Shown in pieces: positions 1 through 58,004 of a stretch of DNA of 58,004 bases. The notes beneath the pieces were generated by a model, which saw nothing but the letters and a program-made list of their open reading frames with translations, made no database searches and was not told the DNA's origin. This stretch comes from Akkermansia sp. (GTDB lineage Bacteria > Verrucomicrobiota > Verrucomicrobiia > Verrucomicrobiales > Akkermansiaceae), in contig JAFXCP010000030.1 of assembly GCA_017521405.1 (NCBI GenBank), forward strand, positions 1 through 58,004, in the 5' to 3' direction. The number at the start of each line of letters is the position of its first letter. Position 1 is the first letter of the stretch. The translations under genes were made by a program, and so were the position numbers.

Positions 1-157
1 CGGCCGGAGATTGTACAGAAAACTCTCCTGCACCATTGTAAATAATCCCCTTTTTTTCATCACAAAACTTTACCCGCAAATCCGTATACAAAGCATCTGC
101 CCATACGGATGCCATCCCCAAAAATGCCACGGCTATAAGGTATATACTACGAAACAT
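1..157 (-). CDS. Secreted protein, N-terminal part only
   Basis: The reverse complement from the ATG at 157 reads 52 open codons to the window edge. The first 21 or so residues form a signal peptide: Arg at position 3, a hydrophobic core IYLIAVAFLGMASV, and an Ala-rich cleavage region ending WADA. The mature part seen so far starts LYTDLRVKFCDEKKGIIYNG. The product is therefore exported, but too little is visible to name a family. A promoter with its -10 box six bases before the ATG supports this start. It is transcribed in the same direction as the acyltransferase gene upstream. Confidence 0.6.
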   Translation of the reverse strand, partial: MFRSIYLIAVAFLGMASVWADALYTDLRVKFCDEKKGIIYNGAGEFSVQSPA

Positions 158-163
158 GCTTTA

Positions 164-192
164 TTCCTACCATACAACTCTGCATTTGGCAA
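164..192 (-). promoter_or_regulatory. Promoter of the secreted protein at the left edge
   Basis: TTGCCA at 187-192, a 17-base spacer and TAGGAA at 164-169. Six bases separate it from the ATG at 157. The -10 box is imperfect, so this rests mainly on the spacing shared with other promoters in the window. Confidence 0.4.
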
Positions 193-221
193 GCATATTT
201 CTTCATCTTGTACACATAGCT

Positions 222-2246
222 TCATTTTGATGAAGGCGCAAGAATACGCTCTACGTGTTCCAGAAGGAGGGAGGCGGCAAGCTCAGAACCATAACGGCTA
301 AGGTGATTCGTATCCCGATACAGGAACTTACCTTCACGACGGAGGGGGTATGTACCTTGAACGGACAATGCCGGACTAAGGCTCACACAGGTAGCAAGAC
401 CGGATTCCCGGACTTGGCGCATAAAGGCCTCCTCCGTGGCACAAGCCGCCGCATGCTGAGCAGGAGTTTGCTCCGGCAAGGGATAATCGAGACCAAGAAG
501 CTCGTGCCGCAGGAAACGGTTCACGTGGTTCGTACTGCGAGGCCAAAAGGGAGTATCCCGTACCACGATTACCTTTTTTCCCATCATTGTAAGGCGGCGG
601 CATGTTTCCAGCAATCCGTTTTCGAGATGGGTGCGAATATCCTCCCTAGGAATGCGCCGAAGATTCCAATCTCGCAAACTTCCCATGCAGAAGCGCAAGT
701 GCCAATAGTTAGAAATAATCACGCAGCGAATATCGGGGCGGGATTGCAGCCACTTCAGGAGAAGTTCTCCTTTTTGTCTATTCCAACGGGCATTTCCCCC
801 CTGTAGTTCCATAAAGCAATCCCATGCGGGAACACAGGAATTATTGAGGTAAAGTCCGCGAAGCCCGCCGCGAGTACGCAGGCACTTATCCATGCCATAA
901 TGAAGGTGCCATGCATGGCTATCGCCCAAAAGCAGGAAACTCACCGGGGCCTGCTTGTCTGAGCCTTCCAGCAAGGGGGTATGCTGAAACGCGGCCCTCG
1001 GGAAGCCTTGCAATTCTTTCTCAGTTGCCCTACCGCTTAAAATGGGATGACTATACTGCATTGTCTCCTCATCCATAGCATTCGGTAAGGCCCTCTGCAC
1101 CTCCACACAATACACAGGCAAGGCACATAAGAACGCTATGGGCACTAGCACCGCAGGAAGCAGCCATGCCGCTGTACGCGGAGAAAAACTCCGAAACCAC
1201 TGCATGCAGCGGCTTTCCACTCCACGCCAAAGCAACCAGGCTAAAAGCACCGAAAGGGCAAATAAAGCCACAGCTCCCGCCACGCTCTCCTTATCAAAGG
1301 TAACATAATCCCAGAGTGCAAAAATGGGCCAGTGAACAATATAAAGTGAAAAAGATACGGAACCCAATTGCTGCATGGGCTGCCAGCTCAGCAACCGCCC
1401 CATGGTGCCACTCTGACCATAACGCAAGAGCAGCATGGCACCCAACAAAACAGGGTATACACAGGCAGACCCCGTCTCCAGCCCATACATGGGAATAAGC
1501 ACCAATAACATTCCCGCCCATGCAGGCCAGCCCGGCCTTTTGGGCAAAGTACACCATGGCACAAGAAGCATTGCCAGAAGCGGCTCCCACAAACGTGTAA
1601 ATAAACTATAATAGGGGGGAAATATGTCCAATAAAGGCGTCACATAGGGCAACATACCGGGCCAATCCTCCCCATACTGCAAAAACACCGAAAGAGCGAG
1701 AGAACAAATTCCAACGCATCCCAGTACCGCATGGCGAATCCATACATTCAAACGCCGCATCACCAGAGCAAGTAAAGGAATAAGAATGTATAATTGCACT
1801 GTTAATCCCACATACCAAAAATGCATCAGCGGATTATCCTGCGTGGCCGGGTTGAAATAATCCCCACTGCGGGCCACATACTCATTACTCAAGCCAAGGG
1901 CACAATAGCCCAAGGTTTGCACCAACATCTCGTACAAATCCGGTTGGAGCAGCCAGGCCCCCGCCAGTGCCAAGGGACACCCCACGACCAAAACCGGAGG
2001 GCCAAGTCTCCATATTTTACGAAGCAAATAGGCTCCGTATCGCAGCTCCGGCAAGCGAGCGGGAGATAAGTCCCGGCTAAAGAGGAGGTATCCTGTAAGC
2101 AGGAGAAAAATATCTACACCAAAATAACCGCAGGGACATAATTCCTCGTTAAGGTGGTATAAAACCACAGCTAATATCGCCAAGGCTCGTAGGCCGTTGA
2201 TGTGCGGCATGAACCCTAAATTCTCCTGAGCTTTCTTGCGAGACAT
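222..2246 (-). CDS. Acyltransferase 3 family membrane protein with SGNH domain (OafA-type)
   Basis: This is a 674-residue protein of the OafA/YrhL type, which O-acetylates surface polysaccharide or peptidoglycan sugars. The N-terminal acyltransferase-3 half has the family start HINGLRALAILAVVLYH and the GYFGVDIFLLLTGYLL segment, followed by about ten membrane helices to residue 390 or so. The C-terminal third is a periplasmic SGNH hydrolase-like domain with GDSHAWH near the start and a DTNHLS catalytic block near the end, so both Ser and Asp/His blocks appear intact. The ATG at 2246 is chosen over a longer reading frame because the longer one runs through its own promoter and into the divergent rsmA promoter. 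The acylated substrate cannot be told from the sequence. Confidence 0.88.
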   Translation of the reverse strand: MSRKKAQENLGFMPHINGLRALAILAVVLYHLNEELCPCGYFGVDIFLLLTGYLLFSRDLSPARLPELRYGAYLLRKIWRLGPPVLVVGCPLALAGAWLLQPDLYEMLVQTLGYCALGLSNEYVARSGDYFNPATQDNPLMHFWYVGLTVQLYILIPLLALVMRRLNVWIRHAVLGCVGICSLALSVFLQYGEDWPGMLPYVTPLLDIFPPYYSLFTRLWEPLLAMLLVPWCTLPKRPGWPAWAGMLLVLIPMYGLETGSACVYPVLLGAMLLLRYGQSGTMGRLLSWQPMQQLGSVSFSLYIVHWPIFALWDYVTFDKESVAGAVALFALSVLLAWLLWRGVESRCMQWFRSFSPRTAAWLLPAVLVPIAFLCALPVYCVEVQRALPNAMDEETMQYSHPILSGRATEKELQGFPRAAFQHTPLLEGSDKQAPVSFLLLGDSHAWHLHYGMDKCLRTRGGLRGLYLNNSCVPAWDCFMELQGGNARWNRQKGELLLKWLQSRPDIRCVIISNYWHLRFCMGSLRDWNLRRIPREDIRTHLENGLLETCRRLTMMGKKVIVVRDTPFWPRSTNHVNRFLRHELLGLDYPLPEQTPAQHAAACATEEAFMRQVRESGLATCVSLSPALSVQGTYPLRREGKFLYRDTNHLSRYGSELAASLLLEHVERILAPSSK

Positions 2247-2256
2247 AACCGCAGCC

Positions 2257-2285
2257 ACTCTAACAAAAAATACGCAGGGTGACAA
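2257..2285 (-). promoter_or_regulatory. Promoter of the acyltransferase gene
   Basis: TTGTCA at 2280-2285, a 17-base spacer and TAGAGT at 2257-2262. The -10 box ends ten bases before the ATG at 2246. It lies back to back with the rsmA promoter, with 29 bases between them. Confidence 0.6.
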
Positions 2286-2314
2286 TCTGAATATAGGATT
2301 TTCTCCATTAAATC

Positions 2315-2343
2315 TTGCTAAAAGAGCCGCCAACCGCTACAAT
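2315..2343 (+). promoter_or_regulatory. Promoter of the rsmA-Nudix gene
   Basis: TTGCTA at 2315-2320, a 17-base spacer and TACAAT at 2338-2343. The start codon follows 12 bases later, so the 5' leader would be only about six bases. Confidence 0.6.
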
Positions 2344-2355
2344 GCTGCGGATAAT

Positions 2356-3708
2356 ATGAACGCAACGCAAATTCGTCAGGTCTTGGAAAGCACCGGAGTT
2401 ATTCCCTCCAAATCAATGGGGCAAAATTTTCTGGTGGATGAGAACATAGCCCGCTGGATTGTGAGCCAACTGGAAATTCAGCCGGAAGATTGCGTTGTGG
2501 AAGTAGGACCCGGCACAGGAGCTCTTACGGAACACATGGCCCCCCTTTGCCGCAAATTGATATTGGTGGAGTTCGATGCAAGACTGGCCGAGTACCAACG
2601 ACAGCGCTGGGCAGAAACGCCCCATGTAGAGGTATACCATGCCGATGGTGCCAGCTGGGACCCCCGCCCGCTTTTCAAGGAACAGCCGGTCAAGTTTATG
2701 GGAAATCTACCCTATTCCGCCGGCGGAGCTATTCTGGCTAATTTTCTTACGTCTCCTTGCGCTGTTTCCCGCGCCGTTGTCATGCTGCAAAAAGAATTTA
2801 TTGATCGGATTCTTGCCCGTCCGGGGGACGAGGCCTATGGTTTACTCTCGCTGAGGCTCCAGATGGATTGGGTACCCCGAGCCCTCAAGACCGTACCGCC
2901 GGAAGCCTTCAACCCACGCCCGAAGATAGATTCCACCGTCATGCTGCTCACCCCGCGGGATGCTCGCGAACTGCCACCCTACGACCATCGTTTGATGGAC
3001 GAGCTGATGCGGCGCTGTTTTTCCCAGCGCCGCAAGCAAATGCACAAGCAACTGCCGGAAACACCACCCTGGGCCGAGGTATCCGCCGGCTTAGGCATCT
3101 CCCCTACGGCGCGGCCGGAGGAGCTGGGGCTGGAACAATGGGTAAAACTCACCAATGCGTATGACCCACACCCGCTGGCCGGCATTCCCCAGAAAGAGGA
3201 AGAACTATTCGATGTGGTGAACGAAGCGGATGAAATCCAAGGGCAAGCCACTCGAAAGGAGGTGCATGAACATGGGCTCATGCATCGTGCCGTTCATATC
3301 CTCGTATTCAATAAGAAACACGATTGTCTGCTGCAACTGCGTTCCCCTTTGAAAGACCGCCACCCGGGTGTATGGGATTCCTCTGCAGCAGGTCATCTGG
3401 ACGCCGGAGAGGATTATGAGACTGCTGCCCGCCGGGAACTGGCGGAGGAATTAGGAATCGAAGACGCCCGCATAATTCATCTGGGGAACTTGCCCCCCAC
3501 CCCGGAAACGGGTATGGAACACGTAGCTCTCTATGCGGCCTTATACAATGGGAAGGTACATTTTCCGGCAGCAGAAATCTCCGGGGTACTCCCCTTCCCG
3601 GCAGCTCTTATCGATGAATGGCTGGAACGCCGCCCGCAGGACTTTGCAAACTCCTTTGCTGCATGCTGGCGAATTGCTCGCACCATGCTGGGCAATGCAG
3701 AAGAATAA
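2356..3708 (+). CDS. rsmA: 16S rRNA dimethyladenosine transferase RsmA fused to a Nudix hydrolase
   Basis: This is a 450-residue two-domain protein. Residues 1-270 are RsmA (KsgA), which dimethylates two adjacent adenosines near the 3' end of 16S rRNA. Visible motifs are GQNFLVD at 22-28, the SAM-binding EVGPGTG at 49-55 and the catalytic NLPY at 117-120. Residues 283-450 are a Nudix hydrolase with a complete Nudix box (G346, E352, R360-E361, E364-E365, G367). Its lead-in DVVNEADEIQG resembles the YfcD/isopentenyl-diphosphate-isomerase-like Nudix group. RsmA is normally about 270 residues and stands alone, so the C-terminal half is an addition. The ATG at 2356 gives the standard RsmA N-terminus and lies just behind the promoter. 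The gene ends four bases from the convergent murJ stop. RsmA activity is near certain. The Nudix substrate is unknown. Confidence 0.93.
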   Translation: MNATQIRQVLESTGVIPSKSMGQNFLVDENIARWIVSQLEIQPEDCVVEVGPGTGALTEHMAPLCRKLILVEFDARLAEYQRQRWAETPHVEVYHADGASWDPRPLFKEQPVKFMGNLPYSAGGAILANFLTSPCAVSRAVVMLQKEFIDRILARPGDEAYGLLSLRLQMDWVPRALKTVPPEAFNPRPKIDSTVMLLTPRDARELPPYDHRLMDELMRRCFSQRRKQMHKQLPETPPWAEVSAGLGISPTARPEELGLEQWVKLTNAYDPHPLAGIPQKEEELFDVVNEADEIQGQATRKEVHEHGLMHRAVHILVFNKKHDCLLQLRSPLKDRHPGVWDSSAAGHLDAGEDYETAARRELAEELGIEDARIIHLGNLPPTPETGMEHVALYAALYNGKVHFPAAEISGVLPFPAALIDEWLERRPQDFANSFAACWRIARTMLGNAEE

Positions 3709-3712
3709 ATCC

Positions 3713-5548
3713 TTATCCTCTGCGGCGGCGGAGCATTCCTAATTCCGGCACGCGGAAGAGCAAGCAGGCTGCCAAATACACAGCCCCGGCTACAATTCCC
3801 CCCAAAGCCAAGGCGCCGAGGCGATTCAGGAAACACCAAGCGGTGAAATCCGTGAAGAAATATACCTTCCCGCCCCAGCACACTAGCGACAGCACCAAAC
3901 CGGCTGCACATATGCGGCACAGGCCGGGCATAAGCTCTCCACAAGCCATTCCCCCCAACAATCGCCGCAGATAGAAGAAATAAAACAGGAAGTTAAGAGT
4001 TGTCACCACGGAGGTAGTTAAGGCCAAATAGGCGGCGGGCATGCCCAGCACATGAACAAAAGTGTAATTCATCCCCACGGAAACACAGCAGCACACCAAT
4101 GCTATTCCCGCAGGTGCCCATGGTTTTTCCAACGCTAAAAATACAGGCTGCAACACCTTCATTCCGGCATACCCCAGCAACCCCAGCGAATAGGCAGCAA
4201 GCACAGAGCCGGTAAGGGAGGAAGCTGCGGCATCGAACCTGCCGCGCTGGAAGAAAATACTGACAATTTCCGTCCCCCAAAGGCAGAGAAAAACAGCAGA
4301 TGGCACAGCAAACAAAGCCACAAAGCGCAAGGCCTTGGCAAGATGCCCGGCAATATCCTGTCCCCCCCCCTCGGAAAGTGCCATACGGGAGACCGTAGGC
4401 AACACCACCATACCCACAGCCACACCAAACAAAGCCACAGGCAGTTGCCACAAGTGGAAGGCCCCGGAAATGGCTGTTACGCTCCCGGGCTGCAGGTACA
4501 GAGCAAAGGATGTGTTGATAAAAATATTCGTCTGGGTAATTCCCGCAGCCACCACGCCGGGCAGCATCAGCATCCACACACGGCGCACGGTCTCATCCGC
4601 AAAATGGGGACGCCCCTTCTGCCAATGCACCCCAATATCCCACTTTAAGCGGTACCCCTTCTTATAGAGCTTCGGGAGCTGGAAGAGAATCTGTGCAGCG
4701 CCGCCACACACCACACCAATCGCAAAACCATACAGGGCCTTGGGGCCAAAAGTAGGGTCTATCATCCATCCCAGAATAGCCCCCACCCCCACGGTGGTAA
4801 GATTAAATGCTGCACTGGCCAAATTAGGCAAGCCAAAAACACCAAAAACATTTAAAGCACCCATGCACAATGCAGAGACGGAAGCCAATAGGATGAAAGG
4901 CCACATGATACGGCATAAATCCGTGGCCAAATCCATAAACCCTTGGCTTTCCAGCCGCACGGCAGCAGCCGGGACCCCCTCGGCTGCAGTAGTCAGCAAA
5001 ATTCGGTCTCCCGGTTGTAGTTTCTCCAACTGGCTCATCCGCAGGCAGGATTCGGGCGATATGCCACGCAAAGCATCAACTGCGGAAAAGACAGCCTCCG
5101 TGCGGCCATCGGCATCCTTCCGCAAGTGTTGGAAAACCGCATCAGAACAGAGCATGGACGGAGCATCCTGCGGTGCATAAACCACCACACGGGCCCGCTC
5201 GGGATAGAGCTGCTGCATGCAGAATCCGGCAAGGAGAATACCGATGGAAACCAAGCAAAGCATCAAAGAAATGAGCTGGGAGCTAACGCGGTGGGCAAGA
5301 GTCCAAGCGGCTTGTGCTCCTTGCTGCTTCTCCACCTTACTCATCACACTGGTGAAGCTCTGAGAAAGTGCCCCTTCCGCAAACATATCGCGGAGCATAT
5401 TGGGAACGCGAAAAGCCGTCAGGAAAGCATCCAACGCACCGGTAGCCCCGAAGAGTGAGGTAAAGACCACCTCCCGCAATAAGCCGGTAAATCGGCAGCA
5501 AAAAATAGCGGCCGTGGCAATCAAGCTCTTTTTCTGCATGGAGGCCAT
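3713..5548 (-). CDS. murJ: Lipid II flippase MurJ with an extra periplasmic loop
   Basis: MurJ (MviN) moves the peptidoglycan precursor lipid II across the inner membrane. The N-terminus shows the family blocks around SRFTGLLREVV-like and GALDAFLTAFRVPNMLRDMFAEGALSQSF (residues 20-65), and the rest is a series of membrane helices. At 611 residues it is roughly 90-100 longer than usual. The surplus is a hydrophilic insert at about residues 115-205, between helices 3 and 4, which by MurJ topology lies in the periplasm. The gene starts 11 bases after the stop of the TPR-like gene upstream and is probably the last gene of the hom-lysC-TPR-TPR-murJ run. ATG codons at 5548 and 5539 are both possible starts. 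Confidence 0.92.
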   Translation of the reverse strand: MASMQKKSLIATAAIFCCRFTGLLREVVFTSLFGATGALDAFLTAFRVPNMLRDMFAEGALSQSFTSVMSKVEKQQGAQAAWTLAHRVSSQLISLMLCLVSIGILLAGFCMQQLYPERARVVVYAPQDAPSMLCSDAVFQHLRKDADGRTEAVFSAVDALRGISPESCLRMSQLEKLQPGDRILLTTAAEGVPAAAVRLESQGFMDLATDLCRIMWPFILLASVSALCMGALNVFGVFGLPNLASAAFNLTTVGVGAILGWMIDPTFGPKALYGFAIGVVCGGAAQILFQLPKLYKKGYRLKWDIGVHWQKGRPHFADETVRRVWMLMLPGVVAAGITQTNIFINTSFALYLQPGSVTAISGAFHLWQLPVALFGVAVGMVVLPTVSRMALSEGGGQDIAGHLAKALRFVALFAVPSAVFLCLWGTEIVSIFFQRGRFDAAASSLTGSVLAAYSLGLLGYAGMKVLQPVFLALEKPWAPAGIALVCCCVSVGMNYTFVHVLGMPAAYLALTTSVVTTLNFLFYFFYLRRLLGGMACGELMPGLCRICAAGLVLSLVCWGGKVYFFTDFTAWCFLNRLGALALGGIVAGAVYLAACLLFRVPELGMLRRRRG

Positions 5549-5559
5549 GGCTCTGCAAA

Positions 5560-7191
5560 TTAGCGAACTTTCTCCGGCAGGGCTTCCTTAATTTTCCGCG
5601 CAAACACCTTAGCCGTGGTTTTATCCCCCATCAGCAGGCAAGTGCGGGAAAGCTCGCGCATCACTTTGCGGAAGAGTTGGTTATCGGCAGCATCGAGTTT
5701 GGCTCTATCTTCCTCGGAAAATTGCAGGATAGATGCTTCTATGGCTCGCAGCAGGCGGAATGCCGTAAGGTCTTGACCGGCTTTGCGATGCAGCAGAGCC
5801 AAACGCAGGCGTGCATTCAGTACCTGCCCATCCGTCAAGTCGGGATTCGATTCCTCCACCATGCGAGTAGACTCCGTCACCCATTTCAGGGCATTTTCAT
5901 AATCCTCGCGCGCGGAGTAATAATCAGCCAATTCTGCTGCGATGCGCGGGCGCGCATCCTTCTGAGCCAAATCAGGATGCTCCGTCATCATTTGCCAGCA
6001 GCGCTGCACAAGGTTGATTTTTTCCTCGCCCTCCGTATGGGTAGCCAGGAAAGTAAGGCAGCGCATCACCTCTGCAGGGTCTTTTTCATGTTCCAGCAGG
6101 TAGCGATAATCCTGCACAGCATCTTGCACGGAACCACGCGCCTCGTTGGCGCGGGAACGAATACGAGCAATGCGAGTTTGCAACTCAGGCGTCATCTCCC
6201 CATAGCCCTCAGCAAATGCAGCGGCAAGGGATAATGCCTGAGCGCAGCCATCGTGATTACCGAGGCGAGAGCGAATTTCCCCCAGAAGGAGGTAACAATA
6301 CGGCAGGCGATGCTCCTTATCCGGATATTCCAGCATAGCATCGCGGCAGCGGAGGAGCTTCGATTCCACCTCCCGAAGGGAAGCTGCCGGAATGGCCGGG
6401 TTATCGTGCAGTGTATTGGACACCTCCTCCAGCATGAGTTTGGACATGGCAGGACAAAGAGGCCATTTAGCCTGTTCCAATATGTTGCGGGTTTGCTGCA
6501 ACACAGGATCTTTCACTGCACAGAGGTCGGCCCGCATCATCTGGAGAGCAGCAGCCTCCGTGGCAAGCTCCGGGGCCGCTAAGCGCAGCATGATGGCCGG
6601 AGAATCCAAACGCGCAATAGCCTTAATAGCCTCATCGTTACGCTGCATACGCACACAGGTTTCAGCAGAGCGACGAATGGAACGCAGAAGTAACTCCGTC
6701 TGTTCCGGAGCGTTCATCAACTTATCCTGCAACTCTTTATCCAAGCGTAATTGCAACTCAAAGTCCCCATGCTCCATGGCGGCCGTGGCGAGTCGGTCCA
6801 GACCTTCTGCCGGAGCAAGCGATTCCACCTCCGGCAGGATACGCACAGCTTCATCCCACTGGCCCTTATCAATCAGACGGGTCATGAGGAACCAGCGGAA
6901 CTGGCGGCGCGTATCGGCATTTTCAATCCAACCCAAGCGTGTGCGGGAATTCTCCGCCAGCTCCAACAAACGGGCTTTATCCCCGGACAAATCCCCCAGC
7001 AAGCGGGTAAGATTAGCATTAGCCTCCGCATTACTGGGAACCACAATGGTTTGCCCCTTAAAAAAAAGCAGTATATCCTCCCCCTTAGCATAAATACCCC
7101 ACAGCAGCAAAGCGGCTACCGTGAGGCCCACAGCAGCTAACGGCAGTGTGGGATTGCTTTTTTTGCGGGCAGGTCTGTAACGGCGAATCAT
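5560..7191 (-). CDS. Membrane-anchored TPR-like protein, function unknown
   Basis: This is a 543-residue protein with a basic N-terminus (RRYRPARKKS) and one membrane helix at about residues 16-34. The remainder is alpha-helical and Leu/Ala/Arg-rich, with recurring helix pairs of the tetratricopeptide type, for example around DEAIKAIARL and YENALKWVTES. It is probably anchored in the inner membrane with its repeat domain in the periplasm as a scaffold. Its neighbour upstream has the same architecture, and the next gene is murJ, so a role in envelope assembly is plausible but not shown. No enzyme motif is visible. Confidence 0.7.
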   Translation of the reverse strand: MIRRYRPARKKSNPTLPLAAVGLTVAALLLWGIYAKGEDILLFFKGQTIVVPSNAEANANLTRLLGDLSGDKARLLELAENSRTRLGWIENADTRRQFRWFLMTRLIDKGQWDEAVRILPEVESLAPAEGLDRLATAAMEHGDFELQLRLDKELQDKLMNAPEQTELLLRSIRRSAETCVRMQRNDEAIKAIARLDSPAIMLRLAAPELATEAAALQMMRADLCAVKDPVLQQTRNILEQAKWPLCPAMSKLMLEEVSNTLHDNPAIPAASLREVESKLLRCRDAMLEYPDKEHRLPYCYLLLGEIRSRLGNHDGCAQALSLAAAFAEGYGEMTPELQTRIARIRSRANEARGSVQDAVQDYRYLLEHEKDPAEVMRCLTFLATHTEGEEKINLVQRCWQMMTEHPDLAQKDARPRIAAELADYYSAREDYENALKWVTESTRMVEESNPDLTDGQVLNARLRLALLHRKAGQDLTAFRLLRAIEASILQFSEEDRAKLDAADNQLFRKVMRELSRTCLLMGDKTTAKVFARKIKEALPEKVR

Positions 7192-7215
7192 ATGGGAATG
7201 GAAAAATTATTTAAT

Positions 7216-8829
7216 TTACGAAGAGGTGGATTCTGAAGAGGTGGATTCTGCAGCCGGGTCCGACACATGGGGAGCAAGCTGCCGCATGTACTGGCGCGCT
7301 TCCTCTCTGCGATCCGGCTGGTCTTGGACCAAGGGCAAAAGCTCCTGCCAAGCAGAAAGGGATGCCTCCCAGTGGGAAAGGTGAAATTGCAGGATACCCT
7401 GAGCCGTAAGTGCTGTAATAAGATTATCTTTATTTTCTGCTGAAAGTTCCGTCCTCAGAAGAGGTATGGCCTCTGTATATGCTGAAGCAGCCTCCTGAGG
7501 TTTTCCCATCTGTTCGGACGCCTGCGCCAGCAGCAGCAGGCAACGCCCCATATCCGCTTGCGAAGCAGCAAAATGAGACTTTCTTAAATCGAGGCAGCGT
7601 TTAAGATATTCGGGAGCCTCCTCCACTTTCCCCAGCACCATGCGGCAGCGGGCCACGCCTTCCAATGCCTGCACCTGTTGGGTGGGAGATTGAGCATATG
7701 CCAAGGCTTGCTCGAATGCTGCGGAGGCCGTCTCAAAATCCTCCATGACGAGAGAAAGCCAGCCTCTTTGGATAGCCAGACTTGCCATAAAGGGATTACG
7801 CTGGTACAGATAAGTGGACGCCACGCCCTCCGCCCGATTCAACAGCCCCAAAGCAGCAGGTATGTTCCCCTGTTCCTCCTGAATAACTGATAAATAACGC
7901 AGAGCCATAACCTGAGCCACGCCCTCCGCCGCATCCGTAGGCACCGTAACGGACTCCCACAACAAAGGCTCCGCCTGCTGGTATTGCCCCTGCTCCACCA
8001 TGGCAGCACCGAGATAAGCCGCCTCCCAAGCAGTGGCGGAGGAGGGTTCTGCGGCTTCTAATACAGCCGCAAAACATTCGGCAGCCTTATCCTTCTCTCC
8101 CTGTTCGCGGTGGCAAATACCTTTATGTACCAGCAAAACATGCTGCATAGAGCGTGCAGCTTCTCCCATATCGGCACATTCCTTCAACAGAGATTCCAAA
8201 GAGGCCATGTATTCTCCGGGATTTCCGGCTGTGTTGATTTCCACAATGGCCAGCTCCCTAAATGCACGGACTCGTCCCGGAATATTCCCTGCCTGCGCGT
8301 GCAAACGAACTGCCTGGCGATAATACGCCTTGGCCTGCAAGGTGTGAGCCCCTAAAGCCAGAAAATAGGCAGCCGTTTCTGCCCGCTCCGCCCATGGGCG
8401 AGGCTCATACTTTCCCTTGAACAAATCGTCCAAAAGGGCAATGGCGGGCTCATACAGCTTCCGCTCCAACATTTGCTCCGCTAAAAGCCACCGAGCCTCC
8501 CGCAGAATCTCAGGATGCTCAATCCATGCCAAATGCTCCGGCCGGGTGGCGTGTGCTACCAGCGTCGCATCATCTGCTGCGGAAAGCTGTAAAAAATAAC
8601 GGAGGTTTTGTGCGGCCAGTTCATTCAGCGAGGCCTGTACACGCCCGGAAGCCGCAGATTCCGTGTATCCCTGATGATATCCTAAACTAAACGTAGCCCA
8701 GCCCAAGCCCACACATAAGCCGGCCAAAATACCGGCTGCCGCCCACTTGACCCACGGACGGAACTCCAGCTCCGCCTCTTCCGGGGAAGCATCCACGGGA
8801 GGTAACGGTTCTTTCACCTCATCCAGCAT
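7216..8829 (-). CDS. Membrane-anchored TPR protein, function unknown
   Basis: This is a 537-residue protein with an acidic, Pro-rich cytoplasmic head (residues 1-26), a membrane helix at about 28-50 (WAAAGILAGLCVGLGWATF), then a long run of TPR units. Typical repeat signatures include AAECFAAVLEAAEPSSATAWEAAYL and ASAAFEQALAYAQSP. The C-terminus ends in a twofold ESTSS repeat encoded by a perfect 15-base tandem duplication. It sits 41 bases after lysC and 24 bases before the second TPR-like gene, so it is likely in the same operon. TPR domains mediate protein-protein contacts, and the partner is not evident. Confidence 0.78.
   Translation of the reverse strand: MLDEVKEPLPPVDASPEEAELEFRPWVKWAAAGILAGLCVGLGWATFSLGYHQGYTESAASGRVQASLNELAAQNLRYFLQLSAADDATLVAHATRPEHLAWIEHPEILREARWLLAEQMLERKLYEPAIALLDDLFKGKYEPRPWAERAETAAYFLALGAHTLQAKAYYRQAVRLHAQAGNIPGRVRAFRELAIVEINTAGNPGEYMASLESLLKECADMGEAARSMQHVLLVHKGICHREQGEKDKAAECFAAVLEAAEPSSATAWEAAYLGAAMVEQGQYQQAEPLLWESVTVPTDAAEGVAQVMALRYLSVIQEEQGNIPAALGLLNRAEGVASTYLYQRNPFMASLAIQRGWLSLVMEDFETASAAFEQALAYAQSPTQQVQALEGVARCRMVLGKVEEAPEYLKRCLDLRKSHFAASQADMGRCLLLLAQASEQMGKPQEAASAYTEAIPLLRTELSAENKDNLITALTAQGILQFHLSHWEASLSAWQELLPLVQDQPDRREEARQYMRQLAPHVSDPAAESTSSESTSS
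7220..7249 (-). repeat. Two tandem 15-base repeats at the 3' end of the TPR gene
   Basis: The unit GAAGAGGTGGATTCT (plus strand) occurs twice without a mismatch at 7220-7234 and 7235-7249. It encodes the C-terminal ESTSS-ESTSS. The length is a multiple of three, so gain or loss of units would keep the frame. Confidence 0.9.
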
Positions 8830-8870
8830 GTGTGCAGCAAAAACAGCTATGGAAAATAGGGAAATCTGCT

Positions 8871-10097
8871 TTAAGCGTTTTCCTGCCCCAAATGGAAAGC
8901 AGTATGTACCACTCGAGCGGCCTGCTCAATATCCCCGGCTTCCACCGTTGTGGAAATGCGAATCTCGGAGGTGGCAATCATACCCGTGGCAATGCCCGCA
9001 TCGGCTAAAGAGCGGAACATCGTGGCTGCCACACCCGTATGAGAACGCATACCCACACCCACAACAGAGAGCTTTGCCAAGCCGGACTCCGTTTCCAAGC
9101 GAGCCTTTTCGCCCAACTGAGGAAGCAGCCCTTTAAGAGCCGCCTGAGCAGCCCCCAAATCATTCATATTCATAGTGAAGGACTGGCGAGCCATACCATC
9201 ATGTGCAGTATTGGCCACAATCATGTCCACGTTAATTTCTGCTTCCGACAAGGCGGAAAGAATAAGTGCCGTATAGGGAACCGGCGCGGTAATGCCCGAT
9301 ACAGTCACACGGGCCTGATTGCGTTCGATAGACACCCCGCGAACAGCGAGGGACTCCATAGCTGTGGTTTCTTCTTGCACGATAGTACCTGGGTTGTTAT
9401 TCATGGAATTACGGACTTCGAAAACGACGCCGAATTTTTTGGCAAACTCAACGGAACGAGCTTGCATGACCTTGGAGCCGCTGGAGGCCATTTCCAGCAT
9501 TTCCTCATAAGATAATACGGGGATTTTTCGGGCATCTTTCACCACGCGCGGGTCGCAGGTGTATACACCATCCACATCGGTGAAAATTTGGCACAAATCG
9601 GCATTAACAGCCGCCGCCATCGCAATGGCCGACAAATCGGAACCACCGCGCCCAAGTGTATGGATAACACCCTCGGAAGTAACACCTTGGAACCCGGCAC
9701 ATACCACAATGTAGCCATCCTCCAGCGCTTGGATAACTCGCGAGGGCTCTATATTGGCAATGCGCCCGCGAGTATGGGAACCATATGTGCATACCCCGGC
9801 CTGCTGGCCGGTAAAACTCATGGCCTTGTATCCCATATCCGTAATGGCCATGCAGAGAAGAGCTATCGATTGTTGCTCTCCCGTGGCAAGCAACACATCC
9901 AGCTCCCGCTCCGGAGGATTTTCCATCACCTCATGAGCCAGAGCAATCAATTTATCTGTAATACCGCTCATTGCGGAAATAACGGCCATCACCTTATTCC
10001 CGGCATTTTTCGTCTCAATAAGCTTGCGGGCAACATTCCGAATGCGATCAATGGTTCCGACAGAGGAACCGCCATATTTCTGGACGATAAGAGCCAT
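8871..10097 (-). CDS. lysC: Aspartate kinase
   Basis: Aspartate kinase (408 residues) phosphorylates aspartate, the first step towards lysine, threonine and methionine. The N-terminal kinase signature VQKYGGSSVGT is at residues 5-15, and FTDVDGVYTCDPR marks the substrate-binding region. The C-terminal third carries two ACT regulatory domains, for example around VGVGMRSHTGVAATMF, where end-product feedback normally acts. It is a monofunctional enzyme and lies 11 bases after hom, so the two act in one pathway from a shared transcript. Confidence 0.96.
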   Translation of the reverse strand: MALIVQKYGGSSVGTIDRIRNVARKLIETKNAGNKVMAVISAMSGITDKLIALAHEVMENPPERELDVLLATGEQQSIALLCMAITDMGYKAMSFTGQQAGVCTYGSHTRGRIANIEPSRVIQALEDGYIVVCAGFQGVTSEGVIHTLGRGGSDLSAIAMAAAVNADLCQIFTDVDGVYTCDPRVVKDARKIPVLSYEEMLEMASSGSKVMQARSVEFAKKFGVVFEVRNSMNNNPGTIVQEETTAMESLAVRGVSIERNQARVTVSGITAPVPYTALILSALSEAEINVDMIVANTAHDGMARQSFTMNMNDLGAAQAALKGLLPQLGEKARLETESGLAKLSVVGVGMRSHTGVAATMFRSLADAGIATGMIATSEIRISTTVEAGDIEQAARVVHTAFHLGQENA

Positions 10098-10108
10098 GGT
10101 ATATTTAT

Positions 10109-11434
10109 TTATGAGTTAAAGGTTTCTATACGGAATACAGCCGGATGCGGAGCTACGCAATCCGACTGGACAATTTCCTTCAGAGCAGCCTTCAGGCTCC
10201 CCCAAGAGCAGGCATGCAAACTGAACACAAGGTCGTTATGGGTATTTTCCGCCGCTTCATCCTCCTCGTGGGCTGTGGAGGATGTGGAGGAGATGCTGAT
10301 ATTATGGCGAGCCAGAGCCGTAGCAATGGTGGCAATGACGCCGGAGCGGCGGCTGGGTACAAGGAAGCGCACATAATAGGGTGTAACCGTATCCTCCTGT
10401 GGCATGATTTCCAGCGTTTTGGTGTAGGGATGGAATCCCGTGTGGAAATCCGGATGCCGGCGATCTCGCATAGCCAACACGATATCCCCAATAACGGCAC
10501 TGGCTGTGGGATTCTTGCCGGCTCCCCGACCATAGAAAATCGTCTCGCCCACAATATCCCCCTTCACCGCAATGGCATTAAACACGCCATTCACGTTTGC
10601 CAGCAGGTGGCTCCGCGGCACAAAGCTGGGCTGCACACGCAGTTCAAGAGCATCCGTATCCTCGTGGTGTTTAATCACAACCAAGAGCTTAATTGTATAA
10701 CCAAGTTGGTGGGCAAAGCGGAAATCCGTGGGTGTTACCCGTTCAATACCATACACGGAGATGCGGCTCGGGGCAATGGGTGTACCATATGCCAGCATGG
10801 CCAGAATGAGAGCTTTGTGAGCGGCATCCCAGCCATTGATATCCAGGGAGGGGTCAGCCTCTGCAAAGCCCTTTGCCTTAGCTCGCTCCAGAGCCTCCTC
10901 GAAGGACATGCCCTTCTTCTCCATGGAGGAAAGAATGTAATTACTTGTACCGTTGATGATACCGGCGATACTTTCCACATTATTGCAAATGAGCGAATTC
11001 TGGAGAGATTGGATAATGGGGATACCGCCTCCGCAAGAGGCTTCGAAATACAGGGGAACGCCCTTTTCGGCGGAAAGGCGGAAAAGCTCACTTCCGTACT
11101 CGGCCAATAGGGCTTTATTCCCCGTCACCACGGGCTTCCCGGCGGCTAAAGCGGAGCTTACGAGCTGGTAGGCATCCGTAGTACCGCCAATCAGCTCAAT
11201 AATAATGTCAATTTCAGAATCATCCACCAACTCACGCCAATCATTCGTCAGCAAAGCAGGGTCAATATCCACCTCACGCACACGCTCCACATCCCGCACA
11301 GCCACTTTCTTTACCGCATAGGGAATTTTAGCACGGGCTTCCAGCAACTCATGGTTGCGGAACAGCGTCTCGTACACACCTGTACCCACTGTACCAAGAC
11401 CGGCCAGACCTAACTGAAGAGGTTTTTCTATCAT
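10109..11434 (-). CDS. hom: Homoserine dehydrogenase
   Basis: This 441-residue enzyme reduces aspartate semialdehyde to homoserine, the branch to threonine and methionine. The NAD(P)-binding glycine motif GLAGLGTVGTGV lies at residues 9-20. The catalytic domain contains GIINGTSNYILSSM and FAEADPSLDINGWDAAHKALIL. A C-terminal ACT domain (PYYVRFLVPSRRSGVIATIATAL) should sense threonine. The ATG at 11434 is preferred to an in-frame GTG at 11443, because the GTG lies only two bases after the -10 box. It heads a minus-strand run with lysC. Confidence 0.95.
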   Translation of the reverse strand: MIEKPLQLGLAGLGTVGTGVYETLFRNHELLEARAKIPYAVKKVAVRDVERVREVDIDPALLTNDWRELVDDSEIDIIIELIGGTTDAYQLVSSALAAGKPVVTGNKALLAEYGSELFRLSAEKGVPLYFEASCGGGIPIIQSLQNSLICNNVESIAGIINGTSNYILSSMEKKGMSFEEALERAKAKGFAEADPSLDINGWDAAHKALILAMLAYGTPIAPSRISVYGIERVTPTDFRFAHQLGYTIKLLVVIKHHEDTDALELRVQPSFVPRSHLLANVNGVFNAIAVKGDIVGETIFYGRGAGKNPTASAVIGDIVLAMRDRRHPDFHTGFHPYTKTLEIMPQEDTVTPYYVRFLVPSRRSGVIATIATALARHNISISSTSSTAHEEDEAAENTHNDLVFSLHACSWGSLKAALKEIVQSDCVAPHPAVFRIETFNS

Positions 11435-11445
11435 TCGCAGCACAG

Positions 11446-11474
11446 ATTTTACAGTAAAAGCCCCTATGGTACAA
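11446..11474 (-). promoter_or_regulatory. Promoter of hom-lysC
   Basis: TTGTAC at 11469-11474, a 17-base spacer and TAAAAT at 11446-11451. Eleven bases separate the -10 box from the ATG at 11434. It faces away from the tdh promoter across a 77-base gap. Confidence 0.6.
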
Positions 11475-11551
11475 GTCTATATTCTGCCTTCCTTTCAGGA
11501 AAGTAACATTTACACGCCGATTATTTTTTACCACAAGGACAGAATTGGGGC

Positions 11552-11580
11552 TTGCGTCTACCACGGGAGGGGCGTATAGT
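11552..11580 (+). promoter_or_regulatory. Leaderless-type promoter of tdh
   Basis: TTGCGT at 11552-11557, a 17-base spacer and TATAGT at 11575-11580. The ATG follows after seven bases. The GGGAGG in the spacer would not be transcribed, so it cannot act as a ribosome binding site. Confidence 0.65.
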
Positions 11581-11587
11581 TTGCCGC

Positions 11588-12619
11588 ATGAAAGCACTTG
11601 TGAAAACACGGGCCGACAAGGGACTGGAGCTGATGGATGTTCCCATGCCCGAAGTGGGACCGAACGATGTACTGATTAAAATTCACAAAACAGCCATTTG
11701 CGGCACGGATCTTCACATTTGGAACTGGGATAGTTGGGCACAGCAAACCATCCCGGTAGGCATGCATGTGGGGCATGAATTCTGCGGTGTGGTGGAAAAA
11801 GTGGGCTCCGGCGTGAGCGAATACAAACCCGGCGATGTGGTTTCCGGCGAGGGGCATATTGTGTGCGGCCACTGCCACAACTGCCGCAAGGGGCTTTTCC
11901 ACCTTTGCCCGAACACCAAGGGTGTGGGCGTAAACCGCCCCGGTTGCTTTGCGGAGTATCTTTCCATTCCCCAGAGCAATGTTATCCGCATTCACAAGGA
12001 TATGCCCATGGAAATCGCCTCCATTCTGGACCCTCTGGGAAATGCGACTCATACCGCACTTTCTTGGGATTTGGTGGGCGAGGATGTGCTGATTACCGGA
12101 GCAGGACTCATCGGCTCCATGGCTGCCGCCGTATGCAAAAAAGCCGGAGCACGCACCGTCACCATCACGGACGTGAGCGATTTCAAACTTAATCTGGCTC
12201 GCACCATGGGAGCAGACCGCACCGTAAACGTTATCTCCGGGGACAGCATTGCCGCCGCTCGCGAGGATTTGGAAATTACGGAAGGCTACGGCGTATGCCT
12301 CGAAATGAGCGGCGCCCCTGCATGCCTGAAAGACATCATCACCCACTCTGCATATGGGGCCAATATCTCCCTGCTGGGCATCCAACCCGGCGGTTCCGGC
12401 ATCGATTGGAACACATTTGTATGGAAAGGTTTGAAGATGAAAGGAATCTATGGGCGCGAAATGTTCGGCACATGGCAAAAAATGGATGCCATGCTTCGCT
12501 CCGGCTTGGATGTTTCCCCCATCATCACCCACCGTCTCCCCTACACCAGTTTCCACGAAGGCTTCGAGGTGATGGCATCCGGTAAATCCGGCAAGGTTAT
12601 TTTGGACTGGACGGTTTAA
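11588..12619 (+). CDS. tdh: L-threonine 3-dehydrogenase
   Basis: This 343-residue zinc alcohol dehydrogenase family enzyme oxidises threonine to 2-amino-3-oxobutyrate with NAD. The catalytic zinc site is seen in AICGTDLHIWNWD (Cys38) and VGHEFCG (His-Glu). The structural zinc lobe has the four-cysteine pattern CGHCHNCRKGLFHLC. The nucleotide site is GAGLIGSMAAA. The length and the IWNWDSWAQQTIPVGMHVGHEF stretch are typical of Tdh rather than sorbitol dehydrogenase. The start is fixed by MKALVKTR and the promoter. It is transcribed divergently from hom-lysC and followed by an intrinsic terminator. No kbl partner lies next to it. Confidence 0.94.
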   Translation: MKALVKTRADKGLELMDVPMPEVGPNDVLIKIHKTAICGTDLHIWNWDSWAQQTIPVGMHVGHEFCGVVEKVGSGVSEYKPGDVVSGEGHIVCGHCHNCRKGLFHLCPNTKGVGVNRPGCFAEYLSIPQSNVIRIHKDMPMEIASILDPLGNATHTALSWDLVGEDVLITGAGLIGSMAAAVCKKAGARTVTITDVSDFKLNLARTMGADRTVNVISGDSIAAAREDLEITEGYGVCLEMSGAPACLKDIITHSAYGANISLLGIQPGGSGIDWNTFVWKGLKMKGIYGREMFGTWQKMDAMLRSGLDVSPIITHRLPYTSFHEGFEVMASGKSGKVILDWTV

Positions 12620-12644
12620 CCCAGCTCCGCGAGCTTCTCTTTTC

Positions 12645-12677
12645 AACCCGGTCTGGCAAAAACAGACCGGGTTTTTC
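12645..12677 (+). terminator. Intrinsic terminator after tdh
   Basis: A perfect 11-base stem, AACCCGGTCTG at 12645-12655 and its complement at 12663-12673, with a seven-base loop and a run of T. Confidence 0.9.
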
Positions 12678-12704
12678 TAATTCAGTCAACCCGACAAAAA
12701 GGAA

Positions 12705-12733
12705 TTGCCAAGACAGGTGCAGAGGGCTATACT
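12705..12733 (+). promoter_or_regulatory. Promoter of the small membrane protein
   Basis: TTGCCA at 12705-12710, a 17-base spacer and TATACT at 12728-12733. The start codon is 16 bases downstream, giving a leader of about ten bases. Confidence 0.6.
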
Positions 12734-12749
12734 CCCCCCGATACATTTT

Positions 12750-13082
12750 ATGGCAGACGACCCCATAGATTACAACGCCTTCAATGCCTGGGACAGCTTT
12801 GGCGCCACGCTCATGCTGGGTATTTCCCCGGCAATCATCAACTACGTTTTTAATGAGCATGATATCGGCTCTTCCATTGTTTTGGCCGCTGTCGGTCTCA
12901 TCGTCAGCCTCATTGTTTTACTGTTAGCCCTCATCACTCGTTGGAAAATCATTGGCACCTTAGTCAACCTGATGGGATGGATTCTCACCATCCTGTACGG
13001 CATTATCGGGGGATACATGTGGTACACACAAGGCAAAGATTCCCCGCCTAAGCACCAAGCCTCAGAGGAACAAAAAAGCTAA
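12750..13082 (+). CDS. Small membrane protein, unknown function
   Basis: This is a 110-residue protein with two clear membrane helices at about residues 41-62 and 66-90, after a polar N-terminal segment. The tail is hydrophilic (GKDSPPKHQASEEQKS). No family is recognised. It has its own promoter and a terminator on each side, so it is a single-gene unit. The ATG at 12750 is chosen because the longer reading frame begins inside the promoter. Confidence 0.72.
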   Translation: MADDPIDYNAFNAWDSFGATLMLGISPAIINYVFNEHDIGSSIVLAAVGLIVSLIVLLLALITRWKIIGTLVNLMGWILTILYGIIGGYMWYTQGKDSPPKHQASEEQKS

Positions 13083-13089
13083 TGGCAAC

Positions 13090-13126
13090 ACAAAGCGCCC
13101 GGCTCTTTCAAGACCGGGCGCTTTGT
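13090..13126. terminator. Bidirectional terminator between the small membrane protein and ilvN
   Basis: A 13-base stem, ACAAAGCGCCCGG at 13090-13102 paired with CCGGGCGCTTTGT at 13114-13126, with an 11-base loop. It lies between two convergent genes and can serve both. T tracts are short on either side. Confidence 0.7.
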
Positions 13127-13149
13127 GTATCTCTGGGAAGGAAAGAGGT

Positions 13150-13653
13150 TTAGGCAATGGGGGAGGCCTTAGGCTTCACCACAGCAATACGACCGGAACG
13201 AGTCAGCATGTCCACATCGTAATCCTGCATCAAATCCAGGAAACGGGACAAACGGAACTGACCTCCGCAGATTTCCAGTGTAAGCATCTCGCGGGTAGCA
13301 TCCAGCACCTTCCCGCCAAAAATGTTGCAAAGCTCGAGTATTTCCTGCTTTTTCTCACCAAAGCGCACACGAATAAGCACAACTTCGCGGTAAATTGTCG
13401 GCTCGTTGCGGTAATCGATAACCTCTACCACATTCACCAGTTTGCTAAGTTGCTTAATCACCTGGTCCAGCTTATCGCTTTCCTCGCGCACGGCAATCGT
13501 CATGCGGGAGAAGCGGGTATCCTCACAAGGAGCCACATTCAAAGAGTGAATATTGTAACCACGCCCGGAGAACAACCCTGCTACGCGAGAAAGCACACCG
13601 AACTTATTCTCAACCAAAACGGAAATGGTATTAATCTGGGAAATAGTAGGCAT
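13150..13653 (-). CDS. ilvN: Acetolactate synthase small (regulatory) subunit
   Basis: This is a 167-residue regulatory subunit for the first shared step of valine, leucine and isoleucine synthesis. The N-terminal ACT domain is visible as ISVLVENKFGVLSRVAGLFSGRGYNIHSLNV, the classic IlvN/IlvH block, followed by the second ACT-like half and a length normal for the family. It binds and activates the catalytic subunit and confers valine inhibition. The large subunit gene (ilvB) is not next to it or elsewhere in this window, which is unusual. The ATG at 13653 is chosen by family alignment. A promoter lies 29 bases upstream. Confidence 0.94.
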   Translation of the reverse strand: MPTISQINTISVLVENKFGVLSRVAGLFSGRGYNIHSLNVAPCEDTRFSRMTIAVREESDKLDQVIKQLSKLVNVVEVIDYRNEPTIYREVVLIRVRFGEKKQEILELCNIFGGKVLDATREMLTLEICGGQFRLSRFLDLMQDYDVDMLTRSGRIAVVKPKASPIA

Positions 13654-13682
13654 GGCGTATCGGGGGATAAATTTCGGTCTTG

Positions 13683-13711
13683 AAAATACCTGATTCTGCA
13701 AGGGACGTCAA
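13683..13711 (-). promoter_or_regulatory. Promoter of ilvN
   Basis: TTGACG at 13706-13711, a 17-base spacer and TATTTT at 13683-13688. The 29-base distance to the ATG gives ilvN one of the longest leaders in this window. Confidence 0.5.
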
Positions 13712-13813
13712 GCCGTAACTGATGAGCCACGAAAAAAAGAAGCACAAATGTCATTTCCCTCCTCCACGTAAGCCCCTTTCTGCATTCGACACCAAGTTTG
13801 ACACAAAAGCAGC

Positions 13814-13842
13814 TTGACGCAGAGGCAACGATATCAGATGAT
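13814..13842 (+). promoter_or_regulatory. Candidate promoter of the coiled-coil lipoprotein
   Basis: TTGACG at 13814-13819, a 17-base spacer and GATGAT at 13837-13842, with six bases to the GTG at 13849. The -10 box is a poor match. The geometry fits the leaderless pattern. Confidence 0.4.
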
Positions 13843-13848
13843 GAAAGG

Positions 13849-14208
13849 GTGAAATCCTTTTTACCCCTGATAGCCCCTGCTCTGCTTTTACTGAGTTCCT
13901 GCGGGCCACAAGCAGCAGATCCGGAACACCTGCGTGCAGCCCACGAACAAAATGCCCGTATGCGCAGCGAAATCGTCCGCATGCACACACTCATCGAACA
14001 GGCAGGCGAGGACACTCCACAGCTGGAAGAAACTATCGCAGCCCGACAAAAAGAACTCACCGACCTGCTGATGGAGCTGGACACGCTGAACAAAAAAGAA
14101 ACAGAGGCACGTCTGCGGGTTATTGAGCTGCAAGACCGGCTGGATTCTTTCCGCGCATCCTTCCGCATTATGCAGAATGAAATTGCCAACCGCCACACCC
14201 GGCACTGA
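13849..14208 (+). CDS. Small coiled-coil lipoprotein
   Basis: This is a 119-residue protein with a lipoprotein signal peptide (KSFLPLIAPALLLLSSC), lipid-modified at Cys18. The rest is charged and helical, with heptad-like spacing from residue 30 to 110, so a coiled coil is likely. I chose the GTG at 13849 because it gives a compact signal peptide directly before the lipobox and sits six bases behind a -10-like box. The alternative TTG at 13798 would add 17 polar residues in front of the signal and is better read as promoter sequence. The next gene starts two bases after the stop and also encodes a coiled-coil envelope protein, so the two probably work together. Confidence 0.62.
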   Translation: MKSFLPLIAPALLLLSSCGPQAADPEHLRAAHEQNARMRSEIVRMHTLIEQAGEDTPQLEETIAARQKELTDLLMELDTLNKKETEARLRVIELQDRLDSFRASFRIMQNEIANRHTRH

Positions 14209-14210
14209 AC

Positions 14211-15173
14211 ATGACTGAGGAAAAAGACGAATTTGCACCGGATGAGCTACCGGTTCCCCCCCCTACGAAGGAAGCCCCTCCCCGGCCGGAGGAAAGCACC
14301 GAAGAAGCTGTAACGGCTCCCACCGAAGCGGAAGTTGCACCGGCGGAGGTAGAGAAGGCACAAAAGCCGCGCAAGAAATGGGGAAGCATCCTGTTCGATA
14401 CTCTGCTTGTTGCCCTGCTGTTAAGCGTACTGGGGGGCGGCGCATGGTACCTGCATCGGCAAATGCAGCAATACCGCATCCCCAATCCTCTTGAGCTGGC
14501 AGCTCTGGAGCATCTGGAACTTTGCCGCCAGCAAGAAGCTCTGCGCGATGCAGCCTACCACGCAGACGAGCAACTGCATATGCGTAAAAAACTGGCACAT
14601 CTGGAAATGCAGATTGCAGAACAACGCGGAAAAATTGATGAAAAACAGCAGCAGATTTCCCGCCAGAAAAGCCGCATTCTGGCTTTGCAACACGAAATTC
14701 GCCAAGAGGATAAAGCCTCCCGAAGTGTGGCCAAGAATCTCCTTATCGGTCTCCCCATAGGAGAAGCCACCACCACTAGAGGGCAGGTTTACCACAATGC
14801 CGTTATCTACCGCCTGCAGGATGGCTATATTACCCTTCGCACACCATCCGGGCAAGCCCGCATTCCCCTGCGAGAACTGCGCAAAAGGAACCTGCCCGAT
14901 ATGGCACGCTACGCCTTTGGACTGGACGATATGGTGGATATGAGCGATTTTGAAAACGCCTCCGGCAAACCACTGCGGCACAAAACTCGCAAAGGCAAGC
15001 TCATCCCCCCGCGTACCAACACTACTGCAGAGCCCAACTACGAGCCGGAACAGGGTTCCCCCATAGTCGAAACGAACGCCGCCGAAAACTCTACCCTTCT
15101 TCCGAATGAGGAAAGCACCCAAAGCCCCCCTGCCGAAAACTGGCAGGCCCCTGCCGGAGAGCTTCCTCTCTAA
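14211..15173 (+). CDS. Single-pass membrane protein with coiled coil, unknown function
   Basis: This is a 320-residue protein. An acidic and Pro-rich cytoplasmic head (1-50) is followed by a basic patch and a membrane helix at about 58-80. Next come a long charged coiled coil at 95-165, a small compact domain at about 180-230 (VYHNAVIYRLQDGYITLRT), and a disordered tail. The middle domain resembles small beta-rich domains but I cannot name it. It is co-transcribed with the coiled-coil lipoprotein (two-base gap) and followed by a terminator. An envelope-spanning complex of the two is an inference. Confidence 0.7.
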   Translation: MTEEKDEFAPDELPVPPPTKEAPPRPEESTEEAVTAPTEAEVAPAEVEKAQKPRKKWGSILFDTLLVALLLSVLGGGAWYLHRQMQQYRIPNPLELAALEHLELCRQQEALRDAAYHADEQLHMRKKLAHLEMQIAEQRGKIDEKQQQISRQKSRILALQHEIRQEDKASRSVAKNLLIGLPIGEATTTRGQVYHNAVIYRLQDGYITLRTPSGQARIPLRELRKRNLPDMARYAFGLDDMVDMSDFENASGKPLRHKTRKGKLIPPRTNTTAEPNYEPEQGSPIVETNAAENSTLLPNEESTQSPPAENWQAPAGELPL

Positions 15174-15187
15174 AGCACAAACCTTCC

Positions 15188-15217
15188 GCCTCCGGCTCAC
15201 AAAGCCGGAGGCTTTTT
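15188..15217 (+). terminator. Intrinsic terminator after the coiled-coil membrane protein
   Basis: A perfect ten-base stem, GCCTCCGGCT at 15188-15197 with AGCCGGAGGC at 15203-15212, a five-base loop, and TTTTTATCTTT beginning at the end of the stem. Confidence 0.92.
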
Positions 15218-15261
15218 ATCTTTCATCGCGGAGTGCTGTTGCGTCATGGGGAGGAAAATGC

Positions 15262-15290
15262 TTGCCACCCTGCGGGATTGCGAGTAAAAT
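15262..15290 (+). promoter_or_regulatory. Promoter of glnS
   Basis: TTGCCA at 15262-15267, a 17-base spacer and TAAAAT at 15285-15290. The ATG lies nine bases further, so the transcript would carry at most a few leader bases. Confidence 0.65.
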
Positions 15291-15299
15291 CGCGCGCAT

Positions 15300-16976
15300 A
15301 TGGCAACAGAGGAGAAAAAGGATTTCATCCGCGAAATGATAGTGGAGGATTTGGAGAAGGGATACTGCAAAGTACCTATTACACGCTTCCCCCCGGAGCC
15401 GAACGGTTACCTCCACATTGGCCACGCCAAAGCCATTTGCTTAGATTTTGGCCTAGCTAAAGAATATGCCCACCTCGGGGCAGTGTGCCACCTGCGCTTC
15501 GATGATACGAACCCCTGTAAGGAAGATATCGAATTCGTCAATTCCATCCAAGAGGACATCCACTGGCTCGGATTCGACTGGGGAGAGCATCTCTACTGGG
15601 CTTCCAACATTTTTGATTTTTACTACGATTGTGCCGTAGCTCTCATCAAAAAAGGTCTGGCCTATGTGGATTTTCAGGATCGCGAAACCATGCGCCAGCA
15701 GCGCGGAAACCTCGTTACGCCCGGTATCGAATCCCCCTATCGCCATACCACGGTAGAGGAAAACCTTGCCTATTTTGAAGCTATGAAACGCGGCGATTAT
15801 GCCGAGGGGGCCGCCGTACTCCGGGCTAAAATTGACATGGCCAGCAGCAACATGAACATGCGCGACCCCGTCATCTACCGCATTTCCTACGACCACCACC
15901 ACAACACAGGTAACAGCTGGTGCATCTACCCCATGTACGACTTTGCCCACCCGTTGGAAGATGCCTACGAGCATATTACCCATTCCCTCTGTACGCTGGA
16001 GTTTGAGAACCACCGCCCTCTTTACGAATGGGTTATTGATAACTGCCCTGTGCCGGCGCGTCCCAAACAGCGGGAATTCTCCCGTCTGAACATCACCTAC
16101 ACCGTGATGAGCAAACGTAAACTCCGCCAAATGGTGGAAGAAGGTCATGTGGCCGGGTGGGATGACCCCCGCATGCCTACCATTTGCGGCATGCGCCGCC
16201 GCGGTTACCCGGCTAAAGCCATCGTCAACTTCTGTGAAGGCGTAGGCATTACCAAATTTAATGGTAATACGGACGTAGCACGTCTGGAAAACGCTGTACG
16301 CAACGAGTTAAACGCCACTGCAGAACGCCGCATGGCCGTACTTAACCCGCTCAAACTCATTCTCACCAACGTTCCCGAGGATTTCGAGGAAGAGGTGGAA
16401 GTACTCATTAACCCGGAACAACCGGAACTGGGCAACCGCAGCCTTACCCTTACCCGCGAGGTTTGGATTGAACAGGACGATTTCATGGTAGAGCCGCCCA
16501 AGAAGTACAAGCGCCTCTCCCCCGGTGCCTGTGTGCGCCTGCGTGGCGGCTACTGCATGATTTGTACCGGTTACACAGCCGATGCTGATGGCAAGGTAAC
16601 AGAGGTACAAGCGGAAATCATCCCCGGTACCGTAGGCACGAACCCGCCCGAAGGCATCAAGTGCAAGGGTGCTATCCACTGGGTATCTGCCCGCTATGGC
16701 GTACAGGCAGAGGTGCGCTTGTATGACCGTCTTTTCAAAGACGAAGCACCGGATGCCAATGAGGAGGGCTTCTTGGCCTCCCTGAATGCGGATTCCCTCA
16801 CCGTGCTGAAAAACGCCATGGTGGAGCCCGCACTGGCAGCTGCACCGGCAGAATTTCTCTGCCAGTTCGAACGCATAGGCTACTTCGTGGCAGACCGCTA
16901 TGACCACAGCACGGAACACCCCGTGTTCAACCGCTCTGTGGGGCTGCGCGATTCGTGGGCCAAGATGAATAAATAA
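15300..16976 (+). CDS. glnS: Glutaminyl-tRNA synthetase
   Basis: This 558-residue class I aminoacyl-tRNA synthetase charges tRNA-Gln directly. The signature PPEPNGYLHIGHAKAICLDFG, containing the HIGH motif, is at about residues 32-52, and the KMSKS equivalent appears as VMSKRKL near 265. The C-terminal two beta-barrel anticodon-binding domain follows (from about 340), with the PKKYKRLSPG segment. Length and motifs match the E. coli enzyme. Direct glutaminylation implies no need for the GatCAB route for Gln here. It is followed by ribBA after seven bases. Confidence 0.97.
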   Translation: MATEEKKDFIREMIVEDLEKGYCKVPITRFPPEPNGYLHIGHAKAICLDFGLAKEYAHLGAVCHLRFDDTNPCKEDIEFVNSIQEDIHWLGFDWGEHLYWASNIFDFYYDCAVALIKKGLAYVDFQDRETMRQQRGNLVTPGIESPYRHTTVEENLAYFEAMKRGDYAEGAAVLRAKIDMASSNMNMRDPVIYRISYDHHHNTGNSWCIYPMYDFAHPLEDAYEHITHSLCTLEFENHRPLYEWVIDNCPVPARPKQREFSRLNITYTVMSKRKLRQMVEEGHVAGWDDPRMPTICGMRRRGYPAKAIVNFCEGVGITKFNGNTDVARLENAVRNELNATAERRMAVLNPLKLILTNVPEDFEEEVEVLINPEQPELGNRSLTLTREVWIEQDDFMVEPPKKYKRLSPGACVRLRGGYCMICTGYTADADGKVTEVQAEIIPGTVGTNPPEGIKCKGAIHWVSARYGVQAEVRLYDRLFKDEAPDANEEGFLASLNADSLTVLKNAMVEPALAAAPAEFLCQFERIGYFVADRYDHSTEHPVFNRSVGLRDSWAKMNK

Positions 16977-16983
16977 GCGCACC

Positions 16984-18342
16984 ATGAAGCACATCGAGTT
17001 CACCGCCACAAACGGAACTTTCGACATCAACGACTTTATCAATCGTTGCGATGCCGCCACCATGGGGGAGGAACTCCCCCCCGCAGAAAACCAATCGGAA
17101 CCGCAGGAACCCATTCCCGCTGCCGTGCCGGTGGCAGATGGGGTGGACCCCATCTGTTATTCGCCTCTGGAAGAAGTTCTGGAGGAACTGCGCATGGGCA
17201 GGCTGGTTCTCATGACGGATGACCCCCACCGCGAAAACGAAGCGGATTTAATCTGCGCCGGGCAGTTTGCCACACCGCAGAACATCAACTTCATGGCCAC
17301 ACACGCCCGCGGTCTCATCTGCGTACCCATGGCACCGGAAAGAGTGGATGCCCTGGGCCTGCCTATGCAAGCCCAGCACAACACGGAAAAACACCACACG
17401 GCATTTACCGTAAGCGTAGACGCCCGAGAGGGAACCACCACCGGCATCAGCGCTTTCGAGCGCTCTCTCACCACCATGAAACTGGCAGATGCCAAATCCA
17501 CACTGGATGATTTTGTGCAGCCCGGGCACTGCTTCCCTCTGCGCGCGGTGGAAGGCGGAGTTATCCGCCGCGCGGGCCATACGGAAGGCACTGTGGATAT
17601 TCTCCGTCTGGCAGGGCTGGAACCCGTGGGCGTGTGCTGCGAAATCATGAAGGACGACGGCACCATGGCGAGACTGGGTGAACTTGGCTCCTTCCAACGG
17701 GAATACGGCTTAAAGGCCTGCTCTCTGGCGCAGATTATCGAACATCGCCAGCACACGGAAAAACTCATCGTGCGAGAAGAAGTTGTCAAACTGCCCACGG
17801 ACTTCGGCGATTTTGACTGCTACTCCTACCATTCCAAAGTAGACGGAAAAACCCACCTAGCCTTGGTTCATGGACCTATCGACCCGGAAAAACCCATTCT
17901 CTGCCGGGTACACAGCGAATGCCTTACAGGGGATGTGTTTGCCAGCCGCCGGTGCGATTGCGGTAGCCAGCTGCATGCCGCCATGCGCCGAGTTGCCCGA
18001 GAAGGAGGCGTTATTCTTTACCTGCGCCAAGAAGGTCGCGGCATCGGTCTCTCCGCCAAGCTGCATGCCTACAAGCTCCAAGAGCAAGGCTACGACACTG
18101 TGGATGCCAACATTAAACTCGGTTTTGCACCCGATTTGCGAGATTACGGCGTAGGCGCCCAAATCCTGCGGGATTTAGGCATTCGCCACCTCCGCTTGCT
18201 CACCAACAACCCGCTCAAAATTCAGGGTTTATCCGGCCATGGACTGGATGTGGTGGAGCATGTGGCCATCTCCATCCCGGCAAATACGGACAACCAACAC
18301 TATCTGGACACCAAACGCGACCGCATGGGACACCTTCTTTAA
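16984..18342 (+). CDS. ribBA: Bifunctional DHBP synthase / GTP cyclohydrolase II
   Basis: This 452-residue protein supplies both starting branches of riboflavin synthesis. Residues 57-255 are 3,4-dihydroxy-2-butanone-4-phosphate synthase (DDPHRENEADLICAGQ; TEGTVDILRLAGL). Residues 260-452 are GTP cyclohydrolase II, with the zinc-binding pattern CLTGDVFASRRCDCG and the catalytic stretch LRQEGRGIGL. The first 55 residues are an extra acidic, Pro-rich extension not needed for either activity. An alternative later start inside it is not evident. It lies seven bases behind glnS and no Shine-Dalgarno site is seen. No FMN riboswitch precedes it. Confidence 0.95.
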   Translation: MKHIEFTATNGTFDINDFINRCDAATMGEELPPAENQSEPQEPIPAAVPVADGVDPICYSPLEEVLEELRMGRLVLMTDDPHRENEADLICAGQFATPQNINFMATHARGLICVPMAPERVDALGLPMQAQHNTEKHHTAFTVSVDAREGTTTGISAFERSLTTMKLADAKSTLDDFVQPGHCFPLRAVEGGVIRRAGHTEGTVDILRLAGLEPVGVCCEIMKDDGTMARLGELGSFQREYGLKACSLAQIIEHRQHTEKLIVREEVVKLPTDFGDFDCYSYHSKVDGKTHLALVHGPIDPEKPILCRVHSECLTGDVFASRRCDCGSQLHAAMRRVAREGGVILYLRQEGRGIGLSAKLHAYKLQEQGYDTVDANIKLGFAPDLRDYGVGAQILRDLGIRHLRLLTNNPLKIQGLSGHGLDVVEHVAISIPANTDNQHYLDTKRDRMGHLL

Positions 18343-18398
18343 GATGGCACCATGCGGAGTAATGACGTGCATTTTCTCCCGCATGCCGCAATGCCATA

Positions 18399-18427
18399 TT
18401 CCCAGAAAATCTACCTTCCTTTATAAT
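18399..18427 (+). promoter_or_regulatory. Candidate promoter of ftsH
   Basis: A consensus TATAAT at 18422-18427 with TTCCCA 17 bases upstream at 18399-18404. The ATG is 27 bases after the -10 box. The -35 match is weak. Confidence 0.5.
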
Positions 18428-18454
18428 ACAGAGAAAAAGCTCTGAATACCCACT

Positions 18455-20740
18455 ATGTCCGACCCGAATAAGAAGCTTCCTCCCACACCGCAACCCGGCA
18501 GCAGCCAGAACTGGGGTGTAATGATTCTCATGGCCGTTATAGCCGGCATCCTAATGGTAGCCTTCATGTTTGACGGAACCATGGGAGCCCCTGCACGCTC
18601 CATCAATCTGGAACAATTCCAGGCACTTTGGCGGCAAGGTAAGGTGGTCATGAACCAGCCCAAGGAATTCCCCATTGAGGTAACCACCAACGATGCCTCC
18701 AGCGAGGGCAGCATTACTGCCTATCTGTACCGGAACACCCCCAAATATCCGGAGGCGGTATTCTATATGCCCTTCACGGATTCGGATGAACTTCGCGCCC
18801 TTTGCAACCGCTTCGGCATTACCACCACCACCAAGGTGGAAAACACCCTGCCCACCACCAACAAAGCAGAACGCATTTGGTCCACGGATGATTTTATCCG
18901 CATGGGCGAGGAGGGACGCATCATCATGGGCGACCGCGCCCCCACCATCTATGAAAATGGCAGCCAAGGGGTCATCATCGGAGAATACCGCAAGAACCCC
19001 ACGGGTACCGTCACACTCAAAGATGTGGAACCCGTCAAAGTGGAATTCAGCCGCACTTTCCAAGGGGACCGCGTGCGTGATTTGCTGGGGAGCCAAGCGC
19101 GCTTCGTGGTAGAAAGCAATACATGGTCCATGATTCTGGTAAACATACTGCCCGTAGTCATTGTGCTGCTGTTGCTTTTCTTCTTCTTCCGCGCCCAGAG
19201 CGGCGGTCCCGGCGGTGCCATGAAATTCGCCCGCAGCCGTGCCCGCCTGCTGGACCCGAACCAGAATAAGGTAACCTTCAAGGATGTGGCCGGCATTTCC
19301 GAGGCTAAAGAGGAAGTATGGGAAATTGTGGAGTTCCTCCGTAATCCTTCCAAATTCAGGAATCTGGGCGGCACCATTCCCAAGGGCGTCCTCATGGTAG
19401 GACCTCCCGGCACTGGCAAGACTCTTCTGGCTCGCGCCATTGCCGGAGAAGCCGGGGTGCCTTTCTATACCATCTCCGGTTCCGACTTTGTGGAGATGTT
19501 TGTGGGCGTGGGCGCAAGCCGCGTGCGCGACATGTTTGCCGAAGCAAAGAAACATTCACCATGCCTCATCTTCATCGATGAAATTGACGCTGTGGGGCGC
19601 CACCGCGGACACGGTGTGGGCGGCGGGCACGATGAACGCGAGCAAACGCTCAATGCGCTGCTGGTGGAAATGGACGGTTTTACGGCCAACGAAAATGTTA
19701 TTGTCATTGCCGCCACTAACCGAGTGGACGTACTGGATCCCGCCCTACTCCGCCCCGGCCGCTTTGACCGCCAAGTCACCGTAAACCTTCCGGATGCAGC
19801 CGGGCGAGAGCAAATCCTTCGCGTCCATGCCCGCAAGGTTAAACTTTCCCCGGAGGTGGACCTTAACCCCATTGCCCGCGCAACCACAGGTTTCTCCGGC
19901 GCGGAGCTGGCCAATCTCGTGAACGAAGCGGCACTCATTGCCGCACGCAAAAACAACCCCACCGTGCAGCAGGCTGATTTGGAAGAAGCACGCGAAAAGG
20001 TACGTTGGGGACGCGAACGCCGCTCTCTGGAAATTTCCGACAAGGAGAAATACATGACGGCAATCCACGAGGCCGGCCATGCGGTTTGCCTACTTAAAAC
20101 AGCACTTAAAAAGAGTCTCCCGCTGCACAAAGTAACTATTATCCCTCGTGGTCCCGCGCTCGGCGTCACAATGATGCTGCCGGATGAAGATAAACATAGC
20201 GAATACAAGAGCGAGCTGTTGGATTACATCGTCATGGCCATGGGTGGGCGCTGTGCCGAAGAGGTCATCTTTGGCGATATTTCCGGCGGAGCCCGGGGAG
20301 ATATTCACCAAGCCACCTCCATCGCCCGCAAAATGGTGTGCGTGTATGGCATGAGCGAAAAACTCGGACCTGTCGAATACGGCACCAACCACAGCGAAGT
20401 ATTCCTGGCGAGAGATATCTCCCAAACATCCCGCAACTTCTCCGAACACACTGCACAAATTATCGATGAAGAAATCCAGCGCATTGTTACGGAAAACTAC
20501 CGGAGAGCACTCCAAATTCTGAGCGATAACCAAGAGCGCCTGCGCCTCATTGCAGATAAGCTGATTGAATTTGAGACTCTGAGCGGCAGCCATGTAGAAG
20601 AACTACTGGAAACCGGCACCATGGTATCCCCGCCGGTGCGGGAGCTTCCTCCCCCCATGCCTGAGGCTCCTGATGCCCCCACAGACCTTCAAACCCCGGA
20701 TGATATGCCCCCCGCCCCCGGCGAGGATAAAACAGAATAG
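18455..20740 (+). CDS. ftsH: ATP-dependent zinc metalloprotease FtsH
   Basis: This is a 761-residue membrane-bound AAA+ protease that degrades misfolded and regulatory membrane proteins. It has two membrane helices (about 22-40 and 223-242) enclosing a periplasmic domain. The AAA module has Walker A GPPGTGKT near 316, Walker [16 protein letters not shown] and the second region of homology [20 protein letters not shown]. The zinc protease site HEAGH is near residue 540. The periplasmic domain is longer than the usual hundred or so residues, and the tail is Pro-rich. rsfS and argH follow closely. Confidence 0.97.
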
Positions 20741-20763
20741 CCCCCTAAAAAAGACTTAATACC

Positions 20764-21126
20764 ATGAATAGCAAAGAACTTGCCTGCGCCTGTGCCCAAG
20801 TGGCCAGTGATGCCAAGGCGGCCGACATCGCCATCTACGATTTGCGCGGCACCTCCTCCCTCACGGATTACGCCGTTGTTTGCACAGCCACTTCCGTACC
20901 GCACCTCCGAGCCATACTTGGGGATGTGGATAAGGAAATCGCAGAACAGCACAATGTACTCCCCGTCTACGCAGAGCGTACACCCAATGCCCTCTGGTCC
21001 GTTCTGGATTATATCGATGTGATGGTTCACGTCATGGCGGCCGAAGTGCGCGAATTCTACGCACTGGAATCCATCTGGCGCCCGGAAAACCGCATCGAAT
21101 GGCACGATGCCGATGAACAGCCTTAA
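20764..21126 (+). CDS. rsfS: Ribosomal silencing factor RsfS
   Basis: This 120-residue Iojap/RsfS protein binds ribosomal protein L14 of the large subunit and blocks subunit joining when nutrients are scarce. Family features are AADIAIYDLRGTSSLTDYAVVCTATS and the closing block WSVLDYIDVMVHVMAAEVREFYALE. It sits 23 bases after ftsH and 23 bases before argH, without a visible Shine-Dalgarno site, so co-transcription is likely. Confidence 0.93.
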   Translation: MNSKELACACAQVASDAKAADIAIYDLRGTSSLTDYAVVCTATSVPHLRAILGDVDKEIAEQHNVLPVYAERTPNALWSVLDYIDVMVHVMAAEVREFYALESIWRPENRIEWHDADEQP

Positions 21127-21149
21127 GCCTCTACCCCACCATCACCGCT

Positions 21150-22514
21150 ATGTGGTCAGGACGTTTCTCCCAGCCTAACACCGATTTGGTTCTCCGTTAC
21201 GGAGAATCCGTTTCCTACGATTGGAAGCTGTACGAACACGATATTGCCGGGTCCATTGCTCACGCACGCGCACAGCGCAATGCCGGCATGCTTACGGATG
21301 AGGAATTTGAAGCCATCCGCAGCGGTCTCTTAGGCATTCTGGCGGATATACAGGCCGGTAACTTCTCTTGGAAAATGCAACTGGAAGATGTTCACATGAA
21401 CATCGAGAGCGAGCTTACCCGCCGTATAGGCTCCCCCGGTGCTAAACTCCACACGGCGCGTTCCCGTAACGATCAAGTAGCCACAGATACCCGCCTATAC
21501 TGCCGCGCCCAAATTGATGCCACCCTTGAATTACTGCGCGATATGCAGCGCGCACTACTTCTCAAAGCCGAGGAATATGCCGAAGTTCGTATTCCCGGAT
21601 ACACCCACTTGCAACGCGCCCAGCCGGTCACCATAGCCCACCACCTTTTGGCATATGTGGAAATGCTTGGGCGAGATACCGAGCGTCTTTCCGATTGCCG
21701 CCGCAGGGTTAACGTGAGTCCCTTAGGTTCCGGAGCCATTGCCGGTTCCACCATCAATCTGGACAGAGCAGCCATTGCGGCAGAGCTGGGATTCGATACC
21801 GTGACTGAGAACTCTATGGATGCCATTGCCGACCGCGACTACATTATGGAGACGCTTTTCTGTCTCTCTCTCATCGGCACGCATCTCTCCCGCCTCAGCG
21901 AGGATCTCGTTCTCTGGAGCAGCGCCGAGTTCGGATTCTGCACACTCAGCGATGCCCATACCACCGGCTCCAGCCTCATGCCCCAGAAAAAGAACCCCGA
22001 TGTCTGCGAGCTTACCCGCGGCAAGAGCGGGCGGCTCTACGGCAATCTGGTAAGCGTCATGGTTGCCGTTAAGGGGCTTCCCCTCACCTACAACCGCGAC
22101 CTTCAGGAGGACAAGGAACCCCTCTTTGATTCTTTTGAAACAATTTCCCTTGCTCTCCGAGTCAACGCTGAAATGGTAGCCGGAATGCGGATTAACCCCG
22201 ACCGCTGTGCCGATGCCGTGAGCGACCCGCTTCTTCTTGCCACGGATTTGGCGGATTACCTCGTACGCCGGGGAGTTCCCTTCCGCCATGCACATGAACT
22301 TGTAGGCAAAGCAGTTGCTATAGCCGTAAGTACAGGCACGCCACTTTCCCGGCTCACGTTGGAGCAATTTCAGGCCATTTCCCCGGAGTACGGAGCGGAT
22401 GTACACTCCGTATTCAATCTGGACCGCGCCTTTGCCCTCCGCACGAATCCCGGAGCCCCCAATCCGGACAATACCACCCGCCGTCTCAATTACTGGAAGC
22501 AGAAGCTCTCCTAA
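21150..22514 (+). CDS. argH: Argininosuccinate lyase
   Basis: This 454-residue enzyme cleaves argininosuccinate to arginine and fumarate, the last step of arginine synthesis. It begins MWSGRFSQPNTDLVLRYGES, typical of ArgH. The fumarase/aspartase superfamily signature is GSSLMPQKKNPDVCELTRGK, and HTARSRNDQVATDTRLY and GYTHLQRAQP are the other conserved blocks. The closest upstream genes are unrelated in pathway. A hairpin follows the stop. Confidence 0.97.
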   Translation: MWSGRFSQPNTDLVLRYGESVSYDWKLYEHDIAGSIAHARAQRNAGMLTDEEFEAIRSGLLGILADIQAGNFSWKMQLEDVHMNIESELTRRIGSPGAKLHTARSRNDQVATDTRLYCRAQIDATLELLRDMQRALLLKAEEYAEVRIPGYTHLQRAQPVTIAHHLLAYVEMLGRDTERLSDCRRRVNVSPLGSGAIAGSTINLDRAAIAAELGFDTVTENSMDAIADRDYIMETLFCLSLIGTHLSRLSEDLVLWSSAEFGFCTLSDAHTTGSSLMPQKKNPDVCELTRGKSGRLYGNLVSVMVAVKGLPLTYNRDLQEDKEPLFDSFETISLALRVNAEMVAGMRINPDRCADAVSDPLLLATDLADYLVRRGVPFRHAHELVGKAVAIAVSTGTPLSRLTLEQFQAISPEYGADVHSVFNLDRAFALRTNPGAPNPDNTTRRLNYWKQKLS

Positions 22515-22539
22515 GCACGGTGTGGCACTCCCCTTTCCG

Positions 22540-22567
22540 CCCCCTGCCGCCTCCCGGTGGCAGGGGG
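22540..22567 (+). terminator. GC-rich hairpin after argH
   Basis: CCCCCTGCCGCC at 22540-22551 pairs with GGTGGCAGGGGG at 22556-22567 through one G-T pair, with a four-base loop. No T run follows directly, so termination would depend on the stem alone. Confidence 0.55.
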
Positions 22568-22579
22568 TGGTGTTATAAC

Positions 22580-22607
22580 TTGACTCCCCTACCGATTTTT
22601 TTATAAT
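22580..22607 (+). promoter_or_regulatory. Leaderless-type promoter of the SDR gene
   Basis: TTGACT at 22580-22585, a 16-base spacer and a consensus TATAAT at 22602-22607. The ATG at 22614 follows after six bases. Confidence 0.72.
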
Positions 22608-22613
22608 GCGGGT

Positions 22614-23327
22614 ATGAATGAGTTTTCCGGAAAAGTAGTTGTGGTGACAGGTGGGGCACAAGGCATCGGCCGCTGCATTGCGGAACAATTTCATACAGTC
22701 GGGGCAAAGGTGTGCATTTTCGACCGCCAAGATAATCCCTATTTTGTGGGAGATTTGGCAAGGAAAGAAGATTTGCAAAAATTTTGCACACAAGTCATTG
22801 CTGAATATGGGCATATCGATTATCTCATCAACAATGCCGCGCCCTTATTCAAAGGATTACCGGATTGTACATGGGAAGAATTCAATAATGCTCTGCAAGT
22901 AGGCATAGCGGCACCATACATGCTCACGCGCTTGTTTGCGGAGCATTTTGCAAAGGGAGCAGCCGTGGTCAACATCTCCTCCAGTCGCGACCGCATGAGC
23001 ATGCCCGGGACAGAGTGCTATACCGCAGCCAAGGGAGGTATCGCCGCGCTCACCCATGCACTGTCCGTATCCCTAGCAGGGAAGGTGCGAGTCAACTCCG
23101 TTTCTCCCGGATGGATTGACACCCAAAACCATTGCTACACCGGAGCGGATGCCGCACAACACCCCGTCGGCCGCGTGGGTAAGCCGGAGGACATTGCCCA
23201 TATGGTGCTCTTCCTCTGTTCTTCCAAAGCCGCATTCATCACAGGGGAAAACGTCTGCATCGATGGCGGCATGACCCGCCAAATGATTTACCACGGAGAC
23301 CACGGCTGGCAGCTCCTTACCCCTTAG
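22614..23327 (+). CDS. Short-chain dehydrogenase/reductase
   Basis: This 237-residue classical SDR enzyme has the cofactor motif TGGAQGIG near residue 12, the structural motif NNAAP (variant of NNAG), the catalytic Ser in VNISSSRD and the YTAAKGG (YxxxK) pair. The C-terminal part includes the familiar SPGWIDT and SSKAAFITGENVCIDGGM. Substrate cannot be inferred. Asp after the second beta strand (CIFDRQD) suggests NAD rather than NADP. The stop overlaps the convergent flavin-protein gene by four bases. Confidence 0.9.
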   Translation: MNEFSGKVVVVTGGAQGIGRCIAEQFHTVGAKVCIFDRQDNPYFVGDLARKEDLQKFCTQVIAEYGHIDYLINNAAPLFKGLPDCTWEEFNNALQVGIAAPYMLTRLFAEHFAKGAAVVNISSSRDRMSMPGTECYTAAKGGIAALTHALSVSLAGKVRVNSVSPGWIDTQNHCYTGADAAQHPVGRVGKPEDIAHMVLFLCSSKAAFITGENVCIDGGMTRQMIYHGDHGWQLLTP

Positions 23328-23800
23328 TGCCTTTTGCCGCACCAAGAATCAATCGGTAAACGCCATACGGTAGTGTGGGCCATGGCTCGTTCCGCATATT
23401 CCGCTCCTGCAATCATATGCTCCGAGGCATATTTTTGCAAAAGCAAACGGAGGGCGAGCCTTTTCTCCGCCCCCTCCGGCACAGGGGATATACAGCCTTC
23501 GAGAATTAAACTCTCGTAAGCAGTGGAAAACTTCTCCGGCAAAACTTTCACCGCCCCGGTAACAACCATGCTCACCTGCGGGCAAGCTGTTACGCATTGC
23601 ATCTTTCTCCCCTCCCCTGCACAGTGTAAATAAAGGGTTCGTTCTCTATCCCATACATAATTCATGGGTACAGCATAAGCACCACCCCCCGGCTGCTGCA
23701 TGGCCAGCACTCCATAAACGGATTCTGCCAATAGCTTTCTTGCGGCAGACTCCTCCATTTTGCGCTCCCGCCGGCGCAGACGACTTGTGTCGTATTTCAT
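23324..23800 (-). CDS. Pyridoxamine 5'-phosphate oxidase-like flavin-binding protein (NimA-like)
   Basis: This 158-residue split-barrel protein resembles the family annotated as pyridoxamine 5'-phosphate oxidase-related or NimA-like. The characteristic run is VYGVLAMQQPGGGAYAVPMNYVW, then LYLHCAGEGRKMQCV, where flavin phosphate is usually bound, and VCSMVVTG-like strands. The N-terminal basic helix (SRLRRRERK) is also typical, which supports the ATG at 23800. A GAGGAGG sequence abuts that ATG, too close to be an ordinary ribosome binding site. It is the last gene of the fucosidase-pseudokinase run, six bases after the pseudokinase. The reaction is unknown. Confidence 0.8.
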   Translation of the reverse strand: MKYDTSRLRRRERKMEESAARKLLAESVYGVLAMQQPGGGAYAVPMNYVWDRERTLYLHCAGEGRKMQCVTACPQVSMVVTGAVKVLPEKFSTAYESLILEGCISPVPEGAEKRLALRLLLQKYASEHMIAGAEYAERAMAHTTVWRLPIDSWCGKRH

Positions 23801-23806
23801 ACCTCC

Positions 23807-24499
23807 TCAACAACGCTGCATTTCCATTTGGAGTCGGGAAAGATCCTCAATAAAAAGAACAGGACTCAGCGGGCGCCACGCGCCGGCCAGCCGCATATGC
23901 TCCATAATACGCAGCAAAGGTGTGGCTAAGACGGCATTCATATCCAGCAATGGGGCAATAAGTCGGGCTGCGTTAGCCAGATAATGCATACTGGCATTGC
24001 GCGGTCTGGGACCCGCCAAAGCCATATTATCGAAGCGGAAGCCTGTTTCCATAAGGTAGGTATGTTCCAGCGCAAAGGGAGCGCAGGCAATGCGCTCCAT
24101 ATCCATATAAATACAGGCACGGCAAAGCTGCTGCATGAGACCACAAATCACCTCGGAAGGTAAAACTCTACCATTGGACACCATCATATCAAGCGGTTCG
24201 CCCTTAATTTTCTCCTTGGCAAGATGCCAAGTTCCCTCTGCTTCCAAAAGCTCCAAGGGAGCAGCCACACTGGGATGCTCCAAGCGAGTTTGCATGCGCG
24301 CGGTTTCGATAAAGAAGCGTACCTTGCGCGGCTCCATAGCCGCTTGCGGGCGAAGCGTTTCCACAATAACATCCCGGCGCATATCCTTTTGGGAAGCTGC
24401 ATAGGTAATCGTATCCGCAGATTCCTCAATAATGGAAGAAAGAATATACTGCTGCCCCATTACTCGAGGCAATGCGTAAGTTGAATCTATCTGGTTCAT
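23807..24499 (-). CDS. Truncated protein-kinase-like pseudokinase
   Basis: This 230-residue protein follows the layout of a bacterial Ser/Thr kinase: YILSSIIEESADTITYAASQ matches the first strands, RRDVIVETLRPQ the beta-3 strand, and RKVRFFIETARMQTRLEHPSVAAPLEL helix C and onwards. The catalytic features are missing. There is no Gly-rich loop, the beta-3 Lys is Glu (VIVETLRP), the HRD loop is replaced by IACAPFALEHTYL and no DFG is present. The C-lobe is also short. It is therefore a probable pseudokinase with a binding role. The ATG at 24499 is preferred to a TTG at 24520. It follows the fucosidase gene with a gap of 22 bases. Confidence 0.6.
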   Translation of the reverse strand: MNQIDSTYALPRVMGQQYILSSIIEESADTITYAASQKDMRRDVIVETLRPQAAMEPRKVRFFIETARMQTRLEHPSVAAPLELLEAEGTWHLAKEKIKGEPLDMMVSNGRVLPSEVICGLMQQLCRACIYMDMERIACAPFALEHTYLMETGFRFDNMALAGPRPRNASMHYLANAARLIAPLLDMNAVLATPLLRIMEHMRLAGAWRPLSPVLFIEDLSRLQMEMQRC

Positions 24500-24521
24500 T
24501 GTATCAAAAGAAAGAGACAAT

Positions 24522-25982
24522 TTAACGGGCGTTACCCAATTTCAACACAGGTAGTCCTTCCGGGGCCTCGGCCCACACCTCCGCCGGAATAGTGAATTGC
24601 ATGTATACAGTGGGTTCCTCTGCCCCGGGTTCTTCCACGCGCTCCATAAGCACCTCGAAATCCGGCATGCCGAGGATTTCCGGAGTTACAGCCTCCAGCT
24701 GGACGGCAGGTATACGGAGGACATAATCCCCCATTTCGGCCTCCGTGCGCTCATGGAGGAAGATGTATATATCATCCCATACCACACAGGCTAACATGCC
24801 CTCCGGCAGGGTTAATTCCCCCTCCACCGGCCGAGAGGAATAAATAGCCTCACTGTTAAGTTCCATCCAATCGCCCACACAGTGGAATATCTCTTCCACC
24901 TCCTCCGGCACACTGCCATCCGCGCGAGGGCCAATGTTAAGCAGGAGATTTCCGCCCTTGGCCGCGCATTCCTGCAACTGGCGGATGATGACAGATGGAC
25001 TCTTGTACTTAATATCGTAGCGGTTGTAGCCCCAAGCGTTTCCCACCGTCATGCAGGCTTCCCAATCGCGCCCGGGATAACCTTTTGCGGGGATGCGTTT
25101 CTCCGGGGTGGAGAAATCTCCTTTGGAAAAATCAAGAGCCTTGGAATCTTCCGAGTGGTCGAACCCGCTAAAACTGAACAATCGGTTATTCATCAGGATG
25201 GCGGGGTTATGCTCTCGGCATTTCTGCATAAGTTCCGAGGCTTTCCATGCGCGGTCTCCTTCTGCAGCACCCTGTGAGTAATCCCACCACATAATATCCA
25301 CCGTACCGTAGCGCCCGCTGAGCAATTCCGCTACCTGAGCATGGAGATATTGGCAATACTCCTCTTGGTTGCGCGAAATACCCTTTGATTTCAACATGGC
25401 GGCTTGCCCGGAGGGATAGCATAAATCCGGGCATATGGTATTATCATATGTAGGGTGGTGCCAATCGATAACGCTGTGGTAAAACCCGATTTTCATCCCC
25501 TTGCTACGGAATGCCTCCACAAATTCCCGGGCTATATCTCGCCCCAGCAGTTTCATCGAGGAATAATCACTCACCGCCGTATCGAACATGGCAAAACCAT
25601 CGTGATGCTTGGTGGTAAATACAGCATAACGACAACCGGCAGATTCCGCCAGCTCTGCCCACTGTTCCGCACAATCCTCTGCCGGTCGAAAAAGCGGCAG
25701 CGCCTCTGCTGCATAGGTATCCGTATCCAGCCCCAAATTGCACTGAATCCACTCCGTACCGCCGGGCTTTCCTTTAAACTCTCCGGCTAGGCCGGCATAC
25801 ACGCCGTAGTGAATAAACATGCCAAACTTAGCATCGCGCCACCAACGCATCTTCATATCGAGTGCAACTCGTGCGTCCTGCACCTCCGCCCCGGAAAAAG
25901 CCGGGGCAGCTTGCTCTGCCATGGAAACAGGGGCAAGCACCATCCCTGCCGCCAGTATTAGAGAAAAAGCGTAAACCTTCAT
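24522..25982 (-). CDS. Secreted alpha-L-fucosidase, GH29
   Basis: This 486-residue glycoside hydrolase family 29 enzyme releases terminal fucose, for example from mucin O-glycans. A signal peptide covers about the first 22 residues. The catalytic barrel shows KFGMFIHYGVYAGLAGE (52-68), TKHHDGFAMFDT (124-135) and GTVDIMWWDYSQ, in which Asp234 is the expected nucleophile. GGNLLLNIGPRADGSVPEE closes the barrel, and a small C-terminal beta domain follows. Export and specificity suit a mucus-dwelling bacterium. It has its own promoter 8 bases ahead and leads the pseudokinase and flavin-protein genes. Confidence 0.93.
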   Translation of the reverse strand: MKVYAFSLILAAGMVLAPVSMAEQAAPAFSGAEVQDARVALDMKMRWWRDAKFGMFIHYGVYAGLAGEFKGKPGGTEWIQCNLGLDTDTYAAEALPLFRPAEDCAEQWAELAESAGCRYAVFTTKHHDGFAMFDTAVSDYSSMKLLGRDIAREFVEAFRSKGMKIGFYHSVIDWHHPTYDNTICPDLCYPSGQAAMLKSKGISRNQEEYCQYLHAQVAELLSGRYGTVDIMWWDYSQGAAEGDRAWKASELMQKCREHNPAILMNNRLFSFSGFDHSEDSKALDFSKGDFSTPEKRIPAKGYPGRDWEACMTVGNAWGYNRYDIKYKSPSVIIRQLQECAAKGGNLLLNIGPRADGSVPEEVEEIFHCVGDWMELNSEAIYSSRPVEGELTLPEGMLACVVWDDIYIFLHERTEAEMGDYVLRIPAVQLEAVTPEILGMPDFEVLMERVEEPGAEEPTVYMQFTIPAEVWAEAPEGLPVLKLGNAR

Positions 25983-25990
25983 CTCCCAGC

Positions 25991-26019
25991 AAAATATCAG
26001 AGTTTTAATGGTGTGTCAA
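25991..26019 (-). promoter_or_regulatory. Leaderless-type promoter of the fucosidase operon
   Basis: A consensus TTGACA at 26014-26019, a 17-base spacer and TATTTT at 25991-25996, with eight bases to the ATG at 25982. It fills nearly the whole gap behind the MBL hydrolase gene. Confidence 0.7.
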
Positions 26020-26022
26020 TGT

Positions 26023-26802
26023 TCATTGCAATTCCAGGAGCATTCCATCATAAGCCGGGCAAATAAAATCCGGCAGGTAGGCGCAGAGGGAATCGTACTC
26101 CACCTCATGCCCGCAGTGGGTCAGCAGCCCCCTATGGGGAGCAAGCCGCCGCATAAGAGCCACACTTTCATCCACGCAGCAATGGGTACGATGCTCACGG
26201 TACCGCAGGCCATCCATAGCCAGAGCATCCAGCCCCTGCAACAGGGGAACGGAACTCTCCGGCAGCTCCTTAATATCCGGAATATAACCAAAGCTATGCC
26301 CTGCGGCGCGGAATACATAGCCATAGGTTTCTACGGAAGCGTGCTTTACCGGCACGGGAATAACCTGAATATCCCCCACTTGGAAAGGGCTCCCGGCATG
26401 GTCATGCGCTTGCGGGCGGATATAGCCTTGGTAGGTATTGGCATCGTTAAAAGCCCAGCCAAACATGCGGCGGAGCTGGGCAAGGCACTCCTTCCCGGCA
26501 TAAAGAGGGAGGCGGTCCTCGCGTTTCCAACAAAAAGCGCGCATCTCATCAAAGCCACTGGTGTGGTCCAAATGCTCATGCGTGTATAGCACTGCATCGA
26601 TGGCGGTAAGATTGTGCTGCAATGCCTGCATTCGCAAATCCGGGCAGGAATCCACCAAAAGAGTCGTGGTGGCAGAACGAACCAACACGGAGGAACGCCA
26701 GCGCTTATTGCGAGGATTCTCCGAACGACACACCTCGCAACGGCAGCCAATAACGGGAACCCCGGTGGAAGTCCCCGTGCCAAGGAAAAGTACAGTCAGC
26801 AT
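26023..26802 (-). CDS. MBL-fold metal-dependent hydrolase (PhnP-like)
   Basis: This 259-residue metallo-beta-lactamase fold enzyme starts MLTVLFLGTGTSTGVPVIGCRC and carries the metal motif THEHLDHTSGFDEMRAF (HxHxDH). Downstream histidines in VKHASVETYGYVF and HCGHEVEYD complete the site. The CEVC pair after the first strand and the GTGTSTGVP start are typical of PhnP-like phosphodiesterases (COG1235). No phosphonate genes surround it, so the substrate is open. The start is set by the family N-terminus. Much longer upstream reading in this frame runs antisense through recN and is not coding. Confidence 0.88.
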   Translation of the reverse strand: MLTVLFLGTGTSTGVPVIGCRCEVCRSENPRNKRWRSSVLVRSATTTLLVDSCPDLRMQALQHNLTAIDAVLYTHEHLDHTSGFDEMRAFCWKREDRLPLYAGKECLAQLRRMFGWAFNDANTYQGYIRPQAHDHAGSPFQVGDIQVIPVPVKHASVETYGYVFRAAGHSFGYIPDIKELPESSVPLLQGLDALAMDGLRYREHRTHCCVDESVALMRRLAPHRGLLTHCGHEVEYDSLCAYLPDFICPAYDGMLLELQ

Positions 26803-26829
26803 CTCTTTTTGGTTTTGATTTCCGGACAC

Positions 26830-26857
26830 ATTATGCCATAATATCGGCCACAGGCAA
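26830..26857 (-). promoter_or_regulatory. Candidate promoter of the MBL hydrolase
   Basis: TTGCCT at 26852-26857, a 16-base spacer and CATAAT at 26830-26835. The ATG is 27 bases downstream. On the other strand a TATAAT at 26862-26867 may serve recN, but no -35 box is seen for it. Confidence 0.45.
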
Positions 26858-26902
26858 AGGATATAATGCCGGCAGATACACACCACATTCCCCACGTTTC
26901 CC

Positions 26903-28558
26903 ATGCTCTCTCTGCTCAAGATTAGAAATCTGGCTCTTGTCGATGAATTATGCTGGGAGCCACACAGCGGATTTTTAGGCATTACGGGCGAAACCGGTGC
27001 AGGAAAATCCGTTATCATGGGGGGAATATCCCTTGTACTGGGAGAACGGGCGGATAAAAGCCTCATCCGCAGTGGGGAGAGCCAGTGCAGCGTGGAAGCT
27101 GTTTTTAGGCTCTCCCAAACCTGCCAACTGAATGCACTGCTGGAGGAGGCAGGCATTCCCCCATGCGAAGAGGGGGAACTCATTATCCGCCGCATCATCA
27201 CCCCCACGGGGAATCGCCAATTCATCAACAGCAGCCCGGCCACTCTGCAACTTCTGCGCAGCATTGCCGCCGGGTTGGTGGATATGCACCATCCGGATTC
27301 GCACCGCTCCCTCACCTCGCAAGAGCGGCAGCTCTGTCTGCTGGATGCCTTCGCGGAAAATACTATTCAACTGCAAGAGTACCACCAATGCCGCAAACTG
27401 TGGCTAGCCCTGCACCACGAGCGCACTCAACTGGAGGAAAGCGAACGCGCCAGTGAGCGGGAACTCGATTTTCTCCGACACCAAGTGGAAGAAATCGAAC
27501 AGGCAGGATTTACCGCAGAAGAAGCCGAGGAGCTTGAAATACGCTGGCAAAGAGCCCGCAATGCCGGACGCCTGAGAGACTGCGTAATCCCCATGCTCCA
27601 ACTGCTGGAAGGGAGCGAGGATTCCATACTATCCCGGCTGCACCAGCTGGTGCGCAGCCGCCGGGAGCTGGAGCGCATGGATGCGGCTTTTGCAGAGCGC
27701 TTAGGCTCCATAGAAGATGCCGTCACTAACCTGGAGGACCTCGCCGGGGAATTACAGGATTACAGCGACCACCTAGGGGGAGACCCGGCAGAACAAGCTG
27801 CGCTGGAGCGACGCATTTCCCTGCTGGATTCCCTTAAACGCAAATACGGAGCAGATTTTGAGGCTATAAGCCGGCATTTAGAAGAATGCCGCACCCGTTT
27901 GGATGCTATTTCCCACCGCGATGAACGCATGGAGGAGCTGCGCCTACAAGAGGAAGAAGCCCTAAAAAAACTCCGCCAAGCAGGAGCATGCCTGCGGCAG
28001 ACTCGCGAAGCAGCCATTCCCCGGCTGGAAGAGAGTTTTCTGGAGCATGCCCGGCATTTGGGATTCCGGCAGGCTCTCTTCTGCATCCGGCTGGAAGTAC
28101 AGGAAGAACCAAGCCCGCAGGGAATGGAAATGGCAGAGTTCCTTTTTGGACCGAACCCGGGGGAACCCGTCAAACCTCTGCGTCTCATCGCCTCCTCCGG
28201 AGAGTTGGCACGAGTTATGCTTGCGCTCAAGAGTGCGCTGGCCCAACAAGACGATACACCCTTACTTATTTTCGATGAGATAGATGCCAACGTGGGCGGA
28301 GAAATTGCGCGAGCCGTAGGGCGCAAAATGCGGGAACTGGGGCACGGGCACCAAGTAATAGCCATTACGCATTTTCCGCAGGTGGCAGCCATGGCCACCC
28401 ACCATTACCTTATTTCCAAAGGCCTGGAAAATGGTCGAACCGTCTCCCGATTGGAAGAAGTGCGCGGGGAATCCCGCATTGAGGAACTGGTGCGTATGCT
28501 GGGCACCGATGGCAGCAGCGCACGCGCCCATGCTAAAGCGCTGCTGGAAGAAAAGTAG
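26903..28558 (+). CDS. recN: DNA repair protein RecN
   Basis: This 551-residue SMC-like ATPase acts in recombinational repair of double-strand breaks. It has Walker A GETGAGKSVIMGGISLVLGER at about residues 31-51, two long coiled-coil arms with a central turn, and the C-terminal signature SSGELARVMLALKSAL followed by Walker B LLIFDEIDANVGG and ITHFPQVAAMATHHYLI. Length is normal. It converges on the HELTH protein gene with a single base between the stop codons. Confidence 0.96.
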   Translation: MLSLLKIRNLALVDELCWEPHSGFLGITGETGAGKSVIMGGISLVLGERADKSLIRSGESQCSVEAVFRLSQTCQLNALLEEAGIPPCEEGELIIRRIITPTGNRQFINSSPATLQLLRSIAAGLVDMHHPDSHRSLTSQERQLCLLDAFAENTIQLQEYHQCRKLWLALHHERTQLEESERASERELDFLRHQVEEIEQAGFTAEEAEELEIRWQRARNAGRLRDCVIPMLQLLEGSEDSILSRLHQLVRSRRELERMDAAFAERLGSIEDAVTNLEDLAGELQDYSDHLGGDPAEQAALERRISLLDSLKRKYGADFEAISRHLEECRTRLDAISHRDERMEELRLQEEEALKKLRQAGACLRQTREAAIPRLEESFLEHARHLGFRQALFCIRLEVQEEPSPQGMEMAEFLFGPNPGEPVKPLRLIASSGELARVMLALKSALAQQDDTPLLIFDEIDANVGGEIARAVGRKMRELGHGHQVIAITHFPQVAAMATHHYLISKGLENGRTVSRLEEVRGESRIEELVRMLGTDGSSARAHAKALLEEK

Positions 28559-28559
28559 C

Positions 28560-29489
28560 CTAACCAAACAGCAGCCAACCCAAATCCAAGAATGATACAT
28601 ATATCTGCCGGGCACAATACACAAAATCCTGCAGATAACCGGAAAAGCTAAGCACGCCAAAGCCCCGGAGTACCACCAGCAGCACCCCGATGTTCATCAG
28701 CATGATAATCATCGTGGAAATCACTACGCCATTCTCCAGCAAATCCGGCTGTTCTCGCGGAATCATCCAAGTGGTCCAATATAAATGAAAGCACCACCAA
28801 AAACCAAATCCGGCGTAAAACCACGGCTGGTACGCTTGGAAAGGAGCAATGAAATTCACCCCGAAAAGCACACCCAACCACACCAACATCCACAAGGGCA
28901 CAAAATAGGGAGATAAGGCAATAAATAGATTATCCGCATCCGTATCCACGTATCCGCCATCCAAATCCACCTTCACGGCTTCCACTCGTGCAAAACAGAG
29001 CAACGCCGCCAATGCATGCGTCAGCTCGTGCCCCAATACGTAAAGCCACACCAGAACCGGGTCCGCTAAACGAAAGCCCTTGAGGACCATAAATACCAAG
29101 CCTCCCAGCATAGTAAACCATACCGGCTCACTCAGCCAAAAACCAACATTCCCCACCACAGGAGCAGCATGGTACAACTGCACCATCAGCGTAAACACCA
29201 TCACAATGGATAAGGGCAACAAGCCACAAAGACCTATGGCCAGACGTATGGCGCGTTTCCACCCATGCACCGGTTGCCACTCATCTGCCGGGTCCACATA
29301 GCCATAACGCAGCGCACTGAGGGGAACAGATTGCAAGTACTCCACGCGCAGGTGCAAGCGCCGCCACACATCTAACGGAGGATTCAGCAAATGCTCCGTC
29401 TCGTGGGGTTTATCCACATGCACACGCCAATCCCCATGCTCCGGCAGCTTGGGGCGAGGACGGCGGGTATTGTGGCGGGGCATACTCAT
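28560..29489 (-). CDS. Integral membrane protein with HExxH motif, metalloprotease-like
   Basis: This is a 309-residue protein with a polar N-terminal 75 residues and about six membrane helices. A zinc-type motif HELTH occurs at 154-158 inside a helix (LYVLGHELTHALAALL), followed by DLDGGYVDTDADN and a SPYFVPLWML segment. The arrangement resembles M50-type intramembrane proteases, but the second metal motif of that family (NxxPxxxxDG) is not obvious, so activity is uncertain. The ATG at 29489 overlaps the recJ stop as ATGA, so the two are translationally coupled. No family is named with confidence. Confidence 0.72.
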   Translation of the reverse strand: MSMPRHNTRRPRPKLPEHGDWRVHVDKPHETEHLLNPPLDVWRRLHLRVEYLQSVPLSALRYGYVDPADEWQPVHGWKRAIRLAIGLCGLLPLSIVMVFTLMVQLYHAAPVVGNVGFWLSEPVWFTMLGGLVFMVLKGFRLADPVLVWLYVLGHELTHALAALLCFARVEAVKVDLDGGYVDTDADNLFIALSPYFVPLWMLVWLGVLFGVNFIAPFQAYQPWFYAGFGFWWCFHLYWTTWMIPREQPDLLENGVVISTMIIMLMNIGVLLVVLRGFGVLSFSGYLQDFVYCARQIYVSFLDLGWLLFG

Positions 29490-31201
29490 ACGGAGGCACA
29501 AGCCGGACGAATGTCCTGAATGGAAATAGAAAGGGAAACACGCCCGCGCCACACATTGCGATCAATAGTAAAGGCAATATCCCATGGCGGATCCGGCAGG
29601 CGTACATTGCCACCGTTAAAGAACATGGCATCGCACTCACAAGTACCCTGGCGCAATCCCAAGCGTAGGTGGTTTCCCTGCAAATGGCGCGGGGCATCCG
29701 TAAGCATCACATTGCGCGCCATAAAAATCGGCTGCGGATTGGAATTACCAAAAGGCTCCAACAGCTCATAGCTATCCAGCATTTCGAGGGTGAGTTCCGG
29801 GAAACTCACCTCCGCATCGATTTCCAGTACCGGTCTGAGCTGCTCCGGAGTAGTCGTTTCCCGCACAAAGTCCTCAAACCGGGCACGGAAGGCATCTATC
29901 ATCTCCTCGCGTATCACCAACCCGGCAGCCATATCGTGCCCGCCGCCGGAAATAAGCGTATCCGAACAGGCATGAATAGCCTGCACCAATGATACCCCCG
30001 GCACGGAACGACCGGAGCCCTTGCCTACGCCATTCTCATCCAAGGATATCACAAAGGTTGGTTTATGGTAGCGCCGCATCAGCAAAGATGCTACAATACC
30101 CACCACACCGGGATGCCATGAGCGGGAGCCCAACACAATCACATGGTCCCGCTCCGGGGAAAAGTTCGTTTGGAGCATTTGGAGTGCCTCATTCCGGATT
30201 TTTTCCTCTTCCTGCTGGCGGGCTCGGTTGTGCATTTCCAAACGCTGAGCCAGTTCCATGGCATCGGCGGAACTTCGTGTAAGCAGCAACCGTAGTGCAT
30301 CCATGGGGCTATCCATACGACCGGCGGCATTCAAACGCGGCCCGATTCGAAACGAAACATGCCCGGCATTCGGCCGCCGGTTCAGGTTCGTCACACGATT
30401 TAGTGCCTGAAGCCCTATATTGCCGCCATATTCCATTACTCGCAACCCATGCCGCGTCAGCAAACGGTTTTCCTGCACAAGCGGCACAATATCCGCCACC
30501 GTAGCCACGGCCACCACATCAAGATATTGCTTCAAATCAAACTGGGGAAGGCGCCGTCTTTTAAGGAGACCATGTGCCAATTTGAACACCACCCCCGCAC
30601 TGCACAGATATGTAAGCGGGCTATCCTGCTCCAATTTAGCATTCACCACGGCAAGCGCCGGGGGGCGGCCATAGGGGCTGGCCTCGTGGTGATCCAAAAT
30701 CACCACATCCACCCCATGCTGCTGCAACCACGCCACTTCCTCCACGGAGGAAGTGCCACAATCCACCGTAATCATTAACCCGGGCATCTCCCCGCAGCGT
30801 TCAATCGCGCGGGCAATGCCTTCCGCACTCAATCCATAGCCCTCGCGAGTCCGCACAGGTATAAAATAATCCGTGCGGATACCATAGGCCCGCAACATCG
30901 TGTGCAGAAGGGTCACGGAACTCACGCCATCCACATCGTAGTCACCATAGATGCAGACGTGTTCTCCGTTGTCTGCCGCGCGGAAGATGCGCTCAACGGC
31001 GGCATCCATCTCCCGCATGGCAAAAGGGTCCCCTAGGTCAGATAATCGGGGTTTTAGGAATCGCATGGCCTCCTCCCGGCCGCAGATGCCCCTCTGGGCC
31101 AGCAACTTCCTCACTAAGAGCGGCAGTTGCCGGTTCAATTCATCACCAAAGTCCACACCTCCGTCCGTCGGGCGCAATTCCCAACTGAACTTCGTACTCA
31201 T
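29486..31201 (-). CDS. recJ: Single-stranded-DNA exonuclease RecJ
   Basis: This 571-residue DHH-family 5'-3' exonuclease acts in recombination and mismatch repair. Motifs in order are YGDYDVDGVSSVTLL (metal Asp residues, about 83-97), LMITVDCGTSSVEE, VILDHHEAS (the DHH triad) and the DHHA1 block ISGGGHDMAAGLVI. A C-terminal OB-type domain follows. Its length is close to the E. coli protein. It starts with a leaderless-type promoter and is coupled to the following membrane protein gene. Confidence 0.96.
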   Translation of the reverse strand: MSTKFSWELRPTDGGVDFGDELNRQLPLLVRKLLAQRGICGREEAMRFLKPRLSDLGDPFAMREMDAAVERIFRAADNGEHVCIYGDYDVDGVSSVTLLHTMLRAYGIRTDYFIPVRTREGYGLSAEGIARAIERCGEMPGLMITVDCGTSSVEEVAWLQQHGVDVVILDHHEASPYGRPPALAVVNAKLEQDSPLTYLCSAGVVFKLAHGLLKRRRLPQFDLKQYLDVVAVATVADIVPLVQENRLLTRHGLRVMEYGGNIGLQALNRVTNLNRRPNAGHVSFRIGPRLNAAGRMDSPMDALRLLLTRSSADAMELAQRLEMHNRARQQEEEKIRNEALQMLQTNFSPERDHVIVLGSRSWHPGVVGIVASLLMRRYHKPTFVISLDENGVGKGSGRSVPGVSLVQAIHACSDTLISGGGHDMAAGLVIREEMIDAFRARFEDFVRETTTPEQLRPVLEIDAEVSFPELTLEMLDSYELLEPFGNSNPQPIFMARNVMLTDAPRHLQGNHLRLGLRQGTCECDAMFFNGGNVRLPDPPWDIAFTIDRNVWRGRVSLSISIQDIRPACASV

Positions 31202-31207
31202 GCCAAC

Positions 31208-31237
31208 ATCCTATCATTTACAAGCCGTGGGCGTCAA
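31208..31237 (-). promoter_or_regulatory. Leaderless-type promoter of recJ
   Basis: TTGACG at 31232-31237, an 18-base spacer and TAGGAT at 31208-31213, with six bases to the ATG at 31201. It is back to back with the thioesterase promoter. Confidence 0.6.
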
Positions 31238-31264
31238 GCTGGAAATCCGTTTCCACGCTGTGCC

Positions 31265-31293
31265 TTGACATCTGTGCAGCCATATGCTAGAGT
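31265..31293 (+). promoter_or_regulatory. Leaderless-type promoter of the thioesterase
   Basis: A consensus TTGACA at 31265-31270, a 17-base spacer and TAGAGT at 31288-31293. Seven bases separate it from the ATG at 31301. Confidence 0.72.
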
Positions 31294-31300
31294 CAGCTCT

Positions 31301-32020
31301 ATGAAAGATTTCATGCTCACCCACCGCATTACAAGCTACGAATGCTCCGCAGACCACCTCATGAAACCGGAGTTTTTCATGCATCTTTGCCAAGAAATGG
31401 CGGAGGAACATGCAGATATGAACAATGCCGGCTACAAGTGGGCCATTTCCAACCACAAGATATGGGTGGAAACACAGGGTAATTTTGAATTATTGCGCCG
31501 TCCTGCATGGAAGGAAGAAATCACCCTTCGCACCAACACGGGCAAAGCCTCCCCATTGCAAGCCCGCCGTTTTGTGGAAATGGCGGATGCCCAAGGGCAG
31601 ATTATTGCCAAGGCTGATTTGCTGTGGGTTCTTATCGACGTTACCAGTCGGCGCCCCTTCCCGCTCAAGCGCACGGATCTTATTTTTGCCGAGCTGGAAT
31701 GCCCCGCCATCACCAAAGAACTTCCCCCCTGCGACTTCCCGGAATCCCCCGGCGAAACCGTATCAATAAAAGCAGCCCGCCGCGACATCGACTTCAATGC
31801 CCACATCAACAACAGCGCATACCTTACCTGGGCACTCGATACCCTGCCGGAAGCACACACACCGGCAGGCGCACCCAAACACTTCCACCTTACCTTCCGA
31901 AAAGAAAGCCGCCTAGGCGATGCTCTGGAAATTACCCACTATGTGCAGGGAGCACGCACACGCCACATCATCGCCGGAGCAGATGGCACGCGAGCGGAAG
32001 TGGACATTGAATGGAGCTGA
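31301..32020 (+). CDS. Acyl-ACP thioesterase family protein (double hotdog)
   Basis: This 239-residue member of the FatA/FatB-like family (PF01643) consists of two hotdog repeats. The first half has TSYECSADHLMKPEFFMHLCQEMAEEHAD and the long helix. The second has the catalytic-region block RDIDFNAHINNSAYLTWALD, with Asp/Asn/His residues in the positions used by plant and bacterial members. The usual reaction is release of fatty acids from acyl carrier protein. Its position directly before isochorismate synthase allows another idea: it could be the hotdog thioesterase for 1,4-dihydroxy-2-naphthoyl-CoA in menaquinone synthesis. That role is inferred from context only. Confidence 0.85.
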   Translation: MKDFMLTHRITSYECSADHLMKPEFFMHLCQEMAEEHADMNNAGYKWAISNHKIWVETQGNFELLRRPAWKEEITLRTNTGKASPLQARRFVEMADAQGQIIAKADLLWVLIDVTSRRPFPLKRTDLIFAELECPAITKELPPCDFPESPGETVSIKAARRDIDFNAHINNSAYLTWALDTLPEAHTPAGAPKHFHLTFRKESRLGDALEITHYVQGARTRHIIAGADGTRAEVDIEWS

Positions 32021-32026
32021 AAAAGA

Positions 32027-32055
32027 TTGCCAGAAGCCTTCCCTCGGTGTATGTT
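32027..32055 (+). promoter_or_regulatory. Leaderless-type promoter of menF
   Basis: TTGCCA at 32027-32032, a 17-base spacer and TATGTT at 32050-32055, with seven bases to the ATG at 32063. An apparent TTG start at 32027 is the -35 box itself. Confidence 0.5.
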
Positions 32056-32062
32056 AGGGGGC

Positions 32063-33091
32063 ATGTCACCCCACTGTGGAAAACGCATCGATGCGCTAAG
32101 CCGCCGAGAATGTGCCTTTGCCCTGTACCGCTTACCCGGTACGGAGGAGGATATTTTCTGCATGGCGGAGGATGGTGGCACCCTTCCTGCGCCGCAAGGC
32201 AAGGGATTTCTGCTCTGCACATTTAGTGGAAAATTACTCTGCATTCCCGATGAGCGTGCAGAGGTACCCACGCCGGGATACTGGAAAATTTCTCCCGATA
32301 GGTATCCGATAACCCCGGCCACCACGCGGGCGGAATACGCCCGCCTATTCCGCCTGTATAAAGGCTTCATCGGCACGGAGGTTCGGAAAATCGTACTAGC
32401 CCGCACGGCAGACCTTCCTCTCCCCAAGGGAGTTTCACCATACGCCATTTACCAAGCAGCCGCCCGAAATAACCCCGGAGCCTTTACCGCATTGCACCAC
32501 AGCCCGGAATGGGGCACCTGGCTCTTCAGCACCCCGGAGCAACTCCTCACCGGGCAAAACGGCACATGGCACACTATGGCACTAGCCGGGACAAAGCAGA
32601 ATGACGGCACCCCATGGGATACAAAAAACATTAGGGAACAAGCTCTCGTGGCAGATTTTATCCGCCGCACCGTTACCCCCATAGCTGAAAGCGTACAGGA
32701 ATCTGCACCGGAATCCCTCATCACCGGAAACATACGGCATCTGTGTACCAGATTTTGCATCCGCATGCCGCAGGAGCAACTTCTTCCCCTGCTAAAACAG
32801 CTTCCCCCAACTCCGGCCGTATGCGGGGCTCCCGTGGAGCAAACGCGCAAACTCATCCTCGACTGGCCGGATATTGACCGCTGCTGCTATGCCGGCTACA
32901 TGGGGCCCTGGCAGGAAAACGCAGTCCATCTTTACGTTTCCCTGAGAGGAATGAGCTTTTTCCCGGGTGTGGGACGGCTCTATGCAGGCGGAGGGCTCAT
33001 GCCCGATTCGGAAGAAGAGCAGGAATGGCAGGAAACAGAAGCAAAAATGCAAGCCATGAAACAGGCACTCCACTGCGCCGGATACCTGTAA
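32063..33091 (+). CDS. menF: Isochorismate synthase / chorismate-binding enzyme
   Basis: This 342-residue protein of the chorismate-utilising family converts chorismate to isochorismate at the entry to menaquinone synthesis. Recognisable parts are KIVLARTADLP, ALAGTKQNDG (the AGT motif), the ENIREHALV equivalent NIREQALVADFI, and CGAPVEQTRKLI...CCYAGYMGPW at the end. It is shorter at the N-terminus than E. coli MenF, like other compact family members. Among ATG codons at 32051 and 32063, the second is chosen because it lies seven bases behind a -10 box. menD, menB and menC are 16 kb away in the same orientation. An anthranilate or salicylate role is less likely because no partner genes are present. 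Confidence 0.87.
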   Translation: MSPHCGKRIDALSRRECAFALYRLPGTEEDIFCMAEDGGTLPAPQGKGFLLCTFSGKLLCIPDERAEVPTPGYWKISPDRYPITPATTRAEYARLFRLYKGFIGTEVRKIVLARTADLPLPKGVSPYAIYQAAARNNPGAFTALHHSPEWGTWLFSTPEQLLTGQNGTWHTMALAGTKQNDGTPWDTKNIREQALVADFIRRTVTPIAESVQESAPESLITGNIRHLCTRFCIRMPQEQLLPLLKQLPPTPAVCGAPVEQTRKLILDWPDIDRCCYAGYMGPWQENAVHLYVSLRGMSFFPGVGRLYAGGGLMPDSEEEQEWQETEAKMQAMKQALHCAGYL

Positions 33092-33143
33092 GTTATTGAA
33101 TGCCTAGGCGGGCATGGGACGTCTTATTCCTCCGGAACATCCC

Positions 33144-33431
33144 ATGAAAAACAAGAACATTACCCGCTACACGTACGAAAACACCGATTTTCAGGGCTGG
33201 AGAGTAAGCATCCAACGCTGCGGTCGCATCATCACCCGCTACTTTTCCGACCTCCAATACGGCTCCGAACAAAAATCCCACCAAGCAGCCATACGCTACC
33301 GGGACCAAGTATTTGCCGATATGCAGGAAAACCGAAACGACCTTGCAGGCTATATGGACAGAGAACTGGAACACCTCCAGCAACTCCTGCGGGAAAAAGA
33401 ACAAGGGGGAAACCTCAGTTCGCCTGTTTAG
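33144..33431 (+). CDS. Small AP2-like DNA-binding domain protein
   Basis: This is a 95-residue basic protein. Residues 14-55 (GWRVSIQRCGRIITRYFSD, then YGSEQKSHQAAIRYRDQV) resemble the AP2 domain as seen in bacterial and phage proteins: three strands followed by an amphipathic helix rich in Ala and charged residues. A helical tail completes it. It may bind DNA, but no target is evident. The ATG at 33144 is preferred over 33114 because the extra ten residues are unlike the domain. It follows menF by 52 bases, and its 3' end overlaps the convergent secreted-protein gene by 17 bases. Confidence 0.6.
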   Translation: MKNKNITRYTYENTDFQGWRVSIQRCGRIITRYFSDLQYGSEQKSHQAAIRYRDQVFADMQENRNDLAGYMDRELEHLQQLLREKEQGGNLSSPV

Positions 33432-33825
33432 ACATCTCTAAGGCGGGTGCCTGCTCCATTTGAGGAGAAAGAAGGGCCTTCAACTCTGCATTACCGAAGT
33501 AAGAAGTTTCCTCCAAACGTCCAAATTGCACCGCCAAACGCTGCATCAACTCAATGAGGGGGAGCTTCACGCCCTCCGTGTGGTCGATGTACTGCCACAT
33601 AGCAGTCTCTCCCACGCTGAACAAATCCTCTAACACACGGAGACTTTCCCGAATCGTGGGCACGGCCTGCTGCGAAGAAGCTGTATCCGTAATTCCCTCC
33701 AACGCCACCACTTGCTGTTCCAAAGCAGAAGTGAGGCGGGCACACGCCTGCTCCACACCATCCTCCGCCTGAGCATAAAGAGCACATCCGACAAAGAGCA
33801 ACGAAAGAAAAGGGGATTTCTGCAT
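33415..33825 (-). CDS. Small secreted protein, unknown function
   Basis: This is a 136-residue protein with a signal peptide (QKSPFLSLLFVGCALYAQA, cleavage probably after AQA). The mature part is about 116 residues of mostly helical, Leu/Gln/Glu-rich sequence that looks like a small helical bundle. A Cys lies within the signal peptide but does not fit a lipobox well. No family is recognised. It has one of the best promoters in the window, six bases from the ATG, so it is a real gene despite its size. Confidence 0.72.
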   Translation of the reverse strand: MQKSPFLSLLFVGCALYAQAEDGVEQACARLTSALEQQVVALEGITDTASSQQAVPTIRESLRVLEDLFSVGETAMWQYIDHTEGVKLPLIELMQRLAVQFGRLEETSYFGNAELKALLSPQMEQAPALEMSKQAN

Positions 33826-33831
33826 GCTCCT

Positions 33832-33860
33832 ATGTTAGGCTCTTTACCTCACCATGTCAA
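33832..33860 (-). promoter_or_regulatory. Leaderless-type promoter of the small secreted protein
   Basis: A consensus TTGACA at 33855-33860, a 17-base spacer and TAACAT at 33832-33837. The ATG follows after six bases. An AGGAG motif occupies that gap but would not lie inside the transcript. Confidence 0.72.
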
Positions 33861-34158
33861 GTGTAACCTTCCTCCCATTACAGAGAAAATCCTATAACAC
33901 TGTATATCCGCCGGAGGGTACTCGATTCCTATATTCCCCCGGCCGTAGTTAGAAAATCACAGGCGGTCGAAATTAAAAATCCAGCGTGTATCCGATATGT
34001 GGGAAGGGTGGGAGGAATGGCAAGAAACGCCCCCACAAGCGAGGAGAAGGAGAACAAAAAAACGAGGGATGCTCATAACACCCCCATGCTATATCTACCG
34101 CCGAGCCTGAGCAAGCTAAGTTAGTCTATGCTGAGGAAACAGGCAGGAATCGGAGGGA
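33861..34158. other. Gene-free stretch with one promoter-like site
   Basis: This is the longest gap in the window (about 300 bases). I find no convincing reading frame, tRNA or terminator. On the minus strand TTGCTC at 34109-34114 and TAGCAT at 34086-34091 are 17 bases apart, pointing leftwards. The transcript would run through the gap towards the small secreted protein, which already has its own promoter, so a small RNA is conceivable. The evidence is weak. Confidence 0.4.
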
Positions 34159-35109
34159 TTATTCTTCCTCGTCAGAATAGTCGTCGGAGGACGTTTCAGA
34201 ATCGCCCTTGGTGTAGTCCACCTCCGTCACGACTGTGGATTTATCCAAAGGTTTACGCTCTACCCAAAGAGCAATAGCCCCCTCGGCGTAAGCTGCGTAC
34301 ATCGAACCGGGATCAATATTACGCATTTCCGTGTATACGGCTCGCAAGCGATCCGGCGAAGCATTGTTACGGCGCAGGTGCCCGCCGAAAGCTGCCAGCA
34401 TTTCCTGCCGCTGTGCGCGGGAGTGTCCCCCCTGAGCCATAAGCGCACGAATATGAGCATACGCAACATCAGGAGCCATGGTTTGCAACTCTTCCACAAG
34501 TGAAAGAGGATCGAATGTCGTCCGCTGCCCCATGGCTGTTTGTGCGCTGCTCTTTTGCTCCTGAGGAGGCATATTGATGTTAATATCCGCAGCCTGAAGC
34601 ATCAAATCCATCTTGCGTTCATCTTTTGCCTTGGCTGCTTTCTGGATAAGATCCTCCTGTGCACGATAGTCGTTGAGAACACGGGTAAGAGCAGCCGATG
34701 CCGTTTTAAGGTCCTTCATCTCTTCTGCCGTCTGAACAATGCCGCGAAGGTTTCCCTGAGCATCAATAACAGCTAAACAAGGTACACTCCATATGCCCCC
34801 GGGAAGGCGTTTTTTTCCCAATCTGCGCTCCATATCTTTCTTTTCACGCTCGTTGGGATTTTGGTAAAAGGGCATTTCTACAAAGACAGTTTGCCGAGCT
34901 GCTGCCATAATTTTACGTTTTCGGACAAACTCATCATACACCTTTTCGCTAAACTTATCGTAATTAGCCCCATAGCAAAACAATACAACCGGTCGCTTAC
35001 TATTGGCTCGAGAGAGAGCATCGGCATAGGAAATACCCCCTTGAGCCTGAAGTGAGGGGGAGCAAACCATAAGCAGAAGTACAGATATGAAGGGGAACAA
35101 TTTTTTCAT
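34159..35109 (-). CDS. Secreted thioredoxin-fold protein without CxxC
   Basis: This is a 316-residue exported protein with a signal peptide (KKLFPFISVLLLMVCSPSLQAQ). Residues 25-150 follow the thioredoxin layout: KRPVVLFCYGANYDKFSEKVYDEF at the first strand and helix, VFVEMPFY, and IWSVPCLAVIDAQGNLRGIV with the cis-Pro loop. The redox CxxC is replaced by CYGA, so ordinary disulfide exchange is unlikely. The C-terminal half is helical and ends in an acidic Ser/Asp/Glu tail. The ATG at 35109 is chosen over a TTG at 35130. It is the third gene of an operon of envelope proteins. Confidence 0.68.
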   Translation of the reverse strand: MKKLFPFISVLLLMVCSPSLQAQGGISYADALSRANSKRPVVLFCYGANYDKFSEKVYDEFVRKRKIMAAARQTVFVEMPFYQNPNEREKKDMERRLGKKRLPGGIWSVPCLAVIDAQGNLRGIVQTAEEMKDLKTASAALTRVLNDYRAQEDLIQKAAKAKDERKMDLMLQAADININMPPQEQKSSAQTAMGQRTTFDPLSLVEELQTMAPDVAYAHIRALMAQGGHSRAQRQEMLAAFGGHLRRNNASPDRLRAVYTEMRNIDPGSMYAAYAEGAIALWVERKPLDKSTVVTEVDYTKGDSETSSDDYSDEEE

Positions 35110-35126
35110 GATTCTTAGGAAAGGGT

Positions 35127-37682
35127 TCAAACTTCCTTGCCGTAAACGTAAAACCCGGCGATGCCCGGCTCGTACTTATCGCCTTCTCGCAGCATGCGAA
35201 CAAACTTAGCTTTTCGCTTGGCCTTGCGAAGATCGAATCGAATGAATCGTCCATCTATCACGCCATTCTCTCCCACACGATACCAATTCTGATTATCGCT
35301 GGAAATTTCAATGTAAAACGGACGATCCTTCTTCTCTATTTTCTCTGCGGCAACACAGACAACACCGGAAATTTCGGCACTATTCTCCATACCCACCGTC
35401 AATCCGGCCTTTCCTTCAAACTTACCGGGAATAAAGCCTCCGAAGGGTTGCAAAACAGCCCAGTGCAAGCAACCATCGCGCACTTGCCCATCGCCAAGTG
35501 TGGTAGCGGTTTTAATATAACCCGTGCTGGAAACGACCTTGCCGGGGAAGCCGGAAACTTTGACTCCTTTTTTAGCAAACTTCGGCTTGCATTTCATGTA
35601 GGCAAGTTTGCCGATAGCCTGAAAAGTTCGGGGTTCTGCGTTATTTTCAGCCATACAAATGGCCTCTCCCAAAGTTGCCCAGGTCTCATCCATCTCCTTT
35701 CTGGAACCGCCTTTACGTGCCATAGCACTCATGAGCATGGAGGTGAACTCATCCTTGAGTTTAGCGTTACTTTCCGGTACAGCAGCCACATAAGCTAAGC
35801 CCCATGTAAGCACCGGACCGGCATATTCTTTATGAGCCATGAGAACTCGAAGCACCTCGCGCAAATAAACTTTACGTTCTGCATCCGAGCGGCATGTAGC
35901 TATTTGGGCATTGAGCACAGGAGCAATATCCCATCGGTTGCTCCCCCAATTTTTAAAGTGCTTAAATAAACCGGAAAACTTACGATTCAGGGTTTGATTA
36001 TTCTCCACCAATGGGGCAAGCCCCGGATAGATGTACTTGGAAAGCATGGTGGCAGCGGCATGGTGGTGTTCTTTGCCCATACCATCCATCACAGCATCGT
36101 GCAGGCTCTCCCAACGTGCCAAATCGTCCGAAGCCACCTTACGAAGATAAGCCGCATAGCGTTTCATGGCCGGCCAATTGAGCGGCTGATGGCGAACGGC
36201 CAATTCATAAGTATCTAGTGCGGAACGATTCATACGCTGAGAGGAAAGGAAATCTCCCATAGCCATGAATTGATCCGAAACTGAAGTTTTGAATCGATCA
36301 GAATATAGATTTTGAGTCAGGATGAGGAAATCCCATGCACCTTCCCCCCAGAATGTTTTATGGAGGTTCCTCTGCCAATAGATTGCATTACCGGCACGCC
36401 ATTCGCCATTCACCCGCATAGCATAAGAACAATGCCCAGGTTCACCGCAAGTAGAAGCGGGCAAACCGGCAGCCAAAGCCGAGAACGTGGCATAGTGGGA
36501 AAGAGCACCACACACGCCGCCAATACAACGATAGGCATATGCAGTGGTAAAATTCGTATAACTTAGGATAGGAGCCAAATACTCCTCAGAGAAGACGGAA
36601 TCGCCCGCAACGTTACGCAGCCGATAGGCCAGCTGTCCTTCTGATCCAAAGTAGCGTTCTTCGGGTAAGCGCACGTTATCACGAAGCCAGCGCAGGTTAC
36701 GGGGTTCCCCCCAGTTACCGGCCATACGCTGGGGTTGTTTGCAACCGGTAACAAAACGGGTTTCCCAATAATCTAGGGTCTCAAATTTCTTATTCAACAA
36801 GCCATCCTTATAGCTGGAATAGTAATAGTCGAACCGGGGGAGGAGGTCCTCGGAATTCCACCGTTCACGAGCAAATTCCTGAGATGCAGTGGTAGCAATA
36901 CGACGCACCACGGGATGATTCAATTCTCCTTCCGGAACCTTCGCGTAGATGAGTGCCATGTTTTCCAAGGCTTTACCCATTTGCTGCGTGGGACCGGTAT
37001 ATAAGAGATTTGTCATCCAGTTCAAATCACGAGTTAATGCGGCCAGAAACTCTTTACCTTTAGGCATGGCTGCAACAGCATCCACGGCATCAGAACCGCA
37101 CTTGCGAATAAGGGTAAGGCGTGCCAAATCCAAGCGATTGGCAGGTTTACTCATGAACTTAAGCAGTTCATCTTCTCCGGCGTTTCCTATTTCGGCTAGA
37201 ATACGCTCTTGCAAGCTTTGGTGAATGGCAGAGGAATTACTCCATGATTCAGCCGGGAAATCATCGTTCGTAAAGTTTTTGGCCTCGTCCTTTTCAAATG
37301 AGGTCTCCAAATTGCGGAGTTTGGCAAGGGCCCCGGACACGTGAATGTGCTGGCGAGCTGCAGATACTTTTTCCTGTCCTTTACGAATTTCCACGTTATC
37401 CTCGTGGAAGGAATCCTCGTCGTACTTCGCCACGCGAGCGGGACCTTCATCTCCCTTGTCCGTGGATGCCTCCTCCGCATCCGCAGGCTCTTCCTTTGTC
37501 AAGGAATCGTCCGTAGCCCAGTCATCCACCACATGGTTTCGCCTAATGGGTTTGTGTTTCACCTTATCCTCCTTTACCACAGCGCGTTCCATGTATACAG
37601 GGAATACCATGGGAAAGGAAAAAAAACCCACAACAGAGAACAAGAGAATGGCAACAAGCAGGCGAATACAGCGAGGAGTCAT
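35127..37682 (-). CDS. Membrane-anchored protein with transglutaminase-like and discoidin-like regions
   Basis: This is an 851-residue protein with an N-terminal membrane anchor (about 7-30) and an acidic low-complexity linker to residue 110. A long helical part follows. The segment IGGVCGALSHYATFSALAAGLPA with Cys391, then GHCSYAMRVNGEWRAGN with His417, matches the Cys and His blocks of transglutaminase-like proteins. Asn432 could take the place of the usual Asp. Helical repeats follow (about 465-690), and residues 705-851 end in a discoidin (F5/8 C)-like beta-sandwich, recognisable by IEISSDNQNWYRVGE and KFVRMLREGDKYEPGIAGFYVYG. Such domains bind sugars. Cutting or cross-linking of cell-surface material is a possible role, inferred only from domains. 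TAAGGA precedes the ATG. Confidence 0.65.
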   Translation of the reverse strand: MTPRCIRLLVAILLFSVVGFFSFPMVFPVYMERAVVKEDKVKHKPIRRNHVVDDWATDDSLTKEEPADAEEASTDKGDEGPARVAKYDEDSFHEDNVEIRKGQEKVSAARQHIHVSGALAKLRNLETSFEKDEAKNFTNDDFPAESWSNSSAIHQSLQERILAEIGNAGEDELLKFMSKPANRLDLARLTLIRKCGSDAVDAVAAMPKGKEFLAALTRDLNWMTNLLYTGPTQQMGKALENMALIYAKVPEGELNHPVVRRIATTASQEFARERWNSEDLLPRFDYYYSSYKDGLLNKKFETLDYWETRFVTGCKQPQRMAGNWGEPRNLRWLRDNVRLPEERYFGSEGQLAYRLRNVAGDSVFSEEYLAPILSYTNFTTAYAYRCIGGVCGALSHYATFSALAAGLPASTCGEPGHCSYAMRVNGEWRAGNAIYWQRNLHKTFWGEGAWDFLILTQNLYSDRFKTSVSDQFMAMGDFLSSQRMNRSALDTYELAVRHQPLNWPAMKRYAAYLRKVASDDLARWESLHDAVMDGMGKEHHHAAATMLSKYIYPGLAPLVENNQTLNRKFSGLFKHFKNWGSNRWDIAPVLNAQIATCRSDAERKVYLREVLRVLMAHKEYAGPVLTWGLAYVAAVPESNAKLKDEFTSMLMSAMARKGGSRKEMDETWATLGEAICMAENNAEPRTFQAIGKLAYMKCKPKFAKKGVKVSGFPGKVVSSTGYIKTATTLGDGQVRDGCLHWAVLQPFGGFIPGKFEGKAGLTVGMENSAEISGVVCVAAEKIEKKDRPFYIEISSDNQNWYRVGENGVIDGRFIRFDLRKAKRKAKFVRMLREGDKYEPGIAGFYVYGKEV

Positions 37683-37711
37683 AATTCCTTATCCGGCTAA
37701 ATTCTTCAATG

Positions 37712-39247
37712 TTAATCCATGTTCCCGCCATTCGGATTCTGCAACACTTCCAGAGTAACGCCGGCAGTGTGGCGGATAATTGAATCCGGGTGGTCTATAA
37801 ACTTTTTCACAACGGGGACCGCCTCTGCATTACCATAGCGCTGCAGATGGTTCAAAATGGCACCTATAAGGCGTATGCTGGCATTGGGGCGCAGCTTAGC
37901 CAAAAGGGCGGCCTGTGCACGCACACCCAGCTGGGACATGGCAGCGTCCCACGCAATGGGATTCTCGCACCAGAAGTCCACCACGGGGGCTATCATCTCC
38001 TTAGCGGATTCGCGGATGAGATAGTGAGTGATGCTCGGGTCAACGTCTTTCTTCAAGGTGCGGCGATTTTCAAAATAGCGAAGGCAGTGTTTCACCGCAA
38101 CTTTGTCTCCGGGATTTGTATAGGTTACCAGAGCCTGTATAAGCTCCTTGTAGGTGTCTTGGTCCGAGGCCCACGGCTCAGCAAGAACTTTCAGCAAAGC
38201 TTCACGAATTTCCGGACGAAGTACCTGTACGTTAGCGTTGGAAAGAGAGCGCGCTGCAATGCGAATCCGCATGGGGTCTATGCAGCTAAGCTCCTTAATG
38301 TTAGCGGTAACAAAGGAGGGATTCAACGGAGAGGTAAGCACATCCGGGGAGTACTGGCTGATAAGATTAGCCTTTTCCGCATCGAACTTCACTTCGTAAA
38401 CTCCATCATCGGGGCGAGCATAGACCACCGTACCAAAGCGAGACAGGAAGGCACTCAAGTTCTGGGAACGGCGAGGGATGTTGGATATCACATAGAGAGC
38501 ACCGTTAGCTCTCGTATACGCACGAGTAAATTCGGCCTCCAAAATGCGGCAGAAAGCATCCCGCATCAGGGAGCGGGTACGACTATCCTGATTATCGATG
38601 AAAACGCCATAATGAGTAAGCTGAGGTACCATTTTCTTATGCTGGTAGTACACCTGCATATCCGAGTCCTTCAGGTAAGGCTGACCGGGAGAAGACTCAT
38701 CCGCAGCACCGGCTGCAGCAGCTCGTTGGCGAGCCATATACTCGTTCATGTCCACCTTGCGTTCCTCCTGCCATACTTCCGGCATAAACCAACCGGCTCC
38801 CAGCATAATCAGAGCAATGGGATATACTACCATTTTACGACGCGAGGAAGAGGAGATGACCAACACCGCCGCCACGGCACAGACTATCATAGCAATCACC
38901 CGCTGGGATTCCACGTCCATGCCATCCACACCGGAACCCATCTCATTTTTCACACCTATGAGCATGAAAATAAAGGCACATGCCACGAACATGAGCATAC
39001 CCAGCAGGAAACGCACCTTCCCACTGGAGCTAAATGCCTCACCGGTTTTATAAGCGCGCCCCATGGCAGCCGCTCGCTCTTCCTGACGTTTGTTGCCACG
39101 GCGATATTGCTCCACCAATTCCTTATATTCCTCCGCATCCAGACGGCGGGCAGATGAAAACTCATTTTTCAGGCAATCCGGGCACACCACTACATCTGGC
39201 CTTACCGGTCTGAAGAGTTTACCACATTTCGAACACTCAACATCCAT
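37712..39247 (-). CDS. Zinc-ribbon membrane protein with helical repeat domain, unknown function
   Basis: This is a 511-residue protein. The N-terminus is a four-cysteine zinc ribbon (Cys5, Cys8, Cys22, Cys25; CSKCGKLFRPVRPDVVVCPDC). Three membrane helices follow at about residues 77-95, 115-130 and 140-155. The remainder is exported or cytoplasmic with an alpha/beta segment (YGVFIDNQDSRTRSLMRDAF) and C-terminal HEAT-like helices ending in a hydrophobic VIRHTAGVTLEVLQN. The ATG at 39247 is used because the alternative at 39256 overlaps the -10 box. It heads the operon with the transglutaminase-like and thioredoxin-fold genes. Confidence 0.7.
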   Translation of the reverse strand: MDVECSKCGKLFRPVRPDVVVCPDCLKNEFSSARRLDAEEYKELVEQYRRGNKRQEERAAAMGRAYKTGEAFSSSGKVRFLLGMLMFVACAFIFMLIGVKNEMGSGVDGMDVESQRVIAMIVCAVAAVLVISSSSRRKMVVYPIALIMLGAGWFMPEVWQEERKVDMNEYMARQRAAAAGAADESSPGQPYLKDSDMQVYYQHKKMVPQLTHYGVFIDNQDSRTRSLMRDAFCRILEAEFTRAYTRANGALYVISNIPRRSQNLSAFLSRFGTVVYARPDDGVYEVKFDAEKANLISQYSPDVLTSPLNPSFVTANIKELSCIDPMRIRIAARSLSNANVQVLRPEIREALLKVLAEPWASDQDTYKELIQALVTYTNPGDKVAVKHCLRYFENRRTLKKDVDPSITHYLIRESAKEMIAPVVDFWCENPIAWDAAMSQLGVRAQAALLAKLRPNASIRLIGAILNHLQRYGNAEAVPVVKKFIDHPDSIIRHTAGVTLEVLQNPNGGNMD

Positions 39248-39254
39248 GGGTATC

Positions 39255-39283
39255 ATTATAACAAAAAGTCCGCACTATGGCAA
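39255..39283 (-). promoter_or_regulatory. Leaderless-type promoter of the zinc-ribbon operon
   Basis: TTGCCA at 39278-39283, a 17-base spacer and a consensus TATAAT at 39255-39260, with seven bases to the ATG at 39247. An upstream in-frame ATG lies within the -10 box and is excluded. Confidence 0.72.
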
Positions 39284-39348
39284 GTACTAATACATGCCCT
39301 AACGCGTTGTCATTTACAAAAAGAAAGAGGAGTAATCCCCCTGCCCGT

Positions 39349-39906
39349 TCAGAAAGAAGAAAAGCCTCCCAAAGAGGCGCCCCCCTGAGGATACGAAGGC
39401 GCAAAACTCCTGCCGGACTGGAAGCTCGGCAAGAAGCCGCGGGAGCCGGAAACCAGCACTTCCTGAGAGCCGTAGGGGTTATCCACCACCTCCACGCGCA
39501 CACAGGTACAATCATCTACGTCACTACGCAGGGAAGGAATCAACATACCATCTCCGTAATCAAGGGGTTGACTAAGCGGGGATAAAGGCACTTCCGCCGC
39601 CACGGCTGCTTCCAACTCCTCTGTGGGGAGAGAAAGCCACCCTACCGCCAAAACACCCAATCCGAGTGTGGATGCCCCGCATGCCACGCGGCGACGCCCG
39701 AAGTTCTCCAGCATCTGCATCATATGAGACCACACGTGCTGACGAGCAGGACGGCAAACAGCTTCGCGAGCTACACGCTCATGGAATTCACACAGAAAAC
39801 GCTCCTCAAAATGAGCCTCGGGTGTAGCCTCCACACGAAGGCTAGCGAGTAGTTCCACTAGACGCATATCCGACTCCGATGCCGAGGTGTTTGTTTCTTT
39901 TCCCAT
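39349..39906 (-). CDS. Single-pass membrane protein, anti-sigma-like layout, unknown function
   Basis: This is a 185-residue protein with a helical cytoplasmic N-terminal domain (about 10-75; MRLVELLASLRVEATPEAHF), one membrane helix at about 78-95 (CGASTLGLGVLAVGWLSL) and a periplasmic, Gly/Ser/Pro-rich tail. The layout is that of membrane anti-sigma factors and of uncharacterised proteins from this phylum. There is no zinc HxxxCxxC motif and no neighbouring sigma factor, so I do not assign that role. It is preceded by an AT-rich repeat. Confidence 0.6.
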   Translation of the reverse strand: MGKETNTSASESDMRLVELLASLRVEATPEAHFEERFLCEFHERVAREAVCRPARQHVWSHMMQMLENFGRRRVACGASTLGLGVLAVGWLSLPTEELEAAVAAEVPLSPLSQPLDYGDGMLIPSLRSDVDDCTCVRVEVVDNPYGSQEVLVSGSRGFLPSFQSGRSFAPSYPQGGASLGGFSSF

Positions 39907-39916
39907 GAGCAGACAA

Positions 39917-39945
39917 ATAACGGTTGGCGGTAAGAGTGTAGACAA
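39917..39945 (-). promoter_or_regulatory. Candidate promoter of the anti-sigma-like protein gene
   Basis: TTGTCT at 39940-39945, a 17-base spacer and CGTTAT at 39917-39922, ten bases before the ATG at 39906. The AT-rich repeat just upstream could act as an UP element. Confidence 0.4.
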
Positions 39946-39961
39946 ACGCCTGCTCTTTACG

Positions 39962-40003
39962 TTCAAAAAATTGTTATTTTTTCAAAAAAATAGTGATTTT
40001 TTT
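39962..40003. repeat. Two tandem AT-rich imperfect repeats, each able to form a hairpin
   Basis: Two copies of TTCAAAAAA(A)T-gap-ATTTTTT lie at 39962-39980 and 39981-40003. Each is an A-run paired with a T-run around a short loop. They begin two bases after the hemA stop codon (40005-40007) and lie upstream of the next promoter. They may terminate hemA transcription, bend DNA, or both. Confidence 0.7.
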
Positions 40004-40004
40004 G

Positions 40005-41063
40005 TCAAACGGGCAACTTTTCTGCGTAAAACGGGCGAGAGGAAAGAAGATTTCGGGCATTTTCCTCCATCCACGCACGAATCATCCGTTCGCAATCTGC
40101 CACCTCAGCCGCCCGTAAGCGGTGTGTTTCCTCCGTCATCTTTTCCATGGCATCGATATCGAACACATGCACTTGGGCAAGATTGGCGCAAGACGGATCC
40201 ACGTTACGCGGTACGGAAAGATCTATCAGGAAAAGCGGGCGGCGGCGTTTCTGCTGCACCTTCTGCAAAACAGGCGGGGAAACCACATAAGCGGGGGAAG
40301 CAGTGGACACGATGACGATATCTATCTTTTCCAAATAGGGTATCCATTCCGTGAAACGTATCACCTTTCCCCCGATTTGCTCGGCTAACTGCACGGCACG
40401 TTCGTAGGAACGATTAGCAACAAAAATGCCTTCTGCCCCACGGGAACGTAAGCTCTGCGCCGTGGTGCGCGCCACCTCCCCGGCACCCACCACTAAGACA
40501 TGAGCTCCATTAAGACCGCCCAAGATACCATGTGCCATCTGCACTGCAACGGCACCCACGGAGGTGGGACCGAAGGTAATGCGGGATTCCGTGCGGATTT
40601 TTTTTGCGATGCCGAATATCTGCTGGAATACACGATTCGAGGAAGAGGCCGTAGAACCGGCCTCCTGAGCCATGCGGTATGCTTCTTTCAACTGGCCAAA
40701 AATCTCCGTTTCTCCCAACACCATGGAATCCAGTCCGGCAGCCACGCGTGCCAGATGAAACAAGGCTTCCTCCCCCTCATGGTGGTAAAAAATATCTTTT
40801 ATGGTGTGTGTATTCAGCTTATCCTTCAGGAAATAAGTACACAAGGTCTCCAATGCTTGTTCCCCATCGTGAGCCCAATAATAGATTTCCGTGCGGTTGC
40901 AGGTGGAAAGAAGCACGTTTTCCTCAACTCCGGGAAGCATTTTTAGCTCCTCATTCACAGCGGCCAATTTGTACCTTGGCACGGCGAAACACTCCCGGAC
41001 CGCCACGGAGGAGGTGCGGTAGTTCAATCCTAAACAATGCATTTGCGGGAGTGTCTCCATCAT
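40005..41063 (-). CDS. hemA: Glutamyl-tRNA reductase
   Basis: This 352-residue enzyme reduces glutamyl-tRNA to glutamate-1-semialdehyde, the first committed step of the C5 route to haem. Conserved parts are LGLNYRTSSVAVREC, the catalytic Cys in LLSTCNRTEIYY, VAAGLDSMVLGETEIFGQLKEAY and the NADP motif VLVVGAGEVA. It is shorter than the 418-residue E. coli protein because the C-terminal dimerisation helix is cut back. The ATG at 41063 shares one base with the stop of cobA-hemD (TGATG), so translation is coupled. Confidence 0.94.
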   Translation of the reverse strand: MMETLPQMHCLGLNYRTSSVAVRECFAVPRYKLAAVNEELKMLPGVEENVLLSTCNRTEIYYWAHDGEQALETLCTYFLKDKLNTHTIKDIFYHHEGEEALFHLARVAAGLDSMVLGETEIFGQLKEAYRMAQEAGSTASSSNRVFQQIFGIAKKIRTESRITFGPTSVGAVAVQMAHGILGGLNGAHVLVVGAGEVARTTAQSLRSRGAEGIFVANRSYERAVQLAEQIGGKVIRFTEWIPYLEKIDIVIVSTASPAYVVSPPVLQKVQQKRRRPLFLIDLSVPRNVDPSCANLAQVHVFDIDAMEKMTEETHRLRAAEVADCERMIRAWMEENARNLLSSRPFYAEKLPV

Positions 41064-42598
41064 CAGGCAAACAAGGATTGCACAGCCTGGACCAAGCCAG
41101 GAATTGTATACTCCCGTGCTTCCACATGGGGAGCTAAGCCGAATTCGCGGAGCGTTGCCGTGGTGACAGGTCCGATACTGGCGATACGACAGTCCTTCGG
41201 CAAGGGAATGTTTAAGGCCATAAAGTTCCGTACGGTACTGGAGCTGGTAAAGGTGATAACATCGGCCCCTTCCTGAGCAAGGCGAGCCCCTGCCCCCGTG
41301 GGGTCTTCCGTTTCCGGAACAGTATTGTATGCGATACACTCATCTACAATAGCTTGGCGCTTCATCAGCTCCTTATAGATGACATCGCGCCCCTGCTCAC
41401 TATGTACCCAGAGCATCGTCACGTTCGCCACGCCGCCAAAATCATCCGCCTTGCGGTCAAACTCCGCCACAAGTTCCTCGGCCACCGCCTTTTGGGGCAT
41501 CACATCCACCATCAGGCCGTATTTCTTTAACTCAGCCGCAGTAGCGGGCCCCACAGCAGCGATGCGTGCGCCACCCAGTTCTCGAATATCCTCGTATACC
41601 GCAAAAAAGGCACGGAAGAAGCGCTGCACACCATTGGGGCTGGAAAAGATAAGCCAATCGTAATGCGGGCTATCCACCACAGCCTCTGCAAAATCCCGGC
41701 GGTCCGTCGGGTCTGCTATACGAATCGTGGGAAGCTCCATCACATCCGCCCCGAGGGCTGAAAGAGCAGCACTCAGCTCTCCGGCTTGCTCCCGCGTGCG
41801 CGTGACCACGATGCGGCGCCCCGCTAACGGCAGTCGCGCGCGCCAATCCAATTTCTCGGCAAGATTGACAACCTCTCCAATAACAACAACGGCAGGGGCA
41901 CCCACTCCGGCGGCCTCCGCAGCATCTGCCAAGGAGGCAACCGTGGCAATAACCTTTTTCTGCCGTCCCGTAGCTGCCCATTGCACAGCAGCTGCGGGCA
42001 CCTCCCCGGCTTGTCCTGCCGCCATAAGGGCTTCCATCGTAGCTCGGAGGCGGCTCATTCCCATCAGCATCACCTTAGTCCCCTGTGCTGCGGCAATGCC
42101 TTTAATATCCAAAGCACAAGGTTGCTTCCCGGCGCCCTCGTGCCCGGTAAATACCGTAAACTGGGAGCAGCAGGAACGATGCGTAACCGGAATTCCTGCA
42201 TATGCAGGACCGGCAATAGCAGAGGTGATACCCGGCACCACCTCAAAGGGGATGCCGGCTGCATGCAAATACTCGGCCTCCTCCCCACCACGTCCGAATA
42301 CGTACGGATCTCCGCCTTTTAAACGCACCGTACAAGTATATTTACCGGCACAATCCGCCAGCAAAGCATTCATTTCCTCCTGCGGCAAAGCGTGATTCCC
42401 GGCGCGTTTTCCCACATAGATTTTCTCACAGTCCGGCTTTGTCCATGCCAGCATGGCCGGTGCCACCAGCGCATCGTACACTAAGCAATCTGCCTGAGCA
42501 ATCAAATCTCGTCCGCGCAAAGTCATCAATCCCGGCTCACCGGGACCGGCGCCCACGAGATAAACACGACCATTTGTTTTTTTGCTTTTGCTAGCCAT
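41063..42598 (-). CDS. cobA-hemD: Uroporphyrinogen-III methyltransferase / synthase fusion
   Basis: This 511-residue fusion has two domains. Residues 10-250 are the SAM-dependent uroporphyrinogen-III C-methyltransferase (VYLVGAGPGEPGLMTLRG; VRLKGGDPYVFGRGGEE; GVPVTHR-like GIPVTHRSCCSQFTVFTGHEG) that leads to sirohaem and cobalamin. Residues 258-511 are uroporphyrinogen-III synthase (RRIVVTRTREQAGELSAALSALGADVMELPTI; DVITFTSSSTVRNF), which closes the ring. Fusion of the two is known from several groups, including clostridia. hemC, which makes the substrate for HemD, is not in the window. It lies 18 bases behind the deacetylase gene. Confidence 0.93.
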   Translation of the reverse strand: MASKSKKTNGRVYLVGAGPGEPGLMTLRGRDLIAQADCLVYDALVAPAMLAWTKPDCEKIYVGKRAGNHALPQEEMNALLADCAGKYTCTVRLKGGDPYVFGRGGEEAEYLHAAGIPFEVVPGITSAIAGPAYAGIPVTHRSCCSQFTVFTGHEGAGKQPCALDIKGIAAAQGTKVMLMGMSRLRATMEALMAAGQAGEVPAAAVQWAATGRQKKVIATVASLADAAEAAGVGAPAVVVIGEVVNLAEKLDWRARLPLAGRRIVVTRTREQAGELSAALSALGADVMELPTIRIADPTDRRDFAEAVVDSPHYDWLIFSSPNGVQRFFRAFFAVYEDIRELGGARIAAVGPATAAELKKYGLMVDVMPQKAVAEELVAEFDRKADDFGGVANVTMLWVHSEQGRDVIYKELMKRQAIVDECIAYNTVPETEDPTGAGARLAQEGADVITFTSSSTVRNFMALNIPLPKDCRIASIGPVTTATLREFGLAPHVEAREYTIPGLVQAVQSLFA

Positions 42599-42616
42599 AT
42601 ACGCAATATGAACAGA

Positions 42617-43801
42617 TTACAAAGACTGCGGCTGGGAGGCTTCCTCCGTGGCGGGCTCAGTCTGCGGAGCTTCCGTACGAATGATGACAGCACCTGAGCC
42701 GGGGGTGGCAACATCCTTCAGGAAAGGCCATTGCTGCGGCTTTGGGGCATCCTCTGAGGCCGGAGCAGCGGGAGCGTCAGGAGTGTTTTTTCCTGCCGCT
42801 TGCGGCTCCGCCGGAGCTGCTTTTTCCTGCTGGGAGAGGGCGATGAGTTCCGAAACCGTCACAAGCTGGAACCCGCGCGCCTTCAAGCCCGTTACAATAC
42901 CCTCCAATGCCTCGATTGTTGTGGGATGAATATCGTGTACCAAAATAATGGAACCGGGTTTAGCTTCCCCAACAGCCGTACGAATTACCTTTTCAATTCC
43001 GGGGCGACGCCAGTCCCATGTATCCACATCCCACAACACGGAAGTAAGGCCATAGGTGTTGTACATATGGCTCACCCATTTTTTGTTTGTTGCCCCATAG
43101 GGAGGGCGCATCAACTTAGGTGCAGAACCGGTGGCTTCTTTAATCACCGCCATCGTGCGGGAAATCTCGCTGTCAATCTTTGCTCGGGAAGAAGCCGTCA
43201 TCTTGATGTGGCTCCATGTATGCACACCAATCTCGTGACCTTCAGCAGCGGCTCTTGCCACCACGGAGGTATTGTTATAAGCTGCTCGCCCCAGAACAAA
43301 AAACGTCCCCTTGGCACCATGAGCCGCAAGTATATCCAATACTTTAGGAGTAAGAGTAGCACTGGGACCATCGTCAAACGTGAGAGCCACATATTTTCCC
43401 TGCAGCTCCACCTGCGATACCTTTTGGGGCATCTTGGAAGGCGTAGGTCTCGGGGCTACCGGCACGGGGATAACCCCATCCACCTCCGTAAGGGAGGGCT
43501 GAGCAGCGGGGGCTTCCGGGAGCTGGGGAAGCGGAGCCATGGGAACAGAGGGAATCATCTCCTCGCTTTCCTGAGCAGGGTCTTCCTTAACCTCCGCCTT
43601 GTGCAGGGGCTCAATCCTTTTAGTGTTTTGCGGCACGGCAATAGGTTTTACCGGAATCTGCCCCTCTGATTCATCTAAAATGATTTCCGCAGGCATTTCT
43701 GCCACCGGGATAGGCTTCTCTGCAGGTTGCTGGGCACAGCCCAGCAGCCCAAGACCCACCATGGCACATATCAGTTTCTTCATCTTCCGCAAGCAAAGCA
43801 T
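42617..43801 (-). CDS. Polysaccharide deacetylase lipoprotein (NodB domain)
   Basis: This is a 394-residue envelope protein. A lipoprotein signal ends at LGLLGC, then a Pro/Glu-rich linker leads to a NodB deacetylase domain at about residues 150-340. The metal and catalytic motifs are complete: TFDDGPS, HTWSH, RPPYG, DVDTWDW and VHDIHP. Its substrate is probably N-acetylglucosamine in peptidoglycan or a surface glycan. The tail is Ala/Pro-rich. The ATG at 43801 is seven bases from the -10 box, so it is preferred. An ATG at 43783 would also give a good signal peptide. Confidence 0.88.
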   Translation of the reverse strand: MLCLRKMKKLICAMVGLGLLGCAQQPAEKPIPVAEMPAEIILDESEGQIPVKPIAVPQNTKRIEPLHKAEVKEDPAQESEEMIPSVPMAPLPQLPEAPAAQPSLTEVDGVIPVPVAPRPTPSKMPQKVSQVELQGKYVALTFDDGPSATLTPKVLDILAAHGAKGTFFVLGRAAYNNTSVVARAAAEGHEIGVHTWSHIKMTASSRAKIDSEISRTMAVIKEATGSAPKLMRPPYGATNKKWVSHMYNTYGLTSVLWDVDTWDWRRPGIEKVIRTAVGEAKPGSIILVHDIHPTTIEALEGIVTGLKARGFQLVTVSELIALSQQEKAAPAEPQAAGKNTPDAPAAPASEDAPKPQQWPFLKDVATPGSGAVIIRTEAPQTEPATEEASQPQSL

Positions 43802-43808
43802 CCCCGCC

Positions 43809-43838
43809 ATATTACCTCCGACACCCCACCCTAGGCAA
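43809..43838 (-). promoter_or_regulatory. Leaderless-type promoter of the deacetylase
   Basis: TTGCCT at 43833-43838, an 18-base spacer and TAATAT at 43809-43814, seven bases before the ATG at 43801. Confidence 0.5.
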
Positions 43839-43889
43839 TCCCTTTTGCCGTCATGTCTACCGGAAATTAGCAAAAGAACGGATTAGATT

Positions 43890-46871
43890 TTACTCCACCG
43901 GGTCCACTAGGACCTCACGCGGGCGAGAGGTACCATTTGAAGGAGCAATGATGCCGTTTTTCTCCATCTGGTCCATAATCTTAGCGGCGCGTCCATAACC
44001 GATGCTGAAGCGACGCTGAAGGAGGGAAGTACTGGCTTTACGTTCCGAAACGACGAGGCGCACGCAGCGGGTGTAAAGCTCCGAATCCTCATCGCTCATA
44101 TTCTTATTACCTATGCGTCCACCATTATCTGCATTGGGTGCAGAGCCATCGCTGTTATCCATTTCTGCCGTAACCCCCTGCTCAAAGTTTTGTTTGGCGT
44201 GGGAAGCACACCATTGGATAATAGATGCTATCTCTGCATCCGAGACAAAGGCTCCCTGCACGCGTGTCATCTTCGTGATGCCACCGGGAGGCAGGAAGAG
44301 GCTATCCCCCTTGCCTAAGAGGTTTTCCGCCCCGGTGGTATCCAGAATAATACGACTATCCAGCGGACTGGCCACGCGGAAGGCTATACGGCTGGGAATA
44401 TTCGCCTTAATCAACCCTGTCACCACATTGGCTCGCGGCGTCTGCGTGGCAGCTACCAAGTGGATACCGGCCGCACGGGCCTTCTGAGTAAGGCGCGCAA
44501 TGTAATTTTCCAAATCTTCCTTCACCACCTGCATCAAATCCGCCAGCTCATCAATAATAATGACCACGTACGGCAATTTGGAGGGAATGCGCTCCGGCTC
44601 ATCGAAATCGAATTCGTCCTGAGTTTCCTCTCCGAGTTCCACTTCCTCTTCGCCTTGGCGTTCAATCTCGGTGGCCCAAGCCTCCACATCGAAAGAATCA
44701 TCCTCCGGGGTCTCCTGTTCCTCTTCGTAGAGCGCGGGACCATCATCCTCGCGGTTGTTGAAATCCTCAAAGTTGCGGACACCAACCTGGCTGAACATCT
44801 TATAGCGGTGTTCCATCTCATTCACAGCCCAGCGAAGAGCACCAATGACACGAGCCGGATTCGTAACCACCGGGCAAGCCAAATGCGGCAATTTCTTATA
44901 GGGCTGCATTTCCACCACCTTGGGGTCCACCAATATGAGGCGCAATTCCTCCGGGCGGAATTTATACAGCATGGAAAGAATCATACTGTTAATGCAAACG
45001 GACTTACCGGAACCGGTGGTACCGGCTACAAGGGTGTGGGGCATGGCCGCAAGGTCACCAATGACGGCATTGCCATAAACATCCTTGCCCAGAGCCACCG
45101 GTATACGCAGCTTCGGGTTATTGAAATTGGGGGATTGCAGCAACTCCCGCAAATACACGGGAGATTTCTGGGCGTTTTCCAGCTCAATCCCCACCGTATT
45201 CTTACCCGGAATAGGTGCAAGTATGTTCACGGATTTGGAACTTGTTGCCAGCATAATATCCCTATCCAAAGTAGCTATTCTGTTTACACGCAATCCCTTT
45301 GGCGGATAGAACTCATACCGGGTAATACTCGGACCGCGGGTAATATCCCCGGGTTCCACGGCTATGCGGAAAGTATCCAGCGTATCAATAATACGCTGCT
45401 GCACTTCCTGCATTTCCGTTTGAGCAGCGGCAAGCAACTCCGGCGGCACCGGCTTATACTCCAGCAAATCATACGGAGGCAAAGGATAGTCCTCGAACTG
45501 CACCCGGGTATCCTCCGAGGGCAAAGCGCGGGGAGCAGGCCGCGAGGGGGCAGGAGCTGGCACGGAAATCCGTTTCCTGTGCGACTCCTCCTCGCCCCGC
45601 ATAGGGCGGCGCCTATCTCCTCCTCTTCGGTGCGGAGTCGCCTCCTCTTCCTCCTCATAATCCGCCCCGGGAGCATTTTTCAGGGCAATCTCCTCCTCCA
45701 GCGGAGCCATCAAATCCAACAGATTATTACGGTCTCGGTGGCGGGCATATTGGCGCCCGGGAGCCTGGGCTTGCGGTTTCGGCTCCGGAGCCGCAGCTTG
45801 CGGCGCTGTCGCAGCCCGAGCAGGAGATGGCTGAGCCGCCGGCATGGGGCGCTCCGGCCTACGAGGAGGCACAGGCAACACCGCCGGCCGCTGCTGCAGC
45901 GGCGGGGACGAAGTTTTCATTTCCTCGCCGGTGGCATACATGTCCTCACTCGGGAGCTCCTGAATCAAAGGCTGGCGCCGAGGTTGTACCCCGGAGCGCA
46001 TACGGGGAGGCAGCTGAGTTTGCTGGTGCTGGGGCTGGGGAGCAGCCTTGGCCCGGGAGTACGGCGTCTCCGTACGCATGGAGGCCAAGCGCGCCTCCGT
46101 GGCAGCAAATTCCGCAGCGGCATTGGCCTCTGCCTCTGCCGCTGCTGCAGCAGCATCTGCGGCGGCACGTTCCTCGCGCTCCTTAATCTTCTTCATCCAT
46201 TCCTCACGCTCACGCTCCTTGCGCTGCAGGCGGAGTTCGCGGTGCCGGCGCCAGCAATTCCAGCAATGTGCCGCATCCTGCACCACACCACGGCCAAAAC
46301 TGACCAATGTAAATCCGCCGAAATAAATGCAACATATGGCATGAGCCGCCAGCAATGCACACAATGCCCAGCGCGCGCCCAGCAGTGCCTCCGCCACGCA
46401 AATGCCATCCAAATAGCCTAACTTACCTCCGGGAGTTACCCCCCCGTGTGCCATAGCCCATTCCTGCAAAATCCAAGGCTGAATACTGAGAATGGCACAA
46501 GAGAAAATCACCATGCAGCACAATGCAATCCCCTGCCCCACGCGTCCACGCAAGGGATGCCACAACATCCCCAACGCCACCAAGGCCAGCAAACATACCG
46601 CATAGACAGCCACTGCCCCTAACAACCAATACAGGACTCCGGCCACATACAACCCCACAACGCCCAAGGCATTCGTGCATAGAGCGGCCTCTGCCGCCTC
46701 GCCTCCTGTCGGGTTCAGGAAATCCCAGCCCATCTCGCCATGGACATAGGTGACGAGCGCCGCAAAAAGCCCCCCGCAGAACACGAGAATTCCCAGCCCG
46801 GCAAGGCGAATCGGCCATGTGCGGGCAGGCACCACATCTTGGTTCTGATACTCTTCTGCAGAAAGCTCCAT
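43890..46871 (-). CDS. ftsK: DNA translocase FtsK
   Basis: This 993-residue protein moves chromosome DNA through the closing septum and activates dif recombination. The N-terminus has about four membrane helices (up to residue 200), followed by a long Ala/Glu/Pro/Arg linker with coiled-coil character. The motor has Walker A GTTGSGKS near 615, Walker B VVIIIDELADLM near 767, and the TQTPRANVVTGLIKANIPSRIAFRV block. The C-terminal winged-helix gamma domain is LYTRCVRLVVSERKASTSLLQRRFSIGYGRAAKIMDQME. A strongly acidic insert of about 50 residues sits inside the motor before Walker B. The ATG at 46871 follows the promoter by 13 bases. Confidence 0.96.
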   Translation of the reverse strand: MELSAEEYQNQDVVPARTWPIRLAGLGILVFCGGLFAALVTYVHGEMGWDFLNPTGGEAAEAALCTNALGVVGLYVAGVLYWLLGAVAVYAVCLLALVALGMLWHPLRGRVGQGIALCCMVIFSCAILSIQPWILQEWAMAHGGVTPGGKLGYLDGICVAEALLGARWALCALLAAHAICCIYFGGFTLVSFGRGVVQDAAHCWNCWRRHRELRLQRKEREREEWMKKIKEREERAAADAAAAAAEAEANAAAEFAATEARLASMRTETPYSRAKAAPQPQHQQTQLPPRMRSGVQPRRQPLIQELPSEDMYATGEEMKTSSPPLQQRPAVLPVPPRRPERPMPAAQPSPARAATAPQAAAPEPKPQAQAPGRQYARHRDRNNLLDLMAPLEEEIALKNAPGADYEEEEEATPHRRGGDRRRPMRGEEESHRKRISVPAPAPSRPAPRALPSEDTRVQFEDYPLPPYDLLEYKPVPPELLAAAQTEMQEVQQRIIDTLDTFRIAVEPGDITRGPSITRYEFYPPKGLRVNRIATLDRDIMLATSSKSVNILAPIPGKNTVGIELENAQKSPVYLRELLQSPNFNNPKLRIPVALGKDVYGNAVIGDLAAMPHTLVAGTTGSGKSVCINSMILSMLYKFRPEELRLILVDPKVVEMQPYKKLPHLACPVVTNPARVIGALRWAVNEMEHRYKMFSQVGVRNFEDFNNREDDGPALYEEEQETPEDDSFDVEAWATEIERQGEEEVELGEETQDEFDFDEPERIPSKLPYVVIIIDELADLMQVVKEDLENYIARLTQKARAAGIHLVAATQTPRANVVTGLIKANIPSRIAFRVASPLDSRIILDTTGAENLLGKGDSLFLPPGGITKMTRVQGAFVSDAEIASIIQWCASHAKQNFEQGVTAEMDNSDGSAPNADNGGRIGNKNMSDEDSELYTRCVRLVVSERKASTSLLQRRFSIGYGRAAKIMDQMEKNGIIAPSNGTSRPREVLVDPVE

Positions 46872-46884
46872 GATTAGCTGCCGG

Positions 46885-46913
46885 ATTATACTCACAAGGC
46901 ATGGTTCCCGCAA
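46885..46913 (-). promoter_or_regulatory. Promoter of ftsK
   Basis: TTGCGG at 46908-46913, a 17-base spacer and a consensus TATAAT at 46885-46890, 13 bases before the ATG. Confidence 0.68.
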
Positions 46914-46984
46914 GTTCAAAGTGCGTTCTACCGCGCCTTACTCCCGGTTCCGCTTAACAGTATTTCCGAATTAATTTTTCGGAT

Positions 46985-47026
46985 AAAACGCTATGAAGGC
47001 TTCCGGAGTTTCCGAAAGCCTTCATA
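46985..47026 (-). terminator. Intrinsic terminator after proS
   Basis: A 16-base stem with one mismatch, 46992-47007 paired with 47011-47026, and a three-base loop. On the minus strand it is followed by GCGTTTTATCC, a short T run. Confidence 0.75.
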
Positions 47027-47051
47027 AATAATTAACTCTGTTTAAAACTGT

Positions 47052-48572
47052 TTAATAGCTACGAGCCCAAAGCACACGGCGAGTAGTGGGGCGCCCCGTC
47101 AAAATACAGGGAGCCTCCGGACCTGTTCCCATCTCACCATGGGGAATGCAGCGGATGGAGATGCGGAGGCTCTTGGCAAGGGTTTCCTCCTCCTCCGGGC
47201 TACCATCCCATGGGCAGAGCAACCAATCGGCATCGCCCTCGCCGGAGAAATTGGCCTGCAATTCCTCCATCGTGGCACAGGGGCGAATATGGCTATCTCG
47301 GAAATCCCGCTGGCGTTTAAGAAGACTATTCTGGATATCCTCCAGTAGTTCCACAGCTCCGGCAAGGAAATCGGCCTCCGGGAGGAAGGTTTTCTCATTT
47401 GTGGGCAAATCTCTGCGGCTGAGGCACACAGAGCCTTTCTCCAAATCGCGGGGGCCGATTTCGAGGCGCACGGGAACCCCCTTCTTAATCCACTCCCATT
47501 TCTTAGTCCCGCCATTAAGATCGCGTGTATCAACAATCACGCGCAACGGCATCCCATGAAAACTCATAGTAGAAAGCTTATCCGCAAGCTCTTGGCAATG
47601 AGTAAGAATCGACTCGAGGGTATCCGCCTTAGGAGTCACAGGAATAATCACGATTTGGCGAGGAGCCACGCGTGGCGGGCAAACCAAGCCATCATCATCC
47701 GAGTGAGCCATAATAAGCGTACCAATCATGCGCGTGGAAACACCCCACGAGGTGGTCCAAGCATACTGGCGTTCATTATTACGACCGGCAAACGAGATGT
47801 TCTGAGCCTTGGCAAAGTTCTGCCCGAGGAAGTGGGACGTGCCGGCCTGAATGGCCTTGCGGTCCTGCACCATGGCCTCCACGGTAAAGGTACGCACGGC
47901 ACCGGGGAAACGTTCGTGTTCTGTCTTTTCTCCGGGGATGGAGGGTACGGCCAGCACATCTCGCTGGAAGTCCTCGTACACCTTGTGCATAATGGCTGTT
48001 TCCTCCTCGGCCTCCTCGCGGGTCTCGTGGGCGGTATGCCCCTCCTGCCAGAGGAATTCAGCAGTACGGAGGAAGATGCGAGGACGCATTTCCCAGCGCA
48101 TCACATTGCACCACTGGTTCACCTTGAAGGGGAGGTCGCGGTAGGATTCGAGCCAGCGGGAGAAAGCTGCACCGATAACGGTTTCGGAAGTTGGACGAAT
48201 CACATATTTATCCGTAAGCTCCCCGGAGGGAATCATGCGGGTTTTACCTGTTTCCGGGTCTTTAACGGCCTCGAGGCGGTGGTGCGTCACCACGGCGCAC
48301 TCTGTGGCAAACCCCTCTGCATGTTCTGCCTCCTTTTCCAGATAGGAAACAGGAATCAGCATGGGGAAGTAGGCATTGGTATGCCCGGTGCGCTTAAATT
48401 CAGCATCAAGCTGCTGCTGAATGAGTTCCCAGATAGCGTAGCCCCACGGTTTGATGACCATGCAACCACGGACTTCGGAATTTTCAGCCAAATCGGCAGC
48501 TTTGATGACTTGCTGGTACCACTCGGGGAAATCCTCAGCACGAGTCGGAGAAATAGCGTTCTGTTGAGCCAT
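47052..48572 (-). CDS. proS: Prolyl-tRNA synthetase, type 3 (archaeal/eukaryotic-like)
   Basis: This 506-residue class II synthetase charges tRNA-Pro. It begins with the type 3 pattern DFPEWYQQVIKAADLAENSEVRGCMVIKPWGYAIWE and lacks the large editing insertion of the bacterial type 1 enzyme. Motif 2 reads VNQWCNVMRWEMRPRIFLRTAEFLWQEGHTAH, and motif 3 lies in the GTLIMAHSDDDGLVCPPRVAP region. The C-terminal tyrosine of the family is present (ARSY). A leaderless-type promoter lies directly upstream. Confidence 0.96.
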   Translation of the reverse strand: MAQQNAISPTRAEDFPEWYQQVIKAADLAENSEVRGCMVIKPWGYAIWELIQQQLDAEFKRTGHTNAYFPMLIPVSYLEKEAEHAEGFATECAVVTHHRLEAVKDPETGKTRMIPSGELTDKYVIRPTSETVIGAAFSRWLESYRDLPFKVNQWCNVMRWEMRPRIFLRTAEFLWQEGHTAHETREEAEEETAIMHKVYEDFQRDVLAVPSIPGEKTEHERFPGAVRTFTVEAMVQDRKAIQAGTSHFLGQNFAKAQNISFAGRNNERQYAWTTSWGVSTRMIGTLIMAHSDDDGLVCPPRVAPRQIVIIPVTPKADTLESILTHCQELADKLSTMSFHGMPLRVIVDTRDLNGGTKKWEWIKKGVPVRLEIGPRDLEKGSVCLSRRDLPTNEKTFLPEADFLAGAVELLEDIQNSLLKRQRDFRDSHIRPCATMEELQANFSGEGDADWLLCPWDGSPEEEETLAKSLRISIRCIPHGEMGTGPEAPCILTGRPTTRRVLWARSY

Positions 48573-48578
48573 AGCGGG

Positions 48579-48606
48579 ATTTTAGTAATTAAAATGTGAT
48601 TGTCAA
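48579..48606 (-). promoter_or_regulatory. Leaderless-type promoter of proS
   Basis: A consensus TTGACA at 48601-48606, a 16-base spacer and TAAAAT at 48579-48584, with six bases to the ATG at 48572. It is one of the clearest examples. Confidence 0.78.
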
Positions 48607-48615
48607 TGAAAAACC

Positions 48616-49314
48616 TCAATAGGGAGCCTGACTATAAAAGCGTTGATTCAGGAAAGCCAGCATCACCATAAATACAGCCATGAGCCACATCCCGGCCACA
48701 CAAAAGAAAGCCGTAAAGAGACATGCGGCACAAAAGCTAATGGAGTGCATAAGGCGGGGAGATTTCATAAGACCATGCATAATCTGCCCCCCATCCAGAG
48801 GAAAAACGGGCAGTAAGTTCAAAATAGTCCACCAGCAGGCAACCTCCACCAAGTAGAAGAAAAAGAACATCGCCATAGGAGGGCACAGAGAAAGAGCCTC
48901 CACCGGCATCTGCCCCACCATGAAACGGGACGCCAAGGAGAAGGCCTTAGGCACATCCTGCAAATATAAACCCAGCACCAGTGTGGCCACAACGGCTAAT
49001 AATACCGTTGCCAAAGGACCGGCTGCCGTCATAATCACACCTTGTATGCGAGTAAGGCGAGCCTCCGTATTCGAGCAATCTCCGCCCATCCACGCAAGGT
49101 ATACATGGGGATGTCCCCCCCCCAAACGACGCCCCACAATAGCATGCCCGAATTCATGAACCAACAGGCAGATAAATGCAGCTATAATAAAAAGTGCCAC
49201 GCTCAAAAACTCCGCCATGCTGGAAATTCCGACAGCTCCGCCAAGAAGAGCTAAAGTGAGCCACAGAGTGGGATGAATACTCACGGGAATGCCAAAGAGG
49301 GAAAATCGAATCAT
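48616..49314 (-). CDS. M50 family intramembrane zinc metalloprotease (site-2 protease type)
   Basis: This is a 232-residue polytopic membrane protein. The first metal motif is HEFGH in the second helix (LLVHEFGHAIVGRRLGG), and the second is NLLPVFPLDGGQ near residue 170, so the site is complete. Five to six membrane helices are visible. There is no PDZ domain, so it belongs to the short S2P group. The natural substrate is unknown. The ATG at 49314 is chosen because the in-frame ATG at 49323 lies in the -10 box. Confidence 0.88.
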   Translation of the reverse strand: MIRFSLFGIPVSIHPTLWLTLALLGGAVGISSMAEFLSVALFIIAAFICLLVHEFGHAIVGRRLGGGHPHVYLAWMGGDCSNTEARLTRIQGVIMTAAGPLATVLLAVVATLVLGLYLQDVPKAFSLASRFMVGQMPVEALSLCPPMAMFFFFYLVEVACWWTILNLLPVFPLDGGQIMHGLMKSPRLMHSISFCAACLFTAFFCVAGMWLMAVFMVMLAFLNQRFYSQAPY

Positions 49315-49321
49315 CGTTCTC

Positions 49322-49350
49322 ATTCTAAAGAGCCATACACGATGATACAA
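49322..49350 (-). promoter_or_regulatory. Leaderless-type promoter of the M50 protease
   Basis: TTGTAT at 49345-49350, a 17-base spacer and TAGAAT at 49322-49327, with seven bases to the ATG at 49314. It points away from the menD promoter. Confidence 0.65.
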
Positions 49351-49442
49351 GCCTACATTGCGGCTTCACCTTCCGCATGACAAGGAAACTTACTGTCCAA
49401 CGCCTCGCTCTTGCTCACTTGTTCTTCCGGCAGGAATTAGCA

Positions 49443-49471
49443 TTGCAGCCCGGAGAAATGCGTGTTAGAAT
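49443..49471 (+). promoter_or_regulatory. Leaderless-type promoter of menDBC
   Basis: TTGCAG at 49443-49448, a 17-base spacer and TAGAAT at 49466-49471. The ATG at 49478 follows after six bases. Confidence 0.68.
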
Positions 49472-49477
49472 GCGGGC

Positions 49478-51085
49478 ATGAGCTTGATAAGCGACAAGGG
49501 TGTAATTCAACAATTAGCCACCCTCATGTGCGCGCACGGCATTTCCCGCTGCGTTCTATGCCCGGGAAGCCGGAATTCTCCGATTGTAGGCACGCTGGCT
49601 GCACTTCCCGGCATGGAATGCCGAAGCATATGCGATGAGCGGAGTGCCGGGTTCGTAGCACTGGGGTGGGCTTTACAATGCGGAGAACCGGTAGCAGTGT
49701 GCGTAACATCCGGCTCAGCCTTACTGAACCTTCATCCTGCTGTGGCAGAAGCCGGTTACCGCCATGTTCCCCTGCTCATCCTCTCGGCAGACAGACCGGC
49801 AGCATGGATTGGTCAACAGGATGGGCAAACACTCCCCCAGCCCGGAGTGTATGGAACGCTGGTACGTTTTTCCGCCCAGCTTCCGGAAGAGGACTCGTGG
49901 CACGCAAATAGAATCATCAACGAAGCGATGTTGGCTCTTCGCCATCGAGCCGGAGGACCTGTGCATCTGAACATCCCCCTCACGGAACCCTTTTTCGGCA
50001 TGAGCGAGCAGCCCTTACCTTCCGTGAGAATCATCCGCCGAACGGAAGCAGCCCGCATGACGGCAGATGATGAAACTGCGCTGCTCGCAGAAATAGCCGC
50101 ATGCCCTCGCCGCATGCTCCTTCTGGGGCAAATAGCCACCCTGCCGAAACTGCCGCTGGAGGAATTGAAGAAAAAAGGATTTGTAATCATCGGGGAGCAT
50201 CTTTCCCAACTGGGGCAGCAGGGAATCACCCGGCCGGATACCCTGCTGGGAACGCAGTTAAAATCCTGCATGGCACCGGACATCCTCATCACGTACGGCG
50301 GAGATATTATCTCCAAACGGATGAAAAGGCTTCTGCGCAGCTATCCTCCCCGACAGCACTGGCACATTACCCAAGACGGAACTGTGGTGGATACCTTCTG
50401 CTGCGTAACACGTATTCTGGAAGGGGAACCTGCGGAATTTCTGGAAATGGTGGCAGCCTTTGCAGAGGAAGGCGATGCCGATTTCCCCAAAATTTGGTAC
50501 ACGCCACCCACTACTTTTCCCCGAGAGGCCTATTGCGGCATGAGCCTAGTGGGCGATGTGCTGGAAAAAATACCCGCCGGCAGCGTACTGCACCTGGGCA
50601 ACAGCTCCGCCGTGCGGTATGCACAGCTCTTCCCCCTGCCACCGGGCATTCGCGTGGAATGCAACCGGGGAGTCAATGGCATTGAAGGCTCTCTCTCCAC
50701 GGCCTTGGGCTATGCCGCCGCCGCGCCGGAACAGCTGCACATCATCATCATAGGCGATTTGAGCTTCTTTTACGATGTAAATGCCCTACTGGCCTTCCGA
50801 GAATTGACGAACGTGCGCATTCTCCTGCTCAACAATCACTGTGGCGGAATTTTCCACCTCTTGCCCGGTATTCCCACTGCCCCGGAAGTATCTGCTCCGC
50901 ACGGACTTTCTGCCGAAATCTGCATTCCCGCCGGCATGCATTATATCCAAGTACACCACGCCGAAGATTGGGCAAAGACACTACCGATACTTCTGTCAAC
51001 CACGCCGGGCGCCGTCCTGGTGGAAGCATTCACAGAAGCATCGCAGGATGCCTCTCTTCTGAAAAAGTTTTATAACCACCACTAA
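49478..51085 (+). CDS. menD: SEPHCHC synthase (menaquinone biosynthesis)
   Basis: This 535-residue thiamine diphosphate enzyme joins isochorismate and 2-oxoglutarate to form SEPHCHC. It has the three-domain layout: the N-terminal block [13 protein letters not shown] and [14 protein letters not shown] with the catalytic Glu region, and the C-terminal cofactor block [20 protein letters not shown] with [17 protein letters not shown]. Length fits the family. It heads the menD-menB-menC operon, with nine bases or fewer between genes. menF lies 16 kb upstream. Confidence 0.94.
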
Positions 51086-51093
51086 TACCCCCC

Positions 51094-51912
51094 ATGAAAA
51101 GAGAATGGAAAACCATCCGGGAATACAAAGAAATCCTTTTTGAGCAATATGGCGGCATAGCCCGCATCACCATCAATCGAGAGCGTTATCGCAACGCTTT
51201 TACCCCCCTTACAACGGCAGAAATGAGTGATGCCCTGCTCCGTTGCAGAGAAATGCAGGATGTGAGCGTAGTTGTACTCACCGGTGCCGGGGATACGGCA
51301 TTTTGTGCCGGGGGAGATATGAATGTTAAAGGTCGTGGCGGATATGTGGACGAAGAGGGGATTCCCCGCCTCTCTGTACTGGATGTGCAGAAGCAAATAC
51401 GTTCTCTGCCCAAGCCCGTCATTGCCGCCGTAAATGGTTTTGCCATTGGCGGCGGGCACGTTCTCCATGTGGTGTGCGATTTATCCATTGCCTCGGAAAA
51501 CGCCATTTTCGGTCAAACGGGCCCGCGAGTAGGAAGTTTCGATGCCGGATTCGGCTCATCGTACATGGCTCGCTGCATCGGCCAGAAAAAAACACGGGAA
51601 ATCTGGTTCCTCTGCCGCAAATACAATGCACAGGAAGCATTGGAAATGGGACTGGTGAACAAGGTGGTTCCCCAAGAGCGTCTGGAGGATGAATATGTAC
51701 AATGGGCAGAGGAGATGATGCAGCATTCTCCCATTGCTTTGCGACTTATCAAAGCCGGACTCAACGCGGAATTGGATGGGCAAGCCGGCATCCAAGAACT
51801 GGCCGGCGATGCCACAATGCTCTTCTATATGTGTGATGAAGCCCACGAAGGCTCCAAGGCATTCTTGGAAAAACGCAAACCGGATTTTTCCAAATACACC
51901 AAGCTACCATAA
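51094..51912 (+). CDS. menB: 1,4-Dihydroxy-2-naphthoyl-CoA synthase
   Basis: This 272-residue crotonase-fold enzyme cyclises o-succinylbenzoyl-CoA. Diagnostic stretches are [69 protein letters not shown], and [12 protein letters not shown]. The [12 protein letters not shown] block separates MenB from other crotonases. Its stop shares one base with the menC start (TAATG). It follows menD by eight bases with no Shine-Dalgarno site. Confidence 0.97.
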
Positions 51913-52982
51913 TGGAGGCCATTCCCCTGCCACCGGGTACGGAACTCCGGGTAGAGCAGCGGCTCTTCCGATTCCGCAAGCCGGCACGAACATCGCGTGG
52001 TGCCCTGTCGGAACGCCCCGTCTGGTTCATCCATGCAGATACACCATGGGGCACCGCCACCGGAGAATGCAGCCCCATGCCCGCCCTCTCCCCGGAAAGC
52101 AAGCTGGATAATTTAGAAAACACACTGTGGGAACTCTGTGCCCAAGTAAAAGCACGGGGCGCACTCATGCCCCACATGGCAACCGAATGGCCGGCTTGCC
52201 GCCTCGCTCTGGAAGGTGCCATTTTGCAAGCCTCATGCCCCGGTACACCTTTGTGGGATACACCATTCTCCCGAGGAGAAAAAGGGGTGGAAATCCACCA
52301 CCTGATTTGGATGGCCGATGCCGCGACAATGTTGCACGCCATGCAGCAAGGCGTGCGGCATGGCTTTCGCTGTCTCAAAATGAAAGTGGGAGCCCTGCCT
52401 TTTCCGCAGGAAGTGGCATTGCTACAAGAAGCGCATCGCCGCTTTCCCGGAATCGAACTCCGAGTGGATGCCAATGGCGCTTTTGCCCCGGAAGATGTAC
52501 TCAGTAAATTACAACAACTGGCAGATGCCGGAGTTTCCTGCATCGAACAACCCTTACCACCAGGCAGCACAGCCGCCATGCATCTACTCTGCCGGCAGAC
52601 GCCCCTCCCCATCGCTCTGGACGAGGAGTTGATTCCCCACCACAGCCTGGCAGATAAAGAAAGACTGTTAGAAACAATTGCGCCTCAAGCCATTGTACTC
52701 AAGCCCACATTGCACGGAGGTCTGCAAGGCACACAAGAATGGGCCAGACTAGCCACTGAACACGGCATACGCTGGTGGATAAACTCTGCACTGGAAACAC
52801 CCATAGGACTTAGCCTCTTAGCCCAATGGTGCGGAAGATACGCGCCCGATACACTGCATGGTCTCAGCACCGGAAAACTCTTAGAGGAAAGATTTTCCAC
52901 CCCCATACACTTGGAAGGAGCGCAGCTCTTTATGCGGATTCCGGAAAAACAGCCGACAAAAGCCGCAACACCCTTTGCGTAG
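51912..52982 (+). CDS. menC: o-Succinylbenzoate synthase
   Basis: This 356-residue enolase-superfamily enzyme dehydrates SHCHC to o-succinylbenzoate. The catalytic KxK is in CLKMKVGALPF, and the metal ligands are in ELRVDANGAF, SCIEQPL and ALDEEL. The second catalytic Lys is in IVLKPTLHGG. The context with menD and menB supports MenC rather than a dipeptide epimerase, which can look similar. Its last 53 bases overlap the convergent serine hydrolase gene. Confidence 0.9.
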   Translation: MEAIPLPPGTELRVEQRLFRFRKPARTSRGALSERPVWFIHADTPWGTATGECSPMPALSPESKLDNLENTLWELCAQVKARGALMPHMATEWPACRLALEGAILQASCPGTPLWDTPFSRGEKGVEIHHLIWMADAATMLHAMQQGVRHGFRCLKMKVGALPFPQEVALLQEAHRRFPGIELRVDANGAFAPEDVLSKLQQLADAGVSCIEQPLPPGSTAAMHLLCRQTPLPIALDEELIPHHSLADKERLLETIAPQAIVLKPTLHGGLQGTQEWARLATEHGIRWWINSALETPIGLSLLAQWCGRYAPDTLHGLSTGKLLEERFSTPIHLEGAQLFMRIPEKQPTKAATPFA

Positions 52983-54018
52983 GCAGAACACCCAGCTGCA
53001 TACGATTCATCACATAAGCAAAGGAAAGGCCGGAACCCGGGTGTACCAAAGCATGGCAGCCCCCTGCTCCGGCATGCCCATAACTTCCCTGCGGAAAAAG
53101 AGACAAAGGCTCGCACATTGCCCCGCAGGTAAAGGCCGTGGATTGCAGCAGGGTTTTATCCAGGCCCCTGCATTGGGGCGTCCCTAACCACTGCCGCACC
53201 TTCGGAGCAAATGGGGATTCTCCCTCCCCCGGAAGGAGCTGGTAAAACCCGGCCAGCCCACGCGCAGAAGCCACACCGCCCCTCGCCGGATTAGCGGAAT
53301 TCCAAGCAGAAGGCGTATTCATCTCTCTGGCAGATTCCTGCCCGGTAATACTGTGAAACGCACGGTATACAGAACTTCCGGAATTAAAATATTCCTGGTA
53401 AAAAGCATCCCGAGGCATACCCCCGCGCGGCAAGCGGGGAGCCTGCAAATAAGCTATGCGCTCAAAAGCAGATTCCGGCACATGCCCAATGTAAAAATCA
53501 AGCTGTAATGGGCGGCGGATGCGCTGCTCCCAGAAATCGGATATACTCATACCGCAAACGCGCCGCATCAGCTCTTCCACCAATGGGCCAAAAGTCTGAG
53601 GATGGTAACCATGCTCCGGCGGGCACCATGCCGGGCATGTACGTTCTATTGCAGAACACCAAGCCGCTGCATCTGCCCATGCCACAGGCTCAACAAGCGC
53701 CGCCAAACCGCACTGGTGCGAAAGCAACTGCCCCACCGTAGCCCTCGGAAGAGGAAACTCCGGCCATAACTCCCCCAGCTCCAGCATCGGAGAAAAGCCC
53801 CGCTCCCACATGGCTTGCAGCAAACAAGCGGCGGCTGCAGGCTTGGTGGCAGAAAACACCGGCACCAGCGTGGACTCCGCCCATGCTATACCGGGACGAG
53901 CCATTCCGGCATATAAATGACACAGCTCCCTTCCCCGCTGCATCACACACACAGCAGCCCCATTCTCTACCCCCTCGGCAAAATTGCACTCAAATGCTCG
54001 TCTGAGAGCTTCCCTCAT
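52930..54018 (-). CDS. Beta-lactamase-like serine hydrolase (class C/EstB family)
   Basis: This 362-residue protein has the penicillin-binding fold of class C beta-lactamases and EstB-type esterases. The active site shows SATK at 56-59, the Tyr motif YHPQTFG at 138-144, and a GHAGAGG loop replacing the KTG box, which favours an esterase or LACTB-like role over antibiotic hydrolysis. There is no signal peptide, so it acts in the cytoplasm. The ATG at 54018 overlaps the trmO stop as ATGA, which decides the start against a longer form at 54045. It ends inside menC. Confidence 0.85.
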   Translation of the reverse strand: MREALRRAFECNFAEGVENGAAVCVMQRGRELCHLYAGMARPGIAWAESTLVPVFSATKPAAAACLLQAMWERGFSPMLELGELWPEFPLPRATVGQLLSHQCGLAALVEPVAWADAAAWCSAIERTCPAWCPPEHGYHPQTFGPLVEELMRRVCGMSISDFWEQRIRRPLQLDFYIGHVPESAFERIAYLQAPRLPRGGMPRDAFYQEYFNSGSSVYRAFHSITGQESAREMNTPSAWNSANPARGGVASARGLAGFYQLLPGEGESPFAPKVRQWLGTPQCRGLDKTLLQSTAFTCGAMCEPLSLFPQGSYGHAGAGGCHALVHPGSGLSFAYVMNRMQLGVLPTQRVLRLLSAVFPESA

Positions 54019-54677
54019 GGCTGTGGAGAAATAGCTAGAACCCATGCCACACCATCTTCCACCCGGAAATGCACCTCGAACGGACGCAGCACCATGTGGT
54101 ACACCCTGTGCGGATCCTGCTGATATGCCGGGCGAGGATCCTGCGCCAGCGTTTCCCGCAAAGCAGCTTGCCATGCAGCATCCGCACCGGCCGGCAACTG
54201 CTCCGGCAAGCGCACTTCCAGAGCATCCCATGGGCTTTCCGTAAAACCTGCAGAAGCATCCGGCAAAGCATCCGCATAAGGAATGTATGGCTTAATATCA
54301 TACACAGGCGTTCCATCCACCATATCCGCCCCGGAAATACGGAGAACCGGACCGGGGTCTACGGAAAGCAACTTCACCACAGAAAGCCCCAGCCCATTCG
54401 GGCGAAAAGGAGAGCGCGTGGCAAAGACACCCAACCGCGTATTGCCCCCCAAACGCGGAGGCCTTACCGTGGGATGCCACGGCTGCCCCGCATTCCTATG
54501 AAAGCCCCAAATGAGCCACAAGTGCGAGAAAGCATCCAAGCCCCGCACCATATCCGCATTGCGGAAATTCGGTTCAAACACCAACTCACTCACCACATGC
54601 GGAGCCAAATTCCCCTGCCGAGGAACACCGAATTTCTCGGCATAGGGAGAACGGAGTATGGCCACCGGCTCCGGCAT
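54015..54677 (-). CDS. trmO: tRNA (N6-threonylcarbamoyladenosine-37) methyltransferase TrmO
   Basis: This 220-residue protein of the TsaA/YaeB family methylates t6A37 in tRNA-Thr to m6t6A. The N-terminal beta-barrel shows IAILRSPY-like AILRSPYAEKFGVPRQGNL, FSHLWLIWGFH, and GVFATRSPFRPNGLGLSVVKL, and DIKPYIPYAD is the family end block. A C-terminal extension of about 60 residues is usual. It lies between rppH and the serine hydrolase, 15 bases after rppH. Confidence 0.93.
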   Translation of the reverse strand: MPEPVAILRSPYAEKFGVPRQGNLAPHVVSELVFEPNFRNADMVRGLDAFSHLWLIWGFHRNAGQPWHPTVRPPRLGGNTRLGVFATRSPFRPNGLGLSVVKLLSVDPGPVLRISGADMVDGTPVYDIKPYIPYADALPDASAGFTESPWDALEVRLPEQLPAGADAAWQAALRETLAQDPRPAYQQDPHRVYHMVLRPFEVHFRVEDGVAWVLAISPQP

Positions 54678-54692
54678 CCGTTAAAAAGAAAA

Positions 54693-55163
54693 TCAAAGGT
54701 TAAAAAAATCGCGCAAGACTTGCTCGTACACCGGGCGTTTGAAATCCGGCAAGCAATTCAAATCAAAATCGCGAGGATGAATCCAGCGATAATCCCGGAA
54801 CTCCTTGTTATCCAGCCACGGCTCCGCCGTATCGGAATGCATAAGGCAAAGGAAGTAATGCTGCTCCTGCCCGGCATAGGGAATACCCCGCTTACGAAAC
54901 ACACGCTCCCGCTCTTTAGGAGGATAATCATAACGGTACGGACCGTGAGCCGCCACCACTTCATATTCATTCGGGCGGAACCCCGTTTCCTCCATTCCCT
55001 CCCGGCAGGCAGCATCCATGGCGGATTCCCCTTTCTTTATACCGCCTTGCGGAAATTGCCACGCACCTGCGGATTTGGCTCGTTCGCACAGCAGCACCGT
55101 CCCATCGGAACGCTGGTAGATAATAGCAGCATTCGGACGGTAAAGTTGGGTCGTATCATTCAT
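54693..55163 (-). CDS. rppH: RNA pyrophosphohydrolase (RppH-like Nudix)
   Basis: This 156-residue Nudix hydrolase probably removes pyrophosphate from the 5' end of mRNA and so triggers decay. It shows YRPNAAIIYQRSDGTVLLCERAKSAGAWQFPQGGIKKGESAMDAACREGMEETG, where WQFPQGGI and the Nudix box are typical of RppH and diadenosine polyphosphate hydrolases. The ATG at 55163 starts the domain. A Nudix of this subgroup could also act on Ap4A. It is 14 bases after nadE. Confidence 0.88.
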   Translation of the reverse strand: MNDTTQLYRPNAAIIYQRSDGTVLLCERAKSAGAWQFPQGGIKKGESAMDAACREGMEETGFRPNEYEVVAAHGPYRYDYPPKERERVFRKRGIPYAGQEQHYFLCLMHSDTAEPWLDNKEFRDYRWIHPRDFDLNCLPDFKRPVYEQVLRDFFNL

Positions 55164-55177
55164 ATGCTCAAATCTTG

Positions 55178-57097
55178 TTAGGGTTTCCACTCTGTGGCGC
55201 AAGCATCCGAAGGCATACACCAATCCGCACGCGGAGATAACGCAACACTGCCCACCTTCGGACCATCCGGCACACAACTGCGTTTAAATTGCTGCGTAAA
55301 GAAACGGCGAAGGAACATTTCCAAAGTGCGCCCTATAAGCTCCTCACTATACTCCCCGGCAAAAGCCGTTTGAGCCAGTACACGCAGCTTAGTAGGCTCC
55401 GCTCCATACTTGATGAAATGGTACAGCAAGAAATCGTGAATATCGTAAGGTCCCAGAATATCCTCCGTTTTCTGATCCATCGTGCCATCCTCCGCAGGTG
55501 GCAGAAGCTCCGGGCTTACCGGCGTATCAATCACATCCTGCAAAGTGGCCGCCAACTCCTTCCCGCAGGAAGCTGCCTCATACGCAAGCAAACTGCGGAT
55601 GAGAGATTTGGGAACATCACAATTCACACCATACATGCTCATATGGTCCCCATTGTATGTAGACCAGCCCAAAGCAACCTCCGACAAATCCCCCGTCCCC
55701 ACCACCATACCGCCCGTTTTATTCGCCAGATTCATAAGAATCTTCGTACGTTCCCGAGCCTGCACATTTTCATAGGTATTAGTTCTCAGCGAAGGATCAA
55801 AATCTAAATCCCTGAAGTGCAGCAGGCATGCCTCCTTAATATTGATTTCCTTAAAAGAAGCCCCCACAAGACGTATCATCTCCACGGCATTGCGGTAAGT
55901 GCGACCGGTGGTACCAAACCCCGGCATCGTAACAGCTAAAATGCTTTCCGGACTTATTTCCAATAGCTTGCACACTCTCGCACACACCATAAGTGCCAGC
56001 GTGCTATCCAACCCACCGGAAATACCTATCACCATCGTACGTGCATGCGAATGCTGCACACGGCGGGCAAGAGCAGCCGCCTGCATGGATAGAATCTCCT
56101 CGCAACGCTCCTCCATTTCCTCCTCTGCCGGAACAAAAGGACGCGGAGGCAACCACGCATATGACAAATCACAGCAGCCGTCCAAACGGCTCAACACAAC
56201 CCGACGATATGGCGGCAAGGCCAGCCGTGCGCGGCAATCATTAAATGAACTCTCCCCCATACGCACATACGCCAGACGCTGCACATCCACATCAGCATAA
56301 GTAAGGCTACCCTTTTGTTCAAAACACGCAGATTCCGCCACAATTCGTCCGTTTTCCGCCACAAGTGAATGCCCACTGCATACACCATCCTGCGTACTTT
56401 CACCCACCCCGGCAGAAGACATGGCATACACAGCCATACAACGAGCACTCTGCTGCTTTACAAGCGCACGGCGCTTGGAAGCACCACCGGCTTGCTCATA
56501 TTCGGCGGAAAGATTAAAGACCACGCAAGCCCCTTGCAACACCCCGGCAGAGCTGGGCGGCATCACACTCCTCGCATCGTCACCCACCTCCACACAAAAG
56601 ACCAAATCCCCCCCATCACTGAAAAGAAGATTCGTCCCCAGCGGCACTTCGCCAAACCCGGGCAAGGCAACCTCGGACACTCCGCTTAGCTCCCGAGCAG
56701 GGCGGAACCAACGAGCCTCGCCCGCAGCACGGTGGCAAGGAACTTCACTCTTCGGCACCACACCCAGCACCCGTCCGCGCTGCACCACAACTGCCACATT
56801 GAACAAAGCCGTACCCACCACCAACGGCATCCCCAGCAACACCACAACATTAAGCCGCGCCGTTTCTGCGGCAAAATGAGTTAAGCCCCGCAAAGCGGCT
56901 TGCTGTAAACGCGGTTGGAAAAACAAATCGCCGCAACTTGCCCCGGTAAGGCACAGCTCCGGGCACGCAACCACATGCGCTCCGCCCTTGGCTGCAGCCT
57001 TTGTGCACTGCACCAACTCCTCCACATTGAACGAAACATCAGCCACACGCACGCGCGGCGTCACGACGGCCAAACGGTAATATCCGTATGTGCTCAT
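55178..57097 (-). CDS. nadE: Glutamine-dependent NAD+ synthetase
   Basis: This 639-residue two-domain enzyme makes NAD from deamido-NAD and ATP using glutamine. Residues 1-300 form the nitrilase-type glutaminase, with GGAHVVACPELCLTGASCGDL containing the catalytic Glu/Lys/Cys framework and ACVVFNLSAEYEQAGGASKRRALV. Residues 330-639 are the NAD synthetase, with the PP-loop GISGGLDSTLALMV and GTGDLSEVALGWSTYNGD. The length is that of the large bacterial form. It has its own promoter and leads nadE-rppH-trmO-hydrolase. Confidence 0.95.
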   Translation of the reverse strand: MSTYGYYRLAVVTPRVRVADVSFNVEELVQCTKAAAKGGAHVVACPELCLTGASCGDLFFQPRLQQAALRGLTHFAAETARLNVVVLLGMPLVVGTALFNVAVVVQRGRVLGVVPKSEVPCHRAAGEARWFRPARELSGVSEVALPGFGEVPLGTNLLFSDGGDLVFCVEVGDDARSVMPPSSAGVLQGACVVFNLSAEYEQAGGASKRRALVKQQSARCMAVYAMSSAGVGESTQDGVCSGHSLVAENGRIVAESACFEQKGSLTYADVDVQRLAYVRMGESSFNDCRARLALPPYRRVVLSRLDGCCDLSYAWLPPRPFVPAEEEMEERCEEILSMQAAALARRVQHSHARTMVIGISGGLDSTLALMVCARVCKLLEISPESILAVTMPGFGTTGRTYRNAVEMIRLVGASFKEINIKEACLLHFRDLDFDPSLRTNTYENVQARERTKILMNLANKTGGMVVGTGDLSEVALGWSTYNGDHMSMYGVNCDVPKSLIRSLLAYEAASCGKELAATLQDVIDTPVSPELLPPAEDGTMDQKTEDILGPYDIHDFLLYHFIKYGAEPTKLRVLAQTAFAGEYSEELIGRTLEMFLRRFFTQQFKRSCVPDGPKVGSVALSPRADWCMPSDACATEWKP

Positions 57098-57112
57098 AAT
57101 CTTTCTGCCCCT

Positions 57113-57141
57113 ATATTGCCAGAATCCCATCCCGGCGTCAA
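57113..57141 (-). promoter_or_regulatory. Promoter of nadE
   Basis: TTGACG at 57136-57141, a 17-base spacer and CAATAT at 57113-57118. Fifteen bases separate it from the ATG at 57097. Confidence 0.5.
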
Positions 57142-57289
57142 TCCCATACTTACCTATCCCCCCCACCACACACGCCCAAGCAGAACAACAAGGCCTCGTC
57201 CCACGCACCGCAGACGGCTCCCCTGCCGCCACCTACACCACCGCACGCACCCTTGCCCAAAACAGGGAACTCCGTCAAAGTTGCTTATT

Positions 57290-57775
57290 CTTCTTCCCCT
57301 GGAGGCGGAAAACAAAACGGGAAGCAAGAATCCGGTGGTGGTTCTTATAGAACACAAGGAAAGAGAAGATGGGAGTCGCTATCTTGTATCAGCCTATCCT
57401 CTGGAGGATAATAAGGAAACAAAGGTAACCCGGCAATTCAAAAAGCTGGTGTACTGTAAATACAGTAAATACAACAAGACCGCCAAGTTCACGGCAAACG
57501 CGCCGCAGGGCAAAGCCTACGAACTTTTGCGCGCCGCAATAAGTGGCGGTCACACAGACAACGTAGCAACAAAGCAGGATATAGTCAACTGGAAAGCAGC
57601 GCAAACGCTATCAAGAACAGCCTCGGTGAGCCTTGCGCTGGAGCCCTACACACCCGCAGAGCTGGCAGAAAGCTTCCTGCGGCGCATGGCGGCGTACATG
57701 CGCAACCAAGCACGCAGATACCGCCTCCTCTCCCCCCGCATGCCCAAGGACACACAGGCAGCCCTTTTTTCAAAA
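57290..57775 (+). pseudogene. Possible remnant of a phage-type polyvalent protein (nuclease-like domain)
   Basis: The plus-strand frame here reads GSKNPVVVLIEHKERE, then YLVSAYPLEDNKE, FKKLVYCKYSK and finally PKDTQAALFSK. The pattern NPVV-(strand)-SAY-(strand)-L-Y and the closing LFSK resemble barnase/EndoU-like domains at the ends of large phage and conjugative-element proteins. The part upstream (57098-57290) is out of frame and has no start or promoter, and the part after LFSK is antisense to the barrel gene. The stretch therefore looks like a broken insert. The match is from memory of sequence style only, so it is tentative. Confidence 0.35.
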
Positions 57776-58004
57776 AGCGTACCGAAGCGAAAACTGCACT
57801 ACGGGGTATACATGCAGCTTTTCCGCAATGTCAAAGAAATCATCTATCTCCCGCCGGAGGGAGCTCTCCAGTTGTTCCGTAGAGGCATCGTGATACATAT
57901 TAAAACGATCCTTGCATATGAAATTGCCGCTTTGTTCCACCCGAATGCGAGCGGAGCCCATGTAAGCCAGCCCTACATCCAACCCACACTGTAATTGCGG
58001 ACAG
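57770..58004 (-). CDS. Outer-membrane beta-barrel protein, C-terminal part
   Basis: On the minus strand 77 codons are open from the window edge to a stop at 57770. The sequence alternates hydrophobic and polar residues in strands (GLDVGLAYMGSARIRVEQSG; VYPVVQFSLRYAF), with a charged helix-like loop between them (EQLESSLRREIDDFFDIAEKL). It ends in aromatic Phe, the outer-membrane assembly signal of barrel proteins. The pair YPVV...LRYAF closely resembles small OmpW/OmpA-like barrels. The 5' part is outside the window. Confidence 0.72.
   Translation of the reverse strand, partial: CPQLQCGLDVGLAYMGSARIRVEQSGNFICKDRFNMYHDASTEQLESSLRREIDDFFDIAEKLHVYPVVQFSLRYAF

What the first reader, a model, noticed from the sequence alone, without database searches (positions are those of the whole stretch)
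164..57141. Window-wide leaderless promoter architecture
About two dozen genes have a -35 (TTGxxx) and -10 box with a 16-18 base spacer. In about fourteen the -10 box ends six to eight bases before the start codon: the left-edge gene, the GTG lipoprotein, tdh, SDR, fucosidase, recJ, thioesterase, menF, small secreted protein, zinc-ribbon protein, deacetylase, proS, M50 protease and menD. Transcription normally starts about seven bases after the -10 box, so these mRNAs would begin at or within a base or two of the start codon. The rule also rejects alternative starts inside -10 boxes (39256, 49323) or at -35 TTGs (13798, 32027). Leaderless mRNAs are known from actinobacteria and archaea. I am not aware of this being described as general in this phylum.
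Basis: partly seen in the sequence, partly recalled or inferred. Interest (0 to 1): 0.85.

Follow-up and report, generated by a model that had tools for sequence, protein, structure and literature searches.

The report
Leaderless gene promoters in gut Akkermansia
In this gut bacterium (an Akkermansia relative) roughly a fifth of the genes that begin an operon have their promoter right against the start codon, so their messenger RNAs should begin at or within a few bases of the coding sequence; this was already measured at a lower level in Akkermansia muciniphila, but it looks more common in this branch of the genus.

Summary
All 14 promoters named are present (-10 box 6-8 bases before the start codon). 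In 775 kb of the genome, TTG-16..18-TANNNT at 5-8 bases occurs at 30 of 536 genes, against 1.7 +/- 1.4 in shuffles; 26 of the 30 are operon heads. With start choice allowed, 63 of 302 heads carry a strong promoter at 5-9 bases (shuffled 0.5). Shine-Dalgarno motifs are at background. The base before ATG is a pyrimidine in 48 of 52 such genes, as expected if transcription starts on that A. In proS the promoter stays 6-10 bases from the start in 16 of 16 clade orthologs, and codons vary mostly synonymously from codon 2. The genome belongs to Akkermansia. Leaderless transcripts are published for A. muciniphila: 10% of mapped 5' ends (PMC4782308). So it is known in the genus, and patchy in the phylum. 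New here: 43 of 57 genus genomes show 8 times the d 2 and 4 times the d 22 control count, the other 14 only 1.4 times. No RNA data exist here for this clade.

The parts
155..192 (-). Promoter of left-edge gene: -35 TTGCCA, spacer 17, -10 TAGGAA, d 6, ATG at 157
   Evidence: 9.7 bits
13814..13851 (+). Promoter of GTG lipoprotein: TTGACG, 17, GATGAT, d 6, GTG at 13849
   Evidence: 6.8 bits (weakest)
11552..11590 (+). Promoter of tdh: TTGCGT, 17, TATAGT, d 7, ATG at 11588
   Evidence: 9.5 bits; ortholog in L003 d 7; family
22580..22616 (+). Promoter of SDR oxidoreductase: TTGACT, 16, TATAAT, d 6, ATG at 22614
   Evidence: 12.6 bits; family
25980..26019 (-).
Evidence: 10.9 bits; orthologs L001 d 6, L002 d 8.
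31199..31237 (-). Promoter of recJ: TTGACG, 18, TAGGAT, d 6, ATG at 31201
   Evidence: 8.7 bits; orthologs L153 d 6, L159 d 7; family
31265..31303 (+).
32027..32065 (+). Promoter of menF-like gene: TTGCCA, 17, TATGTT, d 7, ATG at 32063
   Evidence: 11.2 bits; chorismate-binding domain
33823..33860 (-).
   Evidence: 12.8 bits; no Pfam match
39245..39283 (-).
   Evidence: 16.1 bits
43799..43838 (-). Promoter of polysaccharide deacetylase: TTGCCT, 18, TAATAT, d 7, ATG at 43801 (43810 lies in the -10 box)
   Evidence: 10.0 bits; family
48570..48606 (-). Promoter of proS: TTGACA, 16, TAAAAT, d 6, ATG at 48572
   Evidence: 13.1 bits; kept in 16 of 16 clade orthologs; N-terminal codons; family
49312..49350 (-). 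Promoter of M50 peptidase: TTGTAT, 17, TAGAAT, d 7, ATG at 49314 (49323 lies in the -10 box)
   Evidence: 11.2 bits; 10 of the 10 clade orthologs that passed the filter have it at d 7-11; family
49443..49480 (+). Promoter of menD: TTGCAG, 17, TAGAAT, d 6, ATG at 49478
   Evidence: 13.7 bits; family
15262..15302 (+).
   Evidence: 16.0 bits; orthologs L001-L003 d 7; family
2315..2358 (+). Short-leader promoter of the + gene at 2356: TTGCTA, 17, TACAAT, d 12
   Evidence: 13.1 bits
46869..46913 (-). Short-leader promoter of ftsK: TTGCGG, 17, TATAAT, d 13, ATG at 46871
   Evidence: 11.9 bits; family
18399..18457 (+). Leadered promoter of ftsH: TTCCCA, 17, TATAAT, d 27, ATG at 18455 (contrast case)
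   Evidence: 11.8 bits; orthologs L001 d 26, L002 d 24
13651..13711 (-). Leadered promoter of ilvN: TTGACG, 17, TATTTT, d 29, ATG at 13653 (contrast case)
   Evidence: 9.2 bits

Best explanation
These are ordinary sigma-70-type promoters (about TTG[CA][CA]A, 17 bases, TAnAAT) placed so that RNA polymerase starts on, or within a few bases of, the A of the start codon. The mRNAs of about a fifth of operon-first genes are therefore leaderless or nearly so (d 5-9), and about an eighth more have leaders of a few bases (d 10-14). They must be translated without a Shine-Dalgarno helix, most likely by recognition of the 5'-terminal AUG by fMet-tRNA on the ribosome. The genome sample as a whole lacks Shine-Dalgarno motifs while relatives keep the anti-SD in 16S rRNA, so leadered genes start SD-less too. 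The arrangement occurs across the genus and is strongest in the clade of this window. Shown: the motif, its position, its enrichment, its conservation and the missing SD. Inferred: exact 5' ends, and the mode of ribosome binding.
For: Position-specific excess. EM motif with d peaks at 6 and 9; posterior 0.20 of heads at d 5-9 and about 0.125 at d 10-14. Clade genomes not used for training: 10 of 30, 8 of 20 and 40 of 137 heads with 9 bits or more at d 5-9, shuffled 0, and 1, 2 and 1 at d 25-29 (the 137 are largely orthologs of one region). Outgroups: gamma 1 of 139, Clostridia 3 of 131, delta 1 of 122 heads. SD motif at 4-10: 66 of 536 genes (12.3%, background 10.5%) vs 110 of 192, 189 of 214 and 140 of 180 in those outgroups. 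Pyrimidine at -1: 48 of 52 (d 5-9) vs 90 of 141 heads without promoter (P 5.5e-5), 97 of 135 operon-internal (P 0.003) and 18 of 28 at d 10-14 (P 0.004). Conservation of proS, M50 and glnS promoters next to the start. Mostly synonymous codon change from codon 2 of proS. Measured leaderless 5' ends in A. muciniphila.
Against: No 5'-end data for this clade. Many detected promoters are not at this distance: of 119 heads with 9 bits or more within 120 nt, 55 have d of 15 or more. d varies from 6 to 10 between proS orthologs, so 'exactly leaderless' cannot be claimed for each. Pyrimidine at -1 is also fairly common elsewhere: 39 of 50 genes with a promoter at d 15 or more; and in other clade genomes the excess is weaker (44 of 51 vs 46 of 66). 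In G000, 21 of 302 heads also score 9 bits or more at d 25-29 when any start is allowed. The weight matrix was trained on the same genome; the groups not used for training are the check. Gene calls are from my own simple codon model.
Confidence: 0.87

Rival explanations
1. Ultra-short leaders rather than leaderless: transcription starts 6-8 bases after the -10 box whatever the distance to the ATG, so d 8-14 genes have 1-8 nt leaders and only d 5-7 genes are strictly leaderless.
For: d is spread over 6-14 with two peaks; orthologs of one gene differ in d (6-10 for proS); pyrimidine at -1 is 18 of 28 at d 10-14 and 5 of 8 at d 8.
Against: At d 9 pyrimidine at -1 is 16 of 17, which suggests that the start site shifts to the A of ATG there.
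Confidence: 0.4
2. The promoters are real but the true translation start is a later codon, so the mRNAs have normal leaders.
For: Heads have 3.8 candidate starts on average near the called one.
Against: proS of 20 clade members keeps M(A/S)QQ(N/H)AI from codon 1 with mostly synonymous changes from codon 2 (one gene examined so); no SD is found upstream of called starts; re-choosing among starts raises the count from 45 to 63 heads against 0.5 in shuffles.
Confidence: 0.05
3. Chance or selection by the reader: many hexamers and many start codons give some fits.
For: An unpositioned consensus scan of 1-20000 shows no excess (13 vs 15.0).
Against: 30 of 536 vs 1.7 in shuffles with starts chosen without regard to promoters; whole-genome count 30 at d 6 vs 5 at d 2 and 7 at d 22.
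Confidence: 0.01
4. It is a general property of the phylum Verrucomicrobiota.
For: 127 genomes of other classes: 911 matches at d 6 vs 582 at d 2, with d 6 above d 2 in 84 and below in 32; some families stand out (f21 32 vs 1, f22 24 vs 3, f24 82 vs 32, f32 23 vs 5, f45 17 vs 2).
Against: 44 genomes of the window's own class outside its order: 87 vs 92; family f9, 18 genomes, 5 vs 5; f18, 28 genomes of another class, 196 vs 171. Order relatives 2 of 93 and 0 of 121 heads. The pattern is strict and would miss weaker promoters, so absence of leaderless genes in those groups is not shown.
Confidence: 0.08

Closest known systems
Leaderless transcripts of Akkermansia muciniphila (Cappable-seq of mouse caecum, PMC4782308)
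   Same: Same genus; -35 and -10 boxes and YR start motif; 10% of 5' ends (886 high-confidence positions) lie at the annotated start of a gene.
   Different: That is 5' ends, this is sequence. The window's genome has the architecture more often: 63 of 302 heads with 9 bits or more at d 5-9, vs 8 of 181 in G061, a genome of the low-count group; by the -10 box alone the excess is 12.0% of 302 vs 5.0% of 213 heads.
TA-led (leaderless) genes of Zheng et al. 2011 (PMC3160421) in Actinobacteria and Deinococcus-Thermus
   Same: TANNNT about 12 bases before the start codon, counted from its first T (passages).
   Different: Different phylum; here a clear -35 box and an AAT core are present; medium G+C (window 54%).
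SD-scarce translation with intact anti-SD (PMC10783764 passages; Flavobacterium johnsoniae, PMC6847099, abstract start only)
   Same: SD motifs at background while CCTCC is kept in 16S rRNA of relatives; Akkermansia is listed as SD-scarce.
   Different: That class is defined by weak SD pairing, not by leader length; here a sizeable share of operon heads seem to lack a leader.

Membership tests
Leaderless (TA-led) genes | TANNNT-like -10 box about 10-12 bases (first T) before the start codon, above chance | tested here: met
Leaderless (TA-led) genes | No Shine-Dalgarno motif | tested here: met
   66 of 536 (12.3%) vs background 10.5%, all genes together
Leaderless (TA-led) genes | Start codon next to the promoter is the true translation start | tested here: met
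   proS N-terminal codons in 20 clade members; only this gene was examined in this way
Leaderless (TA-led) genes | Primary 5' end at the start codon | not testable with these tools
   no RNA data; only indirect support from pyrimidine at -1. Measured in A. muciniphila by others
Leaderless (TA-led) genes | Translation without leader | not testable with these tools
   needs reporter or ribosome profiling
Sigma-70-type promoters | -35 TTGACA-like, spacer about 17, -10 TATAAT-like | tested here: met
   EM matrix, started from that consensus: TTG at 0.92/0.88/0.86, TA 0.84/0.88, last T 0.88, spacer 17 in 74%
Shine-Dalgarno-led genes | GGAG/AGGA/GAGG 4-10 bases before the start above background | tested here: not met
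   the anti-SD is intact in 26 loci of 11 low-count genomes and in G223, the one high-count genome in which a 16S gene was found; not testable in G000, whose assembly has no 16S match

The most novel reading that the evidence does not exclude
Within one genus of gut bacteria, a whole clade has moved the majority of its detectable operon-head promoters to within 14 bases of the start codon (63 of 119 in G000 and 53 of 74 in clade loci not used for training, 41 at d 5-9 in each), while its sister lineages have far fewer (7 of 28). Leaderless or near-leaderless initiation would then be the leading mode for first genes, in cells that keep ribosomal protein S1 and, where it could be read, an intact anti-SD. 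This would be a recent, clade-specific shift in translation initiation that can be dated and compared pair by pair.
Probability: 0.45. Interest if true: 0.6.

Novelty: new member of a known kind. Interest (0 to 1): 0.42.

Why it matters
If confirmed, gene starts in this clade need re-annotation (an ATG inside TATAATG is a false start), expression constructs for Akkermansia could put the promoter against the ATG, and the genus offers near relatives that differ in how often genes are leaderless, so that the causes and costs of the switch can be tested.

Tried and rejected
Unpositioned promoter scan: no excess, uninformative. Loss of the anti-SD as the cause: not supported, CCTCC intact in the 26 loci of 11 low-count genomes and in G223; only one high-count genome had a 16S match and G000 has none, so for G000 it is untested. 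Loss of ribosomal protein S1 as the cause: not supported, rpsA over the cut-off in 49 of 57 genus genomes including G000; the other 8 (drafts of 70-170 contigs) gave fragments or weak matches only. Strict pattern counts as a measure of leaderlessness between groups: they overstate the difference, because the low-count group has weaker -35 boxes (-10-only excess 12.0% vs 5.0%). EM on small sets other than G000 fitted noise (motif fraction 0.94-1.00 in several, and 0.54-0.71 on shuffled G000 heads, though at far lower likelihood) and was not used. Orthologs of menD, SDR, thioesterase, menF, the small secreted protein, the zinc-ribbon protein, the deacetylase, ftsK, recN, hom and ECH passed no filter in the loci searched (matches starting after residue 12, or with under 70 nt upstream, were dropped), and two entries (lipoprotein, ilvN) used wrong coordinates: not counted. 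CobA, a gene without a near promoter in the window, had one ortholog, also without. Papers: searches; PMC4782308 passages and section 11; PMC3160421, PMC10783764 and PMC9683900 passages (the last irrelevant); PMC6847099 only the listing and start of abstract.
Full report
WHAT IT IS FROM. The window is a whole contig (C25) of a 1.99 Mb, 38-contig genome, G000; G+C of the window 54%. Its glnS protein is 92%, 94% and 85% identical to three named Akkermansia drafts (water buffalo caecum, goat rectum and one labelled Lapin) and 64% or less to the other Verrucomicrobia listed. 24 genomes are placed in the same genus. The phylum is therefore Verrucomicrobiota, genus Akkermansia.

THE OBSERVATION. All fourteen named promoters were found: spacer 16-18, d 6 (7 cases), 7 (6 cases) or 8 (1 case). 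Scores run from 6.8 to 16.1 bits with a matrix learned from the genome. The start codons at 39256 and 49323 are inside -10 boxes, and 32027 is a -35 TTG; 13798 is not the -35 in use (that is 13814).

IS IT MORE THAN CHANCE. I called genes with a simple codon model that does not look upstream, in 775,321 bases (window and 40 stretches): 563 genes, 536 with at least 70 nt upstream. TTG-16..18-TANNNT at d 5-8: 30 of 536 vs 1.7 +/- 1.4 in 200 dinucleotide shuffles (most 7). Operon heads: 26 of 302 vs 1.1. Operon-internal: 1 of 162 vs 0.2. Upstream of 1482 in-frame internal ATGs TANNNT shows no peak. By distance the counts peak at d 6 (16) and d 9 (15), stay at 3-7 in between and up to 14, then run at 0-4. 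An EM model started from the E. coli consensus put 13% of heads at d 5-8 and 19.5% at d 9-14. If any in-frame start near the called one is allowed, 63 of 302 heads have 9 bits or more at d 5-9 (mononucleotide shuffles: mean 0.5, most 1 of 8); 45 with the called start alone. Whole genome, strict pattern TTG-N20-TANNAT-N6-ATG: 30, against 5 at d 2 and 7 at d 22.

OTHER GENOMES. With the same matrix and rule, genomes of the clade not used for training gave 10 of 30, 8 of 20 and 40 of 137 heads; G013, next to the clade, 3 of 13; low-count genomes 8 of 181, 2 of 28 and 0 of 27; order relatives 2 of 93 and 0 of 121; named Verrucomicrobia loci 1 of 56; G053 2 of 44; gamma 1 of 139, Clostridia 3 of 131, delta 1 of 122. 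The 137 come from one orthologous region and are not independent. In G000 the same rule at d 25-29 gives 21 of 302, in the three clade sets 1, 2 and 1.

WHERE DOES TRANSCRIPTION START. No RNA data are available. Indirect evidence: published 5' ends in this genus show a pyrimidine-purine start (PMC4782308). In d 5-9 genes the base before ATG is a pyrimidine in 48 of 52, against 90 of 141 heads without a promoter, 97 of 135 operon-internal genes and 18 of 28 at d 10-14 (Fisher P 5.5e-5, 0.003, 0.004); at d 15 or more it is 39 of 50, so the contrast with that group is small. By distance: d 6 22 of 22, d 7 18 of 21, d 8 5 of 8, d 9 16 of 17. The excess is weaker in the other clade genomes (44 of 51 vs 46 of 66). 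So the A of ATG is the likely start at d 6, 7 and 9; for d 8 and d 10-14 a leader of a few bases is as likely.

IS THE ATG THE REAL START. In proS of 20 clade members codons 2-12 change mostly by synonymous bases, so codon 2 onward is translated. The promoter (9.6 bits or more) stays 6-10 bases from this ATG in 16 of 16 clade orthologs although the bases between differ; none of 4 genus members outside the clade reaches 7 bits. The M50 gene keeps it (9.2 bits or more) at d 7-11 in the 10 clade orthologs that passed the filter (34-63% protein identity), and G013 has it too (16.1 bits, d 9), the three others 6.0 bits at d 6-7; glnS has it at d 7 in the 3 named Akkermansia drafts and not in 3 order relatives.

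TRANSLATION. SD-like tetramers at 4-10 are at background (66 of 536, 12.3% vs 10.5%), in contrast to 57%, 88% and 78% in gamma, Clostridia and delta loci. The anti-SD CCTCC is intact in 26 loci of 11 low-count genomes and in G223, the only high-count genome with a 16S match. S1 is over the cut-off in 49 of 57 genus genomes. SD scarcity of Akkermansia was reported before (PMC10783764).

HOW FAR DOES IT REACH. In 57 genus genomes the strict count at d 6 splits them: 43 with 15-58 (sum 1617; d 2 203; d 22 388) and 14 with 4-11 (sum 94; 68; 68). The split was made on the d 6 count itself, so it needs an outside check: of 19 genomes that are also in the proS tree, the 15 in one clade (20 rows, support 100/100) are all high, G013 beside it is high (21), and G004, G015 and G017 outside are low; only 3 of the 14 low genomes are in the tree. 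The strict pattern exaggerates the contrast, since the low group has weaker -35 boxes: by the -10 box alone the excess at d 5-9 is 12.0% of 302 heads vs 5.0% of 213, with pyrimidine at -1 in 40 of 44 and 11 of 12. The low group thus seems to have leaderless genes too, in line with the 10% measured in A. muciniphila. In the wider phylum (193 genomes): 44 of the same class 87 vs 92; 4 of the same family or order 27 vs 17; 127 of other classes 911 vs 582 (d 6 vs d 2). So it is patchy, with no excess in the window's own class outside the order.

HOW COMMON IN THE GENOME. Of 270 heads with at least 60 nt of intergenic space, 119 have a promoter of 9 bits or more within 120 nt: 1 at d 0-4, 41 at 5-9, 22 at 10-14, 9 at 15-24, 29 at 25-49, 17 at 50-120 (shuffled 5 in all). 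In clade loci not used for training: 74 of 165, with 41 at d 5-9 and 12 at 10-14 (shuffled 7). In the low group: 28 of 211, with 6 and 1 (shuffled 6). So leaderless is frequent but not universal, and for over half of the heads no promoter was found by this rule.

WHAT IS KNOWN. Cappable-seq of mouse caecum found 10% of A. muciniphila 5' ends at annotated starts, 15% in Bifidobacterium pseudolongum and 0.4% in E. coli. Leaderless genes were predicted across bacteria from TANNNT signals (PMC3160421). I saw no paper in the held library on this clade or on how far leaderless genes extend in the phylum (listings); the library lacks most subscription papers and all bioRxiv preprints.

VERDICT. Observation confirmed; interpretation right in kind, but already shown for the genus and patchy in the phylum. 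What is added is a quantitative, clade-resolved picture and corrected start codons.

Noticed in passing
genus genomes: The genus falls into two groups by promoter-to-start distance; G013 (3.2 Mb, count 21) and G223 (15) are between.
   Followed up: partly
G000 heads: A second peak of -10 boxes at d 9, nearly as high as that at d 6, with a pyrimidine before ATG in 16 of 17; start-site choice ten bases after the -10 box would be at the far end of what I recall for E. coli.
   Followed up: partly
G000 starts without a near promoter: A at position -3 is common (42% in heads without promoter and in d 15+ genes, against 21% at d 5-9), like the Kozak-like context that I recall for Bacteroidetes.
   Followed up: no
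L237 (G223), 16S rRNA 3' end: GGATCACCTCC reads GGACCACCTCC in the only high-count genome with a 16S match; may be an assembly error.
   Followed up: partly
families f21, f22, f24, f32, f45 of other classes: Distant members of the phylum with an excess at d 6; G053 (f24) sampled loci keep SD motifs (20 of 81 genes, 24.7% vs background 3.5%).
   Followed up: partly
19 genes listed: Starts probably called too far upstream, in 16 because an ATG, GTG or TTG lies inside the promoter, for example TATAATG.
   Followed up: partly
window 41063-42598: One frame matches uroporphyrinogen-III methyltransferase (8-254) and uroporphyrinogen-III synthase (260-506), a fusion.
   Followed up: no
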